The translations under genes and the position numbers were made by a program. From NCBI GenBank assembly GCA_017938645.1, contig JAGBBE010000181.1, positions 1-59,680 on the forward strand: a stretch of 59,680 bases of DNA, read 5' to 3'. Below are positions 1 to 59,680 of this stretch, piece by piece. Source of the stretch: Clostridia bacterium (GTDB lineage: Bacteria; Bacillota_A; Clostridia; Christensenellales; Aristaeellaceae). The notes under the pieces are model-generated. The model worked only from the letters and a program-made list of their open reading frames with translations, was not told the DNA's origin and ran no database searches. How positions within the stretch are numbered: position 1 is the stretch's first letter; the number at the start of each line of letters is the position of its first letter.

Positions 1-67
1 AGTCAACTCTATTGTACCATATCCAGTGAGGAGTTATTTCTTTTTTGCAACAAAAAATGCCGTATTT

Positions 68-109
68 ACACCTTCAGGGGCTCGAACCCTGGACACCCTG
101 ATTAAGAGT
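68..109 (-). other. 3' fragment of a tRNA-Lys (CUU) gene, probable integration scar
   Basis: Read on the minus strand, this stretch has an anticodon loop CTCTTAA (anticodon CTT, lysine), a short variable segment, a perfect T-arm (CAGGG, loop TTCGAGC, CCCTG; positions 75-91) and an acceptor-like AAGGTGT. The matching 5' acceptor strand, D-arm and 5' side of the anticodon stem are not recognisable at 110-170, so this is a fragment and not a working tRNA. Integrases that target tRNA genes leave such 3' fragments at one end of an element (known biology). That this is an attachment site is inference; the partner copy and integrase are not in the window. Confidence 0.6.
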
Positions 110-316
110 TACGGGCAAGCCAGCCATGAAAAGTTTCTACCTATTATAGCAATTTTGATCGACTCAAGACTGTGCACCAATCTGTGAATCAAGGAATCAC
201 GTCCCAGCAACCACTCTATGAATCTAAGTCATTCAAATCAATCATAAATCCCACATTCATATTCTATCACACCTTTTCAGAAAAGGCAACATAATACCAG
301 CCATGCAAATATGATC
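110..316. other. Intergenic stretch, nothing recognised
   Basis: This AT-rich stretch lies between the tRNA fragment and the first gene. I see no credible reading frame, tRNA or strong hairpin. Confidence 0.4.
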
Positions 317-883
317 TTAACCGTCTTGCCCAACGAGTTTTACGGAATTTCTATAGGCTTTCAGCGTACAGCAGCTTCTTGCATCGCTCGGGAAGCTGCC
401 TAAAACAACATCACATCCCAAGGTTTCTCTCAGCACATCGTGCATCACACGAGCATTTTCCTTCCCCATCTTGCAGCCGCACCTCATCGTCACATCAATA
501 TATACATACCGCCTATCATCAGAGATCGTTTTGCTCAACCGCCACTCGATGTCATGAACATGATCACTTTCTCTTCGAATTCCAAAGGCATCTGCAAATG
601 CATCCAGATCCTCAACTATGTACATCACGCTGTTGCTATACATATCCAGCGTCGATACCAGAATGCGCGTTTCGCCGGCGCTCGCTCTTTGATACGCGCC
701 ATAGCATGAATTCTCTTCTTTTCGCTCAATCGACCCGATCTTTGAATCTATGCAGGTAATAACCATGTCGTTGTGAACCTCATAATACGATAGCCCTCTC
801 AGATCATAGCGAAACCCTTTCGGTGTTGCATCAGGTTCGAAAAACACACTGATCCCTCCAATTCTTTTTTGAACATTGCCCAC
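317..883 (-). CDS. Hypothetical protein, 188 aa
   Basis: The reading frame starts at a GTG (883) and ends in TAA; the ribosome binding site is weak, so the start is uncertain. I do not recognise the family. It is a mixed alpha/beta sequence with no signal peptide or membrane segment. Three cysteines sit near residues 134-152 (CGC, then C near 152) and a CC pair near the C-terminus, which could bind metal or be coincidence. It stands alone between the tRNA scar and a toxin-antitoxin pair, so it may be cargo of the element that used that tRNA (inference). Confidence 0.5.
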   Translation of the reverse strand: MGNVQKRIGGISVFFEPDATPKGFRYDLRGLSYYEVHNDMVITCIDSKIGSIERKEENSCYGAYQRASAGETRILVSTLDMYSNSVMYIVEDLDAFADAFGIRRESDHVHDIEWRLSKTISDDRRYVYIDVTMRCGCKMGKENARVMHDVLRETLGCDVVLGSFPSDARSCCTLKAYRNSVKLVGQDG

Positions 884-1037
884 TCAAAAACAGCATAGCG
901 CATACAGATAGAATAATCCATAGTTCAAACAAAATCATATACAAAACCGTCCAAATCATAAGACTGACCTATATACAAAGAATCACGAAGATTCACACGC
1001 TTGCGCATGATTATCCACGCGACTCATCAGTTTTATT

Positions 1038-1346
1038 TCAAATCAGATTGACATAGTGCTGTCTGGCATCCACGACCGCATAGATCATGACCTGCTTTTT
1101 CTCCTCATCAACCTTGTAGAAAACAAGGTGACGCTGCACGATCAGCACTCGATATCCTTGCTTCTTCAGCGTGCTGTAACGGGGATGACTGCCGATGTAA
1201 GGCGTGGACGACAGCTTCTTGATCTCCGTTTCTAGCTTTTCCAGATAGTTCAGTGCAACATCCACGCTGCCTGAATCCTCCGCAATATACTGGATAATCG
1301 AATACAGCTGATCGCTCGCATTATCCGTTCGAAGAATCGTATACAT
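1038..1346 (-). CDS. ParE/RelE-family toxin
   Basis: This 102-residue protein has the compact ParE/RelE fold pattern: an N-terminal strand and two helices, a GSHPRY-type loop (residues 53-58), then strands with YRVLIV and LVFYKVD near the C-terminus. Relatives poison gyrase or cleave mRNA on ribosomes; which applies here cannot be told. It is the second gene of a two-gene operon: its ATG overlaps the TAA of the upstream antitoxin by one base (TAATG). That order and overlap are typical of translationally coupled toxin-antitoxin pairs. Confidence 0.85.
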   Translation of the reverse strand: MYTILRTDNASDQLYSIIQYIAEDSGSVDVALNYLEKLETEIKKLSSTPYIGSHPRYSTLKKQGYRVLIVQRHLVFYKVDEEKKQVMIYAVVDARQHYVNLI

Positions 1347-1621
1347 TATCCATTCTTCCTCGCCAGCAGAGATTTACGGATGTCAGCAAAGGTATCTTCA
1401 ATCGGAGCAACCCGACCAGCACGCACATCATCTTCTGCATCCGCCAGCGTCCGCAGCAGTTCCAGCTCAGCCTTCATCTGCTCATACTCGCTCATGCCCA
1501 TCAAGACGGTATCTCCCCTGCCGTTTACCGTAATATAGACCGGCTGACGGTTTTCGCGGCAAATTTTGGAAATCTCGCTGTAATGGTTTCGAAGATCAGC
1601 TGAAGGACGAATCATCTCCAT
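1346..1621 (-). CDS. Phd/YefM-family antitoxin
   Basis: This 91-residue protein begins with a Phd/YefM DNA-binding domain: residues 1-55 read roughly as IRPSADLRNHY, EISKICRENRQPVYITVNGRGDTVLM and SEYEQMKAE, split here for length. The acidic, likely disordered C-terminus would wrap the ParE toxin encoded next. Family members repress their own promoter together with the toxin. A second, independent pair of the same type lies inside the prophage at 50,172-50,736. Confidence 0.85.
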   Translation of the reverse strand: MEMIRPSADLRNHYSEISKICRENRQPVYITVNGRGDTVLMGMSEYEQMKAELELLRTLADAEDDVRAGRVAPIEDTFADIRKSLLARKNG

Positions 1622-1755
1622 ACCAACACCTCCGTTTCTATCATAGTCAAATTATATCATTCTAATACCATGCAGTCAATACTTTCTTCTTTGCTGGCTG
1701 AGATAGAAGTGGAAAATGCGCATTTAGTTCTAATCGCATACAATTAAACAGATTT

Positions 1756-1785
1756 ACAGCCCGGAACACAAAAGCCCCGGGCTGT
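1756..1785 (-). terminator. Possible terminator hairpin after the YgjV-like gene
   Basis: ACAGCCCGG (1756-1764) pairs perfectly with CCGGGCTGT (1777-1785) across a 12-base loop. On the minus strand it is followed by AAATCTGTTTAATT, a weak U-rich tail. It lies 113 bases past the stop of the gene ending at 1898. The function is inferred. Confidence 0.4.
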
Positions 1786-1897
1786 CTCAACAATAACCAG
1801 CGCAAGCACAGAAGCTGTTACAGAATTGTTCGTTTTTCGTGCAGTCTGCTATTTCTCCTCATCGCTCAAACAGTCGCCTGACAGGCGCAGTGCTTTG

Positions 1898-2395
1898 TCA
1901 TTTTTCAACCTCCGCGCGGCGATAGCGCAGCACATTCACCAGCGAGGCTGCGGCCACGATCACATCCGTGGCGAACATGGGATAGGAGCCGATGGCCAGA
2001 TCATACACCGCCCAGAGTGCCACATTCACCGCCAGCGCAAGGCGCATCTGCTGAGCATCCCGGCAGATATACATGCAGATAGAATACTGCAGGCTGGCAA
2101 TCACCGGAAGGAGTCCCAGCCAGCCGCGGTTGTTCACCGCAATTCCTGCGACGACGATCAGAATCGCCAGCACAACGGTGTTGGTCTTATTCAGCTTGCC
2201 CTTCGCGCCCAGCAGGTTGCGCACCAGGCAGACCAGGTTCGTGGCCATGCCGGAATAGCCCTTCAGAAACAGGTTTGCCAGGATAACGAAGGCGGTGTTG
2301 GCCACCTGCCATTTGAGTATATTCTCCTTGCGCCGCCCGAAGGTGCTGTAGCACAGGCAGCAGGCAGACAGAAATGAAAATATCTGGCCGATCAT
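1898..2395 (-). CDS. YgjV-family inner membrane protein
   Basis: This 165-residue protein has five to six membrane segments with short loops, matching the length and spacing of the YgjV family. The N-terminus has the MIGQIFSFLS type start, followed by a loop with FGRRKENILKWQ (about residues 19-30), and a NLVCLVRNLLGAKG region where relatives have a conserved RN pair. The biochemical role of the family is not established. It appears monocistronic. Confidence 0.75.
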   Translation of the reverse strand: MIGQIFSFLSACCLCYSTFGRRKENILKWQVANTAFVILANLFLKGYSGMATNLVCLVRNLLGAKGKLNKTNTVVLAILIVVAGIAVNNRGWLGLLPVIASLQYSICMYICRDAQQMRLALAVNVALWAVYDLAIGSYPMFATDVIVAAASLVNVLRYRRAEVEK

Positions 2396-2654
2396 GAAAA
2401 TGCATACCCCTTCTCATTGCACAGCTTTGTGACAAGTATACCCGATAACGCGGAGCATGTAAAGAACCATCAGAACCGATATGCCAAAATTGTCTTACCC
2501 GCCTGTGCGTGACGCCCTTGCAAATGAGCGCCACGAGGCGGGTAAGTAAGTATATATTCAAAAGAGCTTCCTCTTGTGATTTACAGGATAGCGGCAAATT
2601 ATATACTCAGCATGAACAGAGTGAAAACGTATTTTGCTCACTCAGGTAATTTTT
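2396..2654. other. Intergenic stretch holding a long palindrome
   Basis: No gene is supported here. CTTACCCGCCT (2494-2504) pairs with AGGCGGGTAAG (2536-2546) over 11 perfect base pairs, and the interior continues pairing with one mismatch (CGTGACGC against GCGCCACG). The full 53-base palindrome has a small central loop near TTGCAAATGA. It lacks a clear U-tract on either side. Confidence 0.5.
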
Positions 2655-3068
2655 TCAGCATCCGGATCGTCCTGCACACATCATCTGCATGATTCTGTCT
2701 GAAATCTCCTTTTGGGGCATCGCGATGGCCTGCGAAAGCTCAGACAGACGCAGGCCGGACTTATATCTCAGCATCAAAAGAAGCCTGTCCTGCGGCGAAA
2801 AGCCCTTGAGTTTTCCCGCAGAGCCAACTGCCGCCGGCGGATAGAAAAGCAGCTTTTCAAGACAAAGACGGTAAAGCTCCCCGCTCAATGCGATCTTGAT
2901 CTCCCGCAGTTCCTTCATGCGCTCACAGAGATGCACGCCGCGCACGCAGACCTTCTCCACCAGTTCCGAGGCAATGCCGGCATCGCCGATGGTCAGATAC
3001 GCTACTTTATACAGATCTTCAAAACATTCCTCGCAAAGCCTGATGTAGGAGCCCATGAATTCATTCAC
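2655..3068 (-). CDS. Short sigma-70-like protein (ECF type, degenerate)
   Basis: This 137-residue protein resembles a reduced ECF sigma factor. The N-terminal half (EECFEDLYKVAYLTIGD, residues about 13-29) looks like region 2. The C-terminal half (RLLLMLRYKSGLRLSELSQA, then IAMPQKEIS) looks like the region 4 helix-turn-helix. It is shorter than a typical ECF sigma (about 170-190 residues), with a weak region 2.3-2.4. It follows a sigma/anti-sigma pair on the same strand after a gap of 31 bases, so all three are probably one operon. It may act as a partner subunit or regulator; this is inference. Confidence 0.55.
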   Translation of the reverse strand: MNEFMGSYIRLCEECFEDLYKVAYLTIGDAGIASELVEKVCVRGVHLCERMKELREIKIALSGELYRLCLEKLLFYPPAAVGSAGKLKGFSPQDRLLLMLRYKSGLRLSELSQAIAMPQKEISDRIMQMMCAGRSGC

Positions 3069-3099
3069 CCCATCAATTCTCGATGTTTCTGAATCGGAA

Positions 3100-3840
3100 T
3101 TACCTGATCAAAGTGACGCTGTCCGCGATCATGATCGCTTCTTCCTTTGTACCTTCCAGATCAACGATGAAATAACGATTTCCCGTTGCCCAGGTGACAA
3201 ACACCCAATTTCCCTTGACTGAAACCAATGCATGCTTGCCGCTGAGATCAATATAGCTCATTTCAGCGTCTTCAGTATCCATGTTGACCGTTGTATCCTG
3301 CGTGAACTCGGAAAAACAAAGCATTGCGCCCGAAGGATCCTCATACTCCACCTCATTGGCAGATCGCCCCACCATTTTGAAGCGTTCAGGAATATATGCC
3401 GGATAGAAAAGTCCATCCCATTCCGTTGGAATCTCGATCACCTGTCCGCCGTCCTCAAAACTCAATGACGTGTACTGATCCTCGATATGCATAATGAACC
3501 TGAGAACTTTCACACGCACCGCAGGCACCGTGGCCACCGCTGCAGACAGGCCAATGTAGAAAACCAGCAGCATGGCCGCTGCGATTTTCGCAACTCTGGG
3601 CAGTCCGCGCCTTATAAAGCGCCTTCCCCTGTTTCTGCGCAGCTTTTGACGCACGAGTTTCCGAACCCTCCGGTCCCCCTGCGCAATCAGCGCTGAACCC
3701 TCGGGATCAGCTTCCTCTTCGCGCATTATGTCGTCGATTTTATCCTCGAACGCCTCCTGAAAGACCAGACGCAGCTTCAGCGCAGTCAATTCCTCACGAA
3801 GTTCATCCGACGTTTTCACTGCTTCAGGCTTTTGAACCAC
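3100..3840 (-). CDS. Membrane anti-sigma factor with DUF4367-like extracellular domain
   Basis: The cytoplasmic N-terminus (about residues 1-85) is charged and contains the run LVRQKLRRNRGRR. A single membrane segment follows at roughly 90-112 (IAAAMLLVFYIGLSAAVATV). The outer domain (115-246) resembles DUF4367, with aromatic strands such as WDGLFYPAYIPERFKM. Such proteins hold an ECF sigma factor inactive until an envelope signal arrives. Its start overlaps the end of the sigma gene by 17 bases, which fits co-regulation. The partner assignment rests on this gene order. Confidence 0.75.
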   Translation of the reverse strand: MVQKPEAVKTSDELREELTALKLRLVFQEAFEDKIDDIMREEEADPEGSALIAQGDRRVRKLVRQKLRRNRGRRFIRRGLPRVAKIAAAMLLVFYIGLSAAVATVPAVRVKVLRFIMHIEDQYTSLSFEDGGQVIEIPTEWDGLFYPAYIPERFKMVGRSANEVEYEDPSGAMLCFSEFTQDTTVNMDTEDAEMSYIDLSGKHALVSVKGNWVFVTWATGNRYFIVDLEGTKEEAIMIADSVTLIR

Positions 3841-4402
3841 TGCATTCCACCTCCTTCAACGCTTCCTTCAGGCTTCTGCGCGCTTTGGTCAGATAGGAGC
3901 GTACGCTGTTGGGCTTGATCTCCATTCTCTGGGCAATCTCTGCGTCCTGAAGCAGATCAAAATACTTCATCTGCAGGACCTTCCGCTCCTTTTCATGAAT
4001 CATCCCCAGGGCTCTTCGCAATTTCTCGCTTTCTGCCTGTCGAATCAGCGCGTCATCGATCTCCTCCGTTTCCACCGCGGAAGCCAGCACGTCATCCTTA
4101 TCCGTCGAAAACCCGTACCGGCTGCGGCGGTTGCGCTTGCGGACGTAGTCGATGGATGCGTTTCTGACAGTAGAGACGATATAAGGACGCAGTTTGCAAC
4201 TATTTATTTTTCGAAGGGTATCAATATTTTCGATCAGGGATACGCAGGCCTCGGCAACCATATCCTCAGCTGCATGCGGGCTGTCCACGATCCCGCGGGC
4301 AACCTTGAACATCAGATACCTGTGATCCAGATACAATTTTTCCATAAACGCCCGGTCATCGTCGTTCTCAATTGCCGCTATGACCGCTGGAAACAGAATC
4401 AT
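3824..4402 (-). CDS. ECF RNA polymerase sigma factor
   Basis: This 192-residue protein has normal ECF sigma length. Region 2 includes YLMFKVARGIV and AAEDMVAEACVSLIEN (about 27-58), then a DNA-contacting segment YIVSTVRNASIDYVRKRNRR (about 75-95). Region 4 has KERKVLQMKYFDLLQDAEIA and KPNSVRSYLTKARRSLK, a helix-turn-helix for the -35 element. It is the first gene of the operon with the overlapping anti-sigma gene, and probably controls its own promoter. Targets cannot be read from the window; the divergent operon starting at 4,649 is a candidate. Confidence 0.85.
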   Translation of the reverse strand: MILFPAVIAAIENDDDRAFMEKLYLDHRYLMFKVARGIVDSPHAAEDMVAEACVSLIENIDTLRKINSCKLRPYIVSTVRNASIDYVRKRNRRSRYGFSTDKDDVLASAVETEEIDDALIRQAESEKLRRALGMIHEKERKVLQMKYFDLLQDAEIAQRMEIKPNSVRSYLTKARRSLKEALKEVECSGSKA

Positions 4403-4648
4403 ATTTTCACCTCAAATCTTCTTCACGCGAGTATAAGTTCCTTATTCTACCATCAAGCGTCATATATAGCAACTGTTTTAACTATAATCACGATTTTTAT
4501 TTGCATTTGCCGTTCACGTTCGTCTTATTTTTTGTAGGAATGCCTTACTGAGCGATCCTGGCTAAATTGGCAAATGCCGGAACAATATGATCTGTATTGG
4601 CGTCCAATTAGATGTTTACGCATTTGCGACAGAATGGAGGGAAACACC

Positions 4649-7129
4649 TTGCGCTATCTTCTCAAACGAATCGGATTTTTTCTGCTGATTGCAGCATTGC
4701 TGGCCACGCCATGCCTTGCGGAAAGCATGCACCGGCAGATTGACAATCCAAATCTGACCCTTGAGGTGACCGTCGGCTATGACGGCCTCATGACCTACGG
4801 CAAAACCATGCCCGTCTGCGTGCGCATTGAAAACAGCGGCGCGGATCTGAACGGCACAGTTGCCATAAACGCCTATAATTCCATTGTGGATTATAACCGC
4901 TATGAGGTTTCCCTGACCCTAGCACAGGGTGCGGCGAAGGAGATCGTCATTCCCATCCTCGTTGGCAGCCAGCAAAAGACATTCACGGTCGAAGTGCTGC
5001 AGGAGGACGAGATCATCTGCGCGGTCAACGCCGTGCCGGAGCAGCTGGTCAATCCCAGCGCCATGCTGATCGGTGTGCTCTCTCCTGATCCAAAATCCCT
5101 TTCTTACATGGACATTTCCATGGAAACGGACGATCTTCTGCGCAGCGAATACAGCCAGATCATTCCACTGACGCAGACCAGCTTCCCCGGCGACGCAAGC
5201 CTTCTCAACTCCTTCGGCATGCTGGTTGTGGACGGCTATGATGCGTCCGTACTCTCTGATGAGCAGATGAAGGCGCTGCAGGCCTGGATTTCCTCCGGGC
5301 ATATTCTGATCGTTGGCGGCGGCGCGCAGGCGGGCGTCACCTACCCTGCCTTCAGCGAATGGACGGGCATCCTTCCCGGACAGGTTTCCCAAAGTCCGGA
5401 TATCACACCCGCGCTGCTTACCTGGCTCGGCGTCAACGATGCTGTACTCGGGGAGGAACTGCTGTTGAACACGGCTTCAGGCGGCAATGCGCTGATTTCG
5501 GACGGCGAAACGCCGCTGATCTGGAAAACCACGCTTGGCAGCGGCGTCATCTACACCACGGCATTTGAGCTTGGCGCAAAGCCCATCTCTATCTGGCCGA
5601 TGATGCATACCTTCTGGCAGCGCCTTCTGCTGAAGGACTGCTATGAGCTCTATCAGAACGGCTATTCAGGCCGCAGCTATACCTACAGCAGCATGCCCTA
5701 TATGTCCACTCAGATTCCCATGGAAAACGATTTTGGTGTTGGTCGCACGCTGGCCATTGCGGCAGGATTTCTCGTGGTTATGAGCATCGCGGTATATATT
5801 ATCCTGAGAAAAAAGGACAGACGGCAATACCTGTGGTTTGCGCTGCCTGTGATTTCCATCCTTTGCGCAGCGATCATTTGCTTCGTCGCTGCCGGCAGCG
5901 ACAGCAACCGTCCTACCGCGCTTTCCATTTCCACATTAAAGCAGGATGTTGACGGCACGCAGGACTTTGAAAGCTTTACCTCCGTTGCGATTCCTTCCAG
6001 AGGCAAGCATCTGATCACCGTCAAAGAGGGTACGCTGCGTCCGGAAGCCGGCGATTATTACGGCTACTATTACGATGATGTAGAGCATCTGCCCGCCGAG
6101 CCCACGCAGCTGAACTACCGCTATCTCTCCGGCGAACACAACGGCGTCGGCCTGGATTTCACTTCCCCGTGGCGTGCGCAGACCTTCACCGTCGAGGATA
6201 CTGCCTTCTCTGCCGGAAAGCTGGACGCAGTTCTCTGGCGTGAGGAGGACGGCCTTCACGGCTACATCGTCAACAACACCGGTCTGGACCTCAGCGAGGG
6301 CGCGGTGCTCTGTCAAATGGGCTATTGCTCTGTGCCAGCCCTGCGGGATGGCGAGCGCTTCGACTTGGCCCTGCGCAGCGCTGTCTTCGCCGATCCGAAG
6401 AAGCCTGTTTTCGAGGACGGCTGCATCTATGAATCCCTTGCGTCCGGCTACTTTGACGCTTACAGCATGGCGCGCACCTACTTTCTCAAAACCAGCAGCT
6501 ACGATGAAGATATCAACGTTGATGCGGAAACCGATATCCGTATGCGCATCATGCCGGAGCTGATTACATCGGATTACCGGGACAGTTCCTACCCCACCAC
6601 CCACTTTTACTACGTGGCCTTCACGGATGACCTGCCCGTGCCGTCGCTTTCACTGGACGGAGCTCCCATCGCGCGCAGCTTTAGCCGCGGCGCGGTTCAG
6701 GCGGACATGCAGCTTCTGAGCGTGGGCAACACGGGCATCGTCTATCACACGCCCGGCATAGATCCCGCGGTGCGCTGCCAGGTTGGCGACGACTATAAGC
6801 CCTACCTGAACGAAGCGCGCGTATCTGCCGCAAACGAGTATCACCGCCTGTCTGAGTCTCCTGCATTCATGTTCGATCTCTCGGATGCAAAAGCTGCTAC
6901 GCTCACGCGGCTGATCATCTACAACGAAATCCAGAATCGGTATGTCAATCTTTTCCTCTATGACGGCGAAAGCTGGGTGCAGCAGCCCCTTGGAGAGGAA
7001 ATTCAGAATCCTGAGGACTATATCGATGAAAACGGCAGGCTGTACGTTCAGCTCTGCCCGGCGAGCGGATCGGACGAGTATATCGAAATCAATACGCCCA
7101 CGCTCCTGCTGGAAGGGAGGGTTCAATAA
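4649..7129 (+). CDS. Exported membrane-anchored protein preceding an ABC transporter
   Basis: I place the start at TTG 4649, seven bases after GGAGGG; an in-frame ATG lies at 4634. The 826-residue product begins with a signal peptide (RIGGFF-like core, cleavage near ATPCLA). A beta-rich region follows, and then a segment with LVVDGYDASVLSDEQMKALQ and SSGHILIVGGG resembling GATase-like or DUF4350-type folds. Two membrane helices near 370-430 flank a KKDRRQ loop. The C-terminal half is extracellular beta structure. The stop overlaps the ABC ATPase start (TAATG), so it is translationally coupled and may be a partner of the transporter. Exact function unknown. Confidence 0.7.
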   Translation: MRYLLKRIGFFLLIAALLATPCLAESMHRQIDNPNLTLEVTVGYDGLMTYGKTMPVCVRIENSGADLNGTVAINAYNSIVDYNRYEVSLTLAQGAAKEIVIPILVGSQQKTFTVEVLQEDEIICAVNAVPEQLVNPSAMLIGVLSPDPKSLSYMDISMETDDLLRSEYSQIIPLTQTSFPGDASLLNSFGMLVVDGYDASVLSDEQMKALQAWISSGHILIVGGGAQAGVTYPAFSEWTGILPGQVSQSPDITPALLTWLGVNDAVLGEELLLNTASGGNALISDGETPLIWKTTLGSGVIYTTAFELGAKPISIWPMMHTFWQRLLLKDCYELYQNGYSGRSYTYSSMPYMSTQIPMENDFGVGRTLAIAAGFLVVMSIAVYIILRKKDRRQYLWFALPVISILCAAIICFVAAGSDSNRPTALSISTLKQDVDGTQDFESFTSVAIPSRGKHLITVKEGTLRPEAGDYYGYYYDDVEHLPAEPTQLNYRYLSGEHNGVGLDFTSPWRAQTFTVEDTAFSAGKLDAVLWREEDGLHGYIVNNTGLDLSEGAVLCQMGYCSVPALRDGERFDLALRSAVFADPKKPVFEDGCIYESLASGYFDAYSMARTYFLKTSSYDEDINVDAETDIRMRIMPELITSDYRDSSYPTTHFYYVAFTDDLPVPSLSLDGAPIARSFSRGAVQADMQLLSVGNTGIVYHTPGIDPAVRCQVGDDYKPYLNEARVSAANEYHRLSESPAFMFDLSDAKAATLTRLIIYNEIQNRYVNLFLYDGESWVQQPLGEEIQNPEDYIDENGRLYVQLCPASGSDEYIEINTPTLLLEGRVQ

Positions 7130-8067
7130 TGCTGAAAATTGAAGGACTGACCCGTTATTACGGCAGCTTCCTCGCGCTGGATCATCTGGATCTAACCATC
7201 GGCGACGGCGAGCTGCACGGCTTCGTGGGGCCCAACGGCGCAGGCAAGACCACCACCATGCGTATACTCGCAACGCTGCTGCCCGCCTCCTCGGGCACGG
7301 CGAGCATCGACGGCGCGGTGATCGGAAAGGACAACCGCAAGGCCCGCTCCCTGGTGGGCTACATGCCGGATTTCTTCGGCGTTTACGACAACCTGAAGTC
7401 CTGGGAATACCTTGATTTCTATGCTCGCTGTTACGGCGTGCGAAAAAGGGAGCGGCTGCGCATGATCGAGCAGCTGCTGGAGCTCGTGGGTCTGACCGAC
7501 AAGCGCGAGGCCTATGTCAACTCCCTCTCCCGCGGCATGAAGCAGCGGCTGTGTCTGGCGCACGCGCTGATTCACGATCCCCGGCTGCTGATCCTGGACG
7601 AGCCCGCCTCGGGCATGGACCCCCGCGCCCGCGCGGAGATGAAGGGGATTCTGCGCTCGCTGAAGGACATGGGCAAGACGGTGCTGGTCTCCTCCCACAT
7701 CCTCCCCGAGCTTTCAGAGATGTGCGACAGTCTGACCATTCTGGATCACGGCAAGCTGGTGTTCACCGGCTCCGTCGAGGCGCTCGCCCAGAAGATGAAC
7801 GGCGACGCGCCACTGGACATCCGCTTCATTCCCGGCTGCGGCGACGCGCCCATCGACCGCGCGGTGACGCTCCTCAAGGAAAATCCCCTCGTTACCGGCA
7901 TCACCCAGGAGGAACCGTATCTGCTCCGGGTCCGCCTGCACGGCGAGGAGGATACCTGCTCAGCCGTGCTGCGAACGCTCATCATGGACGGTCTGCCCAT
8001 CGCGGACTTCCACCGCGCGCCCATGAATCTTGAAAAGGTCTTTATGGAGGTGACTCAGCATGCTTAA
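7129..8067 (+). CDS. ABC transporter ATP-binding protein
   Basis: This 312-residue ATPase has Walker A GPNGAGKTTT (about 36-45), the signature LSRGMKQRLCLAH (about 130-143) and Walker B LLILDEPASGMDP (about 151-163). A switch histidine sits in SSHILPELSEM. The C-terminal 80 residues form the extra domain common in CcmA/NatA-type exporters. It pairs with the permease encoded next, whose start overlaps this stop by eight bases. Together they form an ABC-2 type exporter; the substrate is unknown. Confidence 0.9.
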   Translation: MLKIEGLTRYYGSFLALDHLDLTIGDGELHGFVGPNGAGKTTTMRILATLLPASSGTASIDGAVIGKDNRKARSLVGYMPDFFGVYDNLKSWEYLDFYARCYGVRKRERLRMIEQLLELVGLTDKREAYVNSLSRGMKQRLCLAHALIHDPRLLILDEPASGMDPRARAEMKGILRSLKDMGKTVLVSSHILPELSEMCDSLTILDHGKLVFTGSVEALAQKMNGDAPLDIRFIPGCGDAPIDRAVTLLKENPLVTGITQEEPYLLRVRLHGEEDTCSAVLRTLIMDGLPIADFHRAPMNLEKVFMEVTQHA

Positions 8068-8974
8068 TCCCATCCTTGCATCCTCCGCGCTTCGCCGCAT
8101 GCGCAGCACGCGCACGATGATCATCATCGGTACATACGTCGCCGTGCTGCTCCTGCTGGCCTGCCTGTGCATGAGCTCGCTACTGCTGAGCGACACCATC
8201 AATATAAACAGCATTTCTCAGGGTATAGACGCCTATCTTGTGCTTCTCCTTGCGCAGTTTGCGCTGATCGTACTGGTCGCGCCCGCCATGACCGCCAGCT
8301 CGATCGCCGGTGAGCGCGAGCGCCAGACCCTTGAGCTGCTGCTGGTGACCAACACCGGCTCCATGCGCATCGTGTTCGGCAAGCTGATGGAGAGCTTCGC
8401 CTTCCTCGCGCTGCTGATCGTATCCGGGCTTCCGGTGATGTGCCTTGCGATGGTTCCCGGCGGCGTGACGCTGTTCCAGATCCTTTCGGGCATGCTCTTT
8501 CTGCTGTGCTGCGCCTTTGCGGCGGCGAGCGTCGGCGTGCTGTGCTCCTCGTTTATGAAGAACACCGTGGGCGCGACGATCATCAGCTATATCATCATCC
8601 TGTTCATCGGCGTGACCACGCTTCTGCCGCTGGTGTACGGCATCGGAAGCAGCATCACCGATGTTCTCTATGACGACGCAGCCTATGCCGCCATGACGCA
8701 GTTCGATGCGGTGAAGATGATCCCCCAGCCGCTGCTTATCAATCCGGGTGTGGGACTGATTTCGCTGATCGAAAGCCAGACCGGCTCGCTGCAGACTGCC
8801 TATGCCAGCATGCGCGGTCGGCTCTACTGCATGTTCATGATGCTCAAAAAAATCGGCTATGAAATTGTTCCCTTTCTGAACATGGCCTTCATGACCGCCG
8901 CCGCGCTGGTTCTTGACTGCATCGCGTCCATGCTGGTCAGACCCCGCCGCGTGCGCGTCAGGAGAAAGGCATGA
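8060..8974 (+). CDS. ABC-2 type transporter permease
   Basis: This 304-residue protein has about six membrane helices. The first is near 20-42 (IIIGTYVAVLLLLACLCM). A region GERERQTLELLLVTNTGSM (about 82-100) is the conserved amphipathic coupling segment of ABC-2 permeases. It partners the upstream ATPase, and its ATGA overlap with the next gene keeps the operon coupled. Confidence 0.85.
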   Translation: MLNPILASSALRRMRSTRTMIIIGTYVAVLLLLACLCMSSLLLSDTININSISQGIDAYLVLLLAQFALIVLVAPAMTASSIAGERERQTLELLLVTNTGSMRIVFGKLMESFAFLALLIVSGLPVMCLAMVPGGVTLFQILSGMLFLLCCAFAAASVGVLCSSFMKNTVGATIISYIIILFIGVTTLLPLVYGIGSSITDVLYDDAAYAAMTQFDAVKMIPQPLLINPGVGLISLIESQTGSLQTAYASMRGRLYCMFMMLKKIGYEIVPFLNMAFMTAAALVLDCIASMLVRPRRVRVRRKA

Positions 8975-10458
8975 ATGTGATAAGGCGCGCGCTGCGCCCG
9001 GTCAAGGGCAGGATCAGGCTGATGCGCATGTGGAAGGGCTTTGCTGTCGGCATGCTTTGCGCTGGCACGGCCTGCCTGGGCGTCATGATCGCATCGTTTC
9101 TGGTTCCCATTCGCGAAAAGCTGTATCTGTGCGGCGCGGCATTGATTGCGCTGCCGGTACTCTTGGCAACCGTTCAGCTGCTGCGGCCGGTGCGGGATGC
9201 GCTGGCCGCTCAGACAGCCGACCATCATGGGCTGAAGGAGCGCGCGCAGACCGCGCTGGCCATGTCCGGTGATGAGGCCATAACTCAGCTTCAGCGTGAG
9301 GATACCCTCTCCGCACTGGCACGGTTTGATTGCAGGACCATCCCCTTTCCCCGCATGCGCAGGATTTTTGCGCTCGCTGCAGGAATCACCGCCCTCGCCG
9401 CTGTGCTCTTTCTGCTGCCCAACCCTCAGAACGCCGCAATCAACCGTGCCATCGCCTTCGAAAAGATGATGGAGGAATCTGCCCGGCGCGCCGAGGAAGA
9501 GGCCGATAAAGCAAGCGGCGAGCTATCCGAAAAGGACCGGATGGAGCTTCACCGCCTGATGACCGATCTGAGCCGCGAGCTCCGGCGATCTGAAAATGAA
9601 ATGGACGCGCTGCTCGCCATCAGCAAGGCCGAAGAACGACTGGAAGCCCTCCGCAGCAGCATGGCCGGCGAGGCGCTTGAGCAGATACTGGCCGCGCTGA
9701 ACGCCCAGGGACTGAACGCGCTGGCAGAGGCACTTGAAAGCGGCGATGCACAGGCCTTGGAAGAATCCCTTGAATCTATAGACGCCGAATCGCTCAAAGC
9801 CGCCGCCGAACAGCTCAGCGGTGAAGCACAGGATCTCATGAATACCGCTGCGCTGGCGCTGTCCTCGGGCAATCCTCAGGGAGCCATGAGTGCGCTTACA
9901 CAGCTTCAATCTGCAGCGCAGTCCGGCGCCGCATCCCAGCTCGGCAGCGCATCCCGCACCCTCTCCGCCCTGCGCGCATCTGCCGGAAATTCCGATCAGG
10001 GGCAAGGCGGCCAGGGCAGTCAGGGACAAAGCGGGCAAAACACTCAAGGTGGACAGGGACAGGGCGGACAAAACGGACAGGGCAACCAGGCAGGTTCCGG
10101 CGCGGGTCAGGGCTCTACCAATCAGGAGCAGAGCGGCTCTGGTTCGCAGGGCGGCTCAAATCGCGGGGCCAATGATCCTCACTACCGGGAAACGGCTTAT
10201 GAGCGCATCTACGATCCCACCCGTTTGAACACCTCCCAGACCGATCTTTCTGCCCAAAGCGATACAGGCGAGGGCGAATCCATGCAGGTGCAGTTGGGTC
10301 CCGGCGCGGGAACCATGGGTGGCAGCGTGCCCTACGATCAGGTTGTATACGAATACGCTGAAGCCGCTGCACAGGCTGCCGACAACCAGAACCTGACCGC
10401 ACAGGAGCGCGGCTGGGTCAACGCCTATTTTGCTTCGCTGACCGACGAACAGAATTAA
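8971..10458 (+). CDS. Membrane protein with Gln/Gly-rich low-complexity region
   Basis: The 495-residue product has two membrane helices near the N-terminus (about 25-70) and another near 130-150. A long alanine- and glutamate-rich helical region (160-330) follows, likely coiled coil. A Gln-Gly-Ser repeat region (about 335-395) comes next, ending in a short acidic tail. It resembles DUF4175-like proteins that accompany MoxR-DUF58-vWA operons, but I cannot assign it firmly. The repeat region may be a flexible extracytoplasmic linker. Its start overlaps the permease stop (ATGA). Confidence 0.6.
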   Translation: MNVIRRALRPVKGRIRLMRMWKGFAVGMLCAGTACLGVMIASFLVPIREKLYLCGAALIALPVLLATVQLLRPVRDALAAQTADHHGLKERAQTALAMSGDEAITQLQREDTLSALARFDCRTIPFPRMRRIFALAAGITALAAVLFLLPNPQNAAINRAIAFEKMMEESARRAEEEADKASGELSEKDRMELHRLMTDLSRELRRSENEMDALLAISKAEERLEALRSSMAGEALEQILAALNAQGLNALAEALESGDAQALEESLESIDAESLKAAAEQLSGEAQDLMNTAALALSSGNPQGAMSALTQLQSAAQSGAASQLGSASRTLSALRASAGNSDQGQGGQGSQGQSGQNTQGGQGQGGQNGQGNQAGSGAGQGSTNQEQSGSGSQGGSNRGANDPHYRETAYERIYDPTRLNTSQTDLSAQSDTGEGESMQVQLGPGAGTMGGSVPYDQVVYEYAEAAAQAADNQNLTAQERGWVNAYFASLTDEQN

Positions 10459-10468
10459 AGGAGTCAAT

Positions 10469-11449
<981 letters not shown>

Positions 11450-11459
11450 GGTATGAACC

Positions 11460-12314
11460 ATGCTGAGCGATACATTTTTGAACCGGCTGGACGCACTGCG
11501 CCTTGCCATGAAAAATCCCGCCAGCGGCGGCGCGGGCGGATTGCGGCGTTCGCGCAGTCTCGGTTCGTCGGCGGAATTTTCCGACTTCCGGGAATATGCG
11601 CCCGGCGACGACATCCGCAGGCTGGACTGGAACGCCTACGCCCGCTTCGACAGGCTGTTTATGAAGCTGTTCATGGAGGAGCAGGAATCCGTGGTGACCG
11701 TCATCGTGGACGGCAGCGCATCCATGAACGCCAAGCGCGACGATGCAATCAAGGCCGCGGAAGCCATCGGCTACCTCGCATTGAGCGGCGGCGACAGGCT
11801 GCGCATCGCCTGGACCGGCGAGGACGGCGCATCTCTTTCGCCCTTCCTGTCCGGACGCAGGGCATATCCGCAGATGACGGATTTTCTTGCGCGGCAATCC
11901 ATGCGCGGAAAAACCGCGCTGACTTCTGGCGTCCGCCGCATTGATCCCTTCCCCAAGGGCATGAGCTTTGTAATCAGCGACGGCTACATAGAGGATAGGC
12001 TGGACAGGCTGCTGGATCTGCTGCGCTACAAGCGTCAGGAGGCGGCGTTTGTCCACGTCCTCTCCCCCTTTGAGATGAAACCTGACCTGGAGGGCGCGGT
12101 GAAGCTGCAGGACGCGGAAGGCGCGCCCGATCTGGACATTCTCGCCGACGGCGCGACGCTCAGGCTGTATCAGACCGCGCTGGACGCATTTTTGAAACAG
12201 GCCCGCGAAGCCTGCCATCGGCGCGGCGCACCCTACCTGCTGCTGTGCGGCGATGTTCCCTTTGAGGAAGGCTTCCTGCCCGTCATGGCCCGCAGCGGCA
12301 TGATCGCACCATAA
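11460..12314 (+). CDS. DUF58 domain protein
   Basis: This 284-residue protein carries the DUF58 hallmark EYAPGDDIRRLDWNAYARF (about 43-61) followed by LFMKLFMEEQE. A degenerate vWA-like segment VIVDGSASMNAKRD (about 81-94) retains a DxSxS metal-site pattern. DUF58 proteins work with MoxR ATPases and Bat-type vWA proteins; the molecular task is unsettled. It starts ten bases after the MoxR stop and is clearly cotranscribed. Confidence 0.88.
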   Translation: MLSDTFLNRLDALRLAMKNPASGGAGGLRRSRSLGSSAEFSDFREYAPGDDIRRLDWNAYARFDRLFMKLFMEEQESVVTVIVDGSASMNAKRDDAIKAAEAIGYLALSGGDRLRIAWTGEDGASLSPFLSGRRAYPQMTDFLARQSMRGKTALTSGVRRIDPFPKGMSFVISDGYIEDRLDRLLDLLRYKRQEAAFVHVLSPFEMKPDLEGAVKLQDAEGAPDLDILADGATLRLYQTALDAFLKQAREACHRRGAPYLLLCGDVPFEEGFLPVMARSGMIAP

Positions 12315-12327
12315 AGGAGTACCCGAA

Positions 12328-14118
12328 ATGACGTTTCTCAACCCTCTGTTCGCCTGGGGATTTCTCTCTCTGGCGGTCATCCTCGCACTGTACCTGCTGA
12401 AAAGGAAATATGAAACCCGGCAGGTTCCTAGCACCTTTCTCTGGCGCAGGGCGAGCCTCGATACATCCGCCAACCGACCGTTTCAGCGTCTTAAGCGAAA
12501 TATCCTGCTGCCCATTCAGCTGCTGATGGCCGCCGTGCTGGTGCTTGCGCTGATGCGCCCGATGCTGCCCGGCGGGGTCGGCGGCGAGACAGTGATGATC
12601 TTCGACCTGTCCGCCAGCATGCAGGCCGCGGACGGCGGCAAATCTCGCCTTGACGAGGCCATTGAAGCGGCAAGCGGCATGATCGACGGCATGAACTCGG
12701 GCGATGCGCTGACCATCCTCGCGGCGGGCGACGATACCCGCCAGTGCCTCACGCGTTCGACCGACCGCGACGCAGCGCGCAGGGTATTGAAGAGCCTTGT
12801 TCCGTCGAACGGCTCCGGGGATCTCTCCGGCGCGCTCTCCCTCGCGCAGGCGATGCAGCGGGAGGTGGAAGGGCTCAGCATCGTCGTCTTTTCCGATGAC
12901 TATGTGCCGGATGCGGGCGTCGCCGTTCACAACGCCGCAAAGGGGCTCGACAACCGCGCCGTTCTCTCCTTCACCGTGGAGGGCGGAACCGGCTATGCGC
13001 GCGTTATGAACTATGGCTCAGAAGTTGAAGTCACGCTGGCCTGCTACGCCGAAGGCGCGCTGTGCGACGCGCGGACCCTGCACATTCCCGCGGGGGAATC
13101 CGCAGGCACGGCGCCCAACGTGCCGGACTGCCGCTGGGCATACGTAGAGATTCAGGAGCGCGACGCCATTCATACCGACAACCGGCTCTACCATGTGGCC
13201 AGACTGGAAAGCGACTATACGGTTGCGCTGTCGGGCGAGGGAAGCATCTTTCTGGAGCGCGCCATCGCCCTGCGCGAGGATATAAAGATCGTCCGCACGA
13301 CGGATGAGGAGCGTGCGTCCATCGCCGCCGACCTGTATGTTTACGGCGATTCTCCGCTGCTTTTCTCTCTGGATGCAGAACAGACAAACCTGCAATTTGG
13401 AGAAGCACTCGCACCCGAAGGTACATTGAGCCTGTCCGGCAGGGACGATCTGACCGCAGGTCTCACGCTCTCCGGCGTTGCCGTCCGCGAATACCGCCCT
13501 GTCATCGGAGGAAAAACGCTGATGACCATCGACGGACAGAGCGTCATGGCCGCCGATGGGCGCAGCGTTGCGCTGGGCTTTGACATTCACGATACCACTC
13601 TTCCGATGAAGTACGATTTCCCGATTCTGGTGCAGAACATCCTTTCAGCGCTTCTTCCGCAGGCTGCGGCCGATGTGGGCGACGGAACCTGCGGTGAAAC
13701 CGTAGAAATCCCCGTCCCGCCGGACTGCAAGAGCGCATGGATCGAATCCCCCGGCGGAAAAAAGACGCAGCTCTCCATGGTGCAATCCGATAAATCGGCC
13801 TCGGGCGCATACCGGCTGGCCGTAATCACCAATCCCGGCAGAAGCGGCTCGCAGCTGTCTATGGCGGAAAACGGCGCCGTGCGCTTTGCCGATACCGCCG
13901 AAGCGGGATTGTACACCCTCTCCACCGAGAACGGCGAACGATACTTTTCCCTGCACATGCCCCTTTCCGAGAGCGACGTTCGCAGTGTTGCGCCCAGCGT
14001 GGATTCCGAGGGCTCAAACGCAACGTTTGAAAGCGGAAGGGAGCTGACGCAGATACTGATCGCGCTGTTTCTAGCGCTTCTGATGATTGAATGGGTGGTG
14101 AGACGACGTGTGGCTTGA
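12328..14118 (+). CDS. BatA-like membrane protein with vWA domain
   Basis: The 596-residue protein starts with the BatA-type N-terminus NPLFAWGFLSLAVILALYLL (about 5-24) and RQVPSTFLWRRA. A second helix lies near 57-72. The vWA domain begins at MIFDLSASMQ (about 91-100) with an intact DxSxS metal site. The middle is beta-rich and a membrane helix closes the C-terminus (LIALFLALLMIEWVV). The topology suggests an envelope-facing complex partner of MoxR/DUF58. Its stop overlaps the next start by 11 bases. Confidence 0.82.
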   Translation: MTFLNPLFAWGFLSLAVILALYLLKRKYETRQVPSTFLWRRASLDTSANRPFQRLKRNILLPIQLLMAAVLVLALMRPMLPGGVGGETVMIFDLSASMQAADGGKSRLDEAIEAASGMIDGMNSGDALTILAAGDDTRQCLTRSTDRDAARRVLKSLVPSNGSGDLSGALSLAQAMQREVEGLSIVVFSDDYVPDAGVAVHNAAKGLDNRAVLSFTVEGGTGYARVMNYGSEVEVTLACYAEGALCDARTLHIPAGESAGTAPNVPDCRWAYVEIQERDAIHTDNRLYHVARLESDYTVALSGEGSIFLERAIALREDIKIVRTTDEERASIAADLYVYGDSPLLFSLDAEQTNLQFGEALAPEGTLSLSGRDDLTAGLTLSGVAVREYRPVIGGKTLMTIDGQSVMAADGRSVALGFDIHDTTLPMKYDFPILVQNILSALLPQAAADVGDGTCGETVEIPVPPDCKSAWIESPGGKKTQLSMVQSDKSASGAYRLAVITNPGRSGSQLSMAENGAVRFADTAEAGLYTLSTENGERYFSLHMPLSESDVRSVAPSVDSEGSNATFESGRELTQILIALFLALLMIEWVVRRRVA

Positions 14119-16753
14119 TTTTTCGCATCCGTATCTGCTTGCGCTGGTTCCCCTCTGCACGGGTTTCGTGTATGTTGCCGCACGGCGCAGGCCCTCTAAA
14201 AGTAAAAAATCGCGCATATCCCATGCGCTGCGGTATGTGATGGTCTCTCTGACGGCGCTCGCACTCGCAGGCGCAAGCATCCCCACCGGCAGCGGAGACA
14301 AGGCCGCGTGGATTTTGGTGGACGCTTCCGCGTCGATGGCGAACCGTCGTCACGAGGTTGATCGCATCGTTCAGGATGCCATCTCCTCGGCGGATGAGGA
14401 TCAGAAGATCGGCGTGATCGCCTACGGCAAGAACGCCATGGTTGAGGTTCCTCTCTCCGATTCCCCGAATTACGGCGGCGTTTCCACGGCGATCGACGCT
14501 TCTGCCAGTGATCTCTCCCAGGCGCTCGCGCTGGCGGGCGCGCTGCTGCCCTCCGACGCATCGGGCGGCATTGCCGTCGTCAGCGACGGCCAGCTGGAGG
14601 ACGCGGACGCATCCGCGCTCGCAAGCCGCGGCGTCGCCGTCAATACCTGGTGCATATCCTCCGCAAAACAGGCGGACGCGCAGGCAACCCGGCTGGATCT
14701 GCCCGACACGGCCTATCAGGGCCAGAGCGTGCCCGTGACGGTCACGGTGCACGCCACGGTTCCCGGCGACGCAACGATCGTGCTCTCCGCCAACGGCAAA
14801 AACTCCGCGACCCGAAGCGTCGCCCTGCGCAGCGGCGAAAACACCTTCGTGTTCCGCAATATCGCGAAGCAGCCCGGCGTCGTCACCTATGAGGCGCAGG
14901 TCATTATGTCCGGCGACGGCGTTTCCCAGAACGACCGCGCCGCAGCGTATATCACCGTCTCCGGCGCGCCCAGCGTTCTCATCGTCGAGGGACAGAACGG
15001 CGCGGGCGGCGAGCTTGGCAAGATGCTGCGCGCAGCCGGCATGGCCATAGAAACCCTCTCCCCCGCCCTGCTGCCCGGGAATATGGGAGAGCTGAGGGCA
15101 TATCACGCCGTCGCGCTGGTCAATGTGGACGCGGATGCGCTGACCAATGGGCAGATCGCCGCGCTGGATGCAGCCGCCAAGGAGCTGGGCGTCGGCGTGG
15201 CCGTGTTCGGCGGCGACAGCAGCTATGCGCTGGGCGGCTATCGCGGCAGCGCACTGGAAAGCATGCTGCCCGTGACCATCGACGTGAAAAACAAGGCGGA
15301 TCTTCCGTCCACAGCGCTGGTGCTGGTGATCGACAAATCCGGCTCCATGACCGACGCGCAGTACGGCGTGACCCGGCTGGACGTGGCCAAGGAGGCCGCC
15401 TGCAGGGCGATCGAGGTATTGAACGAGCAGGACTTCGCGGGCGTGATCGCCTTTGACGACGCGGGCAAGTGGGTGGTTCCGCTCGCAAACGTCACGGACG
15501 TTGCCTCCATGCAGGAGCAGATCGGTACGATCCGTCCGGGCGGCGGCACCGCCTTCTATACGCCACTCGCCATGGCCTGCGATGCGCTGACCCATGTGAC
15601 CGCCCGGCACAAGCACGTCATCTTTCTGACGGACGGCGAATCCGGCGACCGGGGCTATGAAGCCCTCGCAGAAAGCATGGCGGCGCAGGGCGTCACGCTG
15701 ACCACCGTGGCGGTCGGCAGCGGCGCGGATGTTCGCGTCATGCGGCGGCTTGCGGAGCTGGGCGGCGGGCGCGCCTACGCAGCGGGACAGTTTGACAACG
15801 TGCCGAAGATTTTCACCAAGGAAACCCTTCTGATTGCCGGCACCTATGTGCAGAACCGCAGCTTCACGCCCATCGTCACCGACGATTCCCTGACGGACTA
15901 CGATGGTTTCCCCATCCTTGACGGCTATCTTGCGACCACGGAAAAGGCGCTGGCGACGGTATCACTCATCAGCGACCGCGAGGATCCGATCCTCGCCTGG
16001 TGGCAGTACGGCGCAGGGCGCGTGCTGTGCTGGACAAGCGACGTGCAGGGTGTATGGAGCAAAAATTTTCTCGCCTGGGACGACGCGGTTTCCTTCTTCA
16101 GCGGCATGATTTCCCACATTCTGCCCGTTCGTGAGCAGGCGGGCGAGATGCAGCTTGAAAACGGAATTCTCAGCTACACAGCCGCCGAGGCCGCTGAGAA
16201 TGCGCAGGTTTTCGCGCAGGTGCTCTGCCCGAACGGCGCGATGAAAAACATCGCTTTGGAGCAGGTCTCGCCGATGCGGTATGAAGCAAAGCTTGAAGCC
16301 AATGAAACCGGCGCGTATGCGGTGCAGATCGAAATGCGCAGGGACGGCGAACGCATCGCATCTCTGGACGGCGGCGCAGTTGTTCCCTATTCGCAGGAAT
16401 ACGATCAGTGCATCGTCGATACCGGCGCGCTTCAGCGGCTCAGCGCGGACACCGGAGGCGCTTATACCCAGGACGCGTCCGCCCTGCTCTCCTTCCCCGA
16501 TGCTCCCGCCCGGACGCGCCGTCCGCTCCAGCCGTGGCTGCTGATCGCCGCCCTGATCCTGCTGCTTGCGGATATCGCACAGCTGCGCCTCAACTGGGAA
16601 AAGGCCATACCGAAGCATGTGGAGGCGAGGGACCAAAGGCCTATTCCGCCCAAAAAGAAAAAGCCTGAGCGCGAGCCCAGGAAACAAACATCTGATCCTG
16701 CCGGAACCTCCGAACAGCTTTGGCAGAATCTGCAGAAGAAGCAGCGACTGTAA
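14108..16753 (+). CDS. Large membrane protein with two vWA-type metal sites
   Basis: The start is GTG at 14108 inside the previous gene. The 881-residue protein has two N-terminal helices. A first vWA-like segment follows (ILVDASASMANRR, about 72-84), then an Ig-like region, then a GATase1-like segment around VLIVEGQNGAGGELG (about 295). A second canonical vWA domain is at LVLVIDKSGSMTDAQ (about 402-416). A late membrane helix (WLLIAALILLLADIAQL) precedes a basic cytoplasmic tail. Two complete DxSxS sites in one protein is notable. Likely works with the adjacent MoxR ATPase (inference from order). Confidence 0.82.
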   Translation: MWLDFSHPYLLALVPLCTGFVYVAARRRPSKSKKSRISHALRYVMVSLTALALAGASIPTGSGDKAAWILVDASASMANRRHEVDRIVQDAISSADEDQKIGVIAYGKNAMVEVPLSDSPNYGGVSTAIDASASDLSQALALAGALLPSDASGGIAVVSDGQLEDADASALASRGVAVNTWCISSAKQADAQATRLDLPDTAYQGQSVPVTVTVHATVPGDATIVLSANGKNSATRSVALRSGENTFVFRNIAKQPGVVTYEAQVIMSGDGVSQNDRAAAYITVSGAPSVLIVEGQNGAGGELGKMLRAAGMAIETLSPALLPGNMGELRAYHAVALVNVDADALTNGQIAALDAAAKELGVGVAVFGGDSSYALGGYRGSALESMLPVTIDVKNKADLPSTALVLVIDKSGSMTDAQYGVTRLDVAKEAACRAIEVLNEQDFAGVIAFDDAGKWVVPLANVTDVASMQEQIGTIRPGGGTAFYTPLAMACDALTHVTARHKHVIFLTDGESGDRGYEALAESMAAQGVTLTTVAVGSGADVRVMRRLAELGGGRAYAAGQFDNVPKIFTKETLLIAGTYVQNRSFTPIVTDDSLTDYDGFPILDGYLATTEKALATVSLISDREDPILAWWQYGAGRVLCWTSDVQGVWSKNFLAWDDAVSFFSGMISHILPVREQAGEMQLENGILSYTAAEAAENAQVFAQVLCPNGAMKNIALEQVSPMRYEAKLEANETGAYAVQIEMRRDGERIASLDGGAVVPYSQEYDQCIVDTGALQRLSADTGGAYTQDASALLSFPDAPARTRRPLQPWLLIAALILLLADIAQLRLNWEKAIPKHVEARDQRPIPPKKKKPEREPRKQTSDPAGTSEQLWQNLQKKQRL

Positions 16754-16782
16754 AGCGCTGAGAATAGAAGGGAGAAATTGCA

Positions 16783-17220
16783 ATGAAGAGTATCAAGCCG
16801 GGCAGAGGCCCCTCCATGATGGGCGTCGTGATGGGAATCGTAGCGGCTTTATTCGGCGTTCTTTGGATTGCCGGAGCCATGAGTATGACCTCTGGCATGG
16901 ACAGTTTCACATTCTACGAAGATCCCATGATGAGCGCCTTTGACGCGATCTTCCCGCTGTTCGGCGTGCTGTTTGTGATCGCCGCCATCGCCGGCGTGGT
17001 CTACAACTATAAAAACGCTACTGGCAAGAACCGTTATTCGGAATTTGACGTCGTTGACGGCGATGAGGAGCCCGATCCCCTGAACGAGCGCTTCGGCGAA
17101 CATAAAGACGGTGAAAAAGAACGACATGCGGGCGCATTCTGCCCTTACTGCGGAAATGAGATCGAGGGCGATCACCTGTACTGCGACCGGTGCGGCAAGA
17201 AGCTCCGCAGCCGGGGCTAA
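16783..17220 (+). CDS. Small membrane protein with C-terminal zinc ribbon
   Basis: This 145-residue protein has two membrane helices (about 14-36 and 53-74), an acidic linker, and a C-terminal CPYCGNEIEGDHLYCDRCGK motif with four cysteines in a zinc-ribbon spacing. Its role is unknown. It follows the large vWA gene after 29 bases with GAAGGGAG as ribosome binding site, and is probably the last gene of the main operon. Confidence 0.7.
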   Translation: MKSIKPGRGPSMMGVVMGIVAALFGVLWIAGAMSMTSGMDSFTFYEDPMMSAFDAIFPLFGVLFVIAAIAGVVYNYKNATGKNRYSEFDVVDGDEEPDPLNERFGEHKDGEKERHAGAFCPYCGNEIEGDHLYCDRCGKKLRSRG

Positions 17221-17254
17221 TCCTGTTATTAGACGAGATAAGGAGGTTGTCACC

Positions 17255-17698
17255 ATGAAGAAGCTGATCGTTTTGATCCTTACATTGCTTTTCTGCCTGC
17301 CGGCCTGTGCAGAGCCCCTTCTGCAGGAGGAACACATATTGACTTCGCCGTTTGCCGACGAAATTGCCTCCTTTGGATTTGAACAGAAGCTGGAAGGCTT
17401 TGTAGAGCCCGGGGATTGCGTGGTTCGCGCACGCTATCTGCTGCGCCTGCCGGAGGATATCACCAATTTAGATGAACATATCCTCACCGCCTACTCCGGC
17501 ATGGAGAGCATCCAACTCATCGAATACGGTTTCCCCTACATCGGATCGATTCTACAAAGCGGCTTCGTCTGCGTCGGCGTTGACAGCGCAGGCGATTTGC
17601 ACATACTGCCCACGCCTTCGGACATCGTCGCCAGAACCTATGACAGGAGCATCTTTGACTGCATCGATATCATTTGCCTGGATGATGGAACACTTTGA
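17255..17698 (+). CDS. Small exported protein
   Basis: The start is ATG 17255, preceded by AAGGAGG. The 147-residue product begins with a signal peptide (KKLIVLILTLLFCLPACA); the cysteine sits where cleavage would occur, so a lipoprotein is possible though the lipobox is imperfect. The mature part is mixed alpha/beta with no family I recognise. It sits between two other membrane or exported proteins on the same strand. Confidence 0.65.
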   Translation: MKKLIVLILTLLFCLPACAEPLLQEEHILTSPFADEIASFGFEQKLEGFVEPGDCVVRARYLLRLPEDITNLDEHILTAYSGMESIQLIEYGFPYIGSILQSGFVCVGVDSAGDLHILPTPSDIVARTYDRSIFDCIDIICLDDGTL

Positions 17699-17736
17699 TG
17701 GCAGGGCCAGTTGAAGCACAAAGGAGGTATTGGGCC

Positions 17737-18666
17737 ATGAAGAAAAAGGGATTCATCCTCGCTGCAATCTTTATAGTGTTTTTGTGCATCGGCGTATGGT
17801 TCAATATGCAGCGGGGACTCTACCTTCAGGATACTTTCTGGAAGCTCGGTCCTGATGGCGCATACGTTTCCCCCCGAGGCGATGCCATCCGCTATTCTGA
17901 AACCGATGGCTACCATCTGAATTTCAATGGCAATATGCTGACCGTGCAGGTTGAAAATCATGCAGACGGCAGCTATCGCTTCGATTTTTCGGACGGGATC
18001 GCCATGGAAACCGCGGATGAATCGAGCATGCTTCTCCAAATTGGCGGCGTCGTATTGGCCGGAGAGATGGATTATATCGTCACCGATGTCAATTCAAATC
18101 ATTTCCACTTCGTCCGGGCAAGCGAAACCATCCATGAACCATTCTATGATGAGAGCGGAAAAAAGATCGGCAAAAATGTCAGCCTTGTGGCAGACACCGG
18201 TGAGATCATCAATTTCAACGAAATATGGTATGGGCATCCGGAATACAGTGATTCCGCGCGTGAAACCATCACCATCCACAATGGCACGCGGCTCAGCTAT
18301 GAGGATCTCCACACCAAGCTGTTTCAGAACGCGGCCGGAGAATATTTGCTCGACGCCAACCGGCTGACGCAGATTGAAACCTCCGATGGCTATATTGACC
18401 GTGGATACATGGTCTCCTTCATGCTGTCAATAGCTGAGAAAAAAGTTGAGTACCGCGGCAGCGCCGCCGCAATCGCGCTCTACTGTTGTGTTTACCTGAT
18501 CGGCGCGGCCTCCTTCCTCCTGCCAGAGCATGCGGCTTTCTTCGGTTCCCGCTGGCGTTTCAAAAATGAGCCCGAGCTTTCCGACGAAGGTCTGATGGCC
18601 GTGCAGGCAGGAAATATCATCGTCATGTTACTGGCCATTGCAGCTTTGTTCATCCCCTTCCTCTAA
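17737..18666 (+). CDS. Membrane protein of unknown function, 309 aa
   Basis: The start is ATG 17737 after AAGGAGG. An N-terminal membrane helix (GFILAAIFIVFLCIGVWF, about 5-22) anchors a long beta-rich outer domain. Two further helices lie near the C-terminus (about 247-265 and 290-308). I do not recognise the family. It is the last gene before a terminator-like hairpin at 18,761. Confidence 0.65.
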   Translation: MKKKGFILAAIFIVFLCIGVWFNMQRGLYLQDTFWKLGPDGAYVSPRGDAIRYSETDGYHLNFNGNMLTVQVENHADGSYRFDFSDGIAMETADESSMLLQIGGVVLAGEMDYIVTDVNSNHFHFVRASETIHEPFYDESGKKIGKNVSLVADTGEIINFNEIWYGHPEYSDSARETITIHNGTRLSYEDLHTKLFQNAAGEYLLDANRLTQIETSDGYIDRGYMVSFMLSIAEKKVEYRGSAAAIALYCCVYLIGAASFLLPEHAAFFGSRWRFKNEPELSDEGLMAVQAGNIIVMLLAIAALFIPFL

Positions 18667-18760
18667 GCAAGCTCTCGCGCAGCAGTCTCATCCTCAATCA
18701 GTTTCCTGCTTCCAAAGCATGGAGCATCTTTCATAGGGAATACTTTTGTGCAACTCTGGA

Positions 18761-18798
18761 AAGCCCGCTGTCTTTTTCTGGACTCGCGGGCTTCTTTT
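18761..18798 (+). terminator. Rho-independent terminator
   Basis: AAGCCCGC (18761-18768) pairs with GCGGGCTT (18786-18793), followed by CTTTTATT. It lies about 95 bases after the last gene of the host-like block and marks the end of plus-strand transcription. The stretch from here to 18,942 otherwise holds only a ribosome-binding-like GGAGGG repeated twice. Confidence 0.65.
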
Positions 18799-18942
18799 AT
18801 TCACCTGCGGAAAGGAGGGATCGTTTTTGCACCAACTGATTCATCTCCAGAGAGGAGGGATGCAACTTAAAAGCAGTCTCATGTTGGCATGCCTCGACTG
18901 ATGCTGTGTATTTGGAACCGACAACTTCAAGGAGGAAAAAAT

Positions 18943-19194
18943 ATGAATGATGGAGGATTTCTCAGATTTGCTTACGCCCATATACTTGAAGAAGAGTTCG
19001 CCAACGATGAACGCCGCATGGCGGCCGCACTCAGAGTCAGCGAAAACACATTGCATCGAGCGGTCAAGTATGACGGATCGCCGTCCTCGATGGTATTTTG
19101 GAAGCAGCTCCTCTACTACTGTGCGAAACACGGCGTCAGCGTTGACAGGCTGCTTTCTCTCTACGTACAGGAAATGGACGGATTACTTCTTTGA
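18943..19194 (+). CDS. Small HTH-like DNA-binding protein
   Basis: The start is ATG 18943 after AAGGAGGAAAAAAT. The 83-residue product has a helical segment RRMAAALRVSENTLHRAVK (about 23-41) that looks like a helix-turn-helix, and a C-terminal VSVDRLLSLY. The same layout, ending SISVDEVLHAY, appears in the gene at 20,582, so the two are probably distant paralogues. Its end overlaps the convergent gene below by 12 bases. Likely a regulator; target unknown. Confidence 0.6.
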   Translation: MNDGGFLRFAYAHILEEEFANDERRMAAALRVSENTLHRAVKYDGSPSSMVFWKQLLYYCAKHGVSVDRLLSLYVQEMDGLLL

Positions 19195-20417
19195 ATTCGC
19201 ACACGCCAGGCAAACATAAATTGCATGAGCCAATTCCCCCAGGACTGCAATCGGCTCATTCTCATCAGGCTTGAAATCCACCCCCATACAGCTGTAGAGC
19301 CGTGTTGACATAGCGGATATTCCAGCCTTTAATGCATCAACCTCCGCCATGCTATCATTTAGCAGGCTTTCATACTCCCTCGCCTCAGCGGGTTCTTTTA
19401 ATGCTTCTGCGCGCACAAGAGCGGTTTCTTTCTCCTGTTCAAGTTCCTTGCAGTGTTCTTTTAATTTGAGCAGCGCTATCTCTTGTTCTGCACTTTGGTC
19501 ACGCAGTTCGTGGATCAAAGCAAGGTTCTGCGCTCTTTGCACTTCGGAGACAGTAATAAATGTACGTTGTTCTTCTGAGCGCAGGCTTTGACAATATGCT
19601 TGCAGAAGACCTGCAACAAAATCATTCTCCCCCATTCGGTGGATATCCTCTATAGTATACGATGGATGAAACACCCCTTCACGTGTAACCGGCATGAAAA
19701 TGCGCACAGTTTCCCATTTCGTATGCATTTTGGACGGAAAGATTTTGTTCAAACGCATAACAATTTCTGCATCCTCACACCAAAGACTTCCATATTGCCT
19801 GCTAAAAGATCACTGAGTATCTCAGGAGAAAGATACCAGGTACAGGTTATCAGCATGATTGGTTGCATTCGCGTCTGGTCCTGCACCATGCTCACAAATC
19901 GAGGAAGCGTTTCTTTATTCAATTCTTGTGCGCCGCAAGTAATCTGGAATCTACCGCACATGCAACGCAGATGCTTGTCAAACAGCAATGCATCCGGGAA
20001 CGGATCCCTTGAAAGCGGAATTGGTTTGGGAATACTTATAGAACCTGCCATATGATCATAACACTGCTTTACATAATGTAGTATTACGGAATTGCCTGGT
20101 AATGTTCGAATACCGATTTGGTATATCCATCTGCGCCTAGATATGGATGAATCCTTAACCTTTATATTAAGCGCCCAGAGCAACGTATCTTTACCTCCTT
20201 GATGCAGAGCGCTCTGCGCTTTTATGTCATCGCCTGCGCTAAATTGTCCGCCGTTCATGAATGTCTGCCAATCGGGTTGAAAGCGAAATGTCTCCGACAC
20301 GCGGTTATATAGAATGTTTCTTACGACGCTTGCCGTACTCACTTCACTCTCTGCCCGCGAATTTGAAGAAATCCTCAGAAATAGTTTGTTGACAATGGAG
20401 CCGACTATTTCAATCAT
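19183..20417 (-). pseudogene. Frameshifted gene, unknown function, coiled-coil C-terminus
   Basis: Two overlapping frames on the minus strand appear to be one gene. The first (20417-19749) ends shortly after GNMEVFG. The other frame can be read upstream as CEDAEIVMRLNKIFP before joining a long open segment to 19183. Dropping one base near 19,770-19,775 would restore a continuous protein of about 411 residues. The N-terminal half is unrecognised and contains CMCGRF. The C-terminal part has a coiled coil (about 260-360 of the joined protein). Alternatives are a programmed shift or two real overlapping genes. Flanked by two small HTH genes on the other strand. Confidence 0.5.
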
Positions 20418-20581
20418 CCGTATACCCCATTTCTGTTACTGAATGCTTATATGGTAACACATACAGGACGATCTGAACATGTGGCATTTTTCGCGGAGCC
20501 AACATAAAAAAGACATATTCATCAGAGATCAAAGATGTGTTATCATTAGGCTCTGGTAGGAAGAAGGGGGAAGTGAACCAT

Positions 20582-21106
20582 ATGACACTCATAAGATATA
20601 TGCTGGAATATACAATTGAGAAGATTTGCAGCGGCAACCGCAGTGACTGCGCACGTAGAATGGGGCTCTCCTACCAGGAACTTGTACATTTCCGGAAGCG
20701 TATGCAAGAAGGCTCTTACAGCCCTCGAATTACAGCTTCCTTGCTGGAAATGTACTGGCGTGAATCTATCAGTGTAGACGAAGTACTCCATGCATATACG
20801 GAATCCAATCTCGGTACCGACTTTGAAACGGCAGAAAATATCTGTAGTGAAATGCTAAAGGATATGCATGCTGTTTGTGCAGATAGAAAGCGCCTGTCTC
20901 AGAATGAGGCTGTTATACTGAGAGCGGCCGAATCCTTTCTCCGTGAAGTTGAAAAAGTATTCTGTGACAACAACTGCATTCGCCGCCGCTATCAGGATAT
21001 TCCCTGCCCCATTAGTCAATTCACATCGCTTCTTCAATGGTTAACACAAGAGTTGATCGCACTTGGGAAAGAAAATACTCTGCCTTCGCCCGCACATTTG
21101 AAGTAA
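20582..21106 (+). CDS. HTH-like regulator, 174 aa
   Basis: The start is ATG 20582 after GGGGGAAGTGAACC. Residues about 15-45 (NRSDCARRMGLSYQELVHFR) look like a helix-turn-helix. The C-terminal half is helical. It shares its N-terminal plan with the gene at 18,943. It converges on the prophage late operon, whose terminator lies 66 bases downstream. It could be a lysogeny regulator of the prophage or a host gene; the window does not decide. Confidence 0.6.
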   Translation: MTLIRYMLEYTIEKICSGNRSDCARRMGLSYQELVHFRKRMQEGSYSPRITASLLEMYWRESISVDEVLHAYTESNLGTDFETAENICSEMLKDMHAVCADRKRLSQNEAVILRAAESFLREVEKVFCDNNCIRRRYQDIPCPISQFTSLLQWLTQELIALGKENTLPSPAHLK

Positions 21107-21171
21107 CATCAATGTTTGGAAGTATGATTTCAGCATAGATTTAGGTTAACTGCCGTGTCATTCTTCTAAAC

Positions 21172-21210
21172 AAAAAAAGCGGCGTTCATCACACAATGTG
21201 ATGAACGCCG
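21172..21210 (-). terminator. Strong terminator at the end of the prophage late operon
   Basis: A 14-base-pair perfect stem (21180-21193 with 21197-21210, CGGCGTTCATCACA and its complement) with a three-base loop is followed on the minus strand by seven Ts (21172-21178). It lies six bases beyond the last prophage gene, so it ends the roughly 36-kb leftward transcription unit. Read on the plus strand it has no U-tract. Confidence 0.9.
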
Positions 21211-21216
21211 TTCGTG

Positions 21217-21561
21217 TTATTGCCTATTATCTTCATAGGTTGGAAGTCCTTCCAATTCTTCCATCAGATGAGTGATAATGCCATTCCCGCCAAGGGCATG
21301 ATACTGGTCGTAGATATCCTGCATCACTTCTCTGTCGCGTATCGGATAATACCCTTGATGAATATAGATTTTGTACCCCTGATAAAATCGGTCTCTGAGC
21401 AGAGCCACCATAGCCAAGCGAATCGCCTGTTCGTCCTGTGAATCCTTTTTTATACGTTTGACTTGCCTGCGATACTACCAAGAGATGATCGCCACAATCA
21501 GTACGCAAATCTGCTGTACCCAGTATTTCTGCACTATATCAATGATCGCTTCCCAATTCAA
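21217..21561 (-). CDS. Holin-like membrane protein (one in-frame TAG)
   Basis: The start is TTG 21561 after GAGGGAGG, seven bases away. The 114-residue product has one N-terminal membrane helix (VQKYWVQQICVLIVAIISW, about 10-28), a basic stop-transfer segment, then a soluble helical tail ending GGNGIITHLMEELEGLPT. This architecture recurs in small holin-like proteins of Clostridia prophages. TAG is codon 29, directly after the membrane helix, and the frame continues to TAA. Last gene of the late operon. A second holin-like gene lies at 40,451, so their roles may be split. Confidence 0.65.
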
Positions 21562-21577
21562 AATTTTTCCTCCCTCT

Positions 21578-22162
21578 TTATACTTGGATCCACGTGCCTC
21601 CACTATTATAGTAGGGTGTACATTGAATCCAAATCCCATTGTTGCAATAGTACACCAGGCATTGTTTCCATACGCCTCCATCATTATAATATACAGTAGC
21701 CTCCAAGTATTCAATTACGATCTGCGGCTTTACGCTTGCACTATCTTCATCGCCATTGAACTCACTATAGGAATTAGATCCGCTGCCATGTCTTATATGC
21801 AGATACCACGTTCCTCCAAACCCCTGTATTGTACTGGCGTAGGATGTGAGAGAAATACTTTTGCTGCCCTTACCTTTGCTGACGGATTTGGTGAACGAAA
21901 AATCCAGCGCAGCGCTAAATCCAGAGGAAGTAGATCCGCCGAACAACAATGTGTGCGTATTATAACTATCAATACGCGTCAGGTATAATGTTATACTTTT
22001 TATAACCCATCTCTTCGGAATTGCAGCAAAGGTCTACCGGCCTTTGTATTTTGTGCCATCGCTGGAGCTCGATCCAGTCTTGCCCACCTTCAAATCTGTA
22101 GAGCTGCTGAACGATGAAGATCCCCATACACAGTTTGATGCATAGTATGTCTTGCTTGCCAT
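21578..22162 (-). CDS. Tail/receptor-binding protein with C-terminal aromatic repeats (one in-frame TAG)
   Basis: The start is ATG 22162 after AGGAGGATAT. Read through TAG at codon 43, the 194-residue product is Ser/Gly-rich and beta-structured. It ends with three tandem repeats of the type VYYNDGGVWKQC, VYYCNNGIWIQC, PYYNSGGTWIQV. Such aromatic repeats resemble short cell-wall or receptor binding motifs. The standard code would stop it at residue 42, before any recognisable domain. It lies at the tip-protein end of the tail module. Confidence 0.7.
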
Positions 22163-22177
22163 ATATCCTCCTGAAAC

Positions 22178-24205
22178 TTATGAAACTGGAACGAGGCAAA
22201 TTTGTCCATCCACACCCGTATCCGGCAATTTCTCAGCATAAAAAACGCCCATATTGTTGAGCGCAGTCTTTGCATCGCCTCCTCCAGTCCCTCCTTTTTC
22301 GATCGGTACAGGTGTAGACATTCCTGCATGAAAGATACGATAAGAATTGTAGTTTCCACTTGCCACGGTACGTAGCACCAATGCCTGATCCAAACCTGCC
22401 TGATATCCCGCGTTTCGGATTTCCAGCATTCGCCTGTTATCTCCTGTTGCATCCTGCCAAGATGCAAGGGAGGTTGCTCCCAAATACGATCCTTCCACTA
22501 TAGAGCGATTAACCGTGCCGTTGTAGCTCGGCGTAAGTAACAGTGACGGATACAATGACGTTTTCACCGTCAGATTTCCCGTCATAGTGTCGCCTGCTTT
22601 TCTAACTGCGCCGATATTTACACATGCTGAAGCGGGCGTTGAACCTCCTGTTCCGCCCTGACCCACTTCCTATGGATTCTCCAGCTTGAGTTTCCATCCC
22701 AGTGACACAGTTTCATCCTCACCGGCTGCCATTCCAAATCCAACTGCCTTGCCACCCTTTTTGATGTGCATGATATAGGCCGCAGACGAGATTTCACCCG
22801 CATAGGTTGATACGGTGCCCACTGTATCCGTCAGTGTAAGCGTCACAGAATATGTTGCATCCACCGCCAGATTTCCTGCCCCCTATATTACACCTGTACC
22901 GCTGGTCAATGCGGTGCTGGTGGAGTAGGTTCCTCCGATCTGAGAGAGCTTCGCTGTCGCAGTTACTTTGTTGCTGCCATTCAGAATAGAGCATCCGAAA
23001 CTGGCTTTTACATAGCCGTAGGTTCCTTCTGTATCGCTTCGTGCACCGGAGCTGTTGCATCGATACATGTTGATGGAAGAAAACGACGGTGCCGTATAGG
23101 CGTATACTGTAAAGCTCGCCGTTTTGGTTGCCGTGCGTCCACGGGAATCCGTAACTGTTGCTGTCATGGTAAATGTACCACTCTTGTTGATCGCCGCCGT
23201 CGTCATAGTGGATGATTTGACCGTACCAAGGTAGCTGTTGCTGATTGAGTATCCCGTAATCGTCGATCCATACGCTCCCGCGGCATTGTTAATCTTAACT
23301 CTCGCTTGAGTTTTGCCCTGCACATAGATTCCCCAGTCTGAAATTACTGAATTCGAATTGATTGGAGTGATTGTTACACTTCCAATGGTAGGAACTACGC
23401 TGGACGGTACCGTAATCGTAAATCCATACACCGTGCTGCCGACCAGCGATCCGCTGGCATTGTAGGTTTCCAGCGTTGCTGTCGCAGAACCTGACGTAGC
23501 AGACGGAATCGCATTGAGCCATGTCAGAGGAATTGTATACGATGTGGATGAAATGCCAGCGGCAACAGACTGCGTATATGAATATGCGCCAAACTTCCAA
23601 ATTACTTTGTGTGTATACTGGCTGTTGTAGGCAGTGATGTTTACTGTTGCTGCACTACCTGCAGCGACACTGGAAGCTGCCATCGAGCCATCGCTTTTAA
23701 GATACTGAAAAGTGAATTCCAATGTCATTGCAGTTACCGAAAGATAGTCGTAGCAGAATCCGCCGGAATGCGTCCCTCGCGTAGACGGCACATAGATAAT
23801 CAGTGTTTGGTTTCCCGATGAAAAATAGCTTTTCAGCGTATTATAGATGGTGCTGTTCGTGCTGGAATTGAATGTCAGCGTAACAGTTCTGTCGTAAGCA
23901 TTCGACACTGAAATTGCACCAATGGAGCTGCTTCGCATAGAAGCAATACTACCTGAAATAGCATTTTTTGCCGCTTTGTAGAATGTTAAATACTTAGTGC
24001 TGGCACCGCCTGCAGCACCAAAGGTAGCCTTCATCTTAATCTGGCTGATCTCTATGTTTGAGAAGTCATAATCACCAAGCCCCGAAAAGCGTATAGCACC
24101 CTCGTATCTCGTGGTTGAATATACGCCCTGTCTAGCCTTTCCAGATGACCATGAACTGGACGAGGCATATTTCTATTCACTGGCGCTCACTGTAAATGTT
24201 GCCAT
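22178..24205 (-). CDS. Tail fibre protein (three in-frame TAGs)
   Basis: The start is ATG 24205 with AAGGAGTGATAGGAT upstream. TAGs at codons 11, 441 and 512 are in one frame ending in TAA, giving 675 residues. The N-terminus is a beta domain like DUF859-type siphovirus tail proteins. The middle has repeated Ig-like units (YNSQYTHKVIWKFGAY; ITGYSISNSYLG). The C-terminus carries the fibre-type motif IEKGGTGGGDAKTALNNMGV. It probably forms the receptor-binding tip. Under the standard code only 10 residues would be made. Confidence 0.8.
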
Positions 24206-24218
24206 ATCCTATCACTCC

Positions 24219-25277
24219 TTAGGTGCGCCACTTAAGACCAACGCCAGTGGCGGTTGTTACAATGTCGAGAAATCCGTTTTCCTCCGTACCGATTGATATC
24301 TGTTCCTGTGCTTCCAGTCTTTCAACGTACAGCTTATTGTCGGAAAAATATGCAAGCTCGCTACCAGCTTGAACAAAAGCCAAGCGCGTATTGGTCAGAC
24401 GCATTTTGACGTTGGATGAACTGCTGCCCATATCCAGATAAGGCGTGCCGTTATTGTCACCAAACTCAAAATAGGAAAACATCTGAGTGAGACTACTTTC
24501 TGCAGAGGTCAGGCGCGTAAACGTCAATGTCAGATCGCTATCCGTCTGTGCCAGTTCGCTTCGGATCAGTTCTATGTCCGCAAGAGCCTTCATGAATTCC
24601 TCTGCACTAGCGAACTGTTCAGATAGTCCCATAGATTCAACCAGCGCCCACACTCGGGTTTCCAGCGTAGAATCAAGACCATCAATACTGCCCAACAATT
24701 GTTCGATTTGGCTTGCGGTGTCCTCGGGCGCAGGCGACCATGTGGTCGGAATACAGCCTTCTTCCAGTTTACATTTCACATAGGTCACTGCATTTCCGTT
24801 CGTCTGGAATAGCGGCCCACAGAACAGATGCAACGACCAGTTACCATCTGTTTCAGGAACGATGAATCGAAATACCTGTTTCTTGTCTGAAACCGCAAGC
24901 ATTCCGGTAAGCGCATTTGAACCCGTATCCTGGTTGACAAGTGCCCACGCCACCTGCTTCGCTGATCCTGCATTCAGTCGAACCTGCTGAACTGAGAATG
25001 TGTAATCCTGTCCGGGCGTCAGTTCATCCACCGCAACCCAATACGTGTTGCCATCCGTATCCACAACAGCATGGCTTGCGCTACCCACAATGAGGTTGAC
25101 ACCGCCGACATCAACTTCATTGATCTGATCCCACGTCGCTCCATTATACCTATATAACTGCGGCGGCGATTGCGAAGTGTTCTACCACAGCATTCCCTCA
25201 ACAGGGGCAGCAGGAGCTGTCCCCTGTTGAATAGGGTCGTTGAGATCCACGATCGTTCGCTGTCCCTGTGCAATCAT
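24219..25277 (-). CDS. Tail structural protein (one in-frame TAG)
   Basis: The start is ATG 25277 after GAGGTGGAATAAG. TAG at codon 32 falls in EGMLW-x-NTSQSPPQLYRYNG, a motif type repeated in phage tail proteins, and the frame continues for 352 residues to TAA. The middle has a jelly-roll-like segment with WSPAPEDTASQIEQLLGSI, then a coiled coil, then a beta C-terminus. It sits between two large tail-tip genes. Confidence 0.75.
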
Positions 25278-25278
25278 C

Positions 25279-27102
25279 TTATTCCACCTCGCAGACGAAT
25301 ACCGTCTTGCTATCCACATCGTCACCGTCTACGAAGATCACCTTTCCGGTAGCAAAAGCAGCCTCACCATCCAGAGGATTACCGTCTTTATCTCGTCGGT
25401 ACCAAGTGTAGGCTTTAGTGTGACTGTAGGCGGCATCATCGGTAACATCCACCCACGTGGAACCAGAATAACGCATCTATGCTGTGATCGGCGTAGTTTT
25501 GGTCACCTTGTAATAAAAATCTCCGGTCACTGGACCAGAAGGTGCAGAGGCGGAATACGTTGTACTCTTGAGCGTATCAACTTCAACACCATTCTGCCAG
25601 AGACGAGCGATCAGATAGGATTCACCCACCCCGTTTTTGAAAATCTCACCTGCGGTAGAGTCGATCTCAAGTGCATAATTGTCAGTCTTGTCAGTAAGAG
25701 TGATCACATCTTGATAACTCTTGCCATCGTAGGTCATGGTGCAGCGATAGCTTGCCATGCTAACAACATCAGAACCGGTTACAGAAAGCGTGTTGCCAGT
25801 TTGGCCGGGGATTGTCGTCCAGCTGCCGCTGGCATACTTCGCCCAAACGTAGGTCGCGCCGCTGGTAATCGGACTTGAGCCTACGTAGGCAGCAACCTGA
25901 ATAGGGAGATTGCCTTCGCCATTGATGAATACCGTACCGTTTGGCGCATAGACAGAGAATACCACGGCATTCTTGCCGCTTGAGCCTGTCGCGCCAGTGT
26001 TGACCTTGCTCCATCGAATTGTCAACGTCGTGTTGACGGGAGAAGTTACAGGCACGGACAGCGTACCCTGCTGTTGACCACTACCGCCCAGGGTAGCGTT
26101 AGCCGCGATAGCAATCGTAATGGGAATCTCGCTGCCTGTTGCATTGCCCTTCGTCGCGGTCATTCCGGTTACCGCACCGGTCACTGCGCCCACGACAGGA
26201 GTAACTTTAGTCGTTCCGTTGTAGGCAACGACATTGCAGGTTACCGAAGTTGCAGATACTTGACCTGCGGCATTCCCCGCAAAAGTCACATTCTCATTAG
26301 TTAGAAAAACAACGGAAGCATTTTTACCAGCCTCGCCTGTACTTCCGTCAGCACCATCCGCGACCTTGTAGATACTGGTCATATCACCGATATTGTCGTC
26401 GCTAGTGATAATACGAATCGTAGCAGCATCCCCAACCCAGATAGAATGTGTGGGCTTGACCACAAGCGTCGTACCAGTAATCGTAGAGTTATCGCTGGTC
26501 GTAGGATAGTCCGTCCAGTTCCCGGAGCTGTTCTTGTACTGCCACTTTCCCATGGTTACATTCTGAAGATTCGCAGTCAGCGAGATTTGCGTCGGCGTAG
26601 AAGTTGTACTACCTGCCGAATACTTGAACACCTGCTCACCGCTGATCCACGCGCTTTTGGCATTTTCACCTGTGGTGACCAGGGCAAACGAGATGTCCGC
26701 CGTTGCATTGATCGGCAGACCGTTATCCGGGTCCGTATAGGTTACATACGCAATGTAGCTCAGAAGCCCGCTTGTGATGGCTGAGAGCTTGTTGGCAGAT
26801 ACGGTCAGGACATTACCGTTCACGCTCTCTCCAGTAGTCAGCGCTGCCTCACTAGCGGAGCCTTCCTTGCGCTTCCATGTAATACTCAGCGCAGAGTTCG
26901 TCAGTGAGATCGCTGTCTGATTGGCATAGATCACAGGCGTAATAACCAGTTTACCCGCCGTACTCGTCCAATCCGGTACATATGTACCAGCGTTTACGTC
27001 GTTAATCTGCGTTCGGGGCTGATTGCTGCCCAGATGAACGGACTACGATTTACCGTCCGTCAGGTCGATAATTGTCTTACTTCCCGTTGCGATGATTGCC
27101 AT
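25279..27102 (-). CDS. Ig-like/collagen-like tail protein (two in-frame TAGs)
   Basis: The start is ATG 27102 after AAGGAAGGTGGCAAT. TAGs at codons 20 (after IIDLTDGKS) and 542 lie in one frame giving 607 residues to TAA. Sequence after the first TAG (SVHLGSNQPRTQIND) continues a typical tail N-terminus. Several Ig-like repeats follow, with short collagen-like GADGSTGEAGK and GATGSSGK linkers. This design suits a receptor-binding or adhesive baseplate protein. Confidence 0.75.
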
Positions 27103-27116
27103 ATTGCCACCTTCCT

Positions 27117-29597
27117 TTACTCGTCCATGATGTCACATGAATATGTCGCGCTAAACAACACATCCGCCGTCGTCAGCAAAATTTCCTTTACCCCTGTGTG
27201 CGCCGCAGCCCACACCCTGTCTGCCGTGTCGTCGTTGCTCTGCCTTGTCCACGCAAACCTGCTGGCATCAATGGTTTCAGTCACTTCTGTATTGCCCTTC
27301 CATACACGCGCCTTTAGAGTTGTCTTCGGCACATATTGAGAAAGCACGTCGCCACTCTGCGACTGGATCTCAACGCGATAGCCAACCACGTTGACCACCG
27401 CGCTTTCCACCGTCATTTTGATGGAGGTGTTGCTGGAAAGATCCAGCGACTGCCCAACGTCCGCTGCCAGATGGTTGGCGGTGATCGATCCGGCCTGTAT
27501 GCGATCGGCAGACAGAAATCCAGTTACGATGAGATCTGCGGTGAATCCTTCGCCGGTACCAAATGTGCGCCAGTCCCATTTTCCATCGTCCGTCTTGCTG
27601 CTGGCAATCATAAAACCCTCGCCGCACAGCTGCATGGCGCTGGTTCCGTTTACGGATTCAAGGATCAGGTTGCCGTTTTCATCGGTGTACCAGTTGGAGA
27701 TGCTGGAGGACAGCCTCGTCTTCAGCACATCGATCATACCTTCCAATCGCTGTGCCGGAATGGAGCCGTCGCCGGAGATCGCTTTGGAACGGTCGTACAG
27801 AGCCTTCTTCTGGTTCAGCACTTCTGCGATGCCAGTGATGCGGGCAATCACGCCATCCAGAGAGAGTCCTCCGATACTGCTCAGGTCATTGGAGATCGTG
27901 ATCGCATCCTTGTGCGGAGTTTCCGGATATTCCACCTACTTGGTCACATAGGCCTGATCGTTGAGTGAAAGCGCCTCATCCCACAGGCGTACAGCCATGT
28001 TCGGCTGAAACACCTCCTGCTCATAGCCGCTGATGCCGGAGAGGTTCAAAACAGTCACCGTATAGGTAACGCTGGGCTTTGAGAGCTTTTCCATGATCTC
28101 CTGACCTTCAAGGAACAGAAGCTCCTCCTGACCGGGCGCATAGCTGGTGTTACTCCAGTAGCCGTCCCGCAGCAGGTCGCCCATGGCTTCGGCGAACCGC
28201 TGCTCGATCGCCGCCTGCCCGCTCATGGAGGACTCGTACTGCGTATTGAGCACATCCCGTTCAATCGCTTTATCAACCGCTTCCCTCATGAGCGCATACA
28301 GACCTGCACTTTCGGTTGTTCCTTCATAAATCTCCTGAATGCCGGATTCCAGCAGGGCAATCTGTTCCCGGATTGTCTCCTGCTTAGCCTGATCGGTCTC
28401 CTCTGCAAGCTGCTTGTTCCAGCTTTCGATGCTCTGCTACTTGGCCTCAATGGCAACTTCCTTGCCGCCGATCAGACCGGATGCTTTCGTAATCCACTTG
28501 ATCACATACTCTGTATTCTCAGGGAAGGCCAGATCGAACAGCGTGACATGCGTTCCATCTGCCAGCAGAACCGTCAGTTCATCGCCGGCAGCAAGCTCTG
28601 ACTGTTCCTCAGAAGCATCGCCGCCAAGAATGTGACCTACGACCTCGCCGCCATTCATGCTATAGAGGATATAGTCCACTGATCCCCACAGCTCATTAAG
28701 CCTGCCATCCAGCGTAATCAAATCGGTGGCCGCCGAAGAACTGTCCGCCTTCGCCGCGGCTATATCCCGCAGGTATTCCTGTAAGGCCTGCTCATGGGCT
28801 TCAGTAAACACACCCAGCTCGCGGAAGTAATCAAAGTTGAGCAGGAAAGAAAGGCCGGTGGGATTGATGTCGTCAATGCCCACATATCCTCCGTCCGCGT
28901 ACTCGCCCTCAACGTACAGGCGGGTAACGATATCCGCAGCGTCCTCTTTTCGTTCCACGCCGGTCAGGTTTTTGGCAAAGTTCAGTTCCAGCATGTCTTC
29001 ATGCCGGTTGAGACTATAGATATTGACAGTGCGCGTCTCGCCGTCATATACCGGGTAGGCCGAAAACAGCTTGCAGATGTCGGAGATCAGAAGGTATGCG
29101 CCGCGCCGGGTATCGCAGGAGATGGATCGAACCTTCTCGGTAACGCCATCATTTTCAAAGAAGTTCTCACAGAAGCCCAACTGCCAGCCGGTTCCCGATA
29201 GCGTTTGCTCCAGGAGGTATTGTGCCGTGCCAATACCGTTGGTATCGTCGAAGGTCAGGTACAGATTTTTCTTGTTCTACAGCGAACATACATGCTCACA
29301 GGTCACCGTTGCGCTCACTGTCATGCTCTTGTGTACACGCTTGGGCGCATTGAGCAGGAACCAGTCGGGCTTGCCGTCGCGCTCCAGCCGCACAAGGTAT
29401 CCGCTGCGAATGAAATCCCAGCGGAAGTTGCGTTTCCCATTCACTGTCTGGGGAAGGGAGAAGGTCAGTTCCTTCCAGCCGCTGATCTCTGTGGTGAGGT
29501 GGAGATCAAATGCCTGTCCCTCGGGCTTCAGTTCAGAGTCGTACTACTCGCACAGCTTTACACGATTCATGTCGTGAATGGATACCCTCCATAGCAT
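27117..29597 (-). CDS. Tail-associated protein, Tal/minor structural family (four in-frame TAGs)
   Basis: The start is ATG 29597 after GGAGGTGGGATCA. TAGs at codons 18, 107, 387 and 554 share one frame of 826 residues ending in TAA. The N-terminal 350 residues match the phage minor structural (Gp18/Tal) family: ISGWKELTFSLPQ, a KNLYLTFDDTNGIGT segment and EKVRSISCDTRRGAYLLISD. A coiled coil follows, then a C-terminal beta part with FLSADRIQAGSITANHLAAD. It follows Dit in gene order, as Tal proteins do. Confidence 0.85.
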
Positions 29598-29618
29598 TGA
29601 TCCCACCTCCATTCTTGA

Positions 29619-30671
29619 TTATCGGCCGCGAAGCACGCACTCTACCTCAAAGCGCGTCAGCCCTTCACCGCCTGTTATCTCAATCTCGTTCATCGTCACA
29701 ACCGGCGTTTCTGTCGCGCCGGTGCCATTGACAGCCTCTGAAAGAATCGCCGTGTTCGCGTCCGTTACCTGCCGGACGCACTTCCAGCCATCCAGATACA
29801 GATACTGACCTTTCATGCGCGGAACGAATGCGCCGTCCGATGCCACCGTATTACTGCCCGCCGTATGAGAAACCGCAATCGATCTCACAAATGGCAGGCA
29901 CGGCGCAAGCGTAATGTATCCCTCGTCATGGAACGGAAATGCCAGCTCCGTTTCATCCCCGAGCGCAATCCGCGTCTGACACTTCTCGCTGTCCAGTTCA
30001 AGACATGCTCCTTCCAGCAGGCTATCTGCTTTCAGATTCACCACTTTGCATCTTTGTCCGGTTGTCAGATTGCGGATCAGTAGTCCATCTTCACCGACAT
30101 CGCCAGTGAGACGAATGATGGAGTGCCCAACCTCTGTACCCGGATTATATAATAGGAAGAAAGAGCTGCCTGCAGTAGGAGTTTCCGGCGTCATCTTCAC
30201 TGGAAGCAATCCCGTTTCAGTAAGCTCAGCCTCGGTGAGTATATTGTCCAGTTCTGACTTAATAAGCCGCCCGAAAGGATCATAACAGGTAAAAGTCGCT
30301 GTAAAGGTGCCGCTGTATCGCGTGCCCTCGGGCAGATCGCTGCTGTACAGCGAAATCTGAATGCGCTTGGTCGGATGCACACGATAGGCGATGTACGCTC
30401 GGTCGTCGAAGATCAGTTCTCCGCTGTTCCTGCGATCCAGCCATTTATAGATGCCATCCAGCGTTTCTTTCGGAATGTCTTCAAAATAGCAATCCTATTC
30501 GAAGGTTTTGGAGTTGACACGCGCGCCGATATAGTATCCGCCGTCTCTGCCTTCCGATGTCAACTCTTCGACGTCGTATTCTTCCATGACATCACCGCGG
30601 GCTTTTGCATCAGGATGATAATAGCAGCCTAATGTACTGCTGTGAATGCCCGCAAATCTGAATCCGTCCAT
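29619..30671 (-). CDS. Distal tail protein (Dit family; one in-frame TAG)
   Basis: The start is ATG 30671 after GGAAAGGAGAAAC. TAG is codon 59 in KTFE-x-DCYFEDI, followed by IYKWLDRRNSGELIFDDRAY, the signature region of Dit proteins. The frame gives 350 residues ending in TAA. Dit forms the ring linking tail tube and tip. In relatives the residue at the TAG position is usually hydrophobic (from memory of the family), which bears on what TAG encodes here. Confidence 0.85.
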
Positions 30672-30702
30672 GTTTCTCCTTTCCGGGCATGTGAAAGGGC
30701 GG

Positions 30703-33700
30703 TCATCCGATCCGGATGCCGCCCACGCTCATGCCGCGCGTTACCTTTTCCATGATGTGCTCGCTGACGCGCTCGGCCATCTCCTCGTAATCCTGCTCGC
30801 TCTCAAGCTTCTGTACCTGAACCGTGATGCTGTCGATGTGATACGACGGCGTCTGCGCTTCCGGCAGATGCGGTGTCACAACAGAAGTCGGAGCTTTCAG
30901 CGTACGGATTTCGTGGAGCGATCTGATCAGGTCCTCAAACAGCTCCGTCTGATAAGGGGACAGAATGCGCTCCGGTCGCTGGGTCGTACCATCTACCCAC
31001 GCGAGGCCGGTGCCTGTGGCGAGACCGCCTTCGAGATACTTTTTGACGTACTTTGTCGTGCCTGTCTTCCAGTACAGTGTGCGCCCGCCATCGATCAGCT
31101 TGGCGTCGCTCCGTTTGTACCAATAGCTGGAATTCGGATCCTTTACATAAGCAGCGCCGTCATAGGTAACGCTCTGTGCTGAGCTCTTCGAAGCCTCGGC
31201 ATAGCCGGTGCCGCTGGCCACAAACTGCTTGGTCGCAGTCGTTTTTGTGCCTGATCCGCTGCTCTTGCTGGAAGAACCGCTAGAACTGCTGCTTTTTCCT
31301 GAGGAAGTGGATGCATACTTGGTGTTGTTGATAGAGCTGGATACGGATTCGTGAGCCTTTTTCAATTCCTCAAGTTTCTTTTTCCATTCGTCCACATAGG
31401 CTTCTGCTTGCAGCTTTCCCGCTTCCTTGTAGTCGGCGCTGTTCTGCTTCAGAAATTCTATAATAGCCTCATCACCTTGCTCGATGATACTTTCGACCTC
31501 ATCCCAGTAGGTTTTGGCATTACCACGCATGTCATCCAGCATCTCTTGCCAGCCAAGGCGCATTTCCTCTCGGGTGGCGTCTGTGGCTGTCTGATATTCC
31601 TCGTGATTCGCTTCCAGCCATGCGAGGATTTCTTCATCGGATTTAGTCATCAGCTCCTGCAATTCCTCGATCAGCTTGCGGGGATTGGACAGCAGTTCCT
31701 CATAGTAGTTTTCCACATACTCGATGTATTCGTCTATGCTGTCAATCTGGGCCTCAATGGACTTCTTCTGGGCATCTATCTCTTCTTCTGCCAGCTCCCA
31801 AGCCAATTCCTCGCGCAGTTCGGCAATCTCTTCTCGGAGTGCCAGTTCTTCTTTCTTTCGAGTCGGGTCGGCAGAGATGCGTGCAAGCTGCGCTTCCTTT
31901 TCGGCCAACTCCGCTGCGCGGTTGTTCTGATCATTCAGTTTTTTCCGGGCTTCAAGCTGTTCATCCAGCATGCTGAGTTCTTCACTTAGCGTTTCACGCT
32001 TCAACTCTGCCAACTCAATCAGCTCGTCGCGTTCCTTTTCGTAGCGCCGGGTCAGCACATTGATCTACTCGTTTTCAAGATCGATTCGCCCCTCCAGCAT
32101 GCGCCTGTTAAGCTCCTCGCGATCCATAATGGCATCGTGGATCAATTCACGCAGGTCGATCTCCATCTCGCGGACGGTATCATGCCACTCTTCGATCTGA
32201 TTCTGCAAATCCTCCAGATCGGTCATGTTCTGAAGCAGTTCCTCAGAATACTGCTGATGCGCTTCCTGAAGCGCTTCCAGATCCACGGCTGCCTGCTTGT
32301 ATTTCTTCGAGCCTTCCTTATACTTCGCAAGCTCCGCCTGCTTCTTTTCAATTTGCACTTCCAGCGTAGTTACATATCCGCGCAAGGTATCTGCATTGTC
32401 AGACACAAGATCCTTTTCTTTTTCAAGATACAGAATAACGCCCTGGATTTCTCCGCGCGCCTCATGGTATCCCTGTGCCAGCTGCGCCATTTTGCGGTAA
32501 TGGCTTTCAAACCCCTGTTCCTCATCCATCTTATCGAGCATCTTCTGGATGCTCTTAGATACTTCAGTACTGGAGCTTCCTCCCCCGCCGCCTCCACCTC
32601 CGCCAGATCCGCCTCCCCTGCCACCTCGTCCAGATGCCCCGCCGCTACTGCTGCCCTGCCGGAGCGGATTGCTGCCCGTGTAGCGGAGTACAGTCTGATC
32701 AGTATTCAGCCTTGTCGTTGTCCATATGCCGGATACAGGATCCCACATTGCGCCCTCCTGCGGAAGCGTAATGGTTTCCGTCGTCCACTGGCCGGTTGCA
32801 ATCAGTGCCGCCACGGTATCCGCCGCAAGATTTTGCACGCTGATCAGTCCGCTGGTCAATGCGCTGAAGTCTGCGACAGAAGTACCTGTGATCGTAATAA
32901 ACGCCGCTTCATTCAAGCGATTGAAAGCGTCTTCGCCCTCAGCCAGAGCTGCAGAGATCATCGGGCCAACCATATCCCAATTTGCAAGAAGCACATTAGG
33001 GTCGATTCCACCCAAACAAGAGGCAAGATTCTCAATTTCGTCAGTTGTGACGTTCAAACCGCTGGCCATCTTCTTGCTTGCTTTCTGATACTCAACATTT
33101 GCGTCAGCTGCTTTTTCAGCTTCAGCATAATAATCCTCAAAAGCCTCAGCGGCAGATACGGTTCCATCCTTCAGGCCCTCGATCGCAGACGCAGTATTCT
33201 TGAAATAACGGGAAGAAGCATTGCGCTGTGCGCTGGCAAGCTCTTTTCCAAGCTTGCCGATCTGCCTGTCAGCATCCTTCGCGACATCCGCCATCTCCGC
33301 CTCAGTGTTTTCAAGATCGCCCATAGTCTCAGATAATTCACCAGCCGCCCGGTTGGCATCGTCCAATGCTATAACAAGAGAGGGATAGGTTTCTGCGATG
33401 GACTGCCGAAGCGCGCTATCAAAGCTGTTCCAGACTTCCATAGCTGCAGCAACGCCCTCTGTACCGCCGTCACCAAATGCTTCAATCAGCATCCCGATCT
33501 GATCGCCATAGCTACTGGTTTCTGCAAAGTTCGCATCTCGCTCTTCTCTCAGTGCAGTCGCCATGTCGCTTAGGCTGATTGTCTGCGCCGCATTCTGCAT
33601 GGCGTACAGTTCTTCAACTATTTTGGCAACGTCTCCGCCACAGGTCATCGCCAGATTGGATATGTCGCCAAACATCCCGATCATGCCTTCAAGAATACCG

Positions 33701-36700
33701 GCTTCATCCAAATCGCCAAGAGCGTTATTCCATGCCCGTGCAATTTCCTCGCCGTTTTCCTGCGCAGTATGCACTGCTTCTTCCAGATAAGAAACCGCGC
33801 CGGAATAGCCGCGTTCATCAGCCTTATCAAAGCGTCGTTCCCTCTGAGCGTTCGCTGCATACCGGGCAGACTTAGCCTGAATGTCGGTCACTACTCCGTA
33901 GGCTGCCGCTTGCTCATAGACTGCGGCGGTCTGCTCCTGCGTAAGCTGTCTTGCCCGCGCAATGTATTCTGTCGATCCACGCTGCAACGCGGTCAGTTCC
34001 ACGTACTCAGCTTCCAGCTGAGCATACGCATCAAGCGTAGAAATAGGATCATATGAAGAATCAGATGGATCAATTGCTTTCGTAGCTGCTGACAGCGAAT
34101 CTGCATGTTCCAAATCAATCTGAAGATTCCTCAAATCGCCCAGTCTATCAAGTGAGGCATACAATTCATCCGCACTGGCGGTATCACCCATGAGCAGATA
34201 ACCAAGAGAGCCGAACTGCTCCAGCATAGCGGAAATATCAACGCCTTCACCACTCAATCTCTGAAGCACGGCATAGAACGCAGCTGTTTTGTCTTCGGCA
34301 GCAGAAACTTCCACAATCACCTCACGCATAGCAGCTTTCAGTGCAATCGTTTCCGTTTTTGCTCCATCTGCCGTTCCACCCAGAAAGTCATCCCAAGCGT
34401 CCTTGCCGGACTCAACCGCCGCTTCATTGATGAGGCGGATTGCCTCATAGAAATCTTCGGCAGTATAGGTTCCGTCCTGCAGCTTGGCAATCAGCTCAGG
34501 CATGGCATCGATGATCGCGTTGATGCCTTCGTCAGACATTGCCTCAAAGGCGGCGTTTATTCCCGCGGTGTCTCCGTTCTTTGCAAGTCCCACCATGGCA
34601 GTCAAGCCTGCAATTGCATCGTTTCTGGCAATAAGGTCCGCATTCACAGACTCGTAAGCCGACTCGAGCTTTGTGGCTTCACGCTCAGCTTCGTACACCT
34701 TTTCGCGGATTGTAGTGACGATGCCATCCATACCATCGGCAATCCTGCCGTCTGCATCCATGATTGTTGTGTCGATATCAGAAAACATGTCAAAGAAGGC
34801 TTCGACATACTGCTGTGCGAGGCTCCGGATTTCTTCCTCCGTACCTTCTGGCAAAAGTTGACGCGCCCAGTCCTCAGCATATTGATACAGCCCCATGCCA
34901 TTTGGATCGATCAGCTGGTTCCACAAATCCGACATATTCAATGCCGTCATATCCTTCTGCGCGGCCTTCAGGGCATCCTCCAATCTGGATTGTTCAAAAA
35001 ATGCCGTCCATGGATCAGTGGCCTTTGCGATGCCTTCCTGCCAACCGTCTATCAGAATGCCGGTGGAGGTATCTACAAAATCGGCTATGTCCGGATAAGT
35101 ATCATAAAGCCCTTCCAGCAGAGAATCGCCAATCTTGCCAATTGCCTCTGTATCTGTAATGCCCAGTCCGTTTGCGATCTCTTCCGCTGTCGCAAGTACC
35201 GCATCGTGCAGGTTGGTAAACTGCTCTTCACCCTCGCCCAGCTTGGACAGCACACTGCTGAACAGGCTAGCTTCCTCACGGGCAATGGCAAGGTTCTTAT
35301 AGAGATCCGATGTATCCAGCGAAGCAATCGCTTCGCCGGTTGCTTCAATCTCGGTCTGTGCCTCCTGAAGTCCTTCCAAAGTGAACTCCGGTATCATGGG
35401 AATATCGTCGTCCGTAGTTTCGGTGAGATTATTATATGCGGCGATATATTCGTTGATCAGCGGTACCAGAGCGTTTAGTTCGTCCACGCTTTCCTGCGTA
35501 AGGTCGCCCTGATACAACTCGCTGAACTGGGAAATCAGATCTGAAAAATCTGTATGCTCATTGACATACTCCATCATGCCGTTTACATATCCGGTCAGTT
35601 CACCTGCCATAGCCATGAAATCGCCCTCGGCGAGTTCTGCCTGCTGATTGATTCCAGCAACGTAGGCTTCATAATAGGCAACTGCCGCTTCCTGCATAAA
35701 CGAGGGAAGCCGATTGAAATCCGTACCGTCCGTCATAACCGTATAAAGGTCGTCTGCTACAGGGCGCCATGCTTCGGAAAGCTTTTCACGCGTTGCCGTA
35801 AGGAACGATCCTCCGGCAATGTCAAATTCGAGCATCTTATTTTCGATCTCTTCAACTGAGCTGGCAGCATCCAGTCCCAGTTTATCCTATTCTGCTACAA
35901 CATCCGCCCAGTAGTCCCGTTCAGCCTGTATCCTGGCTTTCTCATCCTTTGAATACCAGATGGGTTTTGCCTGATTAGCCTGGTTCGTAGCATAAACATA
36001 GAAGTTTTCATCCTTGCTTGCGATGGTTCCCATCGGTCCTGCATAGTTCTGGCTATATTTGCCATTCGGATGCGATGCCTTGTATTGATGGTAGGAATCG
36101 TTGATGCTTCCATACTGCGATGCAGAATATAGATTCGCTTGTGCCTCCGCAATCGAATCTGCATAGGTCATATCGGCATCCCTCAAGTTCTGCAAAGCAT
36201 CAGCCGCCTTCAAGCTTCTCAGCGCCTGATCGGCCTTTTCCACTTCACCCCGGGCGGCAGCAGCCTTTTCACCAAGGGTACTGAATCCTTCTGCACCGCC
36301 TTCAAGAGCAGCCTTCATCGTTAGCGATGTGCCAGAGAGTATGGTCATAACCTCATCCGCACGTTTTTGCTCTTCTGCAGTCAGTTCGGTTCTGTCTGCA
36401 AGATCTTCCAGTTCCGTTACCAATGAAGAGATATTTTCTCTATAATCGCTGACAGATTCAATCGTAGAGCTATAGTCTATCTTTTCGATTTCGTTGGCAG
36501 AAGCCGCTGCTCCTGTAACCATAGTGACGATCACGGTCAACGCTGCCACTGCGGCAATAATCGCGCCGATAGTTCCTCCGCTGAGTACAGACGCAATGCC
36601 ATTGCCGGCGGCCATTGTCGCCTGCATCGTTTTGATTGCGGTTACAGCCTTGTATACCACGGCGATCAATCCGGTAATACCAGCACCAACCAAAGGAATG

Positions 36701-38826
36701 ATGATATTCCATCCGTTCATGGCGTCCGTTCCGGCAGTAAGCATCTCCACCAATCCTGCCAATCCGTCGTAATAGCCCTTCATCCACTCTGCATCAAGGA
36801 GAGCGTAGAAGGATTCCATGGCAGCGGTCAGTCTGTTTTGGGCGGCAGTCACCGATTCCTGCCAGATCGAATACTTCTGTGCCGCTGTGCCTGCGGCATT
36901 GAGCGCACCGGCATACAGTTCATAGGCGCGGCTTCCGCCCTCAATGCCCAGTGACATATCGTTCATAAGAGCGATGAAATGATTCTGCTGCCTTGCGCCT
37001 GCCATGGTGGTTGCGATATAGCTGCGCGTCTTGCTGTCCAGCGCATCCCACTGTTCAGCAATATCATCGAAGATGTCGCTCATATCACGCCAACTGCCTT
37101 CACCGTCCATGAGGGCTACATCAATCGTACTCAGCGCCTTGGCAACGTCATTGATCTTTGTTGCATCTTCCTCGTTGTAACCATTGGCCTTGATGGAATG
37201 CAAGCGCGCCATAATGCTGTTGATGGCCGTGCCAATGACCTCAGGAGCCTGTCTCGTTTTCTCGGAGATTGTCGCGATATATGCACCCAGCCATTCAAAT
37301 TCCAGTCCGAATTCGACAGCCGATGCAGACGCTTTCTGCATGGCGATACCGATTTCATCTGCGCCGGATGCGGACGCGTCGCCCAGATAGGCAAATACGT
37401 CAGCTGCGCGCTTGGCACTGACTTCCATAGCGTTGGTGGCCGCAGTCATCAGCTCCGCTGCTTCGCCGAATTCCAGTCCGGAAATCTTGGCGTACTGAAC
37501 AGTCGATTTCAGGCGTGAATTAACCTCTGATTCATCAAGACCCTGCCGCCAGAATTCTACTGCCGCCGTAGCGATTTCAGTAGAAGCAACGTTCATTTCC
37601 TTTGCGAGCGTGCGGTATCCGGCACCCTAACGGTTGATTTCTGTCTGAGACTTACCGGATACGATCCGGATCTCGTTCATCTGATCGTAGTATTGCTGGG
37701 CATAGTCAATGGCGCTGCTCCAAATGGATTGCAGGCCGCGCAGTACCAGCATGGTCGTCGCCATCTGAAGAAGCCGGCTGCCAATGCTGTTCAGCGTCTG
37801 ATCCATCTTGTTCAGTCCCCTGTTGCCATCCTCCACCTGCTTATTGTGGGTGGCCTCGGCATTCTTCGCCTGCTCAATCAGGCTGATGATCTTTTTGCGG
37901 GTATCTTCCTCGATATTCAGAGAACCGATCTTCTGTTCAATGGATCGAATTTCTACCATCGCATCCTGTGCGCTCTGGCTCCAGTAAGCCTGTCCGGCTT
38001 CGTTGCCGTTTTTGACCGCAGCGTTATACTGCTTGTACGCAGTGGTCAGCTTGCTGTAGGCCTCTTGCACCTGCTTGAGCTCATTGACGCCCGACGCTGC
38101 CTTATCTGCTTCGGCCTTCTTTGCCGCATTCAGCTTATCCTGTTGTGCAAGCTGAGCAGAGGTATACTTTGCCTTCAGCTCCGCTTCCTCTTTTGCCAGC
38201 TTTGTTAGGTTGGTACCGTTCACCGCCTGCCTGCTCATCTGCTTGATCAGCTGCTTGTTAGCGTCAATCAGCCTGTTCGTGCTGGCGATCTGTAAATCAA
38301 GATTCTTCGCGGAGAGCGTACCGTCGTCCGTCTTGAGCCGCTGGGTTTTCAGCGCGTATAGCTTCTTCAAAAGCCCTGCCTGTTCCTGATATAGCTTATT
38401 GGCCTTCTGGATCGACAGCTCCAGCGAGGAATCTTCCTTGATGGTCCTGTTGAGCAACTGTCCGTTTTTACAGACCTCGACAATGCTCCTGCCCAGTGAA
38501 TCATACCCTTTTCGGGTTTCCGTCAGCGTACCGTCCGCTGCCAACTTCTGTGTAGTGGTGAGCAGCGCAGTGATCTGTGTGTTCGCCCCCTGCAGGCCGT
38601 TGGCAATCTGATTGCCTGACTTTGAGCTCTGACTGGCTGCTTTCTGAATTTCCGTCTTGAAGCGCGTCAGCAAATCCTTGACCTGCTTCTCCACCACATC
38701 GGTCATATTCAGGTTGATCCCCGCGCCAATGGACTGTAGAAGTTTATTGGTTTCTGCGACGTCGCTCTTCAGCCTGGAAAGATCCAGATACTAGGTTCCA
38801 ACCAGTTTGTTCTGGCTCTGTGCCAA
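30703..38826 (-). CDS. Tail tape-measure protein, 2,707 aa (four in-frame TAGs)
   Basis: Four open segments lie in the same frame, separated only by TAGs at codons 12, 400, 980 and 2,254; the gene ends in TGA. The start is TTG 38826 just after GGTGGTGAGA. The tape-measure core (TEIATAAVEFWRQGL, TVQYAKISGLEFGEAAEL; about 415-460) follows the second TAG. Two hydrophobic segments lie near 708-730 and 755-780. A Gly-rich linker is near 2,070-2,090 and long coiled coils follow. Its length predicts a tail of several hundred nanometres. Under the standard code only 11 residues would be made. Confidence 0.9.
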
Positions 38827-38866
38827 TCTCTCACCACCCTGTAATCAAACTAAAAGCGGGACTGCC

Positions 38867-39115
38867 TTATTCAGCAATCCCGCCATTCTCATTTTTGTTC
38901 CATGCGCCGTATTCAATTTCATTCTGAAGCAGCCGGAAGTTGATCTCGGCGTCTTTTTTCCAGAATTCATTTTTGATATCCGACATCACGGCATAATATC
39001 TGCTGCGCTTTAGCAGTCGCATCGCATCTTCATCCGTCAGGTGATACACATCGTGCAGCCGCTGGACGATTTCACCTGTCAGTCTGTCCAGCTTATCTGC
39101 AAATTCAATCATCAT
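38867..39115 (-). CDS. Small phage protein upstream of the tape measure
   Basis: The start is ATG 39115 after GGAGGTGAT (a second ATG follows at once). The 82-residue product is helical and charged (DKLDRLTGEIVQRLHDVYHL). It has no TAG. I do not recognise it; gene position suggests a tail assembly accessory protein. Confidence 0.6.
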   Translation of the reverse strand: MMIEFADKLDRLTGEIVQRLHDVYHLTDEDAMRLLKRSRYYAVMSDIKNEFWKKDAEINFRLLQNEIEYGAWNKNENGGIAE

Positions 39116-39189
39116 ATCACCTCCGTCCGCGTACCTGTCCAGTATACCGCAAAATAGCAATATCGTCAACGCAGCAAACATGAGGGGAA

Positions 39190-39759
39190 TCAGTCCTTTC
39201 TCGCAAACTGCAGGCCGCTGCCCGCCACAGCGGACAGCTGATTCTGTACAGCAGCCAGCATGTCGATCAGCTTCGAATTCAGCTTTTCCGCCTTGGCGAC
39301 GGTTTCCGTCAGATTTTCCGTACCCAGCAGACTTTCAAAGGCCTTGCCGACACGGTAGCCCAGCGAATGCTTCGTCTCAAAATCCCGCTTAGCCGCGCAC
39401 TGCACCTTGTGCATGATGGACTCCACATCGTCCATATCGTATTCCACGATGTCCATAATTTCACGCAGCAGACCATTGGTGGCAAGGATGTCGTAGATTT
39501 CATATCTGCCCTCGGGCGTGTCGTAAGCGGACAAATCCAGATCGGTGTAATGCGCCAGAATCAGAAACACACGAATCAGCTCAGAATTGTAGCTGTCGTA
39601 TGCGATTCCAGAATCTTCATCGAACACCATCGTAGCGTTTACGACATCCTATGCCATCTGCTCCTTTTCCAGTCGGGGCAGCATCTCGCGCACATGGAAC
39701 ACCTCGCCGCCAAGCTGGATTGTGTGGTTGTATTCAAACTTTTCCATCTTAATGTTCAT
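39190..39759 (-). CDS. Tail assembly accessory protein (one in-frame TAG)
   Basis: The start is ATG 39759 after GGGAGGAAAATCC, overlapping the end of the previous frame by 11 bases. TAG at codon 37 follows LEKEQMA, and the frame runs on to TGA for 189 residues. It is helical and acidic, with DLSAYDTPEGRYEIYDIL in the middle and a coiled C-terminus. It sits between the tail chaperones and the tape measure. Family unassigned. Confidence 0.6.
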
Positions 39760-40464
39760 TGGATTTTCCTCCCATGATCGTAATTTTGCTCTTGCCCAGG
39801 AAGCTGGCAAGATTGCCCATGGCCTGAGAACCGCTTTGAGCATCGGCCACGTTGAAGGGATTGCTCCGCTGGATCATGTCCCAGCTCTTCTGACAAAACG
39901 CATTACCTGCGTAGTTTGCGACTGCTTCGTAATTCAGCTTATACCCCTATTCTCGAAGCACATCATCGAAAAAGACATAGGACATATTGTTGATGCTCTC
40001 CTCATCCACCACGCCTAGATGCGCGGCGATCATTGCGACGGCGCGATCGAGAGTTACACCTTTCGCGCCGTCTGCAGGTTTTTTAGCTTTTGCTCCTTCT
40101 CGTCAATGCGATTGACGCGGCGGAAGATGGAGAGCATCTGCTCAATGGTATCCGTATCCATATCGTCATAGTAGCTGGCAATCAGCGCCGGATCATCTGT
40201 CACCGCAATCAGCCAGTCCATGATGGCCTTGTCACCGTCACGCTGATCACCAAAGGCGCCGACCTCCATCGCCAGAATATCTGCCAGAGGGTACGCCTCC
40301 AGCACTTTATAAAATGCCGCAGTCCGGTTTCGCTGGTAGCGCAACTTCGTCGGCTTGATTTCGATCTACTGACCGCCGATCACGACGGTGTTTTCGGGAC
40401 TGCCGACCTGCGGCAATCCCTTTTCCGTCTGTTCAGTCGGCGGGATGGGCTTACTGTTCGCCAT
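39749..40464 (-). CDS. Tail assembly chaperone GT-type fusion made by -1 frameshift
   Basis: The upstream gene (40464-40054) contains the slippery heptamer A AAA AAC in the correct frame (40084-40078, codons CTA AAA AAC). A -1 slip there enters a second open frame that reads PADGAKGVTLDRAVAMIAAH and continues, through one TAG (39947-39949), to TAA at 39749. No good ribosome binding site precedes that second frame. The fusion would be about 238 residues. This mirrors the conserved G/GT frameshift of long-tailed phages upstream of the tape-measure gene. Confidence 0.75.
40054..40464 (-). CDS. Tail assembly chaperone, G-type (one in-frame TAG)
   Basis: The start is ATG 40464 after GGAGGAAGCAGTGG. 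TAG is codon 33, in VVIGGQ-x-IEIKPTKLRY. The unshifted product is 136 residues ending in TAA. Helical, with DRDGDK-like and NRIDEKEQKLKN segments late in the protein. The end carries the slippery site described for the fusion. Chaperones of this type coat the tape-measure protein before tail polymerisation. Confidence 0.75.
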
Positions 40465-40789
40465 CCACTGCTTCCTCCAGTTCGATGCTGGTCTCCCAGC
40501 TTTCAATCAGGTTCATTTCGCGCACGGCAGCCTCAATGGCGGGCAAATCGATGGCAAGGCCGCGGTTTTCCAGTTCTTCCCGGACGTACTGCAGTTTTGC
40601 ACTGCCCTTGCCTGCACCGTAAATCTGTTCCGCCGCGTACACCAGCACGCGGGTTGTTGCCAGCAGGTAGTCCTGCTGTTCCTTGGTGGTCTTGCTCTTG
40701 ATCCATGGAATAATCTTCACCGTGATGATGGTTGCCAGCAGACCAATCTATGCCTCCAGCACCGGAGTTAGGTTAATCATATTCATCAT
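40451..40789 (-). CDS. LL-H family phage holin (one in-frame TAG)
   Basis: The start is ATG 40789 (a second ATG follows) after ACGGAGGTACG. TAG is codon 14, at the beginning of the membrane helix (LEA-x-IGLLATIITVKIIPW), with KSKTTKEQ after it. The soluble part (RVLVYAAEQIYGAGKGSAKL) is the hallmark of the LL-H holin family. 112 residues to TAA. It follows the endolysin gene and would permeabilise the membrane for lysis. A stop at residue 13 under the standard code would prevent holin synthesis. Confidence 0.82.
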
Positions 40790-40799
40790 CGTACCTCCG

Positions 40800-41609
40800 T
40801 CAGTTCTTGGCGGCAAGTACCGCCTTCAGTTTATTGCGGGTCAGCGGACCCACAATGCCGTCCGCAGACAGGCCGTATGCCTTCTGGAACTTTCGCACGG
40901 CAGAGCGGGTTGCACTGCCGAAGTCGCCATCGATACCGTAGGATCCGACGCTGTAGCCGCAGGCCTCCAGCATCCACTGGCACCACTGCACACCTTCGCC
41001 TTTGGATCCATTCTTCTGATTCTTCGCAGGCTCGACATAAGGACAGACCTGCTCGCCGTCCGGCGCGGCAGTTTCAGGAGCGGCCACAGTCTCGGTAACA
41101 TACTCCAGCATACTTGCGGGAAGCTGGCCCCAGTGGGTCCAGGATCTGTTCCTGATCTTGGTCTTCTGGATGCCATAATTGAAGCCGCGCTCCTCGATGG
41201 CATATACGCCATCGATAGAGATGCCGATATGCCCCTTGTTCCAGACAACAAGGCCGGGCGTAGAAGGAATCGTGCTGATCTTGCCGCTCACCTTGCACAG
41301 AGAGAACATGCCGTTGGCCGAACGATCAGGGCAGTTGTTCGCACCGGATCTATTAGAGGTCGTACCGTTGCTCGTCCAGAAGAACGCCTTGATCTAACCG
41401 ACGCAGTCGGCAACCATACGCCCTTCCGCAATGTGCTTTTTATAGGCAGCAGTTCTACTGGAGCCGTAATGGCTGGGGTACTGCTTCTTCTTGCGGGCAT
41501 AGAGCGAATCGGTCGCCTTATAGCCGCAGGTGCCGTACCAGTATTTCCAGCCGCTCGCCAGCGCTTTTTCAGCAAAATCTACCTATTCAAGATTTGTATA
41601 CTTGGCCAT
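40800..41609 (-). CDS. Endolysin, NlpC/P60 peptidase with peptidoglycan-binding domain (two in-frame TAGs)
   Basis: The start is ATG 41609 after AAGGAGGGCTTGA. TAGs are codons 9 and 72; the frame gives 269 residues ending in TGA. The NlpC/P60 catalytic cysteine is C69 in ADCVG-x-IKAFFW, where TAG is the residue two after the glycine motif's valine, and the histidine is H127 in NKGHIGISIDGV. A C-terminal peptidoglycan-binding type 1 domain (DGDFGSATRSAVRKFQKAYG) follows at about 205-265. It would cleave cell-wall peptides at lysis. Located in the tail module rather than at the operon end. Confidence 0.88.
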
Positions 41610-41668
41610 TCAAGCCCTCCTTTCCATGAGAAAGGGACGCGGCGTTCATACCGCGTCCCATGGGTTCA

Positions 41669-42505
41669 TCAGTTCCAGGTCACTTCGTCGCCAGTAGCAG
41701 TGGTGATAATCTCACCATTAGCGTCCAGCGGCTCGTAATAAAGGTCGTACATCTTTTCATCCGCGCGCTTGGGATCAATAGCGCTGAACGTCACGCTGTT
41801 GGTGGCAGCAGACTTATAGCTGTTGTCGAAGCCTGGCAGCGCAGTCACGCGGACGCGCGGCACAAACAGATGCAGATAGCCCTTGACGGCGCTCTCGGTG
41901 CAATCGGTGCCGGAAGAGTAAACCGGCCAGTGCGCATACAGACTGCCCTTGGCGGTGGTAGAATTGGTCTTGACCGTAGCAACGGAAGCGCCGTTCACGC
42001 GGCGGCGGTAAGCCACGCGCAGGGTATCGCCAATGGCAACATCGCCCTCAAAGAAGGTAATCACGGTGGTAGGTGCATCACCCTCGCCAGCGACAACGCT
42101 GAACTTGCCGGCAGCAGCGGCGTCCGCCTTCTCAAAGCCGTTGATCCTGACGGAATCGATCTGCACCTCATAAGGCAGCGTGATCTTCAGACCGGTCGTC
42201 ACCTCGTACAGCTTGCTCTCCAGAGTGGAGACGTCGCTCTGCTTCATCTGGACGGCATTCGCCATAGCAAACATGTCCAAAGAAAACTGGGAGCTGGCGA
42301 AGGTGAACTCCTAAGCCTTGTCCGTTTCAATGAACGCCAGCGGGTAGTTGCCCTGACCGCCGGTGATGGACTAAGTATTGTTGGTTGCGCTCATGTTGGC
42401 GGTATTGACCTCGTAATAGGAAAACACCTTGCCGTCGCAGCGCTCAAAGTCAATATTCGGGTTGTCGGCAATATAACCGGCAATCTGTTCGATATACTGA
42501 GCCAT
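41669..42505 (-). CDS. Major tail tube protein (two in-frame TAGs)
   Basis: The start is ATG 42505; AGGAGG lies ten bases upstream. TAGs are codons 45 and 65 in one frame of 278 residues ending in TGA. The body is beta-rich, with GDTLRVAYRRRVNG and HLFVPRVRVTALPGFDN, and ends in a Lys/Asp-rich strand. The size and position before the chaperones fit a tail tube subunit, but I do not recognise a named family. Confidence 0.65.
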
Positions 42506-42522
42506 ATTGGATCATCCTCCTG

Positions 42523-43020
42523 TCATGGTTGGATTTCAATGATTTCAAGCCCTTTTTTCCGGGCATAGTCGATGGTGTACTTTGTGCCGCCCTTCTGAAC
42601 GCCATCATATACGGCAATCAGGTGGGAAGCAGCGTCAATCATATAGCGGTTCCTCTTTTGCAGGCATCCATTGAAATAGTCGTGGCTGACATATTCCACT
42701 TTATCAGCCTTCTCCAGTATTTTTTGGTAGCGCGCCTGTTCCTGCACCGTCCAGTTCAATGACTGGCGATCATAAGGAATTGCTACCCACAGCTTGATAT
42801 TCCGGCTCGGTAAGATCGCCTTTAGCGATAGCACTGTTTCCGCTGCCCAAATATCAACTCCTCTTGCCATTCCGGAAATAAAGGTAGTTACGCCTTCTCG
42901 CGTTATACGTAGTATCTCACAAAGGAGCTTCTGTTTGAACTGTTCAAAGCGAGGATCGCTCTCATCTCCGCCAAACGGAAGCTTTTCCGGTCGATGTCCG
43001 GTAAGTGCGCATGCTTTCAT
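42523..43020 (-). CDS. SLOG-superfamily protein (DUF1273/YpsA-like)
   Basis: I choose ATG 43020 (after GGAGGGGTAAT) over an upstream in-frame ATG because the family starts at KACALTGHRPEKLPFG. The 165-residue Rossmann-like protein has TGHRPEKL (about 5-12), TFISGMARGVDIWAAE (about 43-58) and VAIPYD, the nucleotide-binding landmarks of SLOG proteins. No TAG is present. It is divergent from an Xre gene and interrupts the structural genes, so it is probably cargo. SLOG domains bind nucleotides or nucleotide signals; a defence or sensing role is only inference. Confidence 0.8.
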   Translation of the reverse strand: MKACALTGHRPEKLPFGGDESDPRFEQFKQKLLCEILRITREGVTTFISGMARGVDIWAAETVLSLKAILPSRNIKLWVAIPYDRQSLNWTVQEQARYQKILEKADKVEYVSHDYFNGCLQKRNRYMIDAASHLIAVYDGVQKGGTKYTIDYARKKGLEIIEIQP

Positions 43021-43053
43021 ATTACCCCTCCAGTTTCTATGTAGAATTTGCAT

Positions 43054-43127
43054 TTGCAATCTATATATTGCAATTTTAATTCATTCATCCGATAGAATCA
43101 AGGTATATTGCAATGCTTTCATTGCAA
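43054..43127. promoter_or_regulatory. Divergent promoter region with four TTGCAA(T) repeats
   Basis: Copies of TTGCAAT or ATTGCAAT lie at 43054-43060, 43067-43074, 43107-43114 and 43121-43127. ATTGCAAT is self-complementary, and the copies form two pairs spaced 13-14 bases. They fill the 130 bases between the divergent SLOG and Xre genes, so they are probable operators for the Xre protein. Confidence 0.55.
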
Positions 43128-43150
43128 AACTTTGATGAGGGGTGAGACGC

Positions 43151-43396
43151 ATGCAGAAAATCCGGCGCGATGAAAAACTCGGCCAGAATATTCGTGCGTT
43201 GCGCATTGCTGCTCACATGACCCAAGAAGAGGTTACAGCGCAACTCCAACTGGCAGGATGCGATATTTCCAGAAGCATCTACTCGCAGATTGAAAGTGGA
43301 GATTATAATATTCGCGTCAGTGAAATAGTCGCTCTCAAAAGACTTTTCAATGTTGACTATAATGCTTTCTTCGCAGGTTTCGAAGATGAGTCATGA
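43151..43396 (+). CDS. Xre-family HTH regulator
   Basis: The start is ATG 43151 after GAGGGGTGAG; a GTG lies at 43142. The 81-residue product is a Cro/CI-type helix-turn-helix: LGQNIRALRIAAHMTQEEV, then SRSIYSQIESGDYNIRVSEI. It is the only plus-strand gene inside the prophage structural block, has no TAG, and ends one base before the convergent neighbour's stop. It likely represses itself and the divergent SLOG gene. Confidence 0.85.
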   Translation: MQKIRRDEKLGQNIRALRIAAHMTQEEVTAQLQLAGCDISRSIYSQIESGDYNIRVSEIVALKRLFNVDYNAFFAGFEDES

Positions 43397-43870
43397 TCAC
43401 CACGTCGTCACATAGGAAAACACAATGTGATATCTTCGGTAGCCAATGGTTTTTGCTCCAAGATGATATTCATCCTCATACTGAAATCGCAAACCGAATA
43501 CATGTTCCTTCCCGGTCAGCAGCTCTTTGAGCCGCTGACCGATTTTTTTGTCCCTACGGATGAGTCGATCGCTGCTAACGTTATACAGCATATCATTCTT
43601 GACGTAGATGTCGAAGACAAGATATTTACGCAGGACATGTGGTGAACCGAGCTGGGTTCCTTCAGTATCATAGTAAATCACGCGAACATCCTCGTCGATC
43701 ACCAGCTCATCAGGCATGGCATCTTCTATGAAAAATCGCCCGATGAATTCCCGGATGTTGCTTCGTTTATCCTGCGGAATGCACATCAGTTCTTTCTACT
43801 CATCGTCCGGAAACAGCACGTCTCGGATGACGCTGTTCCAGTTGTCATGCCAAGTCCTCAGCTTTTTCAT
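43397..43870 (-). CDS. Phage head-tail region protein (one in-frame TAG)
   Basis: The start is ATG 43870, overlapping the previous stop (ATGA). TAG at codon 25 follows LFPDDE and precedes KELMCIPQDKR; the frame gives 157 residues to TGA. The centre reads VRVIYYDTEGTQ and KYLVFDIYVKNDMLYN. It sits between the HK97 gp10-like gene and the tail tube, so it probably closes or completes the connector. Confidence 0.65.
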
Positions 43871-44424
43871 CCCTTGCTCACCGTCACATTTCCATAGTAG
43901 CTGCTGTCGGGAGTCGTCGCAAAGACAGCCTCGGTGATCGTTCCGAATTCCGTCTGCATCATACGGATGGCATTCTCTACGAACTGGTTGCCGGTCTGGT
44001 TGAATTCCGCAGGTAGATTGTAAACGCTCTTGGCGTTCGAGGGATGCTTACCATCCAGATCGCTGTTCCATACGCTGCGGCCACTGGGACCGGCATGAAT
44101 CGCCTTGCCTCCAGCCGCACTGCCCGAACCTGCCTCTACGATCATCGCACGAACTTCATCGGCCTTACCGGACGGCGAATATCCAAAGTCCATGGATACC
44201 GAATCATCCGTGACCGCAACCGCAGTCTGATCCAGATTCCGGGCAATCTCCTGCCGCCATTCCGGCTTTCCGGGTGCGCCGCCATGAGTGGTGTTCATAA
44301 CCTCACGTCGCATGTGCGCAAGCAGCCGCTGGCCTTCAAGCTCCAGCGCATCCTTCGCCTCATCACGTAGAACCGCCATGAGCGCAGCTTCATTCAGCGA
44401 AATCTGATTGCATCGTCCGTTCAT
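43867..44424 (-). CDS. HK97 gp10-like neck/tail-completion protein
   Basis: The start is ATG 44424, overlapping the previous stop (ATGA). The 185-residue product has an N-terminal helix (EAKDALELEGQRLLAHMRRE), then GGAPGKPEWRQEI and a beta segment with SMDFGYSP. The C-terminus includes PDSSYYGNVTVSKG. This matches gp10-type proteins that join the head to the tail. It has no TAG even though both neighbours do. Confidence 0.7.
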   Translation of the reverse strand: MNGRCNQISLNEAALMAVLRDEAKDALELEGQRLLAHMRREVMNTTHGGAPGKPEWRQEIARNLDQTAVAVTDDSVSMDFGYSPSGKADEVRAMIVEAGSGSAAGGKAIHAGPSGRSVWNSDLDGKHPSNAKSVYNLPAEFNQTGNQFVENAIRMMQTEFGTITEAVFATTPDSSYYGNVTVSKG

Positions 44425-45101
44425 TGCTGCTCCTCTCCGGCGATTCTTCGTGCCATAAGATTGATAATGCCGTACTGCCTGTCTATGTCCACCTCGGAAT
44501 CTACGCGGTTGATCACCCGGTACCGGCTGAGCATCTACTGGAATTCATCGCCGAGACGAATCTGATCGGTTACGTTGTTGAACTGTACCTGCACCGTCAG
44601 CAGATGATCGGGCGAAATACCGGGGGTGTTGTAGCTGGCAGCGTAGTCGGGACGACCGGTGTACTCCGCATACACCCCAGGGATTTCGGGCGCGATGATT
44701 TCCTCATGCGCTTCTTCGATCAGATATCCCCTCTCATCAACCTTCTCGTCCACATGCCGTTCAAACTGAAAACGGGCATTACATGCGATGGCCTGCGTGG
44801 ACTGGTTGTTGGGATTGTTCTGAACCTGCCAGTTGAGCATCAGGATCATGCCGTCCTCGCGAATAGCGATGTCACCCTTGCGAATAATGAAATCATAACT
44901 GGTCTTGAAGTTGCTGTTCGCGTCTGAATTTCCAATCTTCGATTTCCATGAAATCGGAAAGAACAGCGCCCTGATTGGTGCAACCTTTGTCTGCTGATAC
45001 CAGTTACGGACGATCTGAAAATTGTAGTTAGCATTATTGACGTCAGTCCGCAGCCAGTCCCTGAAGTCCTGCTGAAGCGTAGGCGGGATATAATACTTCA
45101 C
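44421..45101 (-). CDS. Phage head-tail connector protein (one in-frame TAG)
   Basis: The start is GTG 45101 after GGAGGTGGGGGA. The product is 226 residues to TGA with TAG at codon 189, in DEFQ-x-MLSRYRVINRV. The N-terminal part (YYIPPTLQQDFRDWLRTDV) and a beta core with MILMLNWQVQNNPNNQ are typical of small connector or minor capsid proteins, but I do not recognise a specific family. It overlaps the gp10-like gene by four bases. Confidence 0.62.
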
Positions 45102-45114
45102 TCCCCCACCTCCG

Positions 45115-45504
45115 TTACAGCAGCACAAAGCGCGTCATTTTGTAATACAGAATCCGCTGTCTGTTCAGAAGCTCATTAACCGTCTGACCGATATTGGCAT
45201 ACGGCTTGTCTGCGTTGGTGATCGTCATAGCGTCGGTGGAATAGCCGACGATGCGGTTGACGTCCGACTGCACCCTGCGATAAAACCCGATCTCCGCCGT
45301 AGTTAGCACATATTCGTATTCATCGGCGCTCAAGTGATAAATTTCAGTGTTGTCATACTGGGAATATCGTCCCGTCATTACATACAGATGACGGATTGCC
45401 TGACGAACAATCTCCCGGTAATCCTCATCTGTCATCTCCACCGGTGTGTCCTGCCATTCCGTCCTCTGCCTGAGTTCCTGTGTCAACCTCTCAAGTTCCG
45501 TCAT
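45115..45504 (-). CDS. Phage head-tail connector-like protein
   Basis: The start is ATG 45504 after GGAGGTGATCTGCC. This 129-residue protein is helical (DEDYREIVRQAIRHLYVMTG) with no TAG. Size and position after the capsid genes fit a gp6-like adaptor. No specific family recognised. Confidence 0.6.
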   Translation of the reverse strand: MTELERLTQELRQRTEWQDTPVEMTDEDYREIVRQAIRHLYVMTGRYSQYDNTEIYHLSADEYEYVLTTAEIGFYRRVQSDVNRIVGYSTDAMTITNADKPYANIGQTVNELLNRQRILYYKMTRFVLL

Positions 45505-45519
45505 GGCAGATCACCTCCG

Positions 45520-45942
45520 TCATTCCTTCGCAAGAAACTCCCGTTCAGGCATGCGCTCCTTCAAAAGCTGCAGCTTGCTGGCAGGAAGATCCATTTCGGC
45601 GGCAACATCGCAGATGGCGTCCAGAAGGTACTCCTCCTCGATGCCCTCCAGCCATGCTTTCACCTGAGAAATACGCTGTCCAAGACACCTGCGGATCTCG
45701 TCTGCATCAAGGACGGGCTTCTCCAAGCTGTCAATAAAACCCAGATCAACCGCCACGGTGCGGTCCTCAATCTGCAGCAGATTTTCATCCTCGAAAAGAG
45801 CAGGCGCAATGCTGGCCAGATATTCAATATCATCCTTCGAAAGCAGCGCAAAGGAGCCCGGTAGAATCGCTCGTTCGGCTCCATTCTGAAGAATCACACC
45901 AATGGCGAACTTGCGCGGGTTATATACTCGAATCTTTTCCAT
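45520..45942 (-). CDS. Small structural-region protein, 140 aa
   Basis: The start is ATG 45942 after GGAGGTGAA. The N-terminus reads IRVYNPRKFAIGVILQNG, followed by an all-helical tail (EEYLLDAICDVAAEMDLPAS). No TAG. It lies directly after the major capsid gene and may be a head fibre or head-closure component; family not recognised. Confidence 0.6.
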   Translation of the reverse strand: MEKIRVYNPRKFAIGVILQNGAERAILPGSFALLSKDDIEYLASIAPALFEDENLLQIEDRTVAVDLGFIDSLEKPVLDADEIRRCLGQRISQVKAWLEGIEEEYLLDAICDVAAEMDLPASKLQLLKERMPEREFLAKE

Positions 45943-45994
45943 TCATTTCACCTCCAGCGGCGGAAGGAGTGTCCCTCCGCCGCACTATCGTTCA

Positions 45995-46996
45995 TCATGC
46001 AGTGGTATCGGTGTACACGCTCATGGTCGGGGTCTTGCCGATCACGATGCCTGCGCCGAACCACTGATCCAGACGAACCTCATAGGCAAGGTCGTCAATG
46101 TTGGTGGATTCGGTGGACTGCACATCACCCTCATACAGCACCTTCAGCGGGCGCATGTCGGCGGTTGCGCCGGAGGGCAGAATGTACAGGCGCTTGGTGT
46201 CGATCACTGGAGTCACATTGTCGCCCAGATAGGGATTGACAAGGTTGACCACCTTTGCGCCGTAGTAGGTGCCGATCAAACCGGTACGCATTACTTCGTC
46301 GATCACGCTCTGAGAATACTGCTGCGTTGCGGCAGCTGCGGTAAAGCCGGTCTGCTCAGCGAGCTGGGAGATCATCGCAATATCGCCCAGCAGCGACACT
46401 GCACCGGTGCGCATCCAGTGCTGAATCATGGGATTCAGAACGGACTTGACAATGCCTGCGCCAGCACCGTAGAAAGGAGATGCCCAGTTTTCCACCGCGC
46501 TGTGAAGAACGGACTGGACGTATTCTACCTGCTTGAGGGCCATCTCGTTGGACGCATCGCGAATCAGGTCAGCCATCTGAACGCGTCCGGTGCGCAGCTC
46601 GTACAGGTTGATCACCGGACGTGCGGACACGGCGATGGTGTCCAGCGTGACCTGCTTATGCGCAATCTTGCTGCGCGCAGGGGTGCCGGCCTTGGCCTGG
46701 ATGAAGGCACGGATGCCCTCCATCTTCGTCTGGAATGCGGCCTTTTCGCCATAATTGACTCTCTTCACGTCAGCCACATGGTTGAGCCAGTCGGTCTGCG
46801 GACGGGTCATTTCGTTGACCGTGTAGCCGACCAGCTGCGCGATCATGTACTTGTTGTGGGGCGTGGGCTCGGAAGCCTATTCTGCAATCAGTTTTGCAGC
46901 GCGGTCAGCCTGATCGCCGTCAACGCGTTCGCCGCGCGCCTGAGCGGTGATCAGCTGGACCAGCTTGCTGTCCTTACGGATTTCAATCTGAGGCAT
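45995..46996 (-). CDS. Major capsid protein (one in-frame TAG)
   Basis: The start is ATG 46996 after AGGAGAGATGAACC. TAG at codon 40 follows RAAKLIAE and precedes ASEPTPHNKYMIAQLV; the 333-residue frame ends in TGA. The body has the long spine helix and strands expected for an HK97-fold shell protein, with KQVTLDTIAVSARPVINLYE and a terminal VRLDQWFGAGIVIG. The standard code would stop the capsid at residue 39. Confidence 0.82.
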
Positions 46997-47016
46997 GGTT
47001 CATCTCTCCTCTCTCA

Positions 47017-47445
47017 TCAGGCAGTCTTGGCAATCATGCCGTCCGCAGCAGGCTGCACAGTATCGCCGACTGCCAGTGCGGCATACAATTCAGAAGTCAC
47101 AGACATGATTACCTGTTCGCCGGGCAGCAGGCGCTTCATGCGCACATACTTGCCAGCGGGCAGAGTGTAATCCGCCTCGTTCCATTCGGCGTTTTCATCG
47201 ACTTCCCATTCGTTCTCCACATAATAGACCTCATCAGTACCAACGCCGGTGACGTTCTACACAACCGCAGGATTGCCCCAAAGCTCGGTCTTTTCCTGAA
47301 CACGCAGAATGGTGTCTTTGGCAGCGGTGGTCTTCACCACGCCGTCCGCGCCGATCTCCGCAAAAATGCCGTTGATCAGCGGTTCACCGGCAATGTTGGC
47401 GCCATCGTATACATGGCCCATCAGCTTGGTCACATAACCAGCCAT
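47017..47445 (-). CDS. Head decoration-like protein (one in-frame TAG)
   Basis: The start is ATG 47445 after AAGGAGGATGAGAAT. TAG at codon 63 follows WGNPAVV, and the 142-residue frame ends in TGA. It is a beta-rich, acidic protein (WEVDENAEWNEADYTLPAGK). Position between the protease/scaffold and capsid genes suits a decoration or stabilising protein (inference). Confidence 0.65.
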
Positions 47446-47463
47446 ATTCTCATCCTCCTTCTA

Positions 47464-48570
47464 TCAGACCTTGCCCAGCAGATCGTCGTACTCGCCCTTG
47501 GCAGTGATGCCACCGCCCATGGCATAGGATGCGACGACAGGCTTGGTCACGGTCTTTTCCTTCTTCATAGACTCAGCAACCAGCGCAGCATAGTCAGCGT
47601 TCTGGATTGCTTCGGCAACAGCAGTCTCCTTGACGTCCAGACCCTGAGTCTCCGCAAATCGGGTCAGTTCCTGCTGCTTGGCAGCCAGTTCTGCCGCAGC
47701 CTTGTCCGCACGCAGCTGCTCTACTTCAGCCTTAATGGGATCCAGTTCGGAGACCTGCGCCTCCAGTTCCGCAATGCGGTTGTTCTTTTCCGCCAGCTAA
47801 GTTTCGGCTTCAGTCAGCTTGCTGTTGGCCTCAGTCAACTCGGCTTCGACCTTTTCGCGCTGCTGCTTCTCTGCTTCCAGCTCCTCATCCTTCTTGCGGA
47901 GCTCTTCGTCATTTTCGGCCTTCTGCTCAGCCTACTTCAGCTGCGCTTCCAGTTCTGAAATCTTCTTTTCCTTTTCATCCATCTGGGAATCATCCTCTCT
48001 ATCTTTATTTTTCTCAGCAACCAGCGTAAGCGCGGTTGCTTCGGGATAGGCAGGCGTGGTCACTACCGCCATGCCAATCAATTCGTTGCCTTCCTCCGCA
48101 TCGATCAGCATCACGCCGTCCTGCTGCAGCACATGGCTGACTTCAATCTCAAAGGAGAAATTCAGCATGCCCGCCTGATACAGCTTCAGCAGCGTTTCAC
48201 ACAGCATCGGATGGCGCTTGGGAATGCGAGCCTCGCCGATCAGGCTGACGACGCCCTGCTCATCAACTGCACGATAGAAAGCAAAAAACGAGCCGATCTG
48301 CTCGCTCTCAAAGATGCCGGATCGCTGATCCAGCATATGAGTCTAGCCCTGCATGTCGCCGCGCCGGAGTCTGTCGGCGTCAGCGCACTAGGGCAGACAG
48401 GTATACTTGGCTGCATTGGCGATGATATGATCGATGAATGCCTCGCTCACCGCAAAGCCATTGCGGTTGAGACGAGTCGTGAACATACGCATAAGCACCG
48501 TCATATAGATGTCGTTCTGCTGCGCTTCCGCCAGTTCTACATGCAGCGCATTAAAGGTTACTCTCTGCAT
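47464..48570 (-). CDS. Prohead protease-like domain fused to a scaffold coiled coil (four in-frame TAGs)
   Basis: The start is ATG 48570 after ACGGAGGAAGAAA. TAGs are codons 61, 76, 213 and 258; the frame gives 368 residues to TGA. Residues about 40-190 form a beta domain (SFFAFYRAVDEQGVVSLIGE, LNFSFEIEVSHV). From about 200 a long coiled coil (KKISELEAQLK; NNRIAELEAQVSELD) looks like a scaffold. Position between portal and capsid fits a maturation protein. In the coiled coil, TAG falls at polar heptad positions, whereas the first two fall in a conserved-looking P-x-CADADRL and MQG-x-THML. Confidence 0.7.
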
Positions 48571-48582
48571 TTTCTTCCTCCG

Positions 48583-50121
48583 TTACAGACTTCCCTCGGG
48601 ATTGGACGGCTTCGGCTGCTTGCCGGTCGCTGCTTTCAAGGGATCGGAGCTGCGCTCGCTGTCATCCATCTCCGGCCTGCCGACTTTTCCTGTTTCTTCA
48701 TCTGCATTGTCCTTCTTCACAGAAGCCCTCATATCGACAGGATCCTGTTTCTTTCGTTCCTCTTCCTGCGCCATATCATAGCCATGGGTCTGCAGCATCG
48801 TCTTCGTTGATACTACGCCGGATTCCCACAGTTTGAAGCAGGTCTCCTGAAATTTTTCATTGCCGGCCAGATCAACGGGCGGGAACGTAAAACGGGGAAC
48901 GTTGTCAGGGCGGCTGTGCGTTACGCCGCCTCGCCCATGTCCGTTGAGCCTGAGATTGATCTTGTTCATCAGCTCACAGAAATTATCCCGCGCCTGCTTG
49001 ATGCGGATTGCCGCAGTCTGCATGGAAACCTGAGCAGAAGCAAAGTTCGAACCATCCTCTGCACGACCGGATACAATGATCCCGGAGATGCCGCCTGCGG
49101 ACAAGATTTCTGCATTGACATCTCGGTATTTGTCGTCGCTGAACATCTCGTTCAGATCCGGCTGAACCACCTCGGCTTTGCAGAGATGATTGGTCGTCGC
49201 CAGCGCACTTCCTGTCATTGCACGCTTGAACAGCGCATTCACCGCATTGAGCTGAGTAATGTCCGGCATGATGTCGGATTTGCTGTCGCCATAGGTGACG
49301 TGGACAAAACTGTGCGCACCCAGATTCAGCAGTGCGGATTCGTACTGGGCAATCAATGCTTTTCTGCGAAAAGCCGCCAGACAGGTCGCTGTCATCGGAA
49401 TTGCATATCTCGTCCAGTCTTCCTTGATATCCTGCAGAACAAAGGTATTCTCCGGATTCTATTGAACCCAGTCGCTGCCCTTATTAAGTGCATCGGCAAC
49501 CTCGGGCGGAAAGCCTTCCAGACGAACCTGCAGGTCTTCATCCTCAAGAAAATCCTTCTGCGCTTTGACGCCCTGCTGCTTCAGATCGTCTCTGACAGAC
49601 TTGCAGTTGAATTCCAGCACCGGCTCGTTTCCGATCATAACGTTAGCGATTCGGATCAGATGTACCGGCAGCGTGATGATGCTGCCATCCTCCTGCAGAT
49701 AGACGTAGACATTGGCGTATTTGTAATATTGCAGAAAGATGCTCCGCATCCTGTCCGCCAGTCCGATGCGATCATAATATTCTTCATATTTCTGCTTGGT
49801 CGCTTCATTCGCTCCAATCAGCCGCCAATCCGAAACGCTGAACGGAACGTATACGCCCTTGATGATGCCGCGGTAAATCGGATCTGCGTCCACGTAGTAA
49901 TCGCTCAGTTCATAGAGACTGTTGATATTTTTCTGCTTGTCCCTCAGAATGCTGTCATAATCATAGCTGGCAAGATCGCCGCTGTAGGTGATTGACTTGT
50001 CGTTGTAGGTCATGGTGGAAGCATCCTCGTTCTTTGCACCCACCGCGATCTCAGCCTTCTTTGTCTGCGCGGGCTCATCCCGCGGCTGCGGGGTTTTCCT
50101 CTATCTGTCAAACCATCCCAT
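48583..50121 (-). CDS. Portal protein (two in-frame TAGs)
   Basis: The start is ATG 50121 after GGAGGAAATTGA. TAGs are codons 7 and 221; 512 residues to TAA. The stem/wing pattern of phage portals is visible: YYVDADPIYRGIIKGVYVPF, then KEDWTRYAIPMTATCLAAF after the second TAG, and SGGISGIIVSGR-like turns. The C-terminus is charged and disordered. The portal forms the dodecameric DNA gate at one capsid vertex. Under the standard code six residues would be made. Confidence 0.85.
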
Positions 50122-50171
50122 TCAATTTCCTCCATGAAAAAAGCGCCCCTGCGGCGGGACGCTCAAAGTTA

Positions 50172-50486
50172 TCAGTTCTTCCTCAAAAGAATTCGCAGGC
50201 AATCTCTGCGCTCATAAAGAACACGGTCAATGTACACGACGTCCTCGTACACACGATAGAACGCCAGAAAGTTGTTTGCAGTTACAAAGCGATAATCGCT
50301 ATGAACACGCGATATGACGTCCAACGGAGCGCCGCTGTAGGGAAACTCCCGCAACGTTTCCGTCTTATCCAATATCGTGTTAATGGTATTATCGGCCGCC
50401 TCCGGATTGCTCAGCTCCGAGTTGATATATTCCCATATTTCATCAAGGTCTTTCAGCGCTTCAGGAGAGTATTTCAGATCAGCCAT
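50172..50486 (-). CDS. ParE/RelE-family toxin in the prophage
   Basis: I choose ATG 50486, overlapping the antitoxin stop by eight bases. The 104-residue product begins ADLKYSPEALKDLDEIWEYI and ends with strands VVYIDRVLYERRDC, the ParE/RelE layout. The loop FPYSGAPLD matches the family's conserved turn. It has no TAG, and forms an addiction module with the next gene. Confidence 0.85.
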   Translation of the reverse strand: MADLKYSPEALKDLDEIWEYINSELSNPEAADNTINTILDKTETLREFPYSGAPLDVISRVHSDYRFVTANNFLAFYRVYEDVVYIDRVLYERRDCLRILLRKN

Positions 50487-50736
50487 TTCGCTTTGCACGG
50501 AAATGGCTGCGCACATCATCAGAGGACAGCCATCCGTTCTCCTCTCCGGACTTTCTGCCCTTATTCAACTCGCTCACCAGTGAAATCTCAGCTTGGAGTT
50601 TTTCATAATCCCGCATATCCAGAATCGCATATGTGCCGCGTCCGTTCTTCGTCAGAAATACCGGCGAATCCGCGCCAACTTCGCGCAGGACCTCAGTATA
50701 ATTCCGCAAATCTGTTACAGGCTTGATATTTGGCAT
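50479..50736 (-). CDS. Phd/YefM-family antitoxin in the prophage
   Basis: The start is ATG 50736 after AGGAGGTGGCTGT. The 85-residue protein has the Phd fold: IKPVTDLRNYTEVLREV, then VFLTKNGRGTYAILDMRDYE. The charged C-terminus should bind the toxin. It has no TAG. The pair sits between the terminase and portal genes in the same orientation, and would stabilise the prophage. Confidence 0.85.
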   Translation of the reverse strand: MPNIKPVTDLRNYTEVLREVGADSPVFLTKNGRGTYAILDMRDYEKLQAEISLVSELNKGRKSGEENGWLSSDDVRSHFRAKRNG

Positions 50737-50806
50737 ACAGCCACCTCCTCATGGCTATAGTATACCACGTTTCGCTGTAATATTCAACCGTGAATTATGC
50801 AGCAAT

Positions 50807-52459
50807 TCAAATGTGGCTGACAACACCTACGACCGCATCCGCAGGTCGAAGCATGCGGCGCTTACGTTCGTCTTCCAGTTCAGCGATGTATCGGACTGCC
50901 ATCGCAAGCGCAGAGTATCTGTCCTTATGCTGATTGGTGCGTGCAACATCGTAAAGAACAGTACCACCCGCGCCAGTCTTCATAACCACATTGCCCATTT
51001 CAATCTGAAGGGCGTCGCCTTCCAGATAGATGGCTTTCTCCTGTATCGTCAGCTTTCGCTTCTTCGGCGCTTCGTCATCCGTATCGTCCTCAACCTCCAC
51101 ATCGGCGAATCTGGAGCCGACCGGCAACTCGATGGAGTGCTGCTCCTACGCAACTCTCAGACAGGATACCAACTGCTGGTTGATCTGCGGATTTGCTTTC
51201 ACGCTCCGAAGCATCGGAACCGCATTGTGGATGATAGATCTGGTATCGTCCAGCGTCCACGGCGGATACTCCTTACCGTTGTCATCCGTCCAGGGCTGAG
51301 AGAGAAATTCCGGCAATGCATCGCCGAGACCTCTGTGGTCGAATACAATCTTGATAATCCGCGGAAAGCGTGCATATGTTCTGCGCACTTCCTCCGCCAG
51401 CGCATCCAGACGCTTGCCGTGATAGGAGCGCATATAGACCAGCTTCTTCAGATAATTTCCGTTTTCCATCTCCACCAGCTTTACAACGGTGATGACGGCA
51501 TTATCGGCAGTGCGCACGTTGGAAGTGGCAAGGTCAACGCCCATGACATAGTCAGAAGTGCAGCTCGTCGGCTGCGCAACCTCCACCTGCCGTAATGTTC
51601 GGCAGCTCTCGGTCAGATCATACGGAAACATAGAACCCGATTCCGCTCCGACGAAGCAGCTGCCATACTCCATGGCGAACTTCGCTTCGGGCATCTTCTT
51701 CTGTTCCTTCAGGAAGAACTCCAGATCCGTGATGCCCACACGCGCCGCACTCTGGTAATCCAGTGCGCAGGCGAAATTGGACGTGCTGCCCTTTGAAAAC
51801 TCTTTCTAAGCCGCCATGAACATGGCATAGAAGTAGTTACTCTTCAAGCAGGCAGAAGTGATCGAAATGGTCTTACTGGCGTAATCCTTGATGCCGCGCT
51901 GATGGCAAATATCGCGCTTGGTATTGCGCACAGGTCCGATGACCGCATCCAGATCGTCTGCTTTGACCTCGGGCGATTCGTCGATCACCATAATCTTGGC
52001 ACGGTTGCCTCGCATGGTTCCCACGCTGAAGCTTTCAATCTTGCTTCCGTTTTTCAGCGTACAGACGCCCTTATTTCTGGAGAGCTGTACCGGGCGATGA
52101 CTGTCCGTCTGAATCTCGCGCATAATCTCCGGATTCCGAACAAAGTAATCCTGAATCTTTTTGACGATCAGGGTTGCCTGCTCAGCTGTGCCCGAAACAA
52201 CGGCGATCAGGCTGCCGGGATACAGTACGCCAACTGCAATGCAGCACTACGCCGTCAGCCACGTCTTTCCGTAACCGCGGGATTTCACAACCATCAGCGT
52301 ATCCGCATTCCCAAATTGCCGGGCGACCACCTTCTGAGTATCCTTCAGCTTTACCTTAAAATACTCCTCGATGAACACATCCAGATGTGTCCGCCAGAAA
52401 TGAATTTGTGTAGCCCACAGCTTCACATTTCGGATTTCTCTGATTTGCGTCTATATCAT
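50807..52459 (-). CDS. Terminase large subunit (four in-frame TAGs)
   Basis: The start ATG at 52459 overlaps the upstream stop as ATGA, fixing the frame. TAGs are codons 3, 71, 218 and 438; the frame gives 550 residues ending in TGA. Walker A is KSRGYGKT (59-66), Walker B KIMVIDE (about 155-161), and the RNase H-like nuclease starts at MGVDLATS (D309). TAG at 71 is in the helix right after Walker A. This protein packages DNA into proheads. Standard decoding would yield a dipeptide, so TAG must be read as sense for the phage to assemble. Confidence 0.92.
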
Positions 52460-53376
52460 ACGACCACCTGCTCAAGCCCGACTGCGGCGACGGTATGCCT
52501 GAAATCCGCAATGATCTTGTCGATGTCGTCGGGAGGAAACTCCACCATGGGTGTATCCAGCTCGCCGCTCATCTCAATCTTCGCAACGATCGCACCCAGC
52601 GAACCCAGTCCGGCCATGTCTCCGGGCTTTCGCTTGCAGGCCGCGAAGTTAGCCGATTTCGACAGGTTATCGAAGATTGCCTGTGCTTCCTTCCATTCGT
52701 TAACCGTTGCTTGCCCATATCGCATTTTACTGTACTTGATATCCGCATCCAAAGATGCTTTTGCTGCTTTACGGGCATAGTCCATGATATTCTGGTTATC
52801 AAGAACAAAGCCTTCTTCAAGGCGCGCATAGTAATCATCCAGATAATCTATCTCTCGTTGGGTATACATGCCATTCCATTCGCGGCTGTAAATCAATTCG
52901 CCATCATCAAGGAAAGTGCCTGAATCGTGCTGAACTGCTGCGCCCGCTGCGGATTCTGGATTGAATTCCCGATACGTCCCCTCAGTGTCAATATTGGCTG
53001 AATACTGGTATACCCCAGCTAGATTCATAATACTGAAAAAATACCTGCCCGTCATTCGGTTTTCCATTTCTTGTCGTTGAGTATCGCCGCGAGCCGACAA
53101 GTATTCAGCGTCGTTGGCCAGAGCGTACATTGCCTTTTTAGATGCCATTTCCCAAAAGGAATCTGACCATTTGCGATTGTTGTACCAGCAGTATTCCCGC
53201 GCTCCATCTCTACTCGCACAGCATTTTCCAGCACATTCCTTACACCACGCATCATGAAAAGACTGGACTGCCCATTCCTTGTGCGAGTAAAACTTATCAA
53301 GAGAAAGAATCTTTCCACATTTGACGCACATCTTGGAGGAAAGTTTTCTCCCCTTCATCTTGGTCGATCCGCTCAT
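52456..53376 (-). CDS. Zinc-finger phage protein, candidate small terminase partner
   Basis: I choose ATG 53376 (after GGCGGAG) over a GTG at 53385. The 306-residue protein starts with CVKCGKILSLDKFYSHKE, followed by CKECAGKCC, an N-terminal Cys4-type finger common in phage packaging or HNH-like proteins. A helical middle (REIDYLDDYYARLEEGFVL) follows. There is no TAG. It ends in an ATGA overlap with the terminase large gene, which suggests a packaging role; not proven. Confidence 0.6.
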   Translation of the reverse strand: MSGSTKMKGRKLSSKMCVKCGKILSLDKFYSHKEWAVQSFHDAWCKECAGKCCASRDGAREYCWYNNRKWSDSFWEMASKKAMYALANDAEYLSARGDTQRQEMENRMTGRYFFSIMNLAGVYQYSANIDTEGTYREFNPESAAGAAVQHDSGTFLDDGELIYSREWNGMYTQREIDYLDDYYARLEEGFVLDNQNIMDYARKAAKASLDADIKYSKMRYGQATVNEWKEAQAIFDNLSKSANFAACKRKPGDMAGLGSLGAIVAKIEMSGELDTPMVEFPPDDIDKIIADFRHTVAAVGLEQVVV

Positions 53377-53393
53377 TATGTCCACTCCGCCTC

Positions 53394-54545
53394 TTACAGG
53401 GAAATAGGATAGATACAGCGACGACCATAGCCGGATTCAAGAATCATTCCCAATGCACCAGGTTTACCTCCATAACCCAAACGCTGTGCGTATTCGTCCA
53501 TACCGCAGATACTCGGAACGCGTATGATCACGGAATTACCCTGATCCGTATAGCCTGACACACATTCCTGTTCGCGATGCTTATGACCACAAATCAAGTA
53601 ATCAATAGCCTCTCCATATAGCAGCATCGTCTGTTTTGCAGCGTTCTGCAAAGACCGAACATCCGTTCCGTGTGTCAGAAGTATGCTATATCCCTGTATG
53701 CTCAGATGTTTCTGCTGCTCGGTGACGTTATCCACAATAACATTTGCATTATCCTTCAGACGTTCGTTCAGAAACCAGAATATCACTTTCTCAAGATTCT
53801 CGCCAGGGAAGTCTCCTCGCTTACTGTTCAAGCTGCGGGTTTCCGTATGGTTTCCATCCACGCCGCAAACAGATACTGCGGCATATCTGGAAAGCTCATT
53901 GATCCACTGCGCCATATATTCCGAAAACCGCATGCAGCTTTCAACCACGCCCCAACGAAGCTTCATGAGCTGGCTGGCACGCAGCATACCATCCAGACTA
54001 TCGCCACAGATCAGCAGCTGCACATCACTGATCTTCTCTTTCTCCAGAATGTCACGCACCTGCACCAGCAATTCTCCCATGCGGGCATAGAAGATCTCCG
54101 GGCTATAGCTGTTCAGGATCTCGTTACGAAGTCCTCTTACCGTCCATTCGGCGCCAAAGTGGCAGTCTGCAATGCAAAGCACGAGAGTCCGCTTTCCAAC
54201 CCCTCTTCCTAAGGTGGGCTTTACAATTTTCATAGGCTGCATCTCGCGTACCGCACGGACTACAGAATCCCTCAGCGCCTCACTGCGGGATTTCGCCCGA
54301 TAGGTTTCATTGATCTCATTTCTAAGATCGCGCAGCTGTTGGACATTGTCCAGCTCACTCGTTTCTTCAGGATACTAAGCAAGCATACCCATATCGGCCG
54401 CAAGTTTAATCCCTGCACCCATTTTTCTCAGCTGATCCGGGTGAATTCCGCATTCGTACTGCTCAGCAATTTCAGACCAATCAAGGTCCGACATACCAGA
54501 AACTTTGCTGTACATTTCACGCACCTATTCGCGCTTATCGTTCAT
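53394..54545 (-). CDS. Calcineurin-like metallophosphoesterase (two in-frame TAGs)
   Basis: The start is ATG 54545 after GAGAGGTGATAAG. TAGs are codons 7 and 57; 383 residues to TAA. The N-terminal 100 residues are helical and may bind DNA (DWSEIAEQYECGIHPDQLRK). The catalytic part has all motifs: IADCHFG (about 125-131), GDSLDG, GNHTE, LLTHGTD and GHKHREQE. Such phage enzymes act on nucleic acids or nucleotides; substrate unknown. It is upstream of the packaging genes. Confidence 0.85.
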
Positions 54546-54549
54546 CTTA

Positions 54550-55278
54550 TCACCTCTCTACAATCGACACCATGTCATCGGCGATCAAATACCCATCCTG
54601 ATCTGCAAAATGCCGGTCCCCGTTAGGTACGACAATAACGATGACCCGATCCATATCGTACTGATCTCCATATCTTGTTTTCTTCGGTGCATACTTTCCC
54701 ATTTTTTCATTCAGACGGTAGTACCTATCCTCAAATACAAATACCCCGTCAACATCCACGCTGCAGCCATGCAAGCTACATCCCTGAAACATCCTTTGAA
54801 TACCGTTCAAGCGATCAAAGCGGGTGGTACCCCTATGTTTGCTCTCATTCCAGCGATAACTTCCCAAACGCCCATCCAACCGTTCTATCAGCTGGCGATA
54901 CATTTGTTTGTCTTCTCTGGACAGAGCTTCAAGGCATACCGTCCCGCTTTCCGCCATCGCCGCGAGCCCCGCAGGACAATCAGAAAAACCGATTTCTCTG
55001 CTACCTGCAACCATTTCTTTGTAGCTCGTCAGAGTATTCCTCTCGTCCAGAGGAACGTCGCGCAGGAGGAGTGTACCACAACGGTCTAGTAACCGCTTGA
55101 CTCTGATTTCAGGCGACAGCATGTTTCCAGAATTATCATTCAACCAATTTTTTAGACAATAACCCGTCCACGGTTTCAGAATCATTTGATCAATAAGATC
55201 TGCCTTGTTCTGCTCTTCATTATACAGGAGCGTAAACTTCACTCCGTTTGGCTAGGTAATTCCATATCTCGACGCCAT
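54550..55278 (-). CDS. Unknown phage protein (one in-frame TAG)
   Basis: The start is ATG 55278 after GAGGAGTAGGGCG. TAG at codon 9 follows ASRYGIT and precedes PNGVKFTLLY; 242 residues to TGA. Several cysteines (GCSLHGCSVDVDG) and a basic middle are visible. The stop lies four bases before the metallophosphoesterase start. No family recognised. Confidence 0.6.
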
Positions 55279-55343
55279 CGCCCTACTCCTCCCTCTTTTT
55301 TACTTCAACGCTCAGGCAAACTTTCGCGCATCCGCATAGGGAT

Positions 55344-55366
55344 GGGACAATCAAAGAAACTGTCCC
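55344..55366. other. Small hairpin between prophage genes
   Basis: GGGACA (55344-55349) pairs with TGTCCC (55361-55366) across 11 bases in the 117-base gap between two regulators. No U-tract follows on the minus strand, so a processing or attenuation role is only possible. Confidence 0.3.
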
Positions 55367-55395
55367 TTCCCCCATATTCATTACTTTCAGATTCG

Positions 55396-55905
55396 TCAAA
55401 GAATTCGCGCGTTTTCATCTATAATCTGCGCAATTGGATCAGGAATACACTCACAATGAGTCTCTTTCCCCTATTTTATACTTTCACGATTCTCCCTTTT
55501 TTCGCGCATTTTATTCCCTACACTTTTTTCAGCGTATGCTTTCATCCACTGCCTGTCATTTTGCCGGACAATACGCGAAACCATATTTCTAAATTTCCGC
55601 TCTATTCCTGCAAAATCGCAATCGTCCAGCTCTGCAATATCGCGCAATGAAAAGCCATCCATCTACCTCTTGAGCTAATTCATCTGCTCAAAGGTAAAGG
55701 CGCAAGCTCCAATGAGCCTGTCAAGGTCAATGTACGCACAGAGAATGGCTTCGCCAACGCTCAATCCTCCACCAGACTCTAGGCCGCTTCCATCGATCAT
55801 ACGCGCTTGATAAGCTGAATCCTATTTACTTCGCTCCTTAATCTACTTCGCTACCACACGTTCCTCGCTCTAAGGGAGATATACCCATTCTGATTCATTT
55901 CTCAT
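55396..55905 (-). CDS. HTH-type phage regulator, most TAG-rich gene (six in-frame TAGs)
   Basis: The start is ATG 55905 after GAGAGGAGTGTTGAT. TAGs at codons 12, 21, 28, 77, 81 and 145 share one frame of 169 residues that ends in TGA. Between them the sequence is coherent: SAYQARMIDGSGLESGGGLS, then VGEAILCAYIDLDRLIGACA, then LKR-x-MDGFSLRDIAELDD, which reads like a helix-turn-helix. It is probably a late-gene activator or small terminase-like protein. With six TAGs in 170 codons, its synthesis would be the most sensitive to suppressor level. Confidence 0.65.
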
Positions 55906-55906
55906 A

Positions 55907-57667
55907 TCAACACTCCTCTCCATTTTCCATTGACAAGATCCATTCACATATAGCACAGGCTTGAGCATGCTTTGAGTTTCTGGCTAGCTTCTTCACATCC
56001 TCTGCAGGTATAAAATTCTTGCAGACAATCTGGTGGGAAGGCTGACCGTTTTTCATCTGGCATCGTTGCGTCCTGACATGCCACAGCTCCTTCTGCTTGC
56101 ACAGACTTCCGATTCCACTGGGATTGGCGAACCCCATGATCTTTGCACAATCGCACGCTGGATACAATATGCGGCCATCAATTTTATATGCAGTAATGTC
56201 CCCATATACCGCATTGTGCAGTGTATGCGCAGTACCCACCATGTCTATGCGTCGGCCACTTTCAATCGCAGAATGCTCCCCCTTCGCCGATTTCAGGTAT
56301 TCTATGTATTCATCCCACTCTTCCATGGATAGCAATTCTTGCAATGAGTGTTGTGGAACCTACTCATGCAGCACCCGATAAAAACACCTGGCAAAATCGC
56401 CCATCAGCTCACGCATCGTAACTCTGGTCTGTGGTTCATCTCTTTCAGAATCCACGCACGGCACAGAATAGCTTCTGCTATCGGCATTGAATCCACCTTC
56501 CGGTAGCTACATACGTTTCCCTTTTTCGGCACAGATCGCATTGTTGTCCACCAGTTTCTTTATCAGCTTGCATGCCGTGTTCTGGCTCACGCCTATAACC
56601 TTTCCCGCATCCTTAGCAGAAATCTTTCTCCGCCCCATCTTGCTGCGCACCATAAGTAAAAAGAGCATACGCCGTCTGTTCTTTGCTGTTTCCCGAAGAA
56701 CAACTTCGATGTGCGCGCTATTTATGGTCACAGATTCGGAATTATTTTGGCCGCGAACTAAGAAACTATCTGAATATGCCCACTTAATCAAATCCTCCAT
56801 GTCCCTTGCAACATCTTCTGGCATTGAACGGACGAAAGAGTGATTCTGCTGTTCATACCATTGACGCAGAATTTGCTGACATTCCTGTTTGCTACTGCCC
56901 TGTTGCCTCTGGAACACGACGATATTCCGCATCATGTTGTGCCGTGTACCTTCTTCCCGCAGTTCTGTTCCGAGATTGCGCGTAGCAGGTGAGGATCTGC
57001 ATGCATCTGAGATACCGCGATTTCTCTTTCCTCCTCCATTTCTGCGAAGCATCTGCTGCGGAATCAGTTTATTCGCAACTACCGCGTCCATCTGCTTTAT
57101 CTGCAAAATAAAACCATTGCTTTCTATCTTCTGAAAGGTTCGATTATCAACATACCAGCAGACATTCCCTGTTTTGGCATGTATGGATAGCGGAAGTTTT
57201 ATCGCCGAGGTATTCGTGGGCCGGAATTCAACTTTATGCGGATCAAGTTTGTGAGCTGCGACAACATGTTCATAGAGCATTCTCAAGCGGTCAGTGCGGA
57301 TGATTGCATTGAAATACATTTCAACATGATATCCTTTTCCTCCGCTGTAAGAGGTATATATCATATCTTCCTGGAACCCAAGCCGAACCAGTTCATCAAT
57401 AATACTTCTCACCGTTTCATGATTTCCGTCATCCACATCAAAACAGATAAATTTACTCCCAACTTCACCCGCAAATATTCCGACAGCATATCTGTGCTCC
57501 AAATGATTTCTGAGTACGCTATCTGACAATTTGCAATATCCTTCTCCCTTCTTTTTAGGCGTTATGATTCTTCCATTTGGCAGACACAGTATGTATTTCT
57601 GCCGATATGTCACATACAGCTCTATCAACCGCTGAAGAATACAATCCGTGCTTCGCTCTTTCTCCAT
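55907..57667 (-). CDS. AEP-type primase, with TAG read-through into a Bro-N-like domain
   Basis: The start used is ATG 57667. Residues about 70-200 resemble an archaeo-eukaryotic primase: CFDVDDG (75-81, DxD), YTSYSGGKGYHVEMYF, and a histidine in LSIHAKTG. A winged HTH is near 340-386. TAG at codon 387 (56507-56509) would end a 386-residue primase; TAG at 436 follows. The same frame continues to TGA at 55907, adding a segment (YPACDCAKIMGFANPSGIGS) resembling phage antirepressor Bro-N domains. No good ribosome binding site precedes the second part. An upstream in-frame ATG at 57820 with another TAG (57743-57745) could extend the N-terminus. Confidence 0.7.
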
Positions 57668-57844
57668 ACCTTGTTTCTCTCCACTCCTTAGGGGTTTGAT
57701 ATAAATACTAATAAAGGGTATGCTTCTGGGATCCTCTGATCTCTACAATTCACATTCTGTAGCTTTACGCATTTTCAAGACAGCTACTTGTGCCCTCACA
57801 TCTTTGAGGCATGCGAGCATTCAATTTGTGTTTCCTCCTCTCAA

Positions 57845-57850
57845 ATTATA
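57845..57850 (-). promoter_or_regulatory. Candidate -10 box upstream of the prophage leftward operon
   Basis: A perfect TATAAT on the minus strand lies about 180 bases before the primase start. It is followed 10 bases later by AGGAGG. No good -35 hexamer is seen at 17 bases (TAATCA), so activator control is likely. Just after the AGGAGG, a TTG-started frame of 19 codons ends in TAA; it could be a leader peptide. Confidence 0.35.
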
Positions 57851-58626
57851 GGGGGTACATCATCCAATGATTATTTCAGCTTCTAATGATATATTTATAG
57901 CCGCGCTTATGACGATAATCGGCATAAGCATCAGAAATACTTCCCAAACGCGAGATGAATGAGAGCAACAGTGAGATAATACGATCTTCACTATATCTAT
58001 CACGATGATTATCCGATGTTTTCTTCACGTAGCGGAATAATCGTTGTGTTTTTTCTTCCTATATATGATGCATTTCTTCTGATGCCTGCTGTCATGGTTC
58101 TCTTCTCTCATTTACATAAGCAGGCACTGTTAGCTTTGTTCAGTTCAGTTCTCCTTCGTTCCAATCTACTCAGCTCGAACCTGCGATGCTTTTCTTCATT
58201 ATATATAGCGGCAGAAATCAGGATGTCGTGTTATAGGCATAGGGTTGTTCCGGTGTTATGTTGCTTTTCGGACGTAAATAGCCACATAACATGGGTTTAT
58301 GTTGCCGATTTTCGTATCCCCTGCCCGCCATCCGGCTGGGTACTCCCTCCCCCGCCGTCCTCCCGTCCTTCGTTCATCGCTCCACGCATAAAGGCGCAAA
58401 CGCATGGCACACATTTTCCCACCCTCCATGCTGCGAAATTCTTCCGCCGTCCTCCCGTTTTCTGCCATTCCTGCCCATGCACCACCCAGCCCACCACAAG
58501 CCCGATTTTCTCAACAAACGCGCCTGCGCGCGTATGTACACGCGCTTAATAGGCCGAAGCACCCACTTGCAAAACTTGTCAACTCGGAATGTTGCACAAT
58601 TTTTCCAAGGCGTGTTTTGTCGAACT
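57851..58626. other. Gene-poor stretch between the primase and the structured RNA
   Basis: The first part (to about 58,270) is AT-rich. It then changes abruptly to GC-rich, C-heavy sequence. I see no reading frame with a convincing start, ribosome binding site and protein-like composition. Early phage regulation or a boundary may lie here. Confidence 0.4.
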
Positions 58627-58656
58627 TTGACAATCCAACCGACCGCCCGAAAAAAT
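58627..58656 (+). promoter_or_regulatory. Candidate promoter for the structured RNA
   Basis: A consensus -35 TTGACA (58627-58632) is followed after 18 bases by AAAAAT (58651-58656), four of six matches to TATAAT. Transcription would start near 58,663 and run through the structured region. A second possible -10, TATACT, lies at 58,733-58,738 without a -35. Confidence 0.35.
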
Positions 58657-58739
58657 CGCATTTCCTAAGAGCGCGAAAAAACGCACATGCGCGCCCTGCC
58701 GGAGATGGACAGCGGCGAAAAAATGCAGGGTGTATACTG

Positions 58740-59380
58740 GCCTTGCCGAAAGGCGGCGGGCAAAACCGCCCCGGACGGCACGACACACCGAAGCACCACG
58801 ACGACGAAACGGAGGGATGCCCGATTCAAGCGGCTACGGCTGATGTAGCACCTGCCCACATGGTCAAATGTGCGGGGTAACGCCGACCAACGGCGGCGCG
58901 TCAAGTGCAAGGCTTGACGGGTGGCGACCTTATAGCCTGCGCCTAATCCCATGGGCGGCGATAGGCGGGAGGACCGCAGTAAAGGCCAGCATTGTGGGCA
59001 TGGAGGAAAAATTGCATAGGTGTACAGTGAACGCACGGCACGACGTACAGGAATGTCCCACGGTGGGCATAGTTTGCACAATGCCCCCGCAATAGGTTTG
59101 CCGCACGAAACAGGCGTCACCATCTGTCTAGATGGTCTGTAAGTTGCGGCAGTATAACCGACGGCGGGAACATGTGCGGATTGTGTCAATGCGACGCCGT
59201 TTATGGCCTGTGATTGGTGACGGAATCAGCCCTTCTCTGTCTGGATTAGGGAATCAGTCTCTGTGTCAAGCTGTACACTGGGGGTCTGCCCATGTGAACG
59301 GGAAGCATGGGCTACCTGTCCCCCGGTATAAGTCCGTGGGCTGACGATTGGCATGAGCCGAAACAGGAACCCCGTCAGAA
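58740..59380 (+). ncRNA. Candidate large structured RNA, about 640 nt
   Basis: No gene fits here, but perfect helices are dense. GCC/GGC capped by GAAA (58745-58754). GCTAC/GTAGC (58833-58849). CACAT/ATGTG (58857-58872). CGCCG/CGGCG (58881-58895). CGTCAAG/CTTGACG (58899-58919). CGCCTA/TAGGCG (58940-58967). Long-range GCATTGTG/CACAATGC (58989-58996 with 59077-59084). TGCCGCA/TGCGGCA (59099-59105 with 59145-59151) enclosing ACCATCT/AGATGGT (59119-59136). GGGGG/CCCCC (59280-59324) enclosing GCCCATG/CATGGGC. CTGACG/CGTCAG (59341-59378) with inner GGC/GGC-complement. Size and phage setting recall ROOL or GOLLD RNAs; I cannot match a consensus. Strand is inferred from the downstream gene. Confidence 0.6.
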
Positions 59381-59411
59381 TACATTTGCCGAATTTGAAG
59401 GAGGAAGAACC

Positions 59412-59680
59412 ATGTCTAAGACCAACACCGCCACCGCTACTCCCGTTGCCACCGCTACCGTCCCCGCCACCAATCTGCCCAAGAACCAGAAGGAGGAAAA
59501 GACCATGAAGAACACCACTGCCGCCGCCAAGACCACCAAGACCGCCCCCGCTACCACTGCGCCCATGTCCGCTCAGGAGTTCAAGCAGAAGTCCTACGAC
59601 GCTTACCTGTCCTACGTGGCTTTCATCGAGGGCAAGAAGTCCATCGCCGAAACCCTGTCCGACCTGTCCCCGCTCATGAC
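59412..59680 (+). CDS. Partial CDS with Thr/Ala-rich N-terminus, runs off the window
   Basis: The start is ATG 59412 after GAAGGAGGAAGAACC. The first 50 residues are almost only Thr, Ala, Pro, Lys and Asn. A folded-looking helical part then begins (SAQEFKQKSYDAYLSYVAFI). A second in-frame ATG at 59505 has its own AGAAGGAGGAAAAGACC, so two products are possible. No TAG in the visible part. The 3' end is missing. It lies 32 bases after the structured RNA and could be made from the same transcript. Confidence 0.7.
   Translation, partial: MSKTNTATATPVATATVPATNLPKNQKEEKTMKNTTAAAKTTKTAPATTAPMSAQEFKQKSYDAYLSYVAFIEGKKSIAETLSDLSPLM

What the first reader, a model, noticed from the sequence alone, without database searches (positions are those of the whole stretch)
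21217..57667. Prophage reads TAG as a sense codon: 50 in-frame TAGs in 25 reading frames
Terminase, portal, capsid, tape measure, Dit, Tal, endolysin, holin and others are each broken into segments lying in exactly the same frame, separated only by TAG. The sequence on both sides of each break belongs to one recognisable protein. TAA and TGA never interrupt, and all prophage genes end in TAA or TGA (none in TAG among about 33 genes). Stop-codon recoding in phages is known (TAG to Gln and TGA to Trp types); finding it in what appears to be an integrated prophage next to standard-code genes is unusual. Counts were made by hand.
Basis: partly seen in the sequence, partly recalled or inferred. Interest (0 to 1): 0.95.

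Follow-up and report, generated by a model that had tools for sequence, protein, structure and literature searches.

The report
Prophage recoding TAG stop as leucine
A bacterial virus, probably sitting in the chromosome of a Clostridia bacterium, carries 51 TAG "stop" codons inside its genes, and where relatives can be compared they mostly have leucine there, so it likely reads TAG as leucine with a leucine-type tRNA that two of its relatives carry; recoded phages described so far read TAG mainly as glutamine.

Summary
In detail: 51 in-frame TAGs in 24 of 30 leftward phage ORFs (21,217-57,820); 17 of the 30 end in TGA, 13 in TAA. It is recoding, not decay.

The familiar reading (TAG = glutamine, code 15) is not supported. 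In 13 related phage lineages, non-TAG residues at these columns are leucine in 112 of 143 cases and glutamine in 4; TAG's substitution profile matches that of the leucine codons. Two sister phages with few or no sense TAGs show leucine in 24 of 42 and glutamine in 0.

Two relatives whose contigs reach further (72 and 80 kb) carry a tRNA with a CUA anticodon, a long variable arm and leucine-type features, between DNA polymerase III alpha and ThyX. The window ends before that region, so this phage's own copy is inferred.

Both relatives have a 22-48 kb block (anti-restriction protein, reverse transcriptase) nearly free of TAG (1 per 268 and 1 per 342 Leu codons, against 49/872 and 63/680 elsewhere). 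I infer a phage-encoded code switch: standard-code early genes, then tRNA-Leu(CUA), then TAG-containing replication and late genes.

Recoded prophages in standard-code hosts are known; my searches listed no phage with UAG = leucine. New variant of a known kind.

The parts
4574..16753 (+). Flanking operon of likely host chromosome (MoxR-like ATPase, DUF58/VWA proteins, ABC transporter), standard code
   Evidence: Colinear with contig 105 of genome G011 from 4,676 to 16,756; protein 14,108-16,750 is 68% identical there. Product names recalled from sequence, not from a family search.
18889..21106 (.). Small genes that read under the standard code between the flanking operon and the late operon; three have weak homologues in the flank of phage contig G006, so they may be phage accessory genes
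   Evidence: tblastn 26-30% identity to G006 8.9-10.9 kb; no Pfam hit for the three
21217..21714 (-). Last gene of the late operon (phrog_4105 family), 1 TAG
21578..22162 (-). ORF of unknown function, 1 TAG; the only left-end TAG without any relative to compare
22178..24205 (-). Tail protein (phrog_372), 3 TAG
   Evidence: all three TAGs face Leu in the G008 prophage
24219..29612 (-). Three tail / tail fibre-like proteins, 7 TAG
29619..30671 (-). Distal tail protein Dit (phrog_33, PF05709), 1 TAG
30703..38826 (-). Tape measure protein, 2,707 aa, 4 TAG
   Evidence: phrog_4211 E 1.5e-38
40451..40816 (-). Holin (PF09682, phrog_6918), 1 TAG
40800..41609 (-). Endolysin with peptidoglycan-binding domain, 2 TAG (both before the recognised domain)
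45995..46996 (-). phrog_4088 family protein (by position possibly the major capsid protein), 1 TAG
   Evidence: capsid role inferred from gene order only
48583..50121 (-). Portal protein (phrog_2739), 2 TAG
   Evidence: the two TAG columns are Leu or TAG in 17 of 23 relative residues
50807..52459 (-). Terminase large subunit, 4 TAG (codons 3, 71, 218, 438)
   Evidence: codon alignment; 39 full-length homologues give Leu 32/39 and 35/39 at two of the columns
53394..54578 (-). Exonuclease (phrog_284, metallophosphoesterase), 3 TAG
55396..55968 (-). Unknown protein, 6 TAG (highest density)
55907..57820 (-). Archaeo-eukaryotic primase-like protein with anti-repressor-like C-terminus, up to 3 TAG (start uncertain: 57,820 or 57,667)
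   Evidence: PF22548 and phrog_2899
58640..59390 (+). Conserved non-coding region, candidate large structured RNA, between the leftward late genes and the rightward TAG-poor block
   Evidence: no Rfam match above threshold
59412..59680 (+). Start of a rightward gene of the TAG-poor block (MSKTNTATATP...), cut by the window edge
   Evidence: reads in frame in window, G003 and G005

Best explanation
This is part of a large temperate phage, likely integrated in a Clostridia chromosome, whose structural, lysis and replication-associated genes hold in-frame TAG codons at sites where relatives mostly encode leucine, and it likely translates TAG as leucine with a phage-encoded tRNA-Leu(CUA). SHOWN: TAG is sense, TAA and TGA remain the stops; the aligned residue is mostly leucine; two relatives encode a CUA-anticodon tRNA with leucine-type features between DNA polymerase III alpha and thyX; in those relatives a 22-48 kb block is almost TAG-free while the replication, nucleotide-metabolism and late genes are TAG-rich; none of 396 sampled genomes of the likely host's order matches the strict tRNA-Leu(CUA) pattern. 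INFERRED: this phage has the same tRNA gene beyond the window's right edge; the host leucyl-tRNA synthetase charges it; the TAG-poor block is read first by the unmodified host, the replication operon with the tRNA gene follows, and from then on TAG codons are read as leucine, so that lytic genes stay cut short in the silent prophage.
For: (1) Residues at the window's 51 TAG columns in 13 relative lineages: L 103 of 132 non-TAG observations (M5 I5 T5 V4 Q4, six others 1 each), plus 88 shared TAG; one vote per site gives L at 28 of 35 sites with data. With the whole G008 prophage contig added: L 112 of 143, Q 4; L at 34 of 40 sites with data. (2) Reverse: the relatives' TAGs face window residues L 99, I 10, M 3, Q 3, V 2, six others 1 each, plus 88 TAG. 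(3) Method control: by one vote per site TAG gives Leu 0.80; CTG 0.85, CTC 0.78, TTG 0.77, CTA 0.79, CTT 0.84, TTA 0.60 (10 sites); CAG gives Gln 0.64; the six nearest codons by profile are the six Leu codons. (4) Sister phages G678 and G680: L 24 of 42, Q 0. (5) 39 full-length terminase homologues among the 120 listed of 908: column 217 L 32 (Q 2), column 437 L 35, column 70 V 21 / I 14 / L 4. (6) BLOSUM log-likelihood: Leu +35.3 against Gln -19.7 (35 sites), Leu +19.1 against Gln -16.2 (27 sites of one sister). (7) At TAGs of the long relatives: G003 L 73, Q 2 of 127 non-TAG residues; G005 L 158, Q 3 of 215. (8) DNA polymerase III alpha TAG 579 of G003 faces the Leu of KMDFLG in all three alignments shown. 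(9) CUA tRNAs in G003 and G005: long variable arm, A73, D-arm 17/19 identical to a host tRNA-Leu (my reading). (10) Strict tRNA pattern: only those two contigs in viral contigs, 0 of 396 genomes. (11) Two-code partition: Fisher p 4.6e-5 (G003) and 7.1e-10 (G005); ArdC and a reverse transcriptase lie in the block.
Against: No tRNA gene lies in the window; the tRNA is seen in only 2 contigs, many other relatives being fragments. Overall tRNA similarity hardly separates Leu from Ser (68.4 against 67.4% for G003; 68.8 against 66.7% for G005). No peptide or charging data exist. 11 of 51 TAG sites have no non-TAG relative residue to judge by, even with the G008 contig (16 without it). In the distant solved structures shown, TAG 789 of polymerase III alpha faces V or A, and the ThyX TAGs 24, 73 and 191 face G or P, I, and C, none of them Leu. 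A simple 'late genes only' switch is wrong: replication and nucleotide genes also hold TAG, and each block has one TAG. I chose the block limits after seeing the TAG map, so the p-values are optimistic. No release factor matching PF00472 was found in 9 phage records, so competition with host RF1 is unexplained. The chromosomal junction was not located. That this host uses TAG as stop is not shown: 0 of 14 ORFs in the window's host part end in TAG; 10 of 76 in related genomes do (crude ORF calls).
Confidence: 0.87

Rival explanations
1. TAG is read as leucine, but by a host tRNA (a host suppressor or near-cognate decoding), not by a phage tRNA.
For: No tRNA in the window; some recoded phages are reported without suppressor tRNA genes (passages of PMC10607447 and PMC13037316).
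Against: The tRNA-Leu(CUA) is encoded by the two relatives whose contigs reach the thyX region; 0 of 396 sampled genomes of the order match the strict pattern; 10 of 76 crude ORFs in related genomes end in TAG, which a constant host suppressor would read through (but 0 of 14 in the window's own host part).
Confidence: 0.07
2. TAG is read as glutamine (genetic code 15), as in crAss-like and Lak phages.
For: The commonest recoding described in phages (passages of PMC9523058, section 9 of PMC10879173).
Against: Gln is 4 of 143, 0 of 42, 2 of 127 and 3 of 215 of the aligned non-TAG residues; log-likelihood strongly negative; the CUA tRNAs have a long variable arm, which bacterial tRNA-Gln lacks (recalled knowledge).
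Confidence: 0.01
3. A decaying prophage with accumulated nonsense mutations.
For: Interrupted frames under the standard code.
Against: Only TAG among 51 (P about 3e-15) and no TAA/TGA inside a gene frame found by outside proteins; the same TAG positions are shared with relatives 88 times; TAA/TGA are 3 of 44,760 aligned codons in relatives; terminase 97% identical to a relative on another contig.
Confidence: 0.01
4. TAG is read as leucine throughout, with no switch: the TAG-poor block is recently acquired or horizontally exchanged DNA that has not had time to gain TAG.
For: The block contains varied, accessory-type genes; many block genes are conserved less well than structural genes.
Against: Block genes such as the reverse transcriptase (71%), GP88 (67%) and ArdC (70%) are about as similar between G003 and G005 as the TAG-holding DNA polymerase (72%), yet hold no TAG.
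Confidence: 0.25

Closest known systems
Code-15 (TAG to Gln) recoded phages: crAss-like, Lak, phAss-1
   Same: TAG sense codon inside terminase, portal, tape measure and other genes; CUA suppressor tRNA on phage genomes; TAA/TGA as stops
   Different: The residue is leucine, not glutamine; the tRNA of relatives is leucine-like with a long variable arm; relative G003 carries an integrase and the likely host is a Clostridia bacterium; no release factor was found
Alternatively coded prophages in standard-code hosts (Borges et al. 2022, not held, known here through passages of PMC10746230; pig-gut set in PMC12454387)
   Same: An integrated element with its own reading of a stop codon beside a standard-code chromosome
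   Different: No TAG-to-Leu case is mentioned in the passages I saw
UAG to Leu nuclear code of uncultivated phyllopharyngean ciliates (passages of PMC11687900), filed there under NCBI table 16
   Same: UAG read as leucine by a CUA suppressor tRNA resembling tRNA-Leu
   Different: Eukaryotic nuclear genomes with a permanent code; here a phage code inside a bacterium
SPbeta-like large Bacillota phages
   Same: Terminase is their distant homologue (about 24-29% identity); large genome
   Different: All terminase matches were under 60% identity; recoding in them was not examined

Membership tests
TAG-recoded phages (general) | Coding density rises clearly when TAG is sense | tested here: met
   64% to 90% of the minus strand 21,217-57,820 in ORFs of 150 aa or more; TGA as sense also raises it (88%) but on both strands
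TAG-recoded phages (general) | TAG not used as stop | tested here: met
   30 ORFs end TGA 17, TAA 13 (ORFs defined by these stops); relatives' proteins read across the TAGs
TAG-recoded phages (general) | CUA-decoding tRNA encoded by the phage | tested here: inconclusive
   None in the window; present in relatives G003 and G005; the corresponding region lies beyond the window edge
Genetic code 15 (TAG = Gln) | TAG sites align with glutamine in relatives | tested here: not met
   Gln 4 of 143, 0 of 42
NCBI table 16-like reading (TAG = Leu) | TAG sites align with leucine in relatives | tested here: met
   Leu 112 of 143; profile equal to that of Leu codons
NCBI table 16-like reading (TAG = Leu) | Leucine found by mass spectrometry at UAG | not testable with these tools
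   No proteome data
Temperate phage / prophage | Integrase and an attachment site | tested here: inconclusive
   Relative G003 has a tyrosine integrase (PF00589) next to tRNA-Lys; no integrase was recognised among the window's phage ORFs scanned (one weak phrog_7685 'integrase' match is the endolysin's peptidoglycan-binding part) and the junction was not found
Temperate phage / prophage | Joined to host chromosome | tested here: inconclusive
   Flanking operon syntenic with genome G011, assuming the window's assembly is right; homologous phage contig binned in Clostridia MAG G008; exact junction not seen
SPbeta-like phages | Shared genome-wide gene content | not tested
   Only the terminase was compared

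The most novel reading that the evidence does not exclude
A hidden clade of temperate Clostridia phages carries a switchable genetic code not described before in phages or bacteria: UAG = leucine, turned on in mid-infection by a phage tRNA-Leu(CUA), with host-readable immediate-early genes (anti-restriction, reverse transcriptase) kept free of TAG and the replication, virion and lysis genes locked behind the new code while the phage is a silent prophage. In public protein collections the clade shows up as truncated fragments, such as the 383-residue terminase pieces that run from one TAG site to the next.
Probability: 0.6. Interest if true: 0.88.

Novelty: new variant of a known kind. Interest (0 to 1): 0.8.

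Why it matters
Phage stop-codon recoding is described mainly as TAG to Gln or TGA to Trp, and the surveys I saw passages of score TAG phages with code 15. A TAG to Leu clade means that such predicted proteins are wrong at every TAG, and suggests that the amino acid is set by whichever tRNA the phage recruited. The related genomes span an apparent series (G680: TAG still a stop in 3 of 32 conserved genes and no CUA tRNA; G678: no TAG stop in 45, a CUA-type tRNA and 9 in-frame TAG in 16,037 codons; G003/G005: full use), which makes the order of events in a codon reassignment open to study. The sharp TAG-poor block gives a direct test of the idea that recoding times gene expression.

Tried and rejected
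Rejected: glutamine, decay and pyrrolysine (ARAGORN's label tRNA-Pyl only reports the CUA anticodon; relatives show Leu at the sites). Rejected: 'late genes only' recoding, since DNA polymerase III alpha, primase-helicase, ThyX and ribonucleotide reductase of relatives also hold TAG. Led nowhere: finding the left junction; a 39-bp match to tRNA-Lys at 71-109 lies on the far side of the syntenic host operon and may be a remnant of another element. Search of 200 family genomes with the protein 17,695-18,663 gave 5 matches of 29-38% identity. phmmer against solved structures supported Leu at one TAG of polymerase III alpha and not at another, nor at the three of ThyX. Release-factor search was negative in 9 of 9 phage records. 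Whether G678's 77-nt CUA tRNA is functional, and what it carries, was not resolved (its TAG sites face I4 V4 L2 M2 and five others once each, of 17). Ten paper searches listed no paper titled or abstracted as UAG to leucine in a phage; six of the ten listings were cut (for example 20 of 208, 15 of 324), and subscription papers, including Borges 2022, are not held.
Full report
What is there. The window holds about 21 kb of mostly host-like sequence followed by a leftward phage late operon (21,217-57,820) and then a non-coding stretch and a rightward gene that also belong to the phage: 58,191-59,680 matches phage contig G003 at 87% DNA identity. The phage therefore runs off the right edge; by comparison with G003 some 52 kb of early region, including integrase and tRNA gene, would lie beyond it. 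The flanking operon at 4.6-16.8 kb is colinear with a contig of genome G011, which the tool places in the same family as Clostridia MAG G008; G008 itself holds a homologous phage contig. I could not place the junction; three genes at 19.2-21.1 kb, readable under the standard code, have weak homologues beside the late genes of G006 and may be phage accessory genes.

Is TAG really sense? 51 in-frame TAGs lie in 24 of 30 ORFs, which end in TGA (17) or TAA (13). PHROGs matches run across TAGs in terminase, portal, Dit, tape measure, holin, exonuclease and a tail protein; the endolysin match does not span its two TAGs. ORF coverage of the coding strand rises from 64% to 90%; TGA as sense also raises it, to 88%, but on both strands. 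Because ORFs were defined by TAA/TGA, I tested the absence of those stops from outside: proteins of five relatives aligned to the window meet 29-38 TAG each, and 0, 5, 1, 4 and 0 TAA/TGA, none of the ten inside a leftward gene in its frame by my arithmetic. In 44,760 aligned codons of relatives there are 211 TAG, 2 TAA and 1 TGA. Random mutation would give 51 of 51 TAG with probability about 3e-15.

Which amino acid? The first sign was the terminase: of 15 columns with a TAG in any of 13 sequences, 13 have mainly Leu codons in the others; the two exceptions (451, 462) have TAG in one sequence each. Over all 30 ORFs and 13 lineages (five contigs 99.4% or more identical to G003 were merged with it), with TAG masked as X in the query, Leu is 103 of 132 non-TAG residues and Gln 4; with the whole G008 contig instead of its first part, Leu is 112 of 143 and Gln 4, and Leu leads at 34 of 40 sites with data, 11 sites remaining without. 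With one vote per site TAG gives 80% Leu, within the 77-85% of five of the six Leu codons (TTA 60%, 10 sites), and its six nearest codons are the six Leu codons. Two sister phages with few or no sense TAGs, 27-66% identical per aligned piece, give Leu 24 and Gln 0 of 42. Among 39 full-length terminase homologues two columns are Leu in 32 and 35, a third is V/I/L with 4 Leu (the 120 listed of 908 hits were used). In the longer relatives, including early genes, Leu is 73 of 127 (G003) and 158 of 215 (G005) non-TAG residues. Distant solved structures are mixed: one polymerase III alpha TAG faces the Leu of KMDFLG, another V or A; the three ThyX TAGs face G/P, I and C.

The decoder. The window has no tRNA. 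G003 (72,042 bp) and G005 (80,003 bp) each have a CUA-anticodon tRNA of 87 and 85 nt, 74 of 87 aligned positions identical to each other. They have a long variable arm, which in bacteria only Leu, Ser and Tyr tRNAs have (recalled), A73, and D-arms matching 17 of 19 bases of a host tRNA-Leu against clearly different Ser and Tyr D-arms (my reading). Whole-sequence identity separates Leu from Ser only weakly. In both genomes the gene lies between DNA polymerase III alpha and thyX on the same strand, with a 14-kb insertion in G003. A strict pattern finds it only in these two of the viral contigs and in 0 of 396 genomes of the host's order, so a host source is unlikely.

Two codes in one genome. 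Of the conserved ORFs of G003, 35 outside the block 30.9-52.6 kb hold 49 TAG against 872 Leu codons; 17 inside hold 1 against 268 (p 4.6e-5). In G005, 30 outside 15-63 kb hold 63 against 680; 22 inside hold 1 against 342 (p 7.1e-10). Limits were set after seeing the map. Eleven of the 17 G003 block proteins were scanned: they include an ArdC-type anti-restriction protein, GP88, a reverse transcriptase and a second tyrosine recombinase. In the window the block would begin at about 59.4 kb. I infer that the block is read by the unmodified host, that the replication operon then supplies the tRNA, and that TAG genes follow. Since replication genes hold TAG too, this is not a pure late-gene switch. 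The same logic predicts that leaky transcription in the prophage gives only truncated lytic proteins; [quoted passage not shown]

Evolution. G680 (111 kb) uses TAG as stop in 3 of 32 conserved genes and has no CUA tRNA; G678 (112 kb) uses it in 0 of 45, has a 77-nt CUA-type tRNA and 9 TAG in 16,037 codons, some in doubtful ORFs. This looks like a series from standard to full recoding but rests on few genomes. Of 120 listed terminase clusters 71 are 383-residue pieces, all aligning from query residue 55 to 435 or 436, that is between two TAG sites of the clade, so the clade is probably common and stored as fragments.

Literature (what I saw). Section 9 of PMC10879173: 180 suppressor tRNAs of gut phages, isotypes Gln 69.4%, Trp 19.4%, Ile 10.0%, Tyr 1.1%, no Leu. 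Passages of PMC9523058 (Gln shown by proteomics), PMC10607447 (phAss-1, Gln), PMC13037316 (jumbo phages), PMC12454387 (38 of 10,742 pig prophages recoded), PMC10746230 (recoded prophages in standard-code hosts known), PMC11687900 (UAG to Leu in ciliates, table 16), PMC8629427 (Codetta). Borges 2022 is not held. Ten searches, six with cut listings, listed no phage with UAG = Leu.

Verdict. Observation confirmed, interpretation improved: a TAG to Leu temperate phage. Sequence evidence for leucine is strong; the tRNA in this very phage, its charging and the timed switch are inferred.

Noticed in passing
window 58,640-59,390 (+); G003 (L025 12,455-13,260 -); G005 (L032 15,590-16,330 +): Conserved non-coding stretch of about 750 nt, candidate large structured RNA: fold z-score -4.06 (20 shuffles); in three sequences 46 of 210 consensus pairs show changes on both sides, shuffled mean 16.5, 0 of 500 shuffles as high (the structure was derived from the same alignment). 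No Rfam match above threshold, none in the phage collection by blastn; an exact 19-mer occurs in 4 viral contigs, three of them G003-like and one G005.
   Followed up: partly
window 1,038-1,621 (-) and L052 (G008 contig 230, 25,588-26,227): A toxin-antitoxin-like pair (Phd-type antitoxin by NCBIfam; RelE-like partner recalled) left of the host operon is 75% identical to one lying between two tail genes of the homologous prophage in G008.
   Followed up: no
window 60-115 (-): Sequence matching the 3' half of tRNA-Lys (39 bp, 87%), possibly an old attachment-site remnant; G003's integrase lies next to an intact tRNA-Lys.
   Followed up: partly
window 3,100-4,402 (-) and G005 31.9-34.2 kb: Sigma factor and DUF4367 protein of the window's left part have homologues (29-36%) inside the TAG-poor block of phage contig G005.
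   Followed up: no
G003 45,663-46,958 (-) and G005 39,697-40,935 (+): Reverse transcriptase (PF00078; below-cutoff matches to group II, Drt3a and retron models) conserved at 71% in the TAG-poor block, 3-6 kb from the candidate RNA.
   Followed up: no
G003 4,318-7,251 (-): Anaerobic ribonucleotide reductase (NRDD) apparently interrupted by an intein with LAGLIDADG domain.
   Followed up: no
G678 13,607-13,683 (+): A 77-nt CUA-anticodon tRNA in a sister phage with almost no in-frame TAG and no TAG stops among 45 conserved genes, possibly incipient recoding.
   Followed up: partly
window 55,907-57,820 (-): Primase-like domain (AEP-TOTE) apparently fused to an anti-repressor-like C-terminal part.
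   Followed up: no
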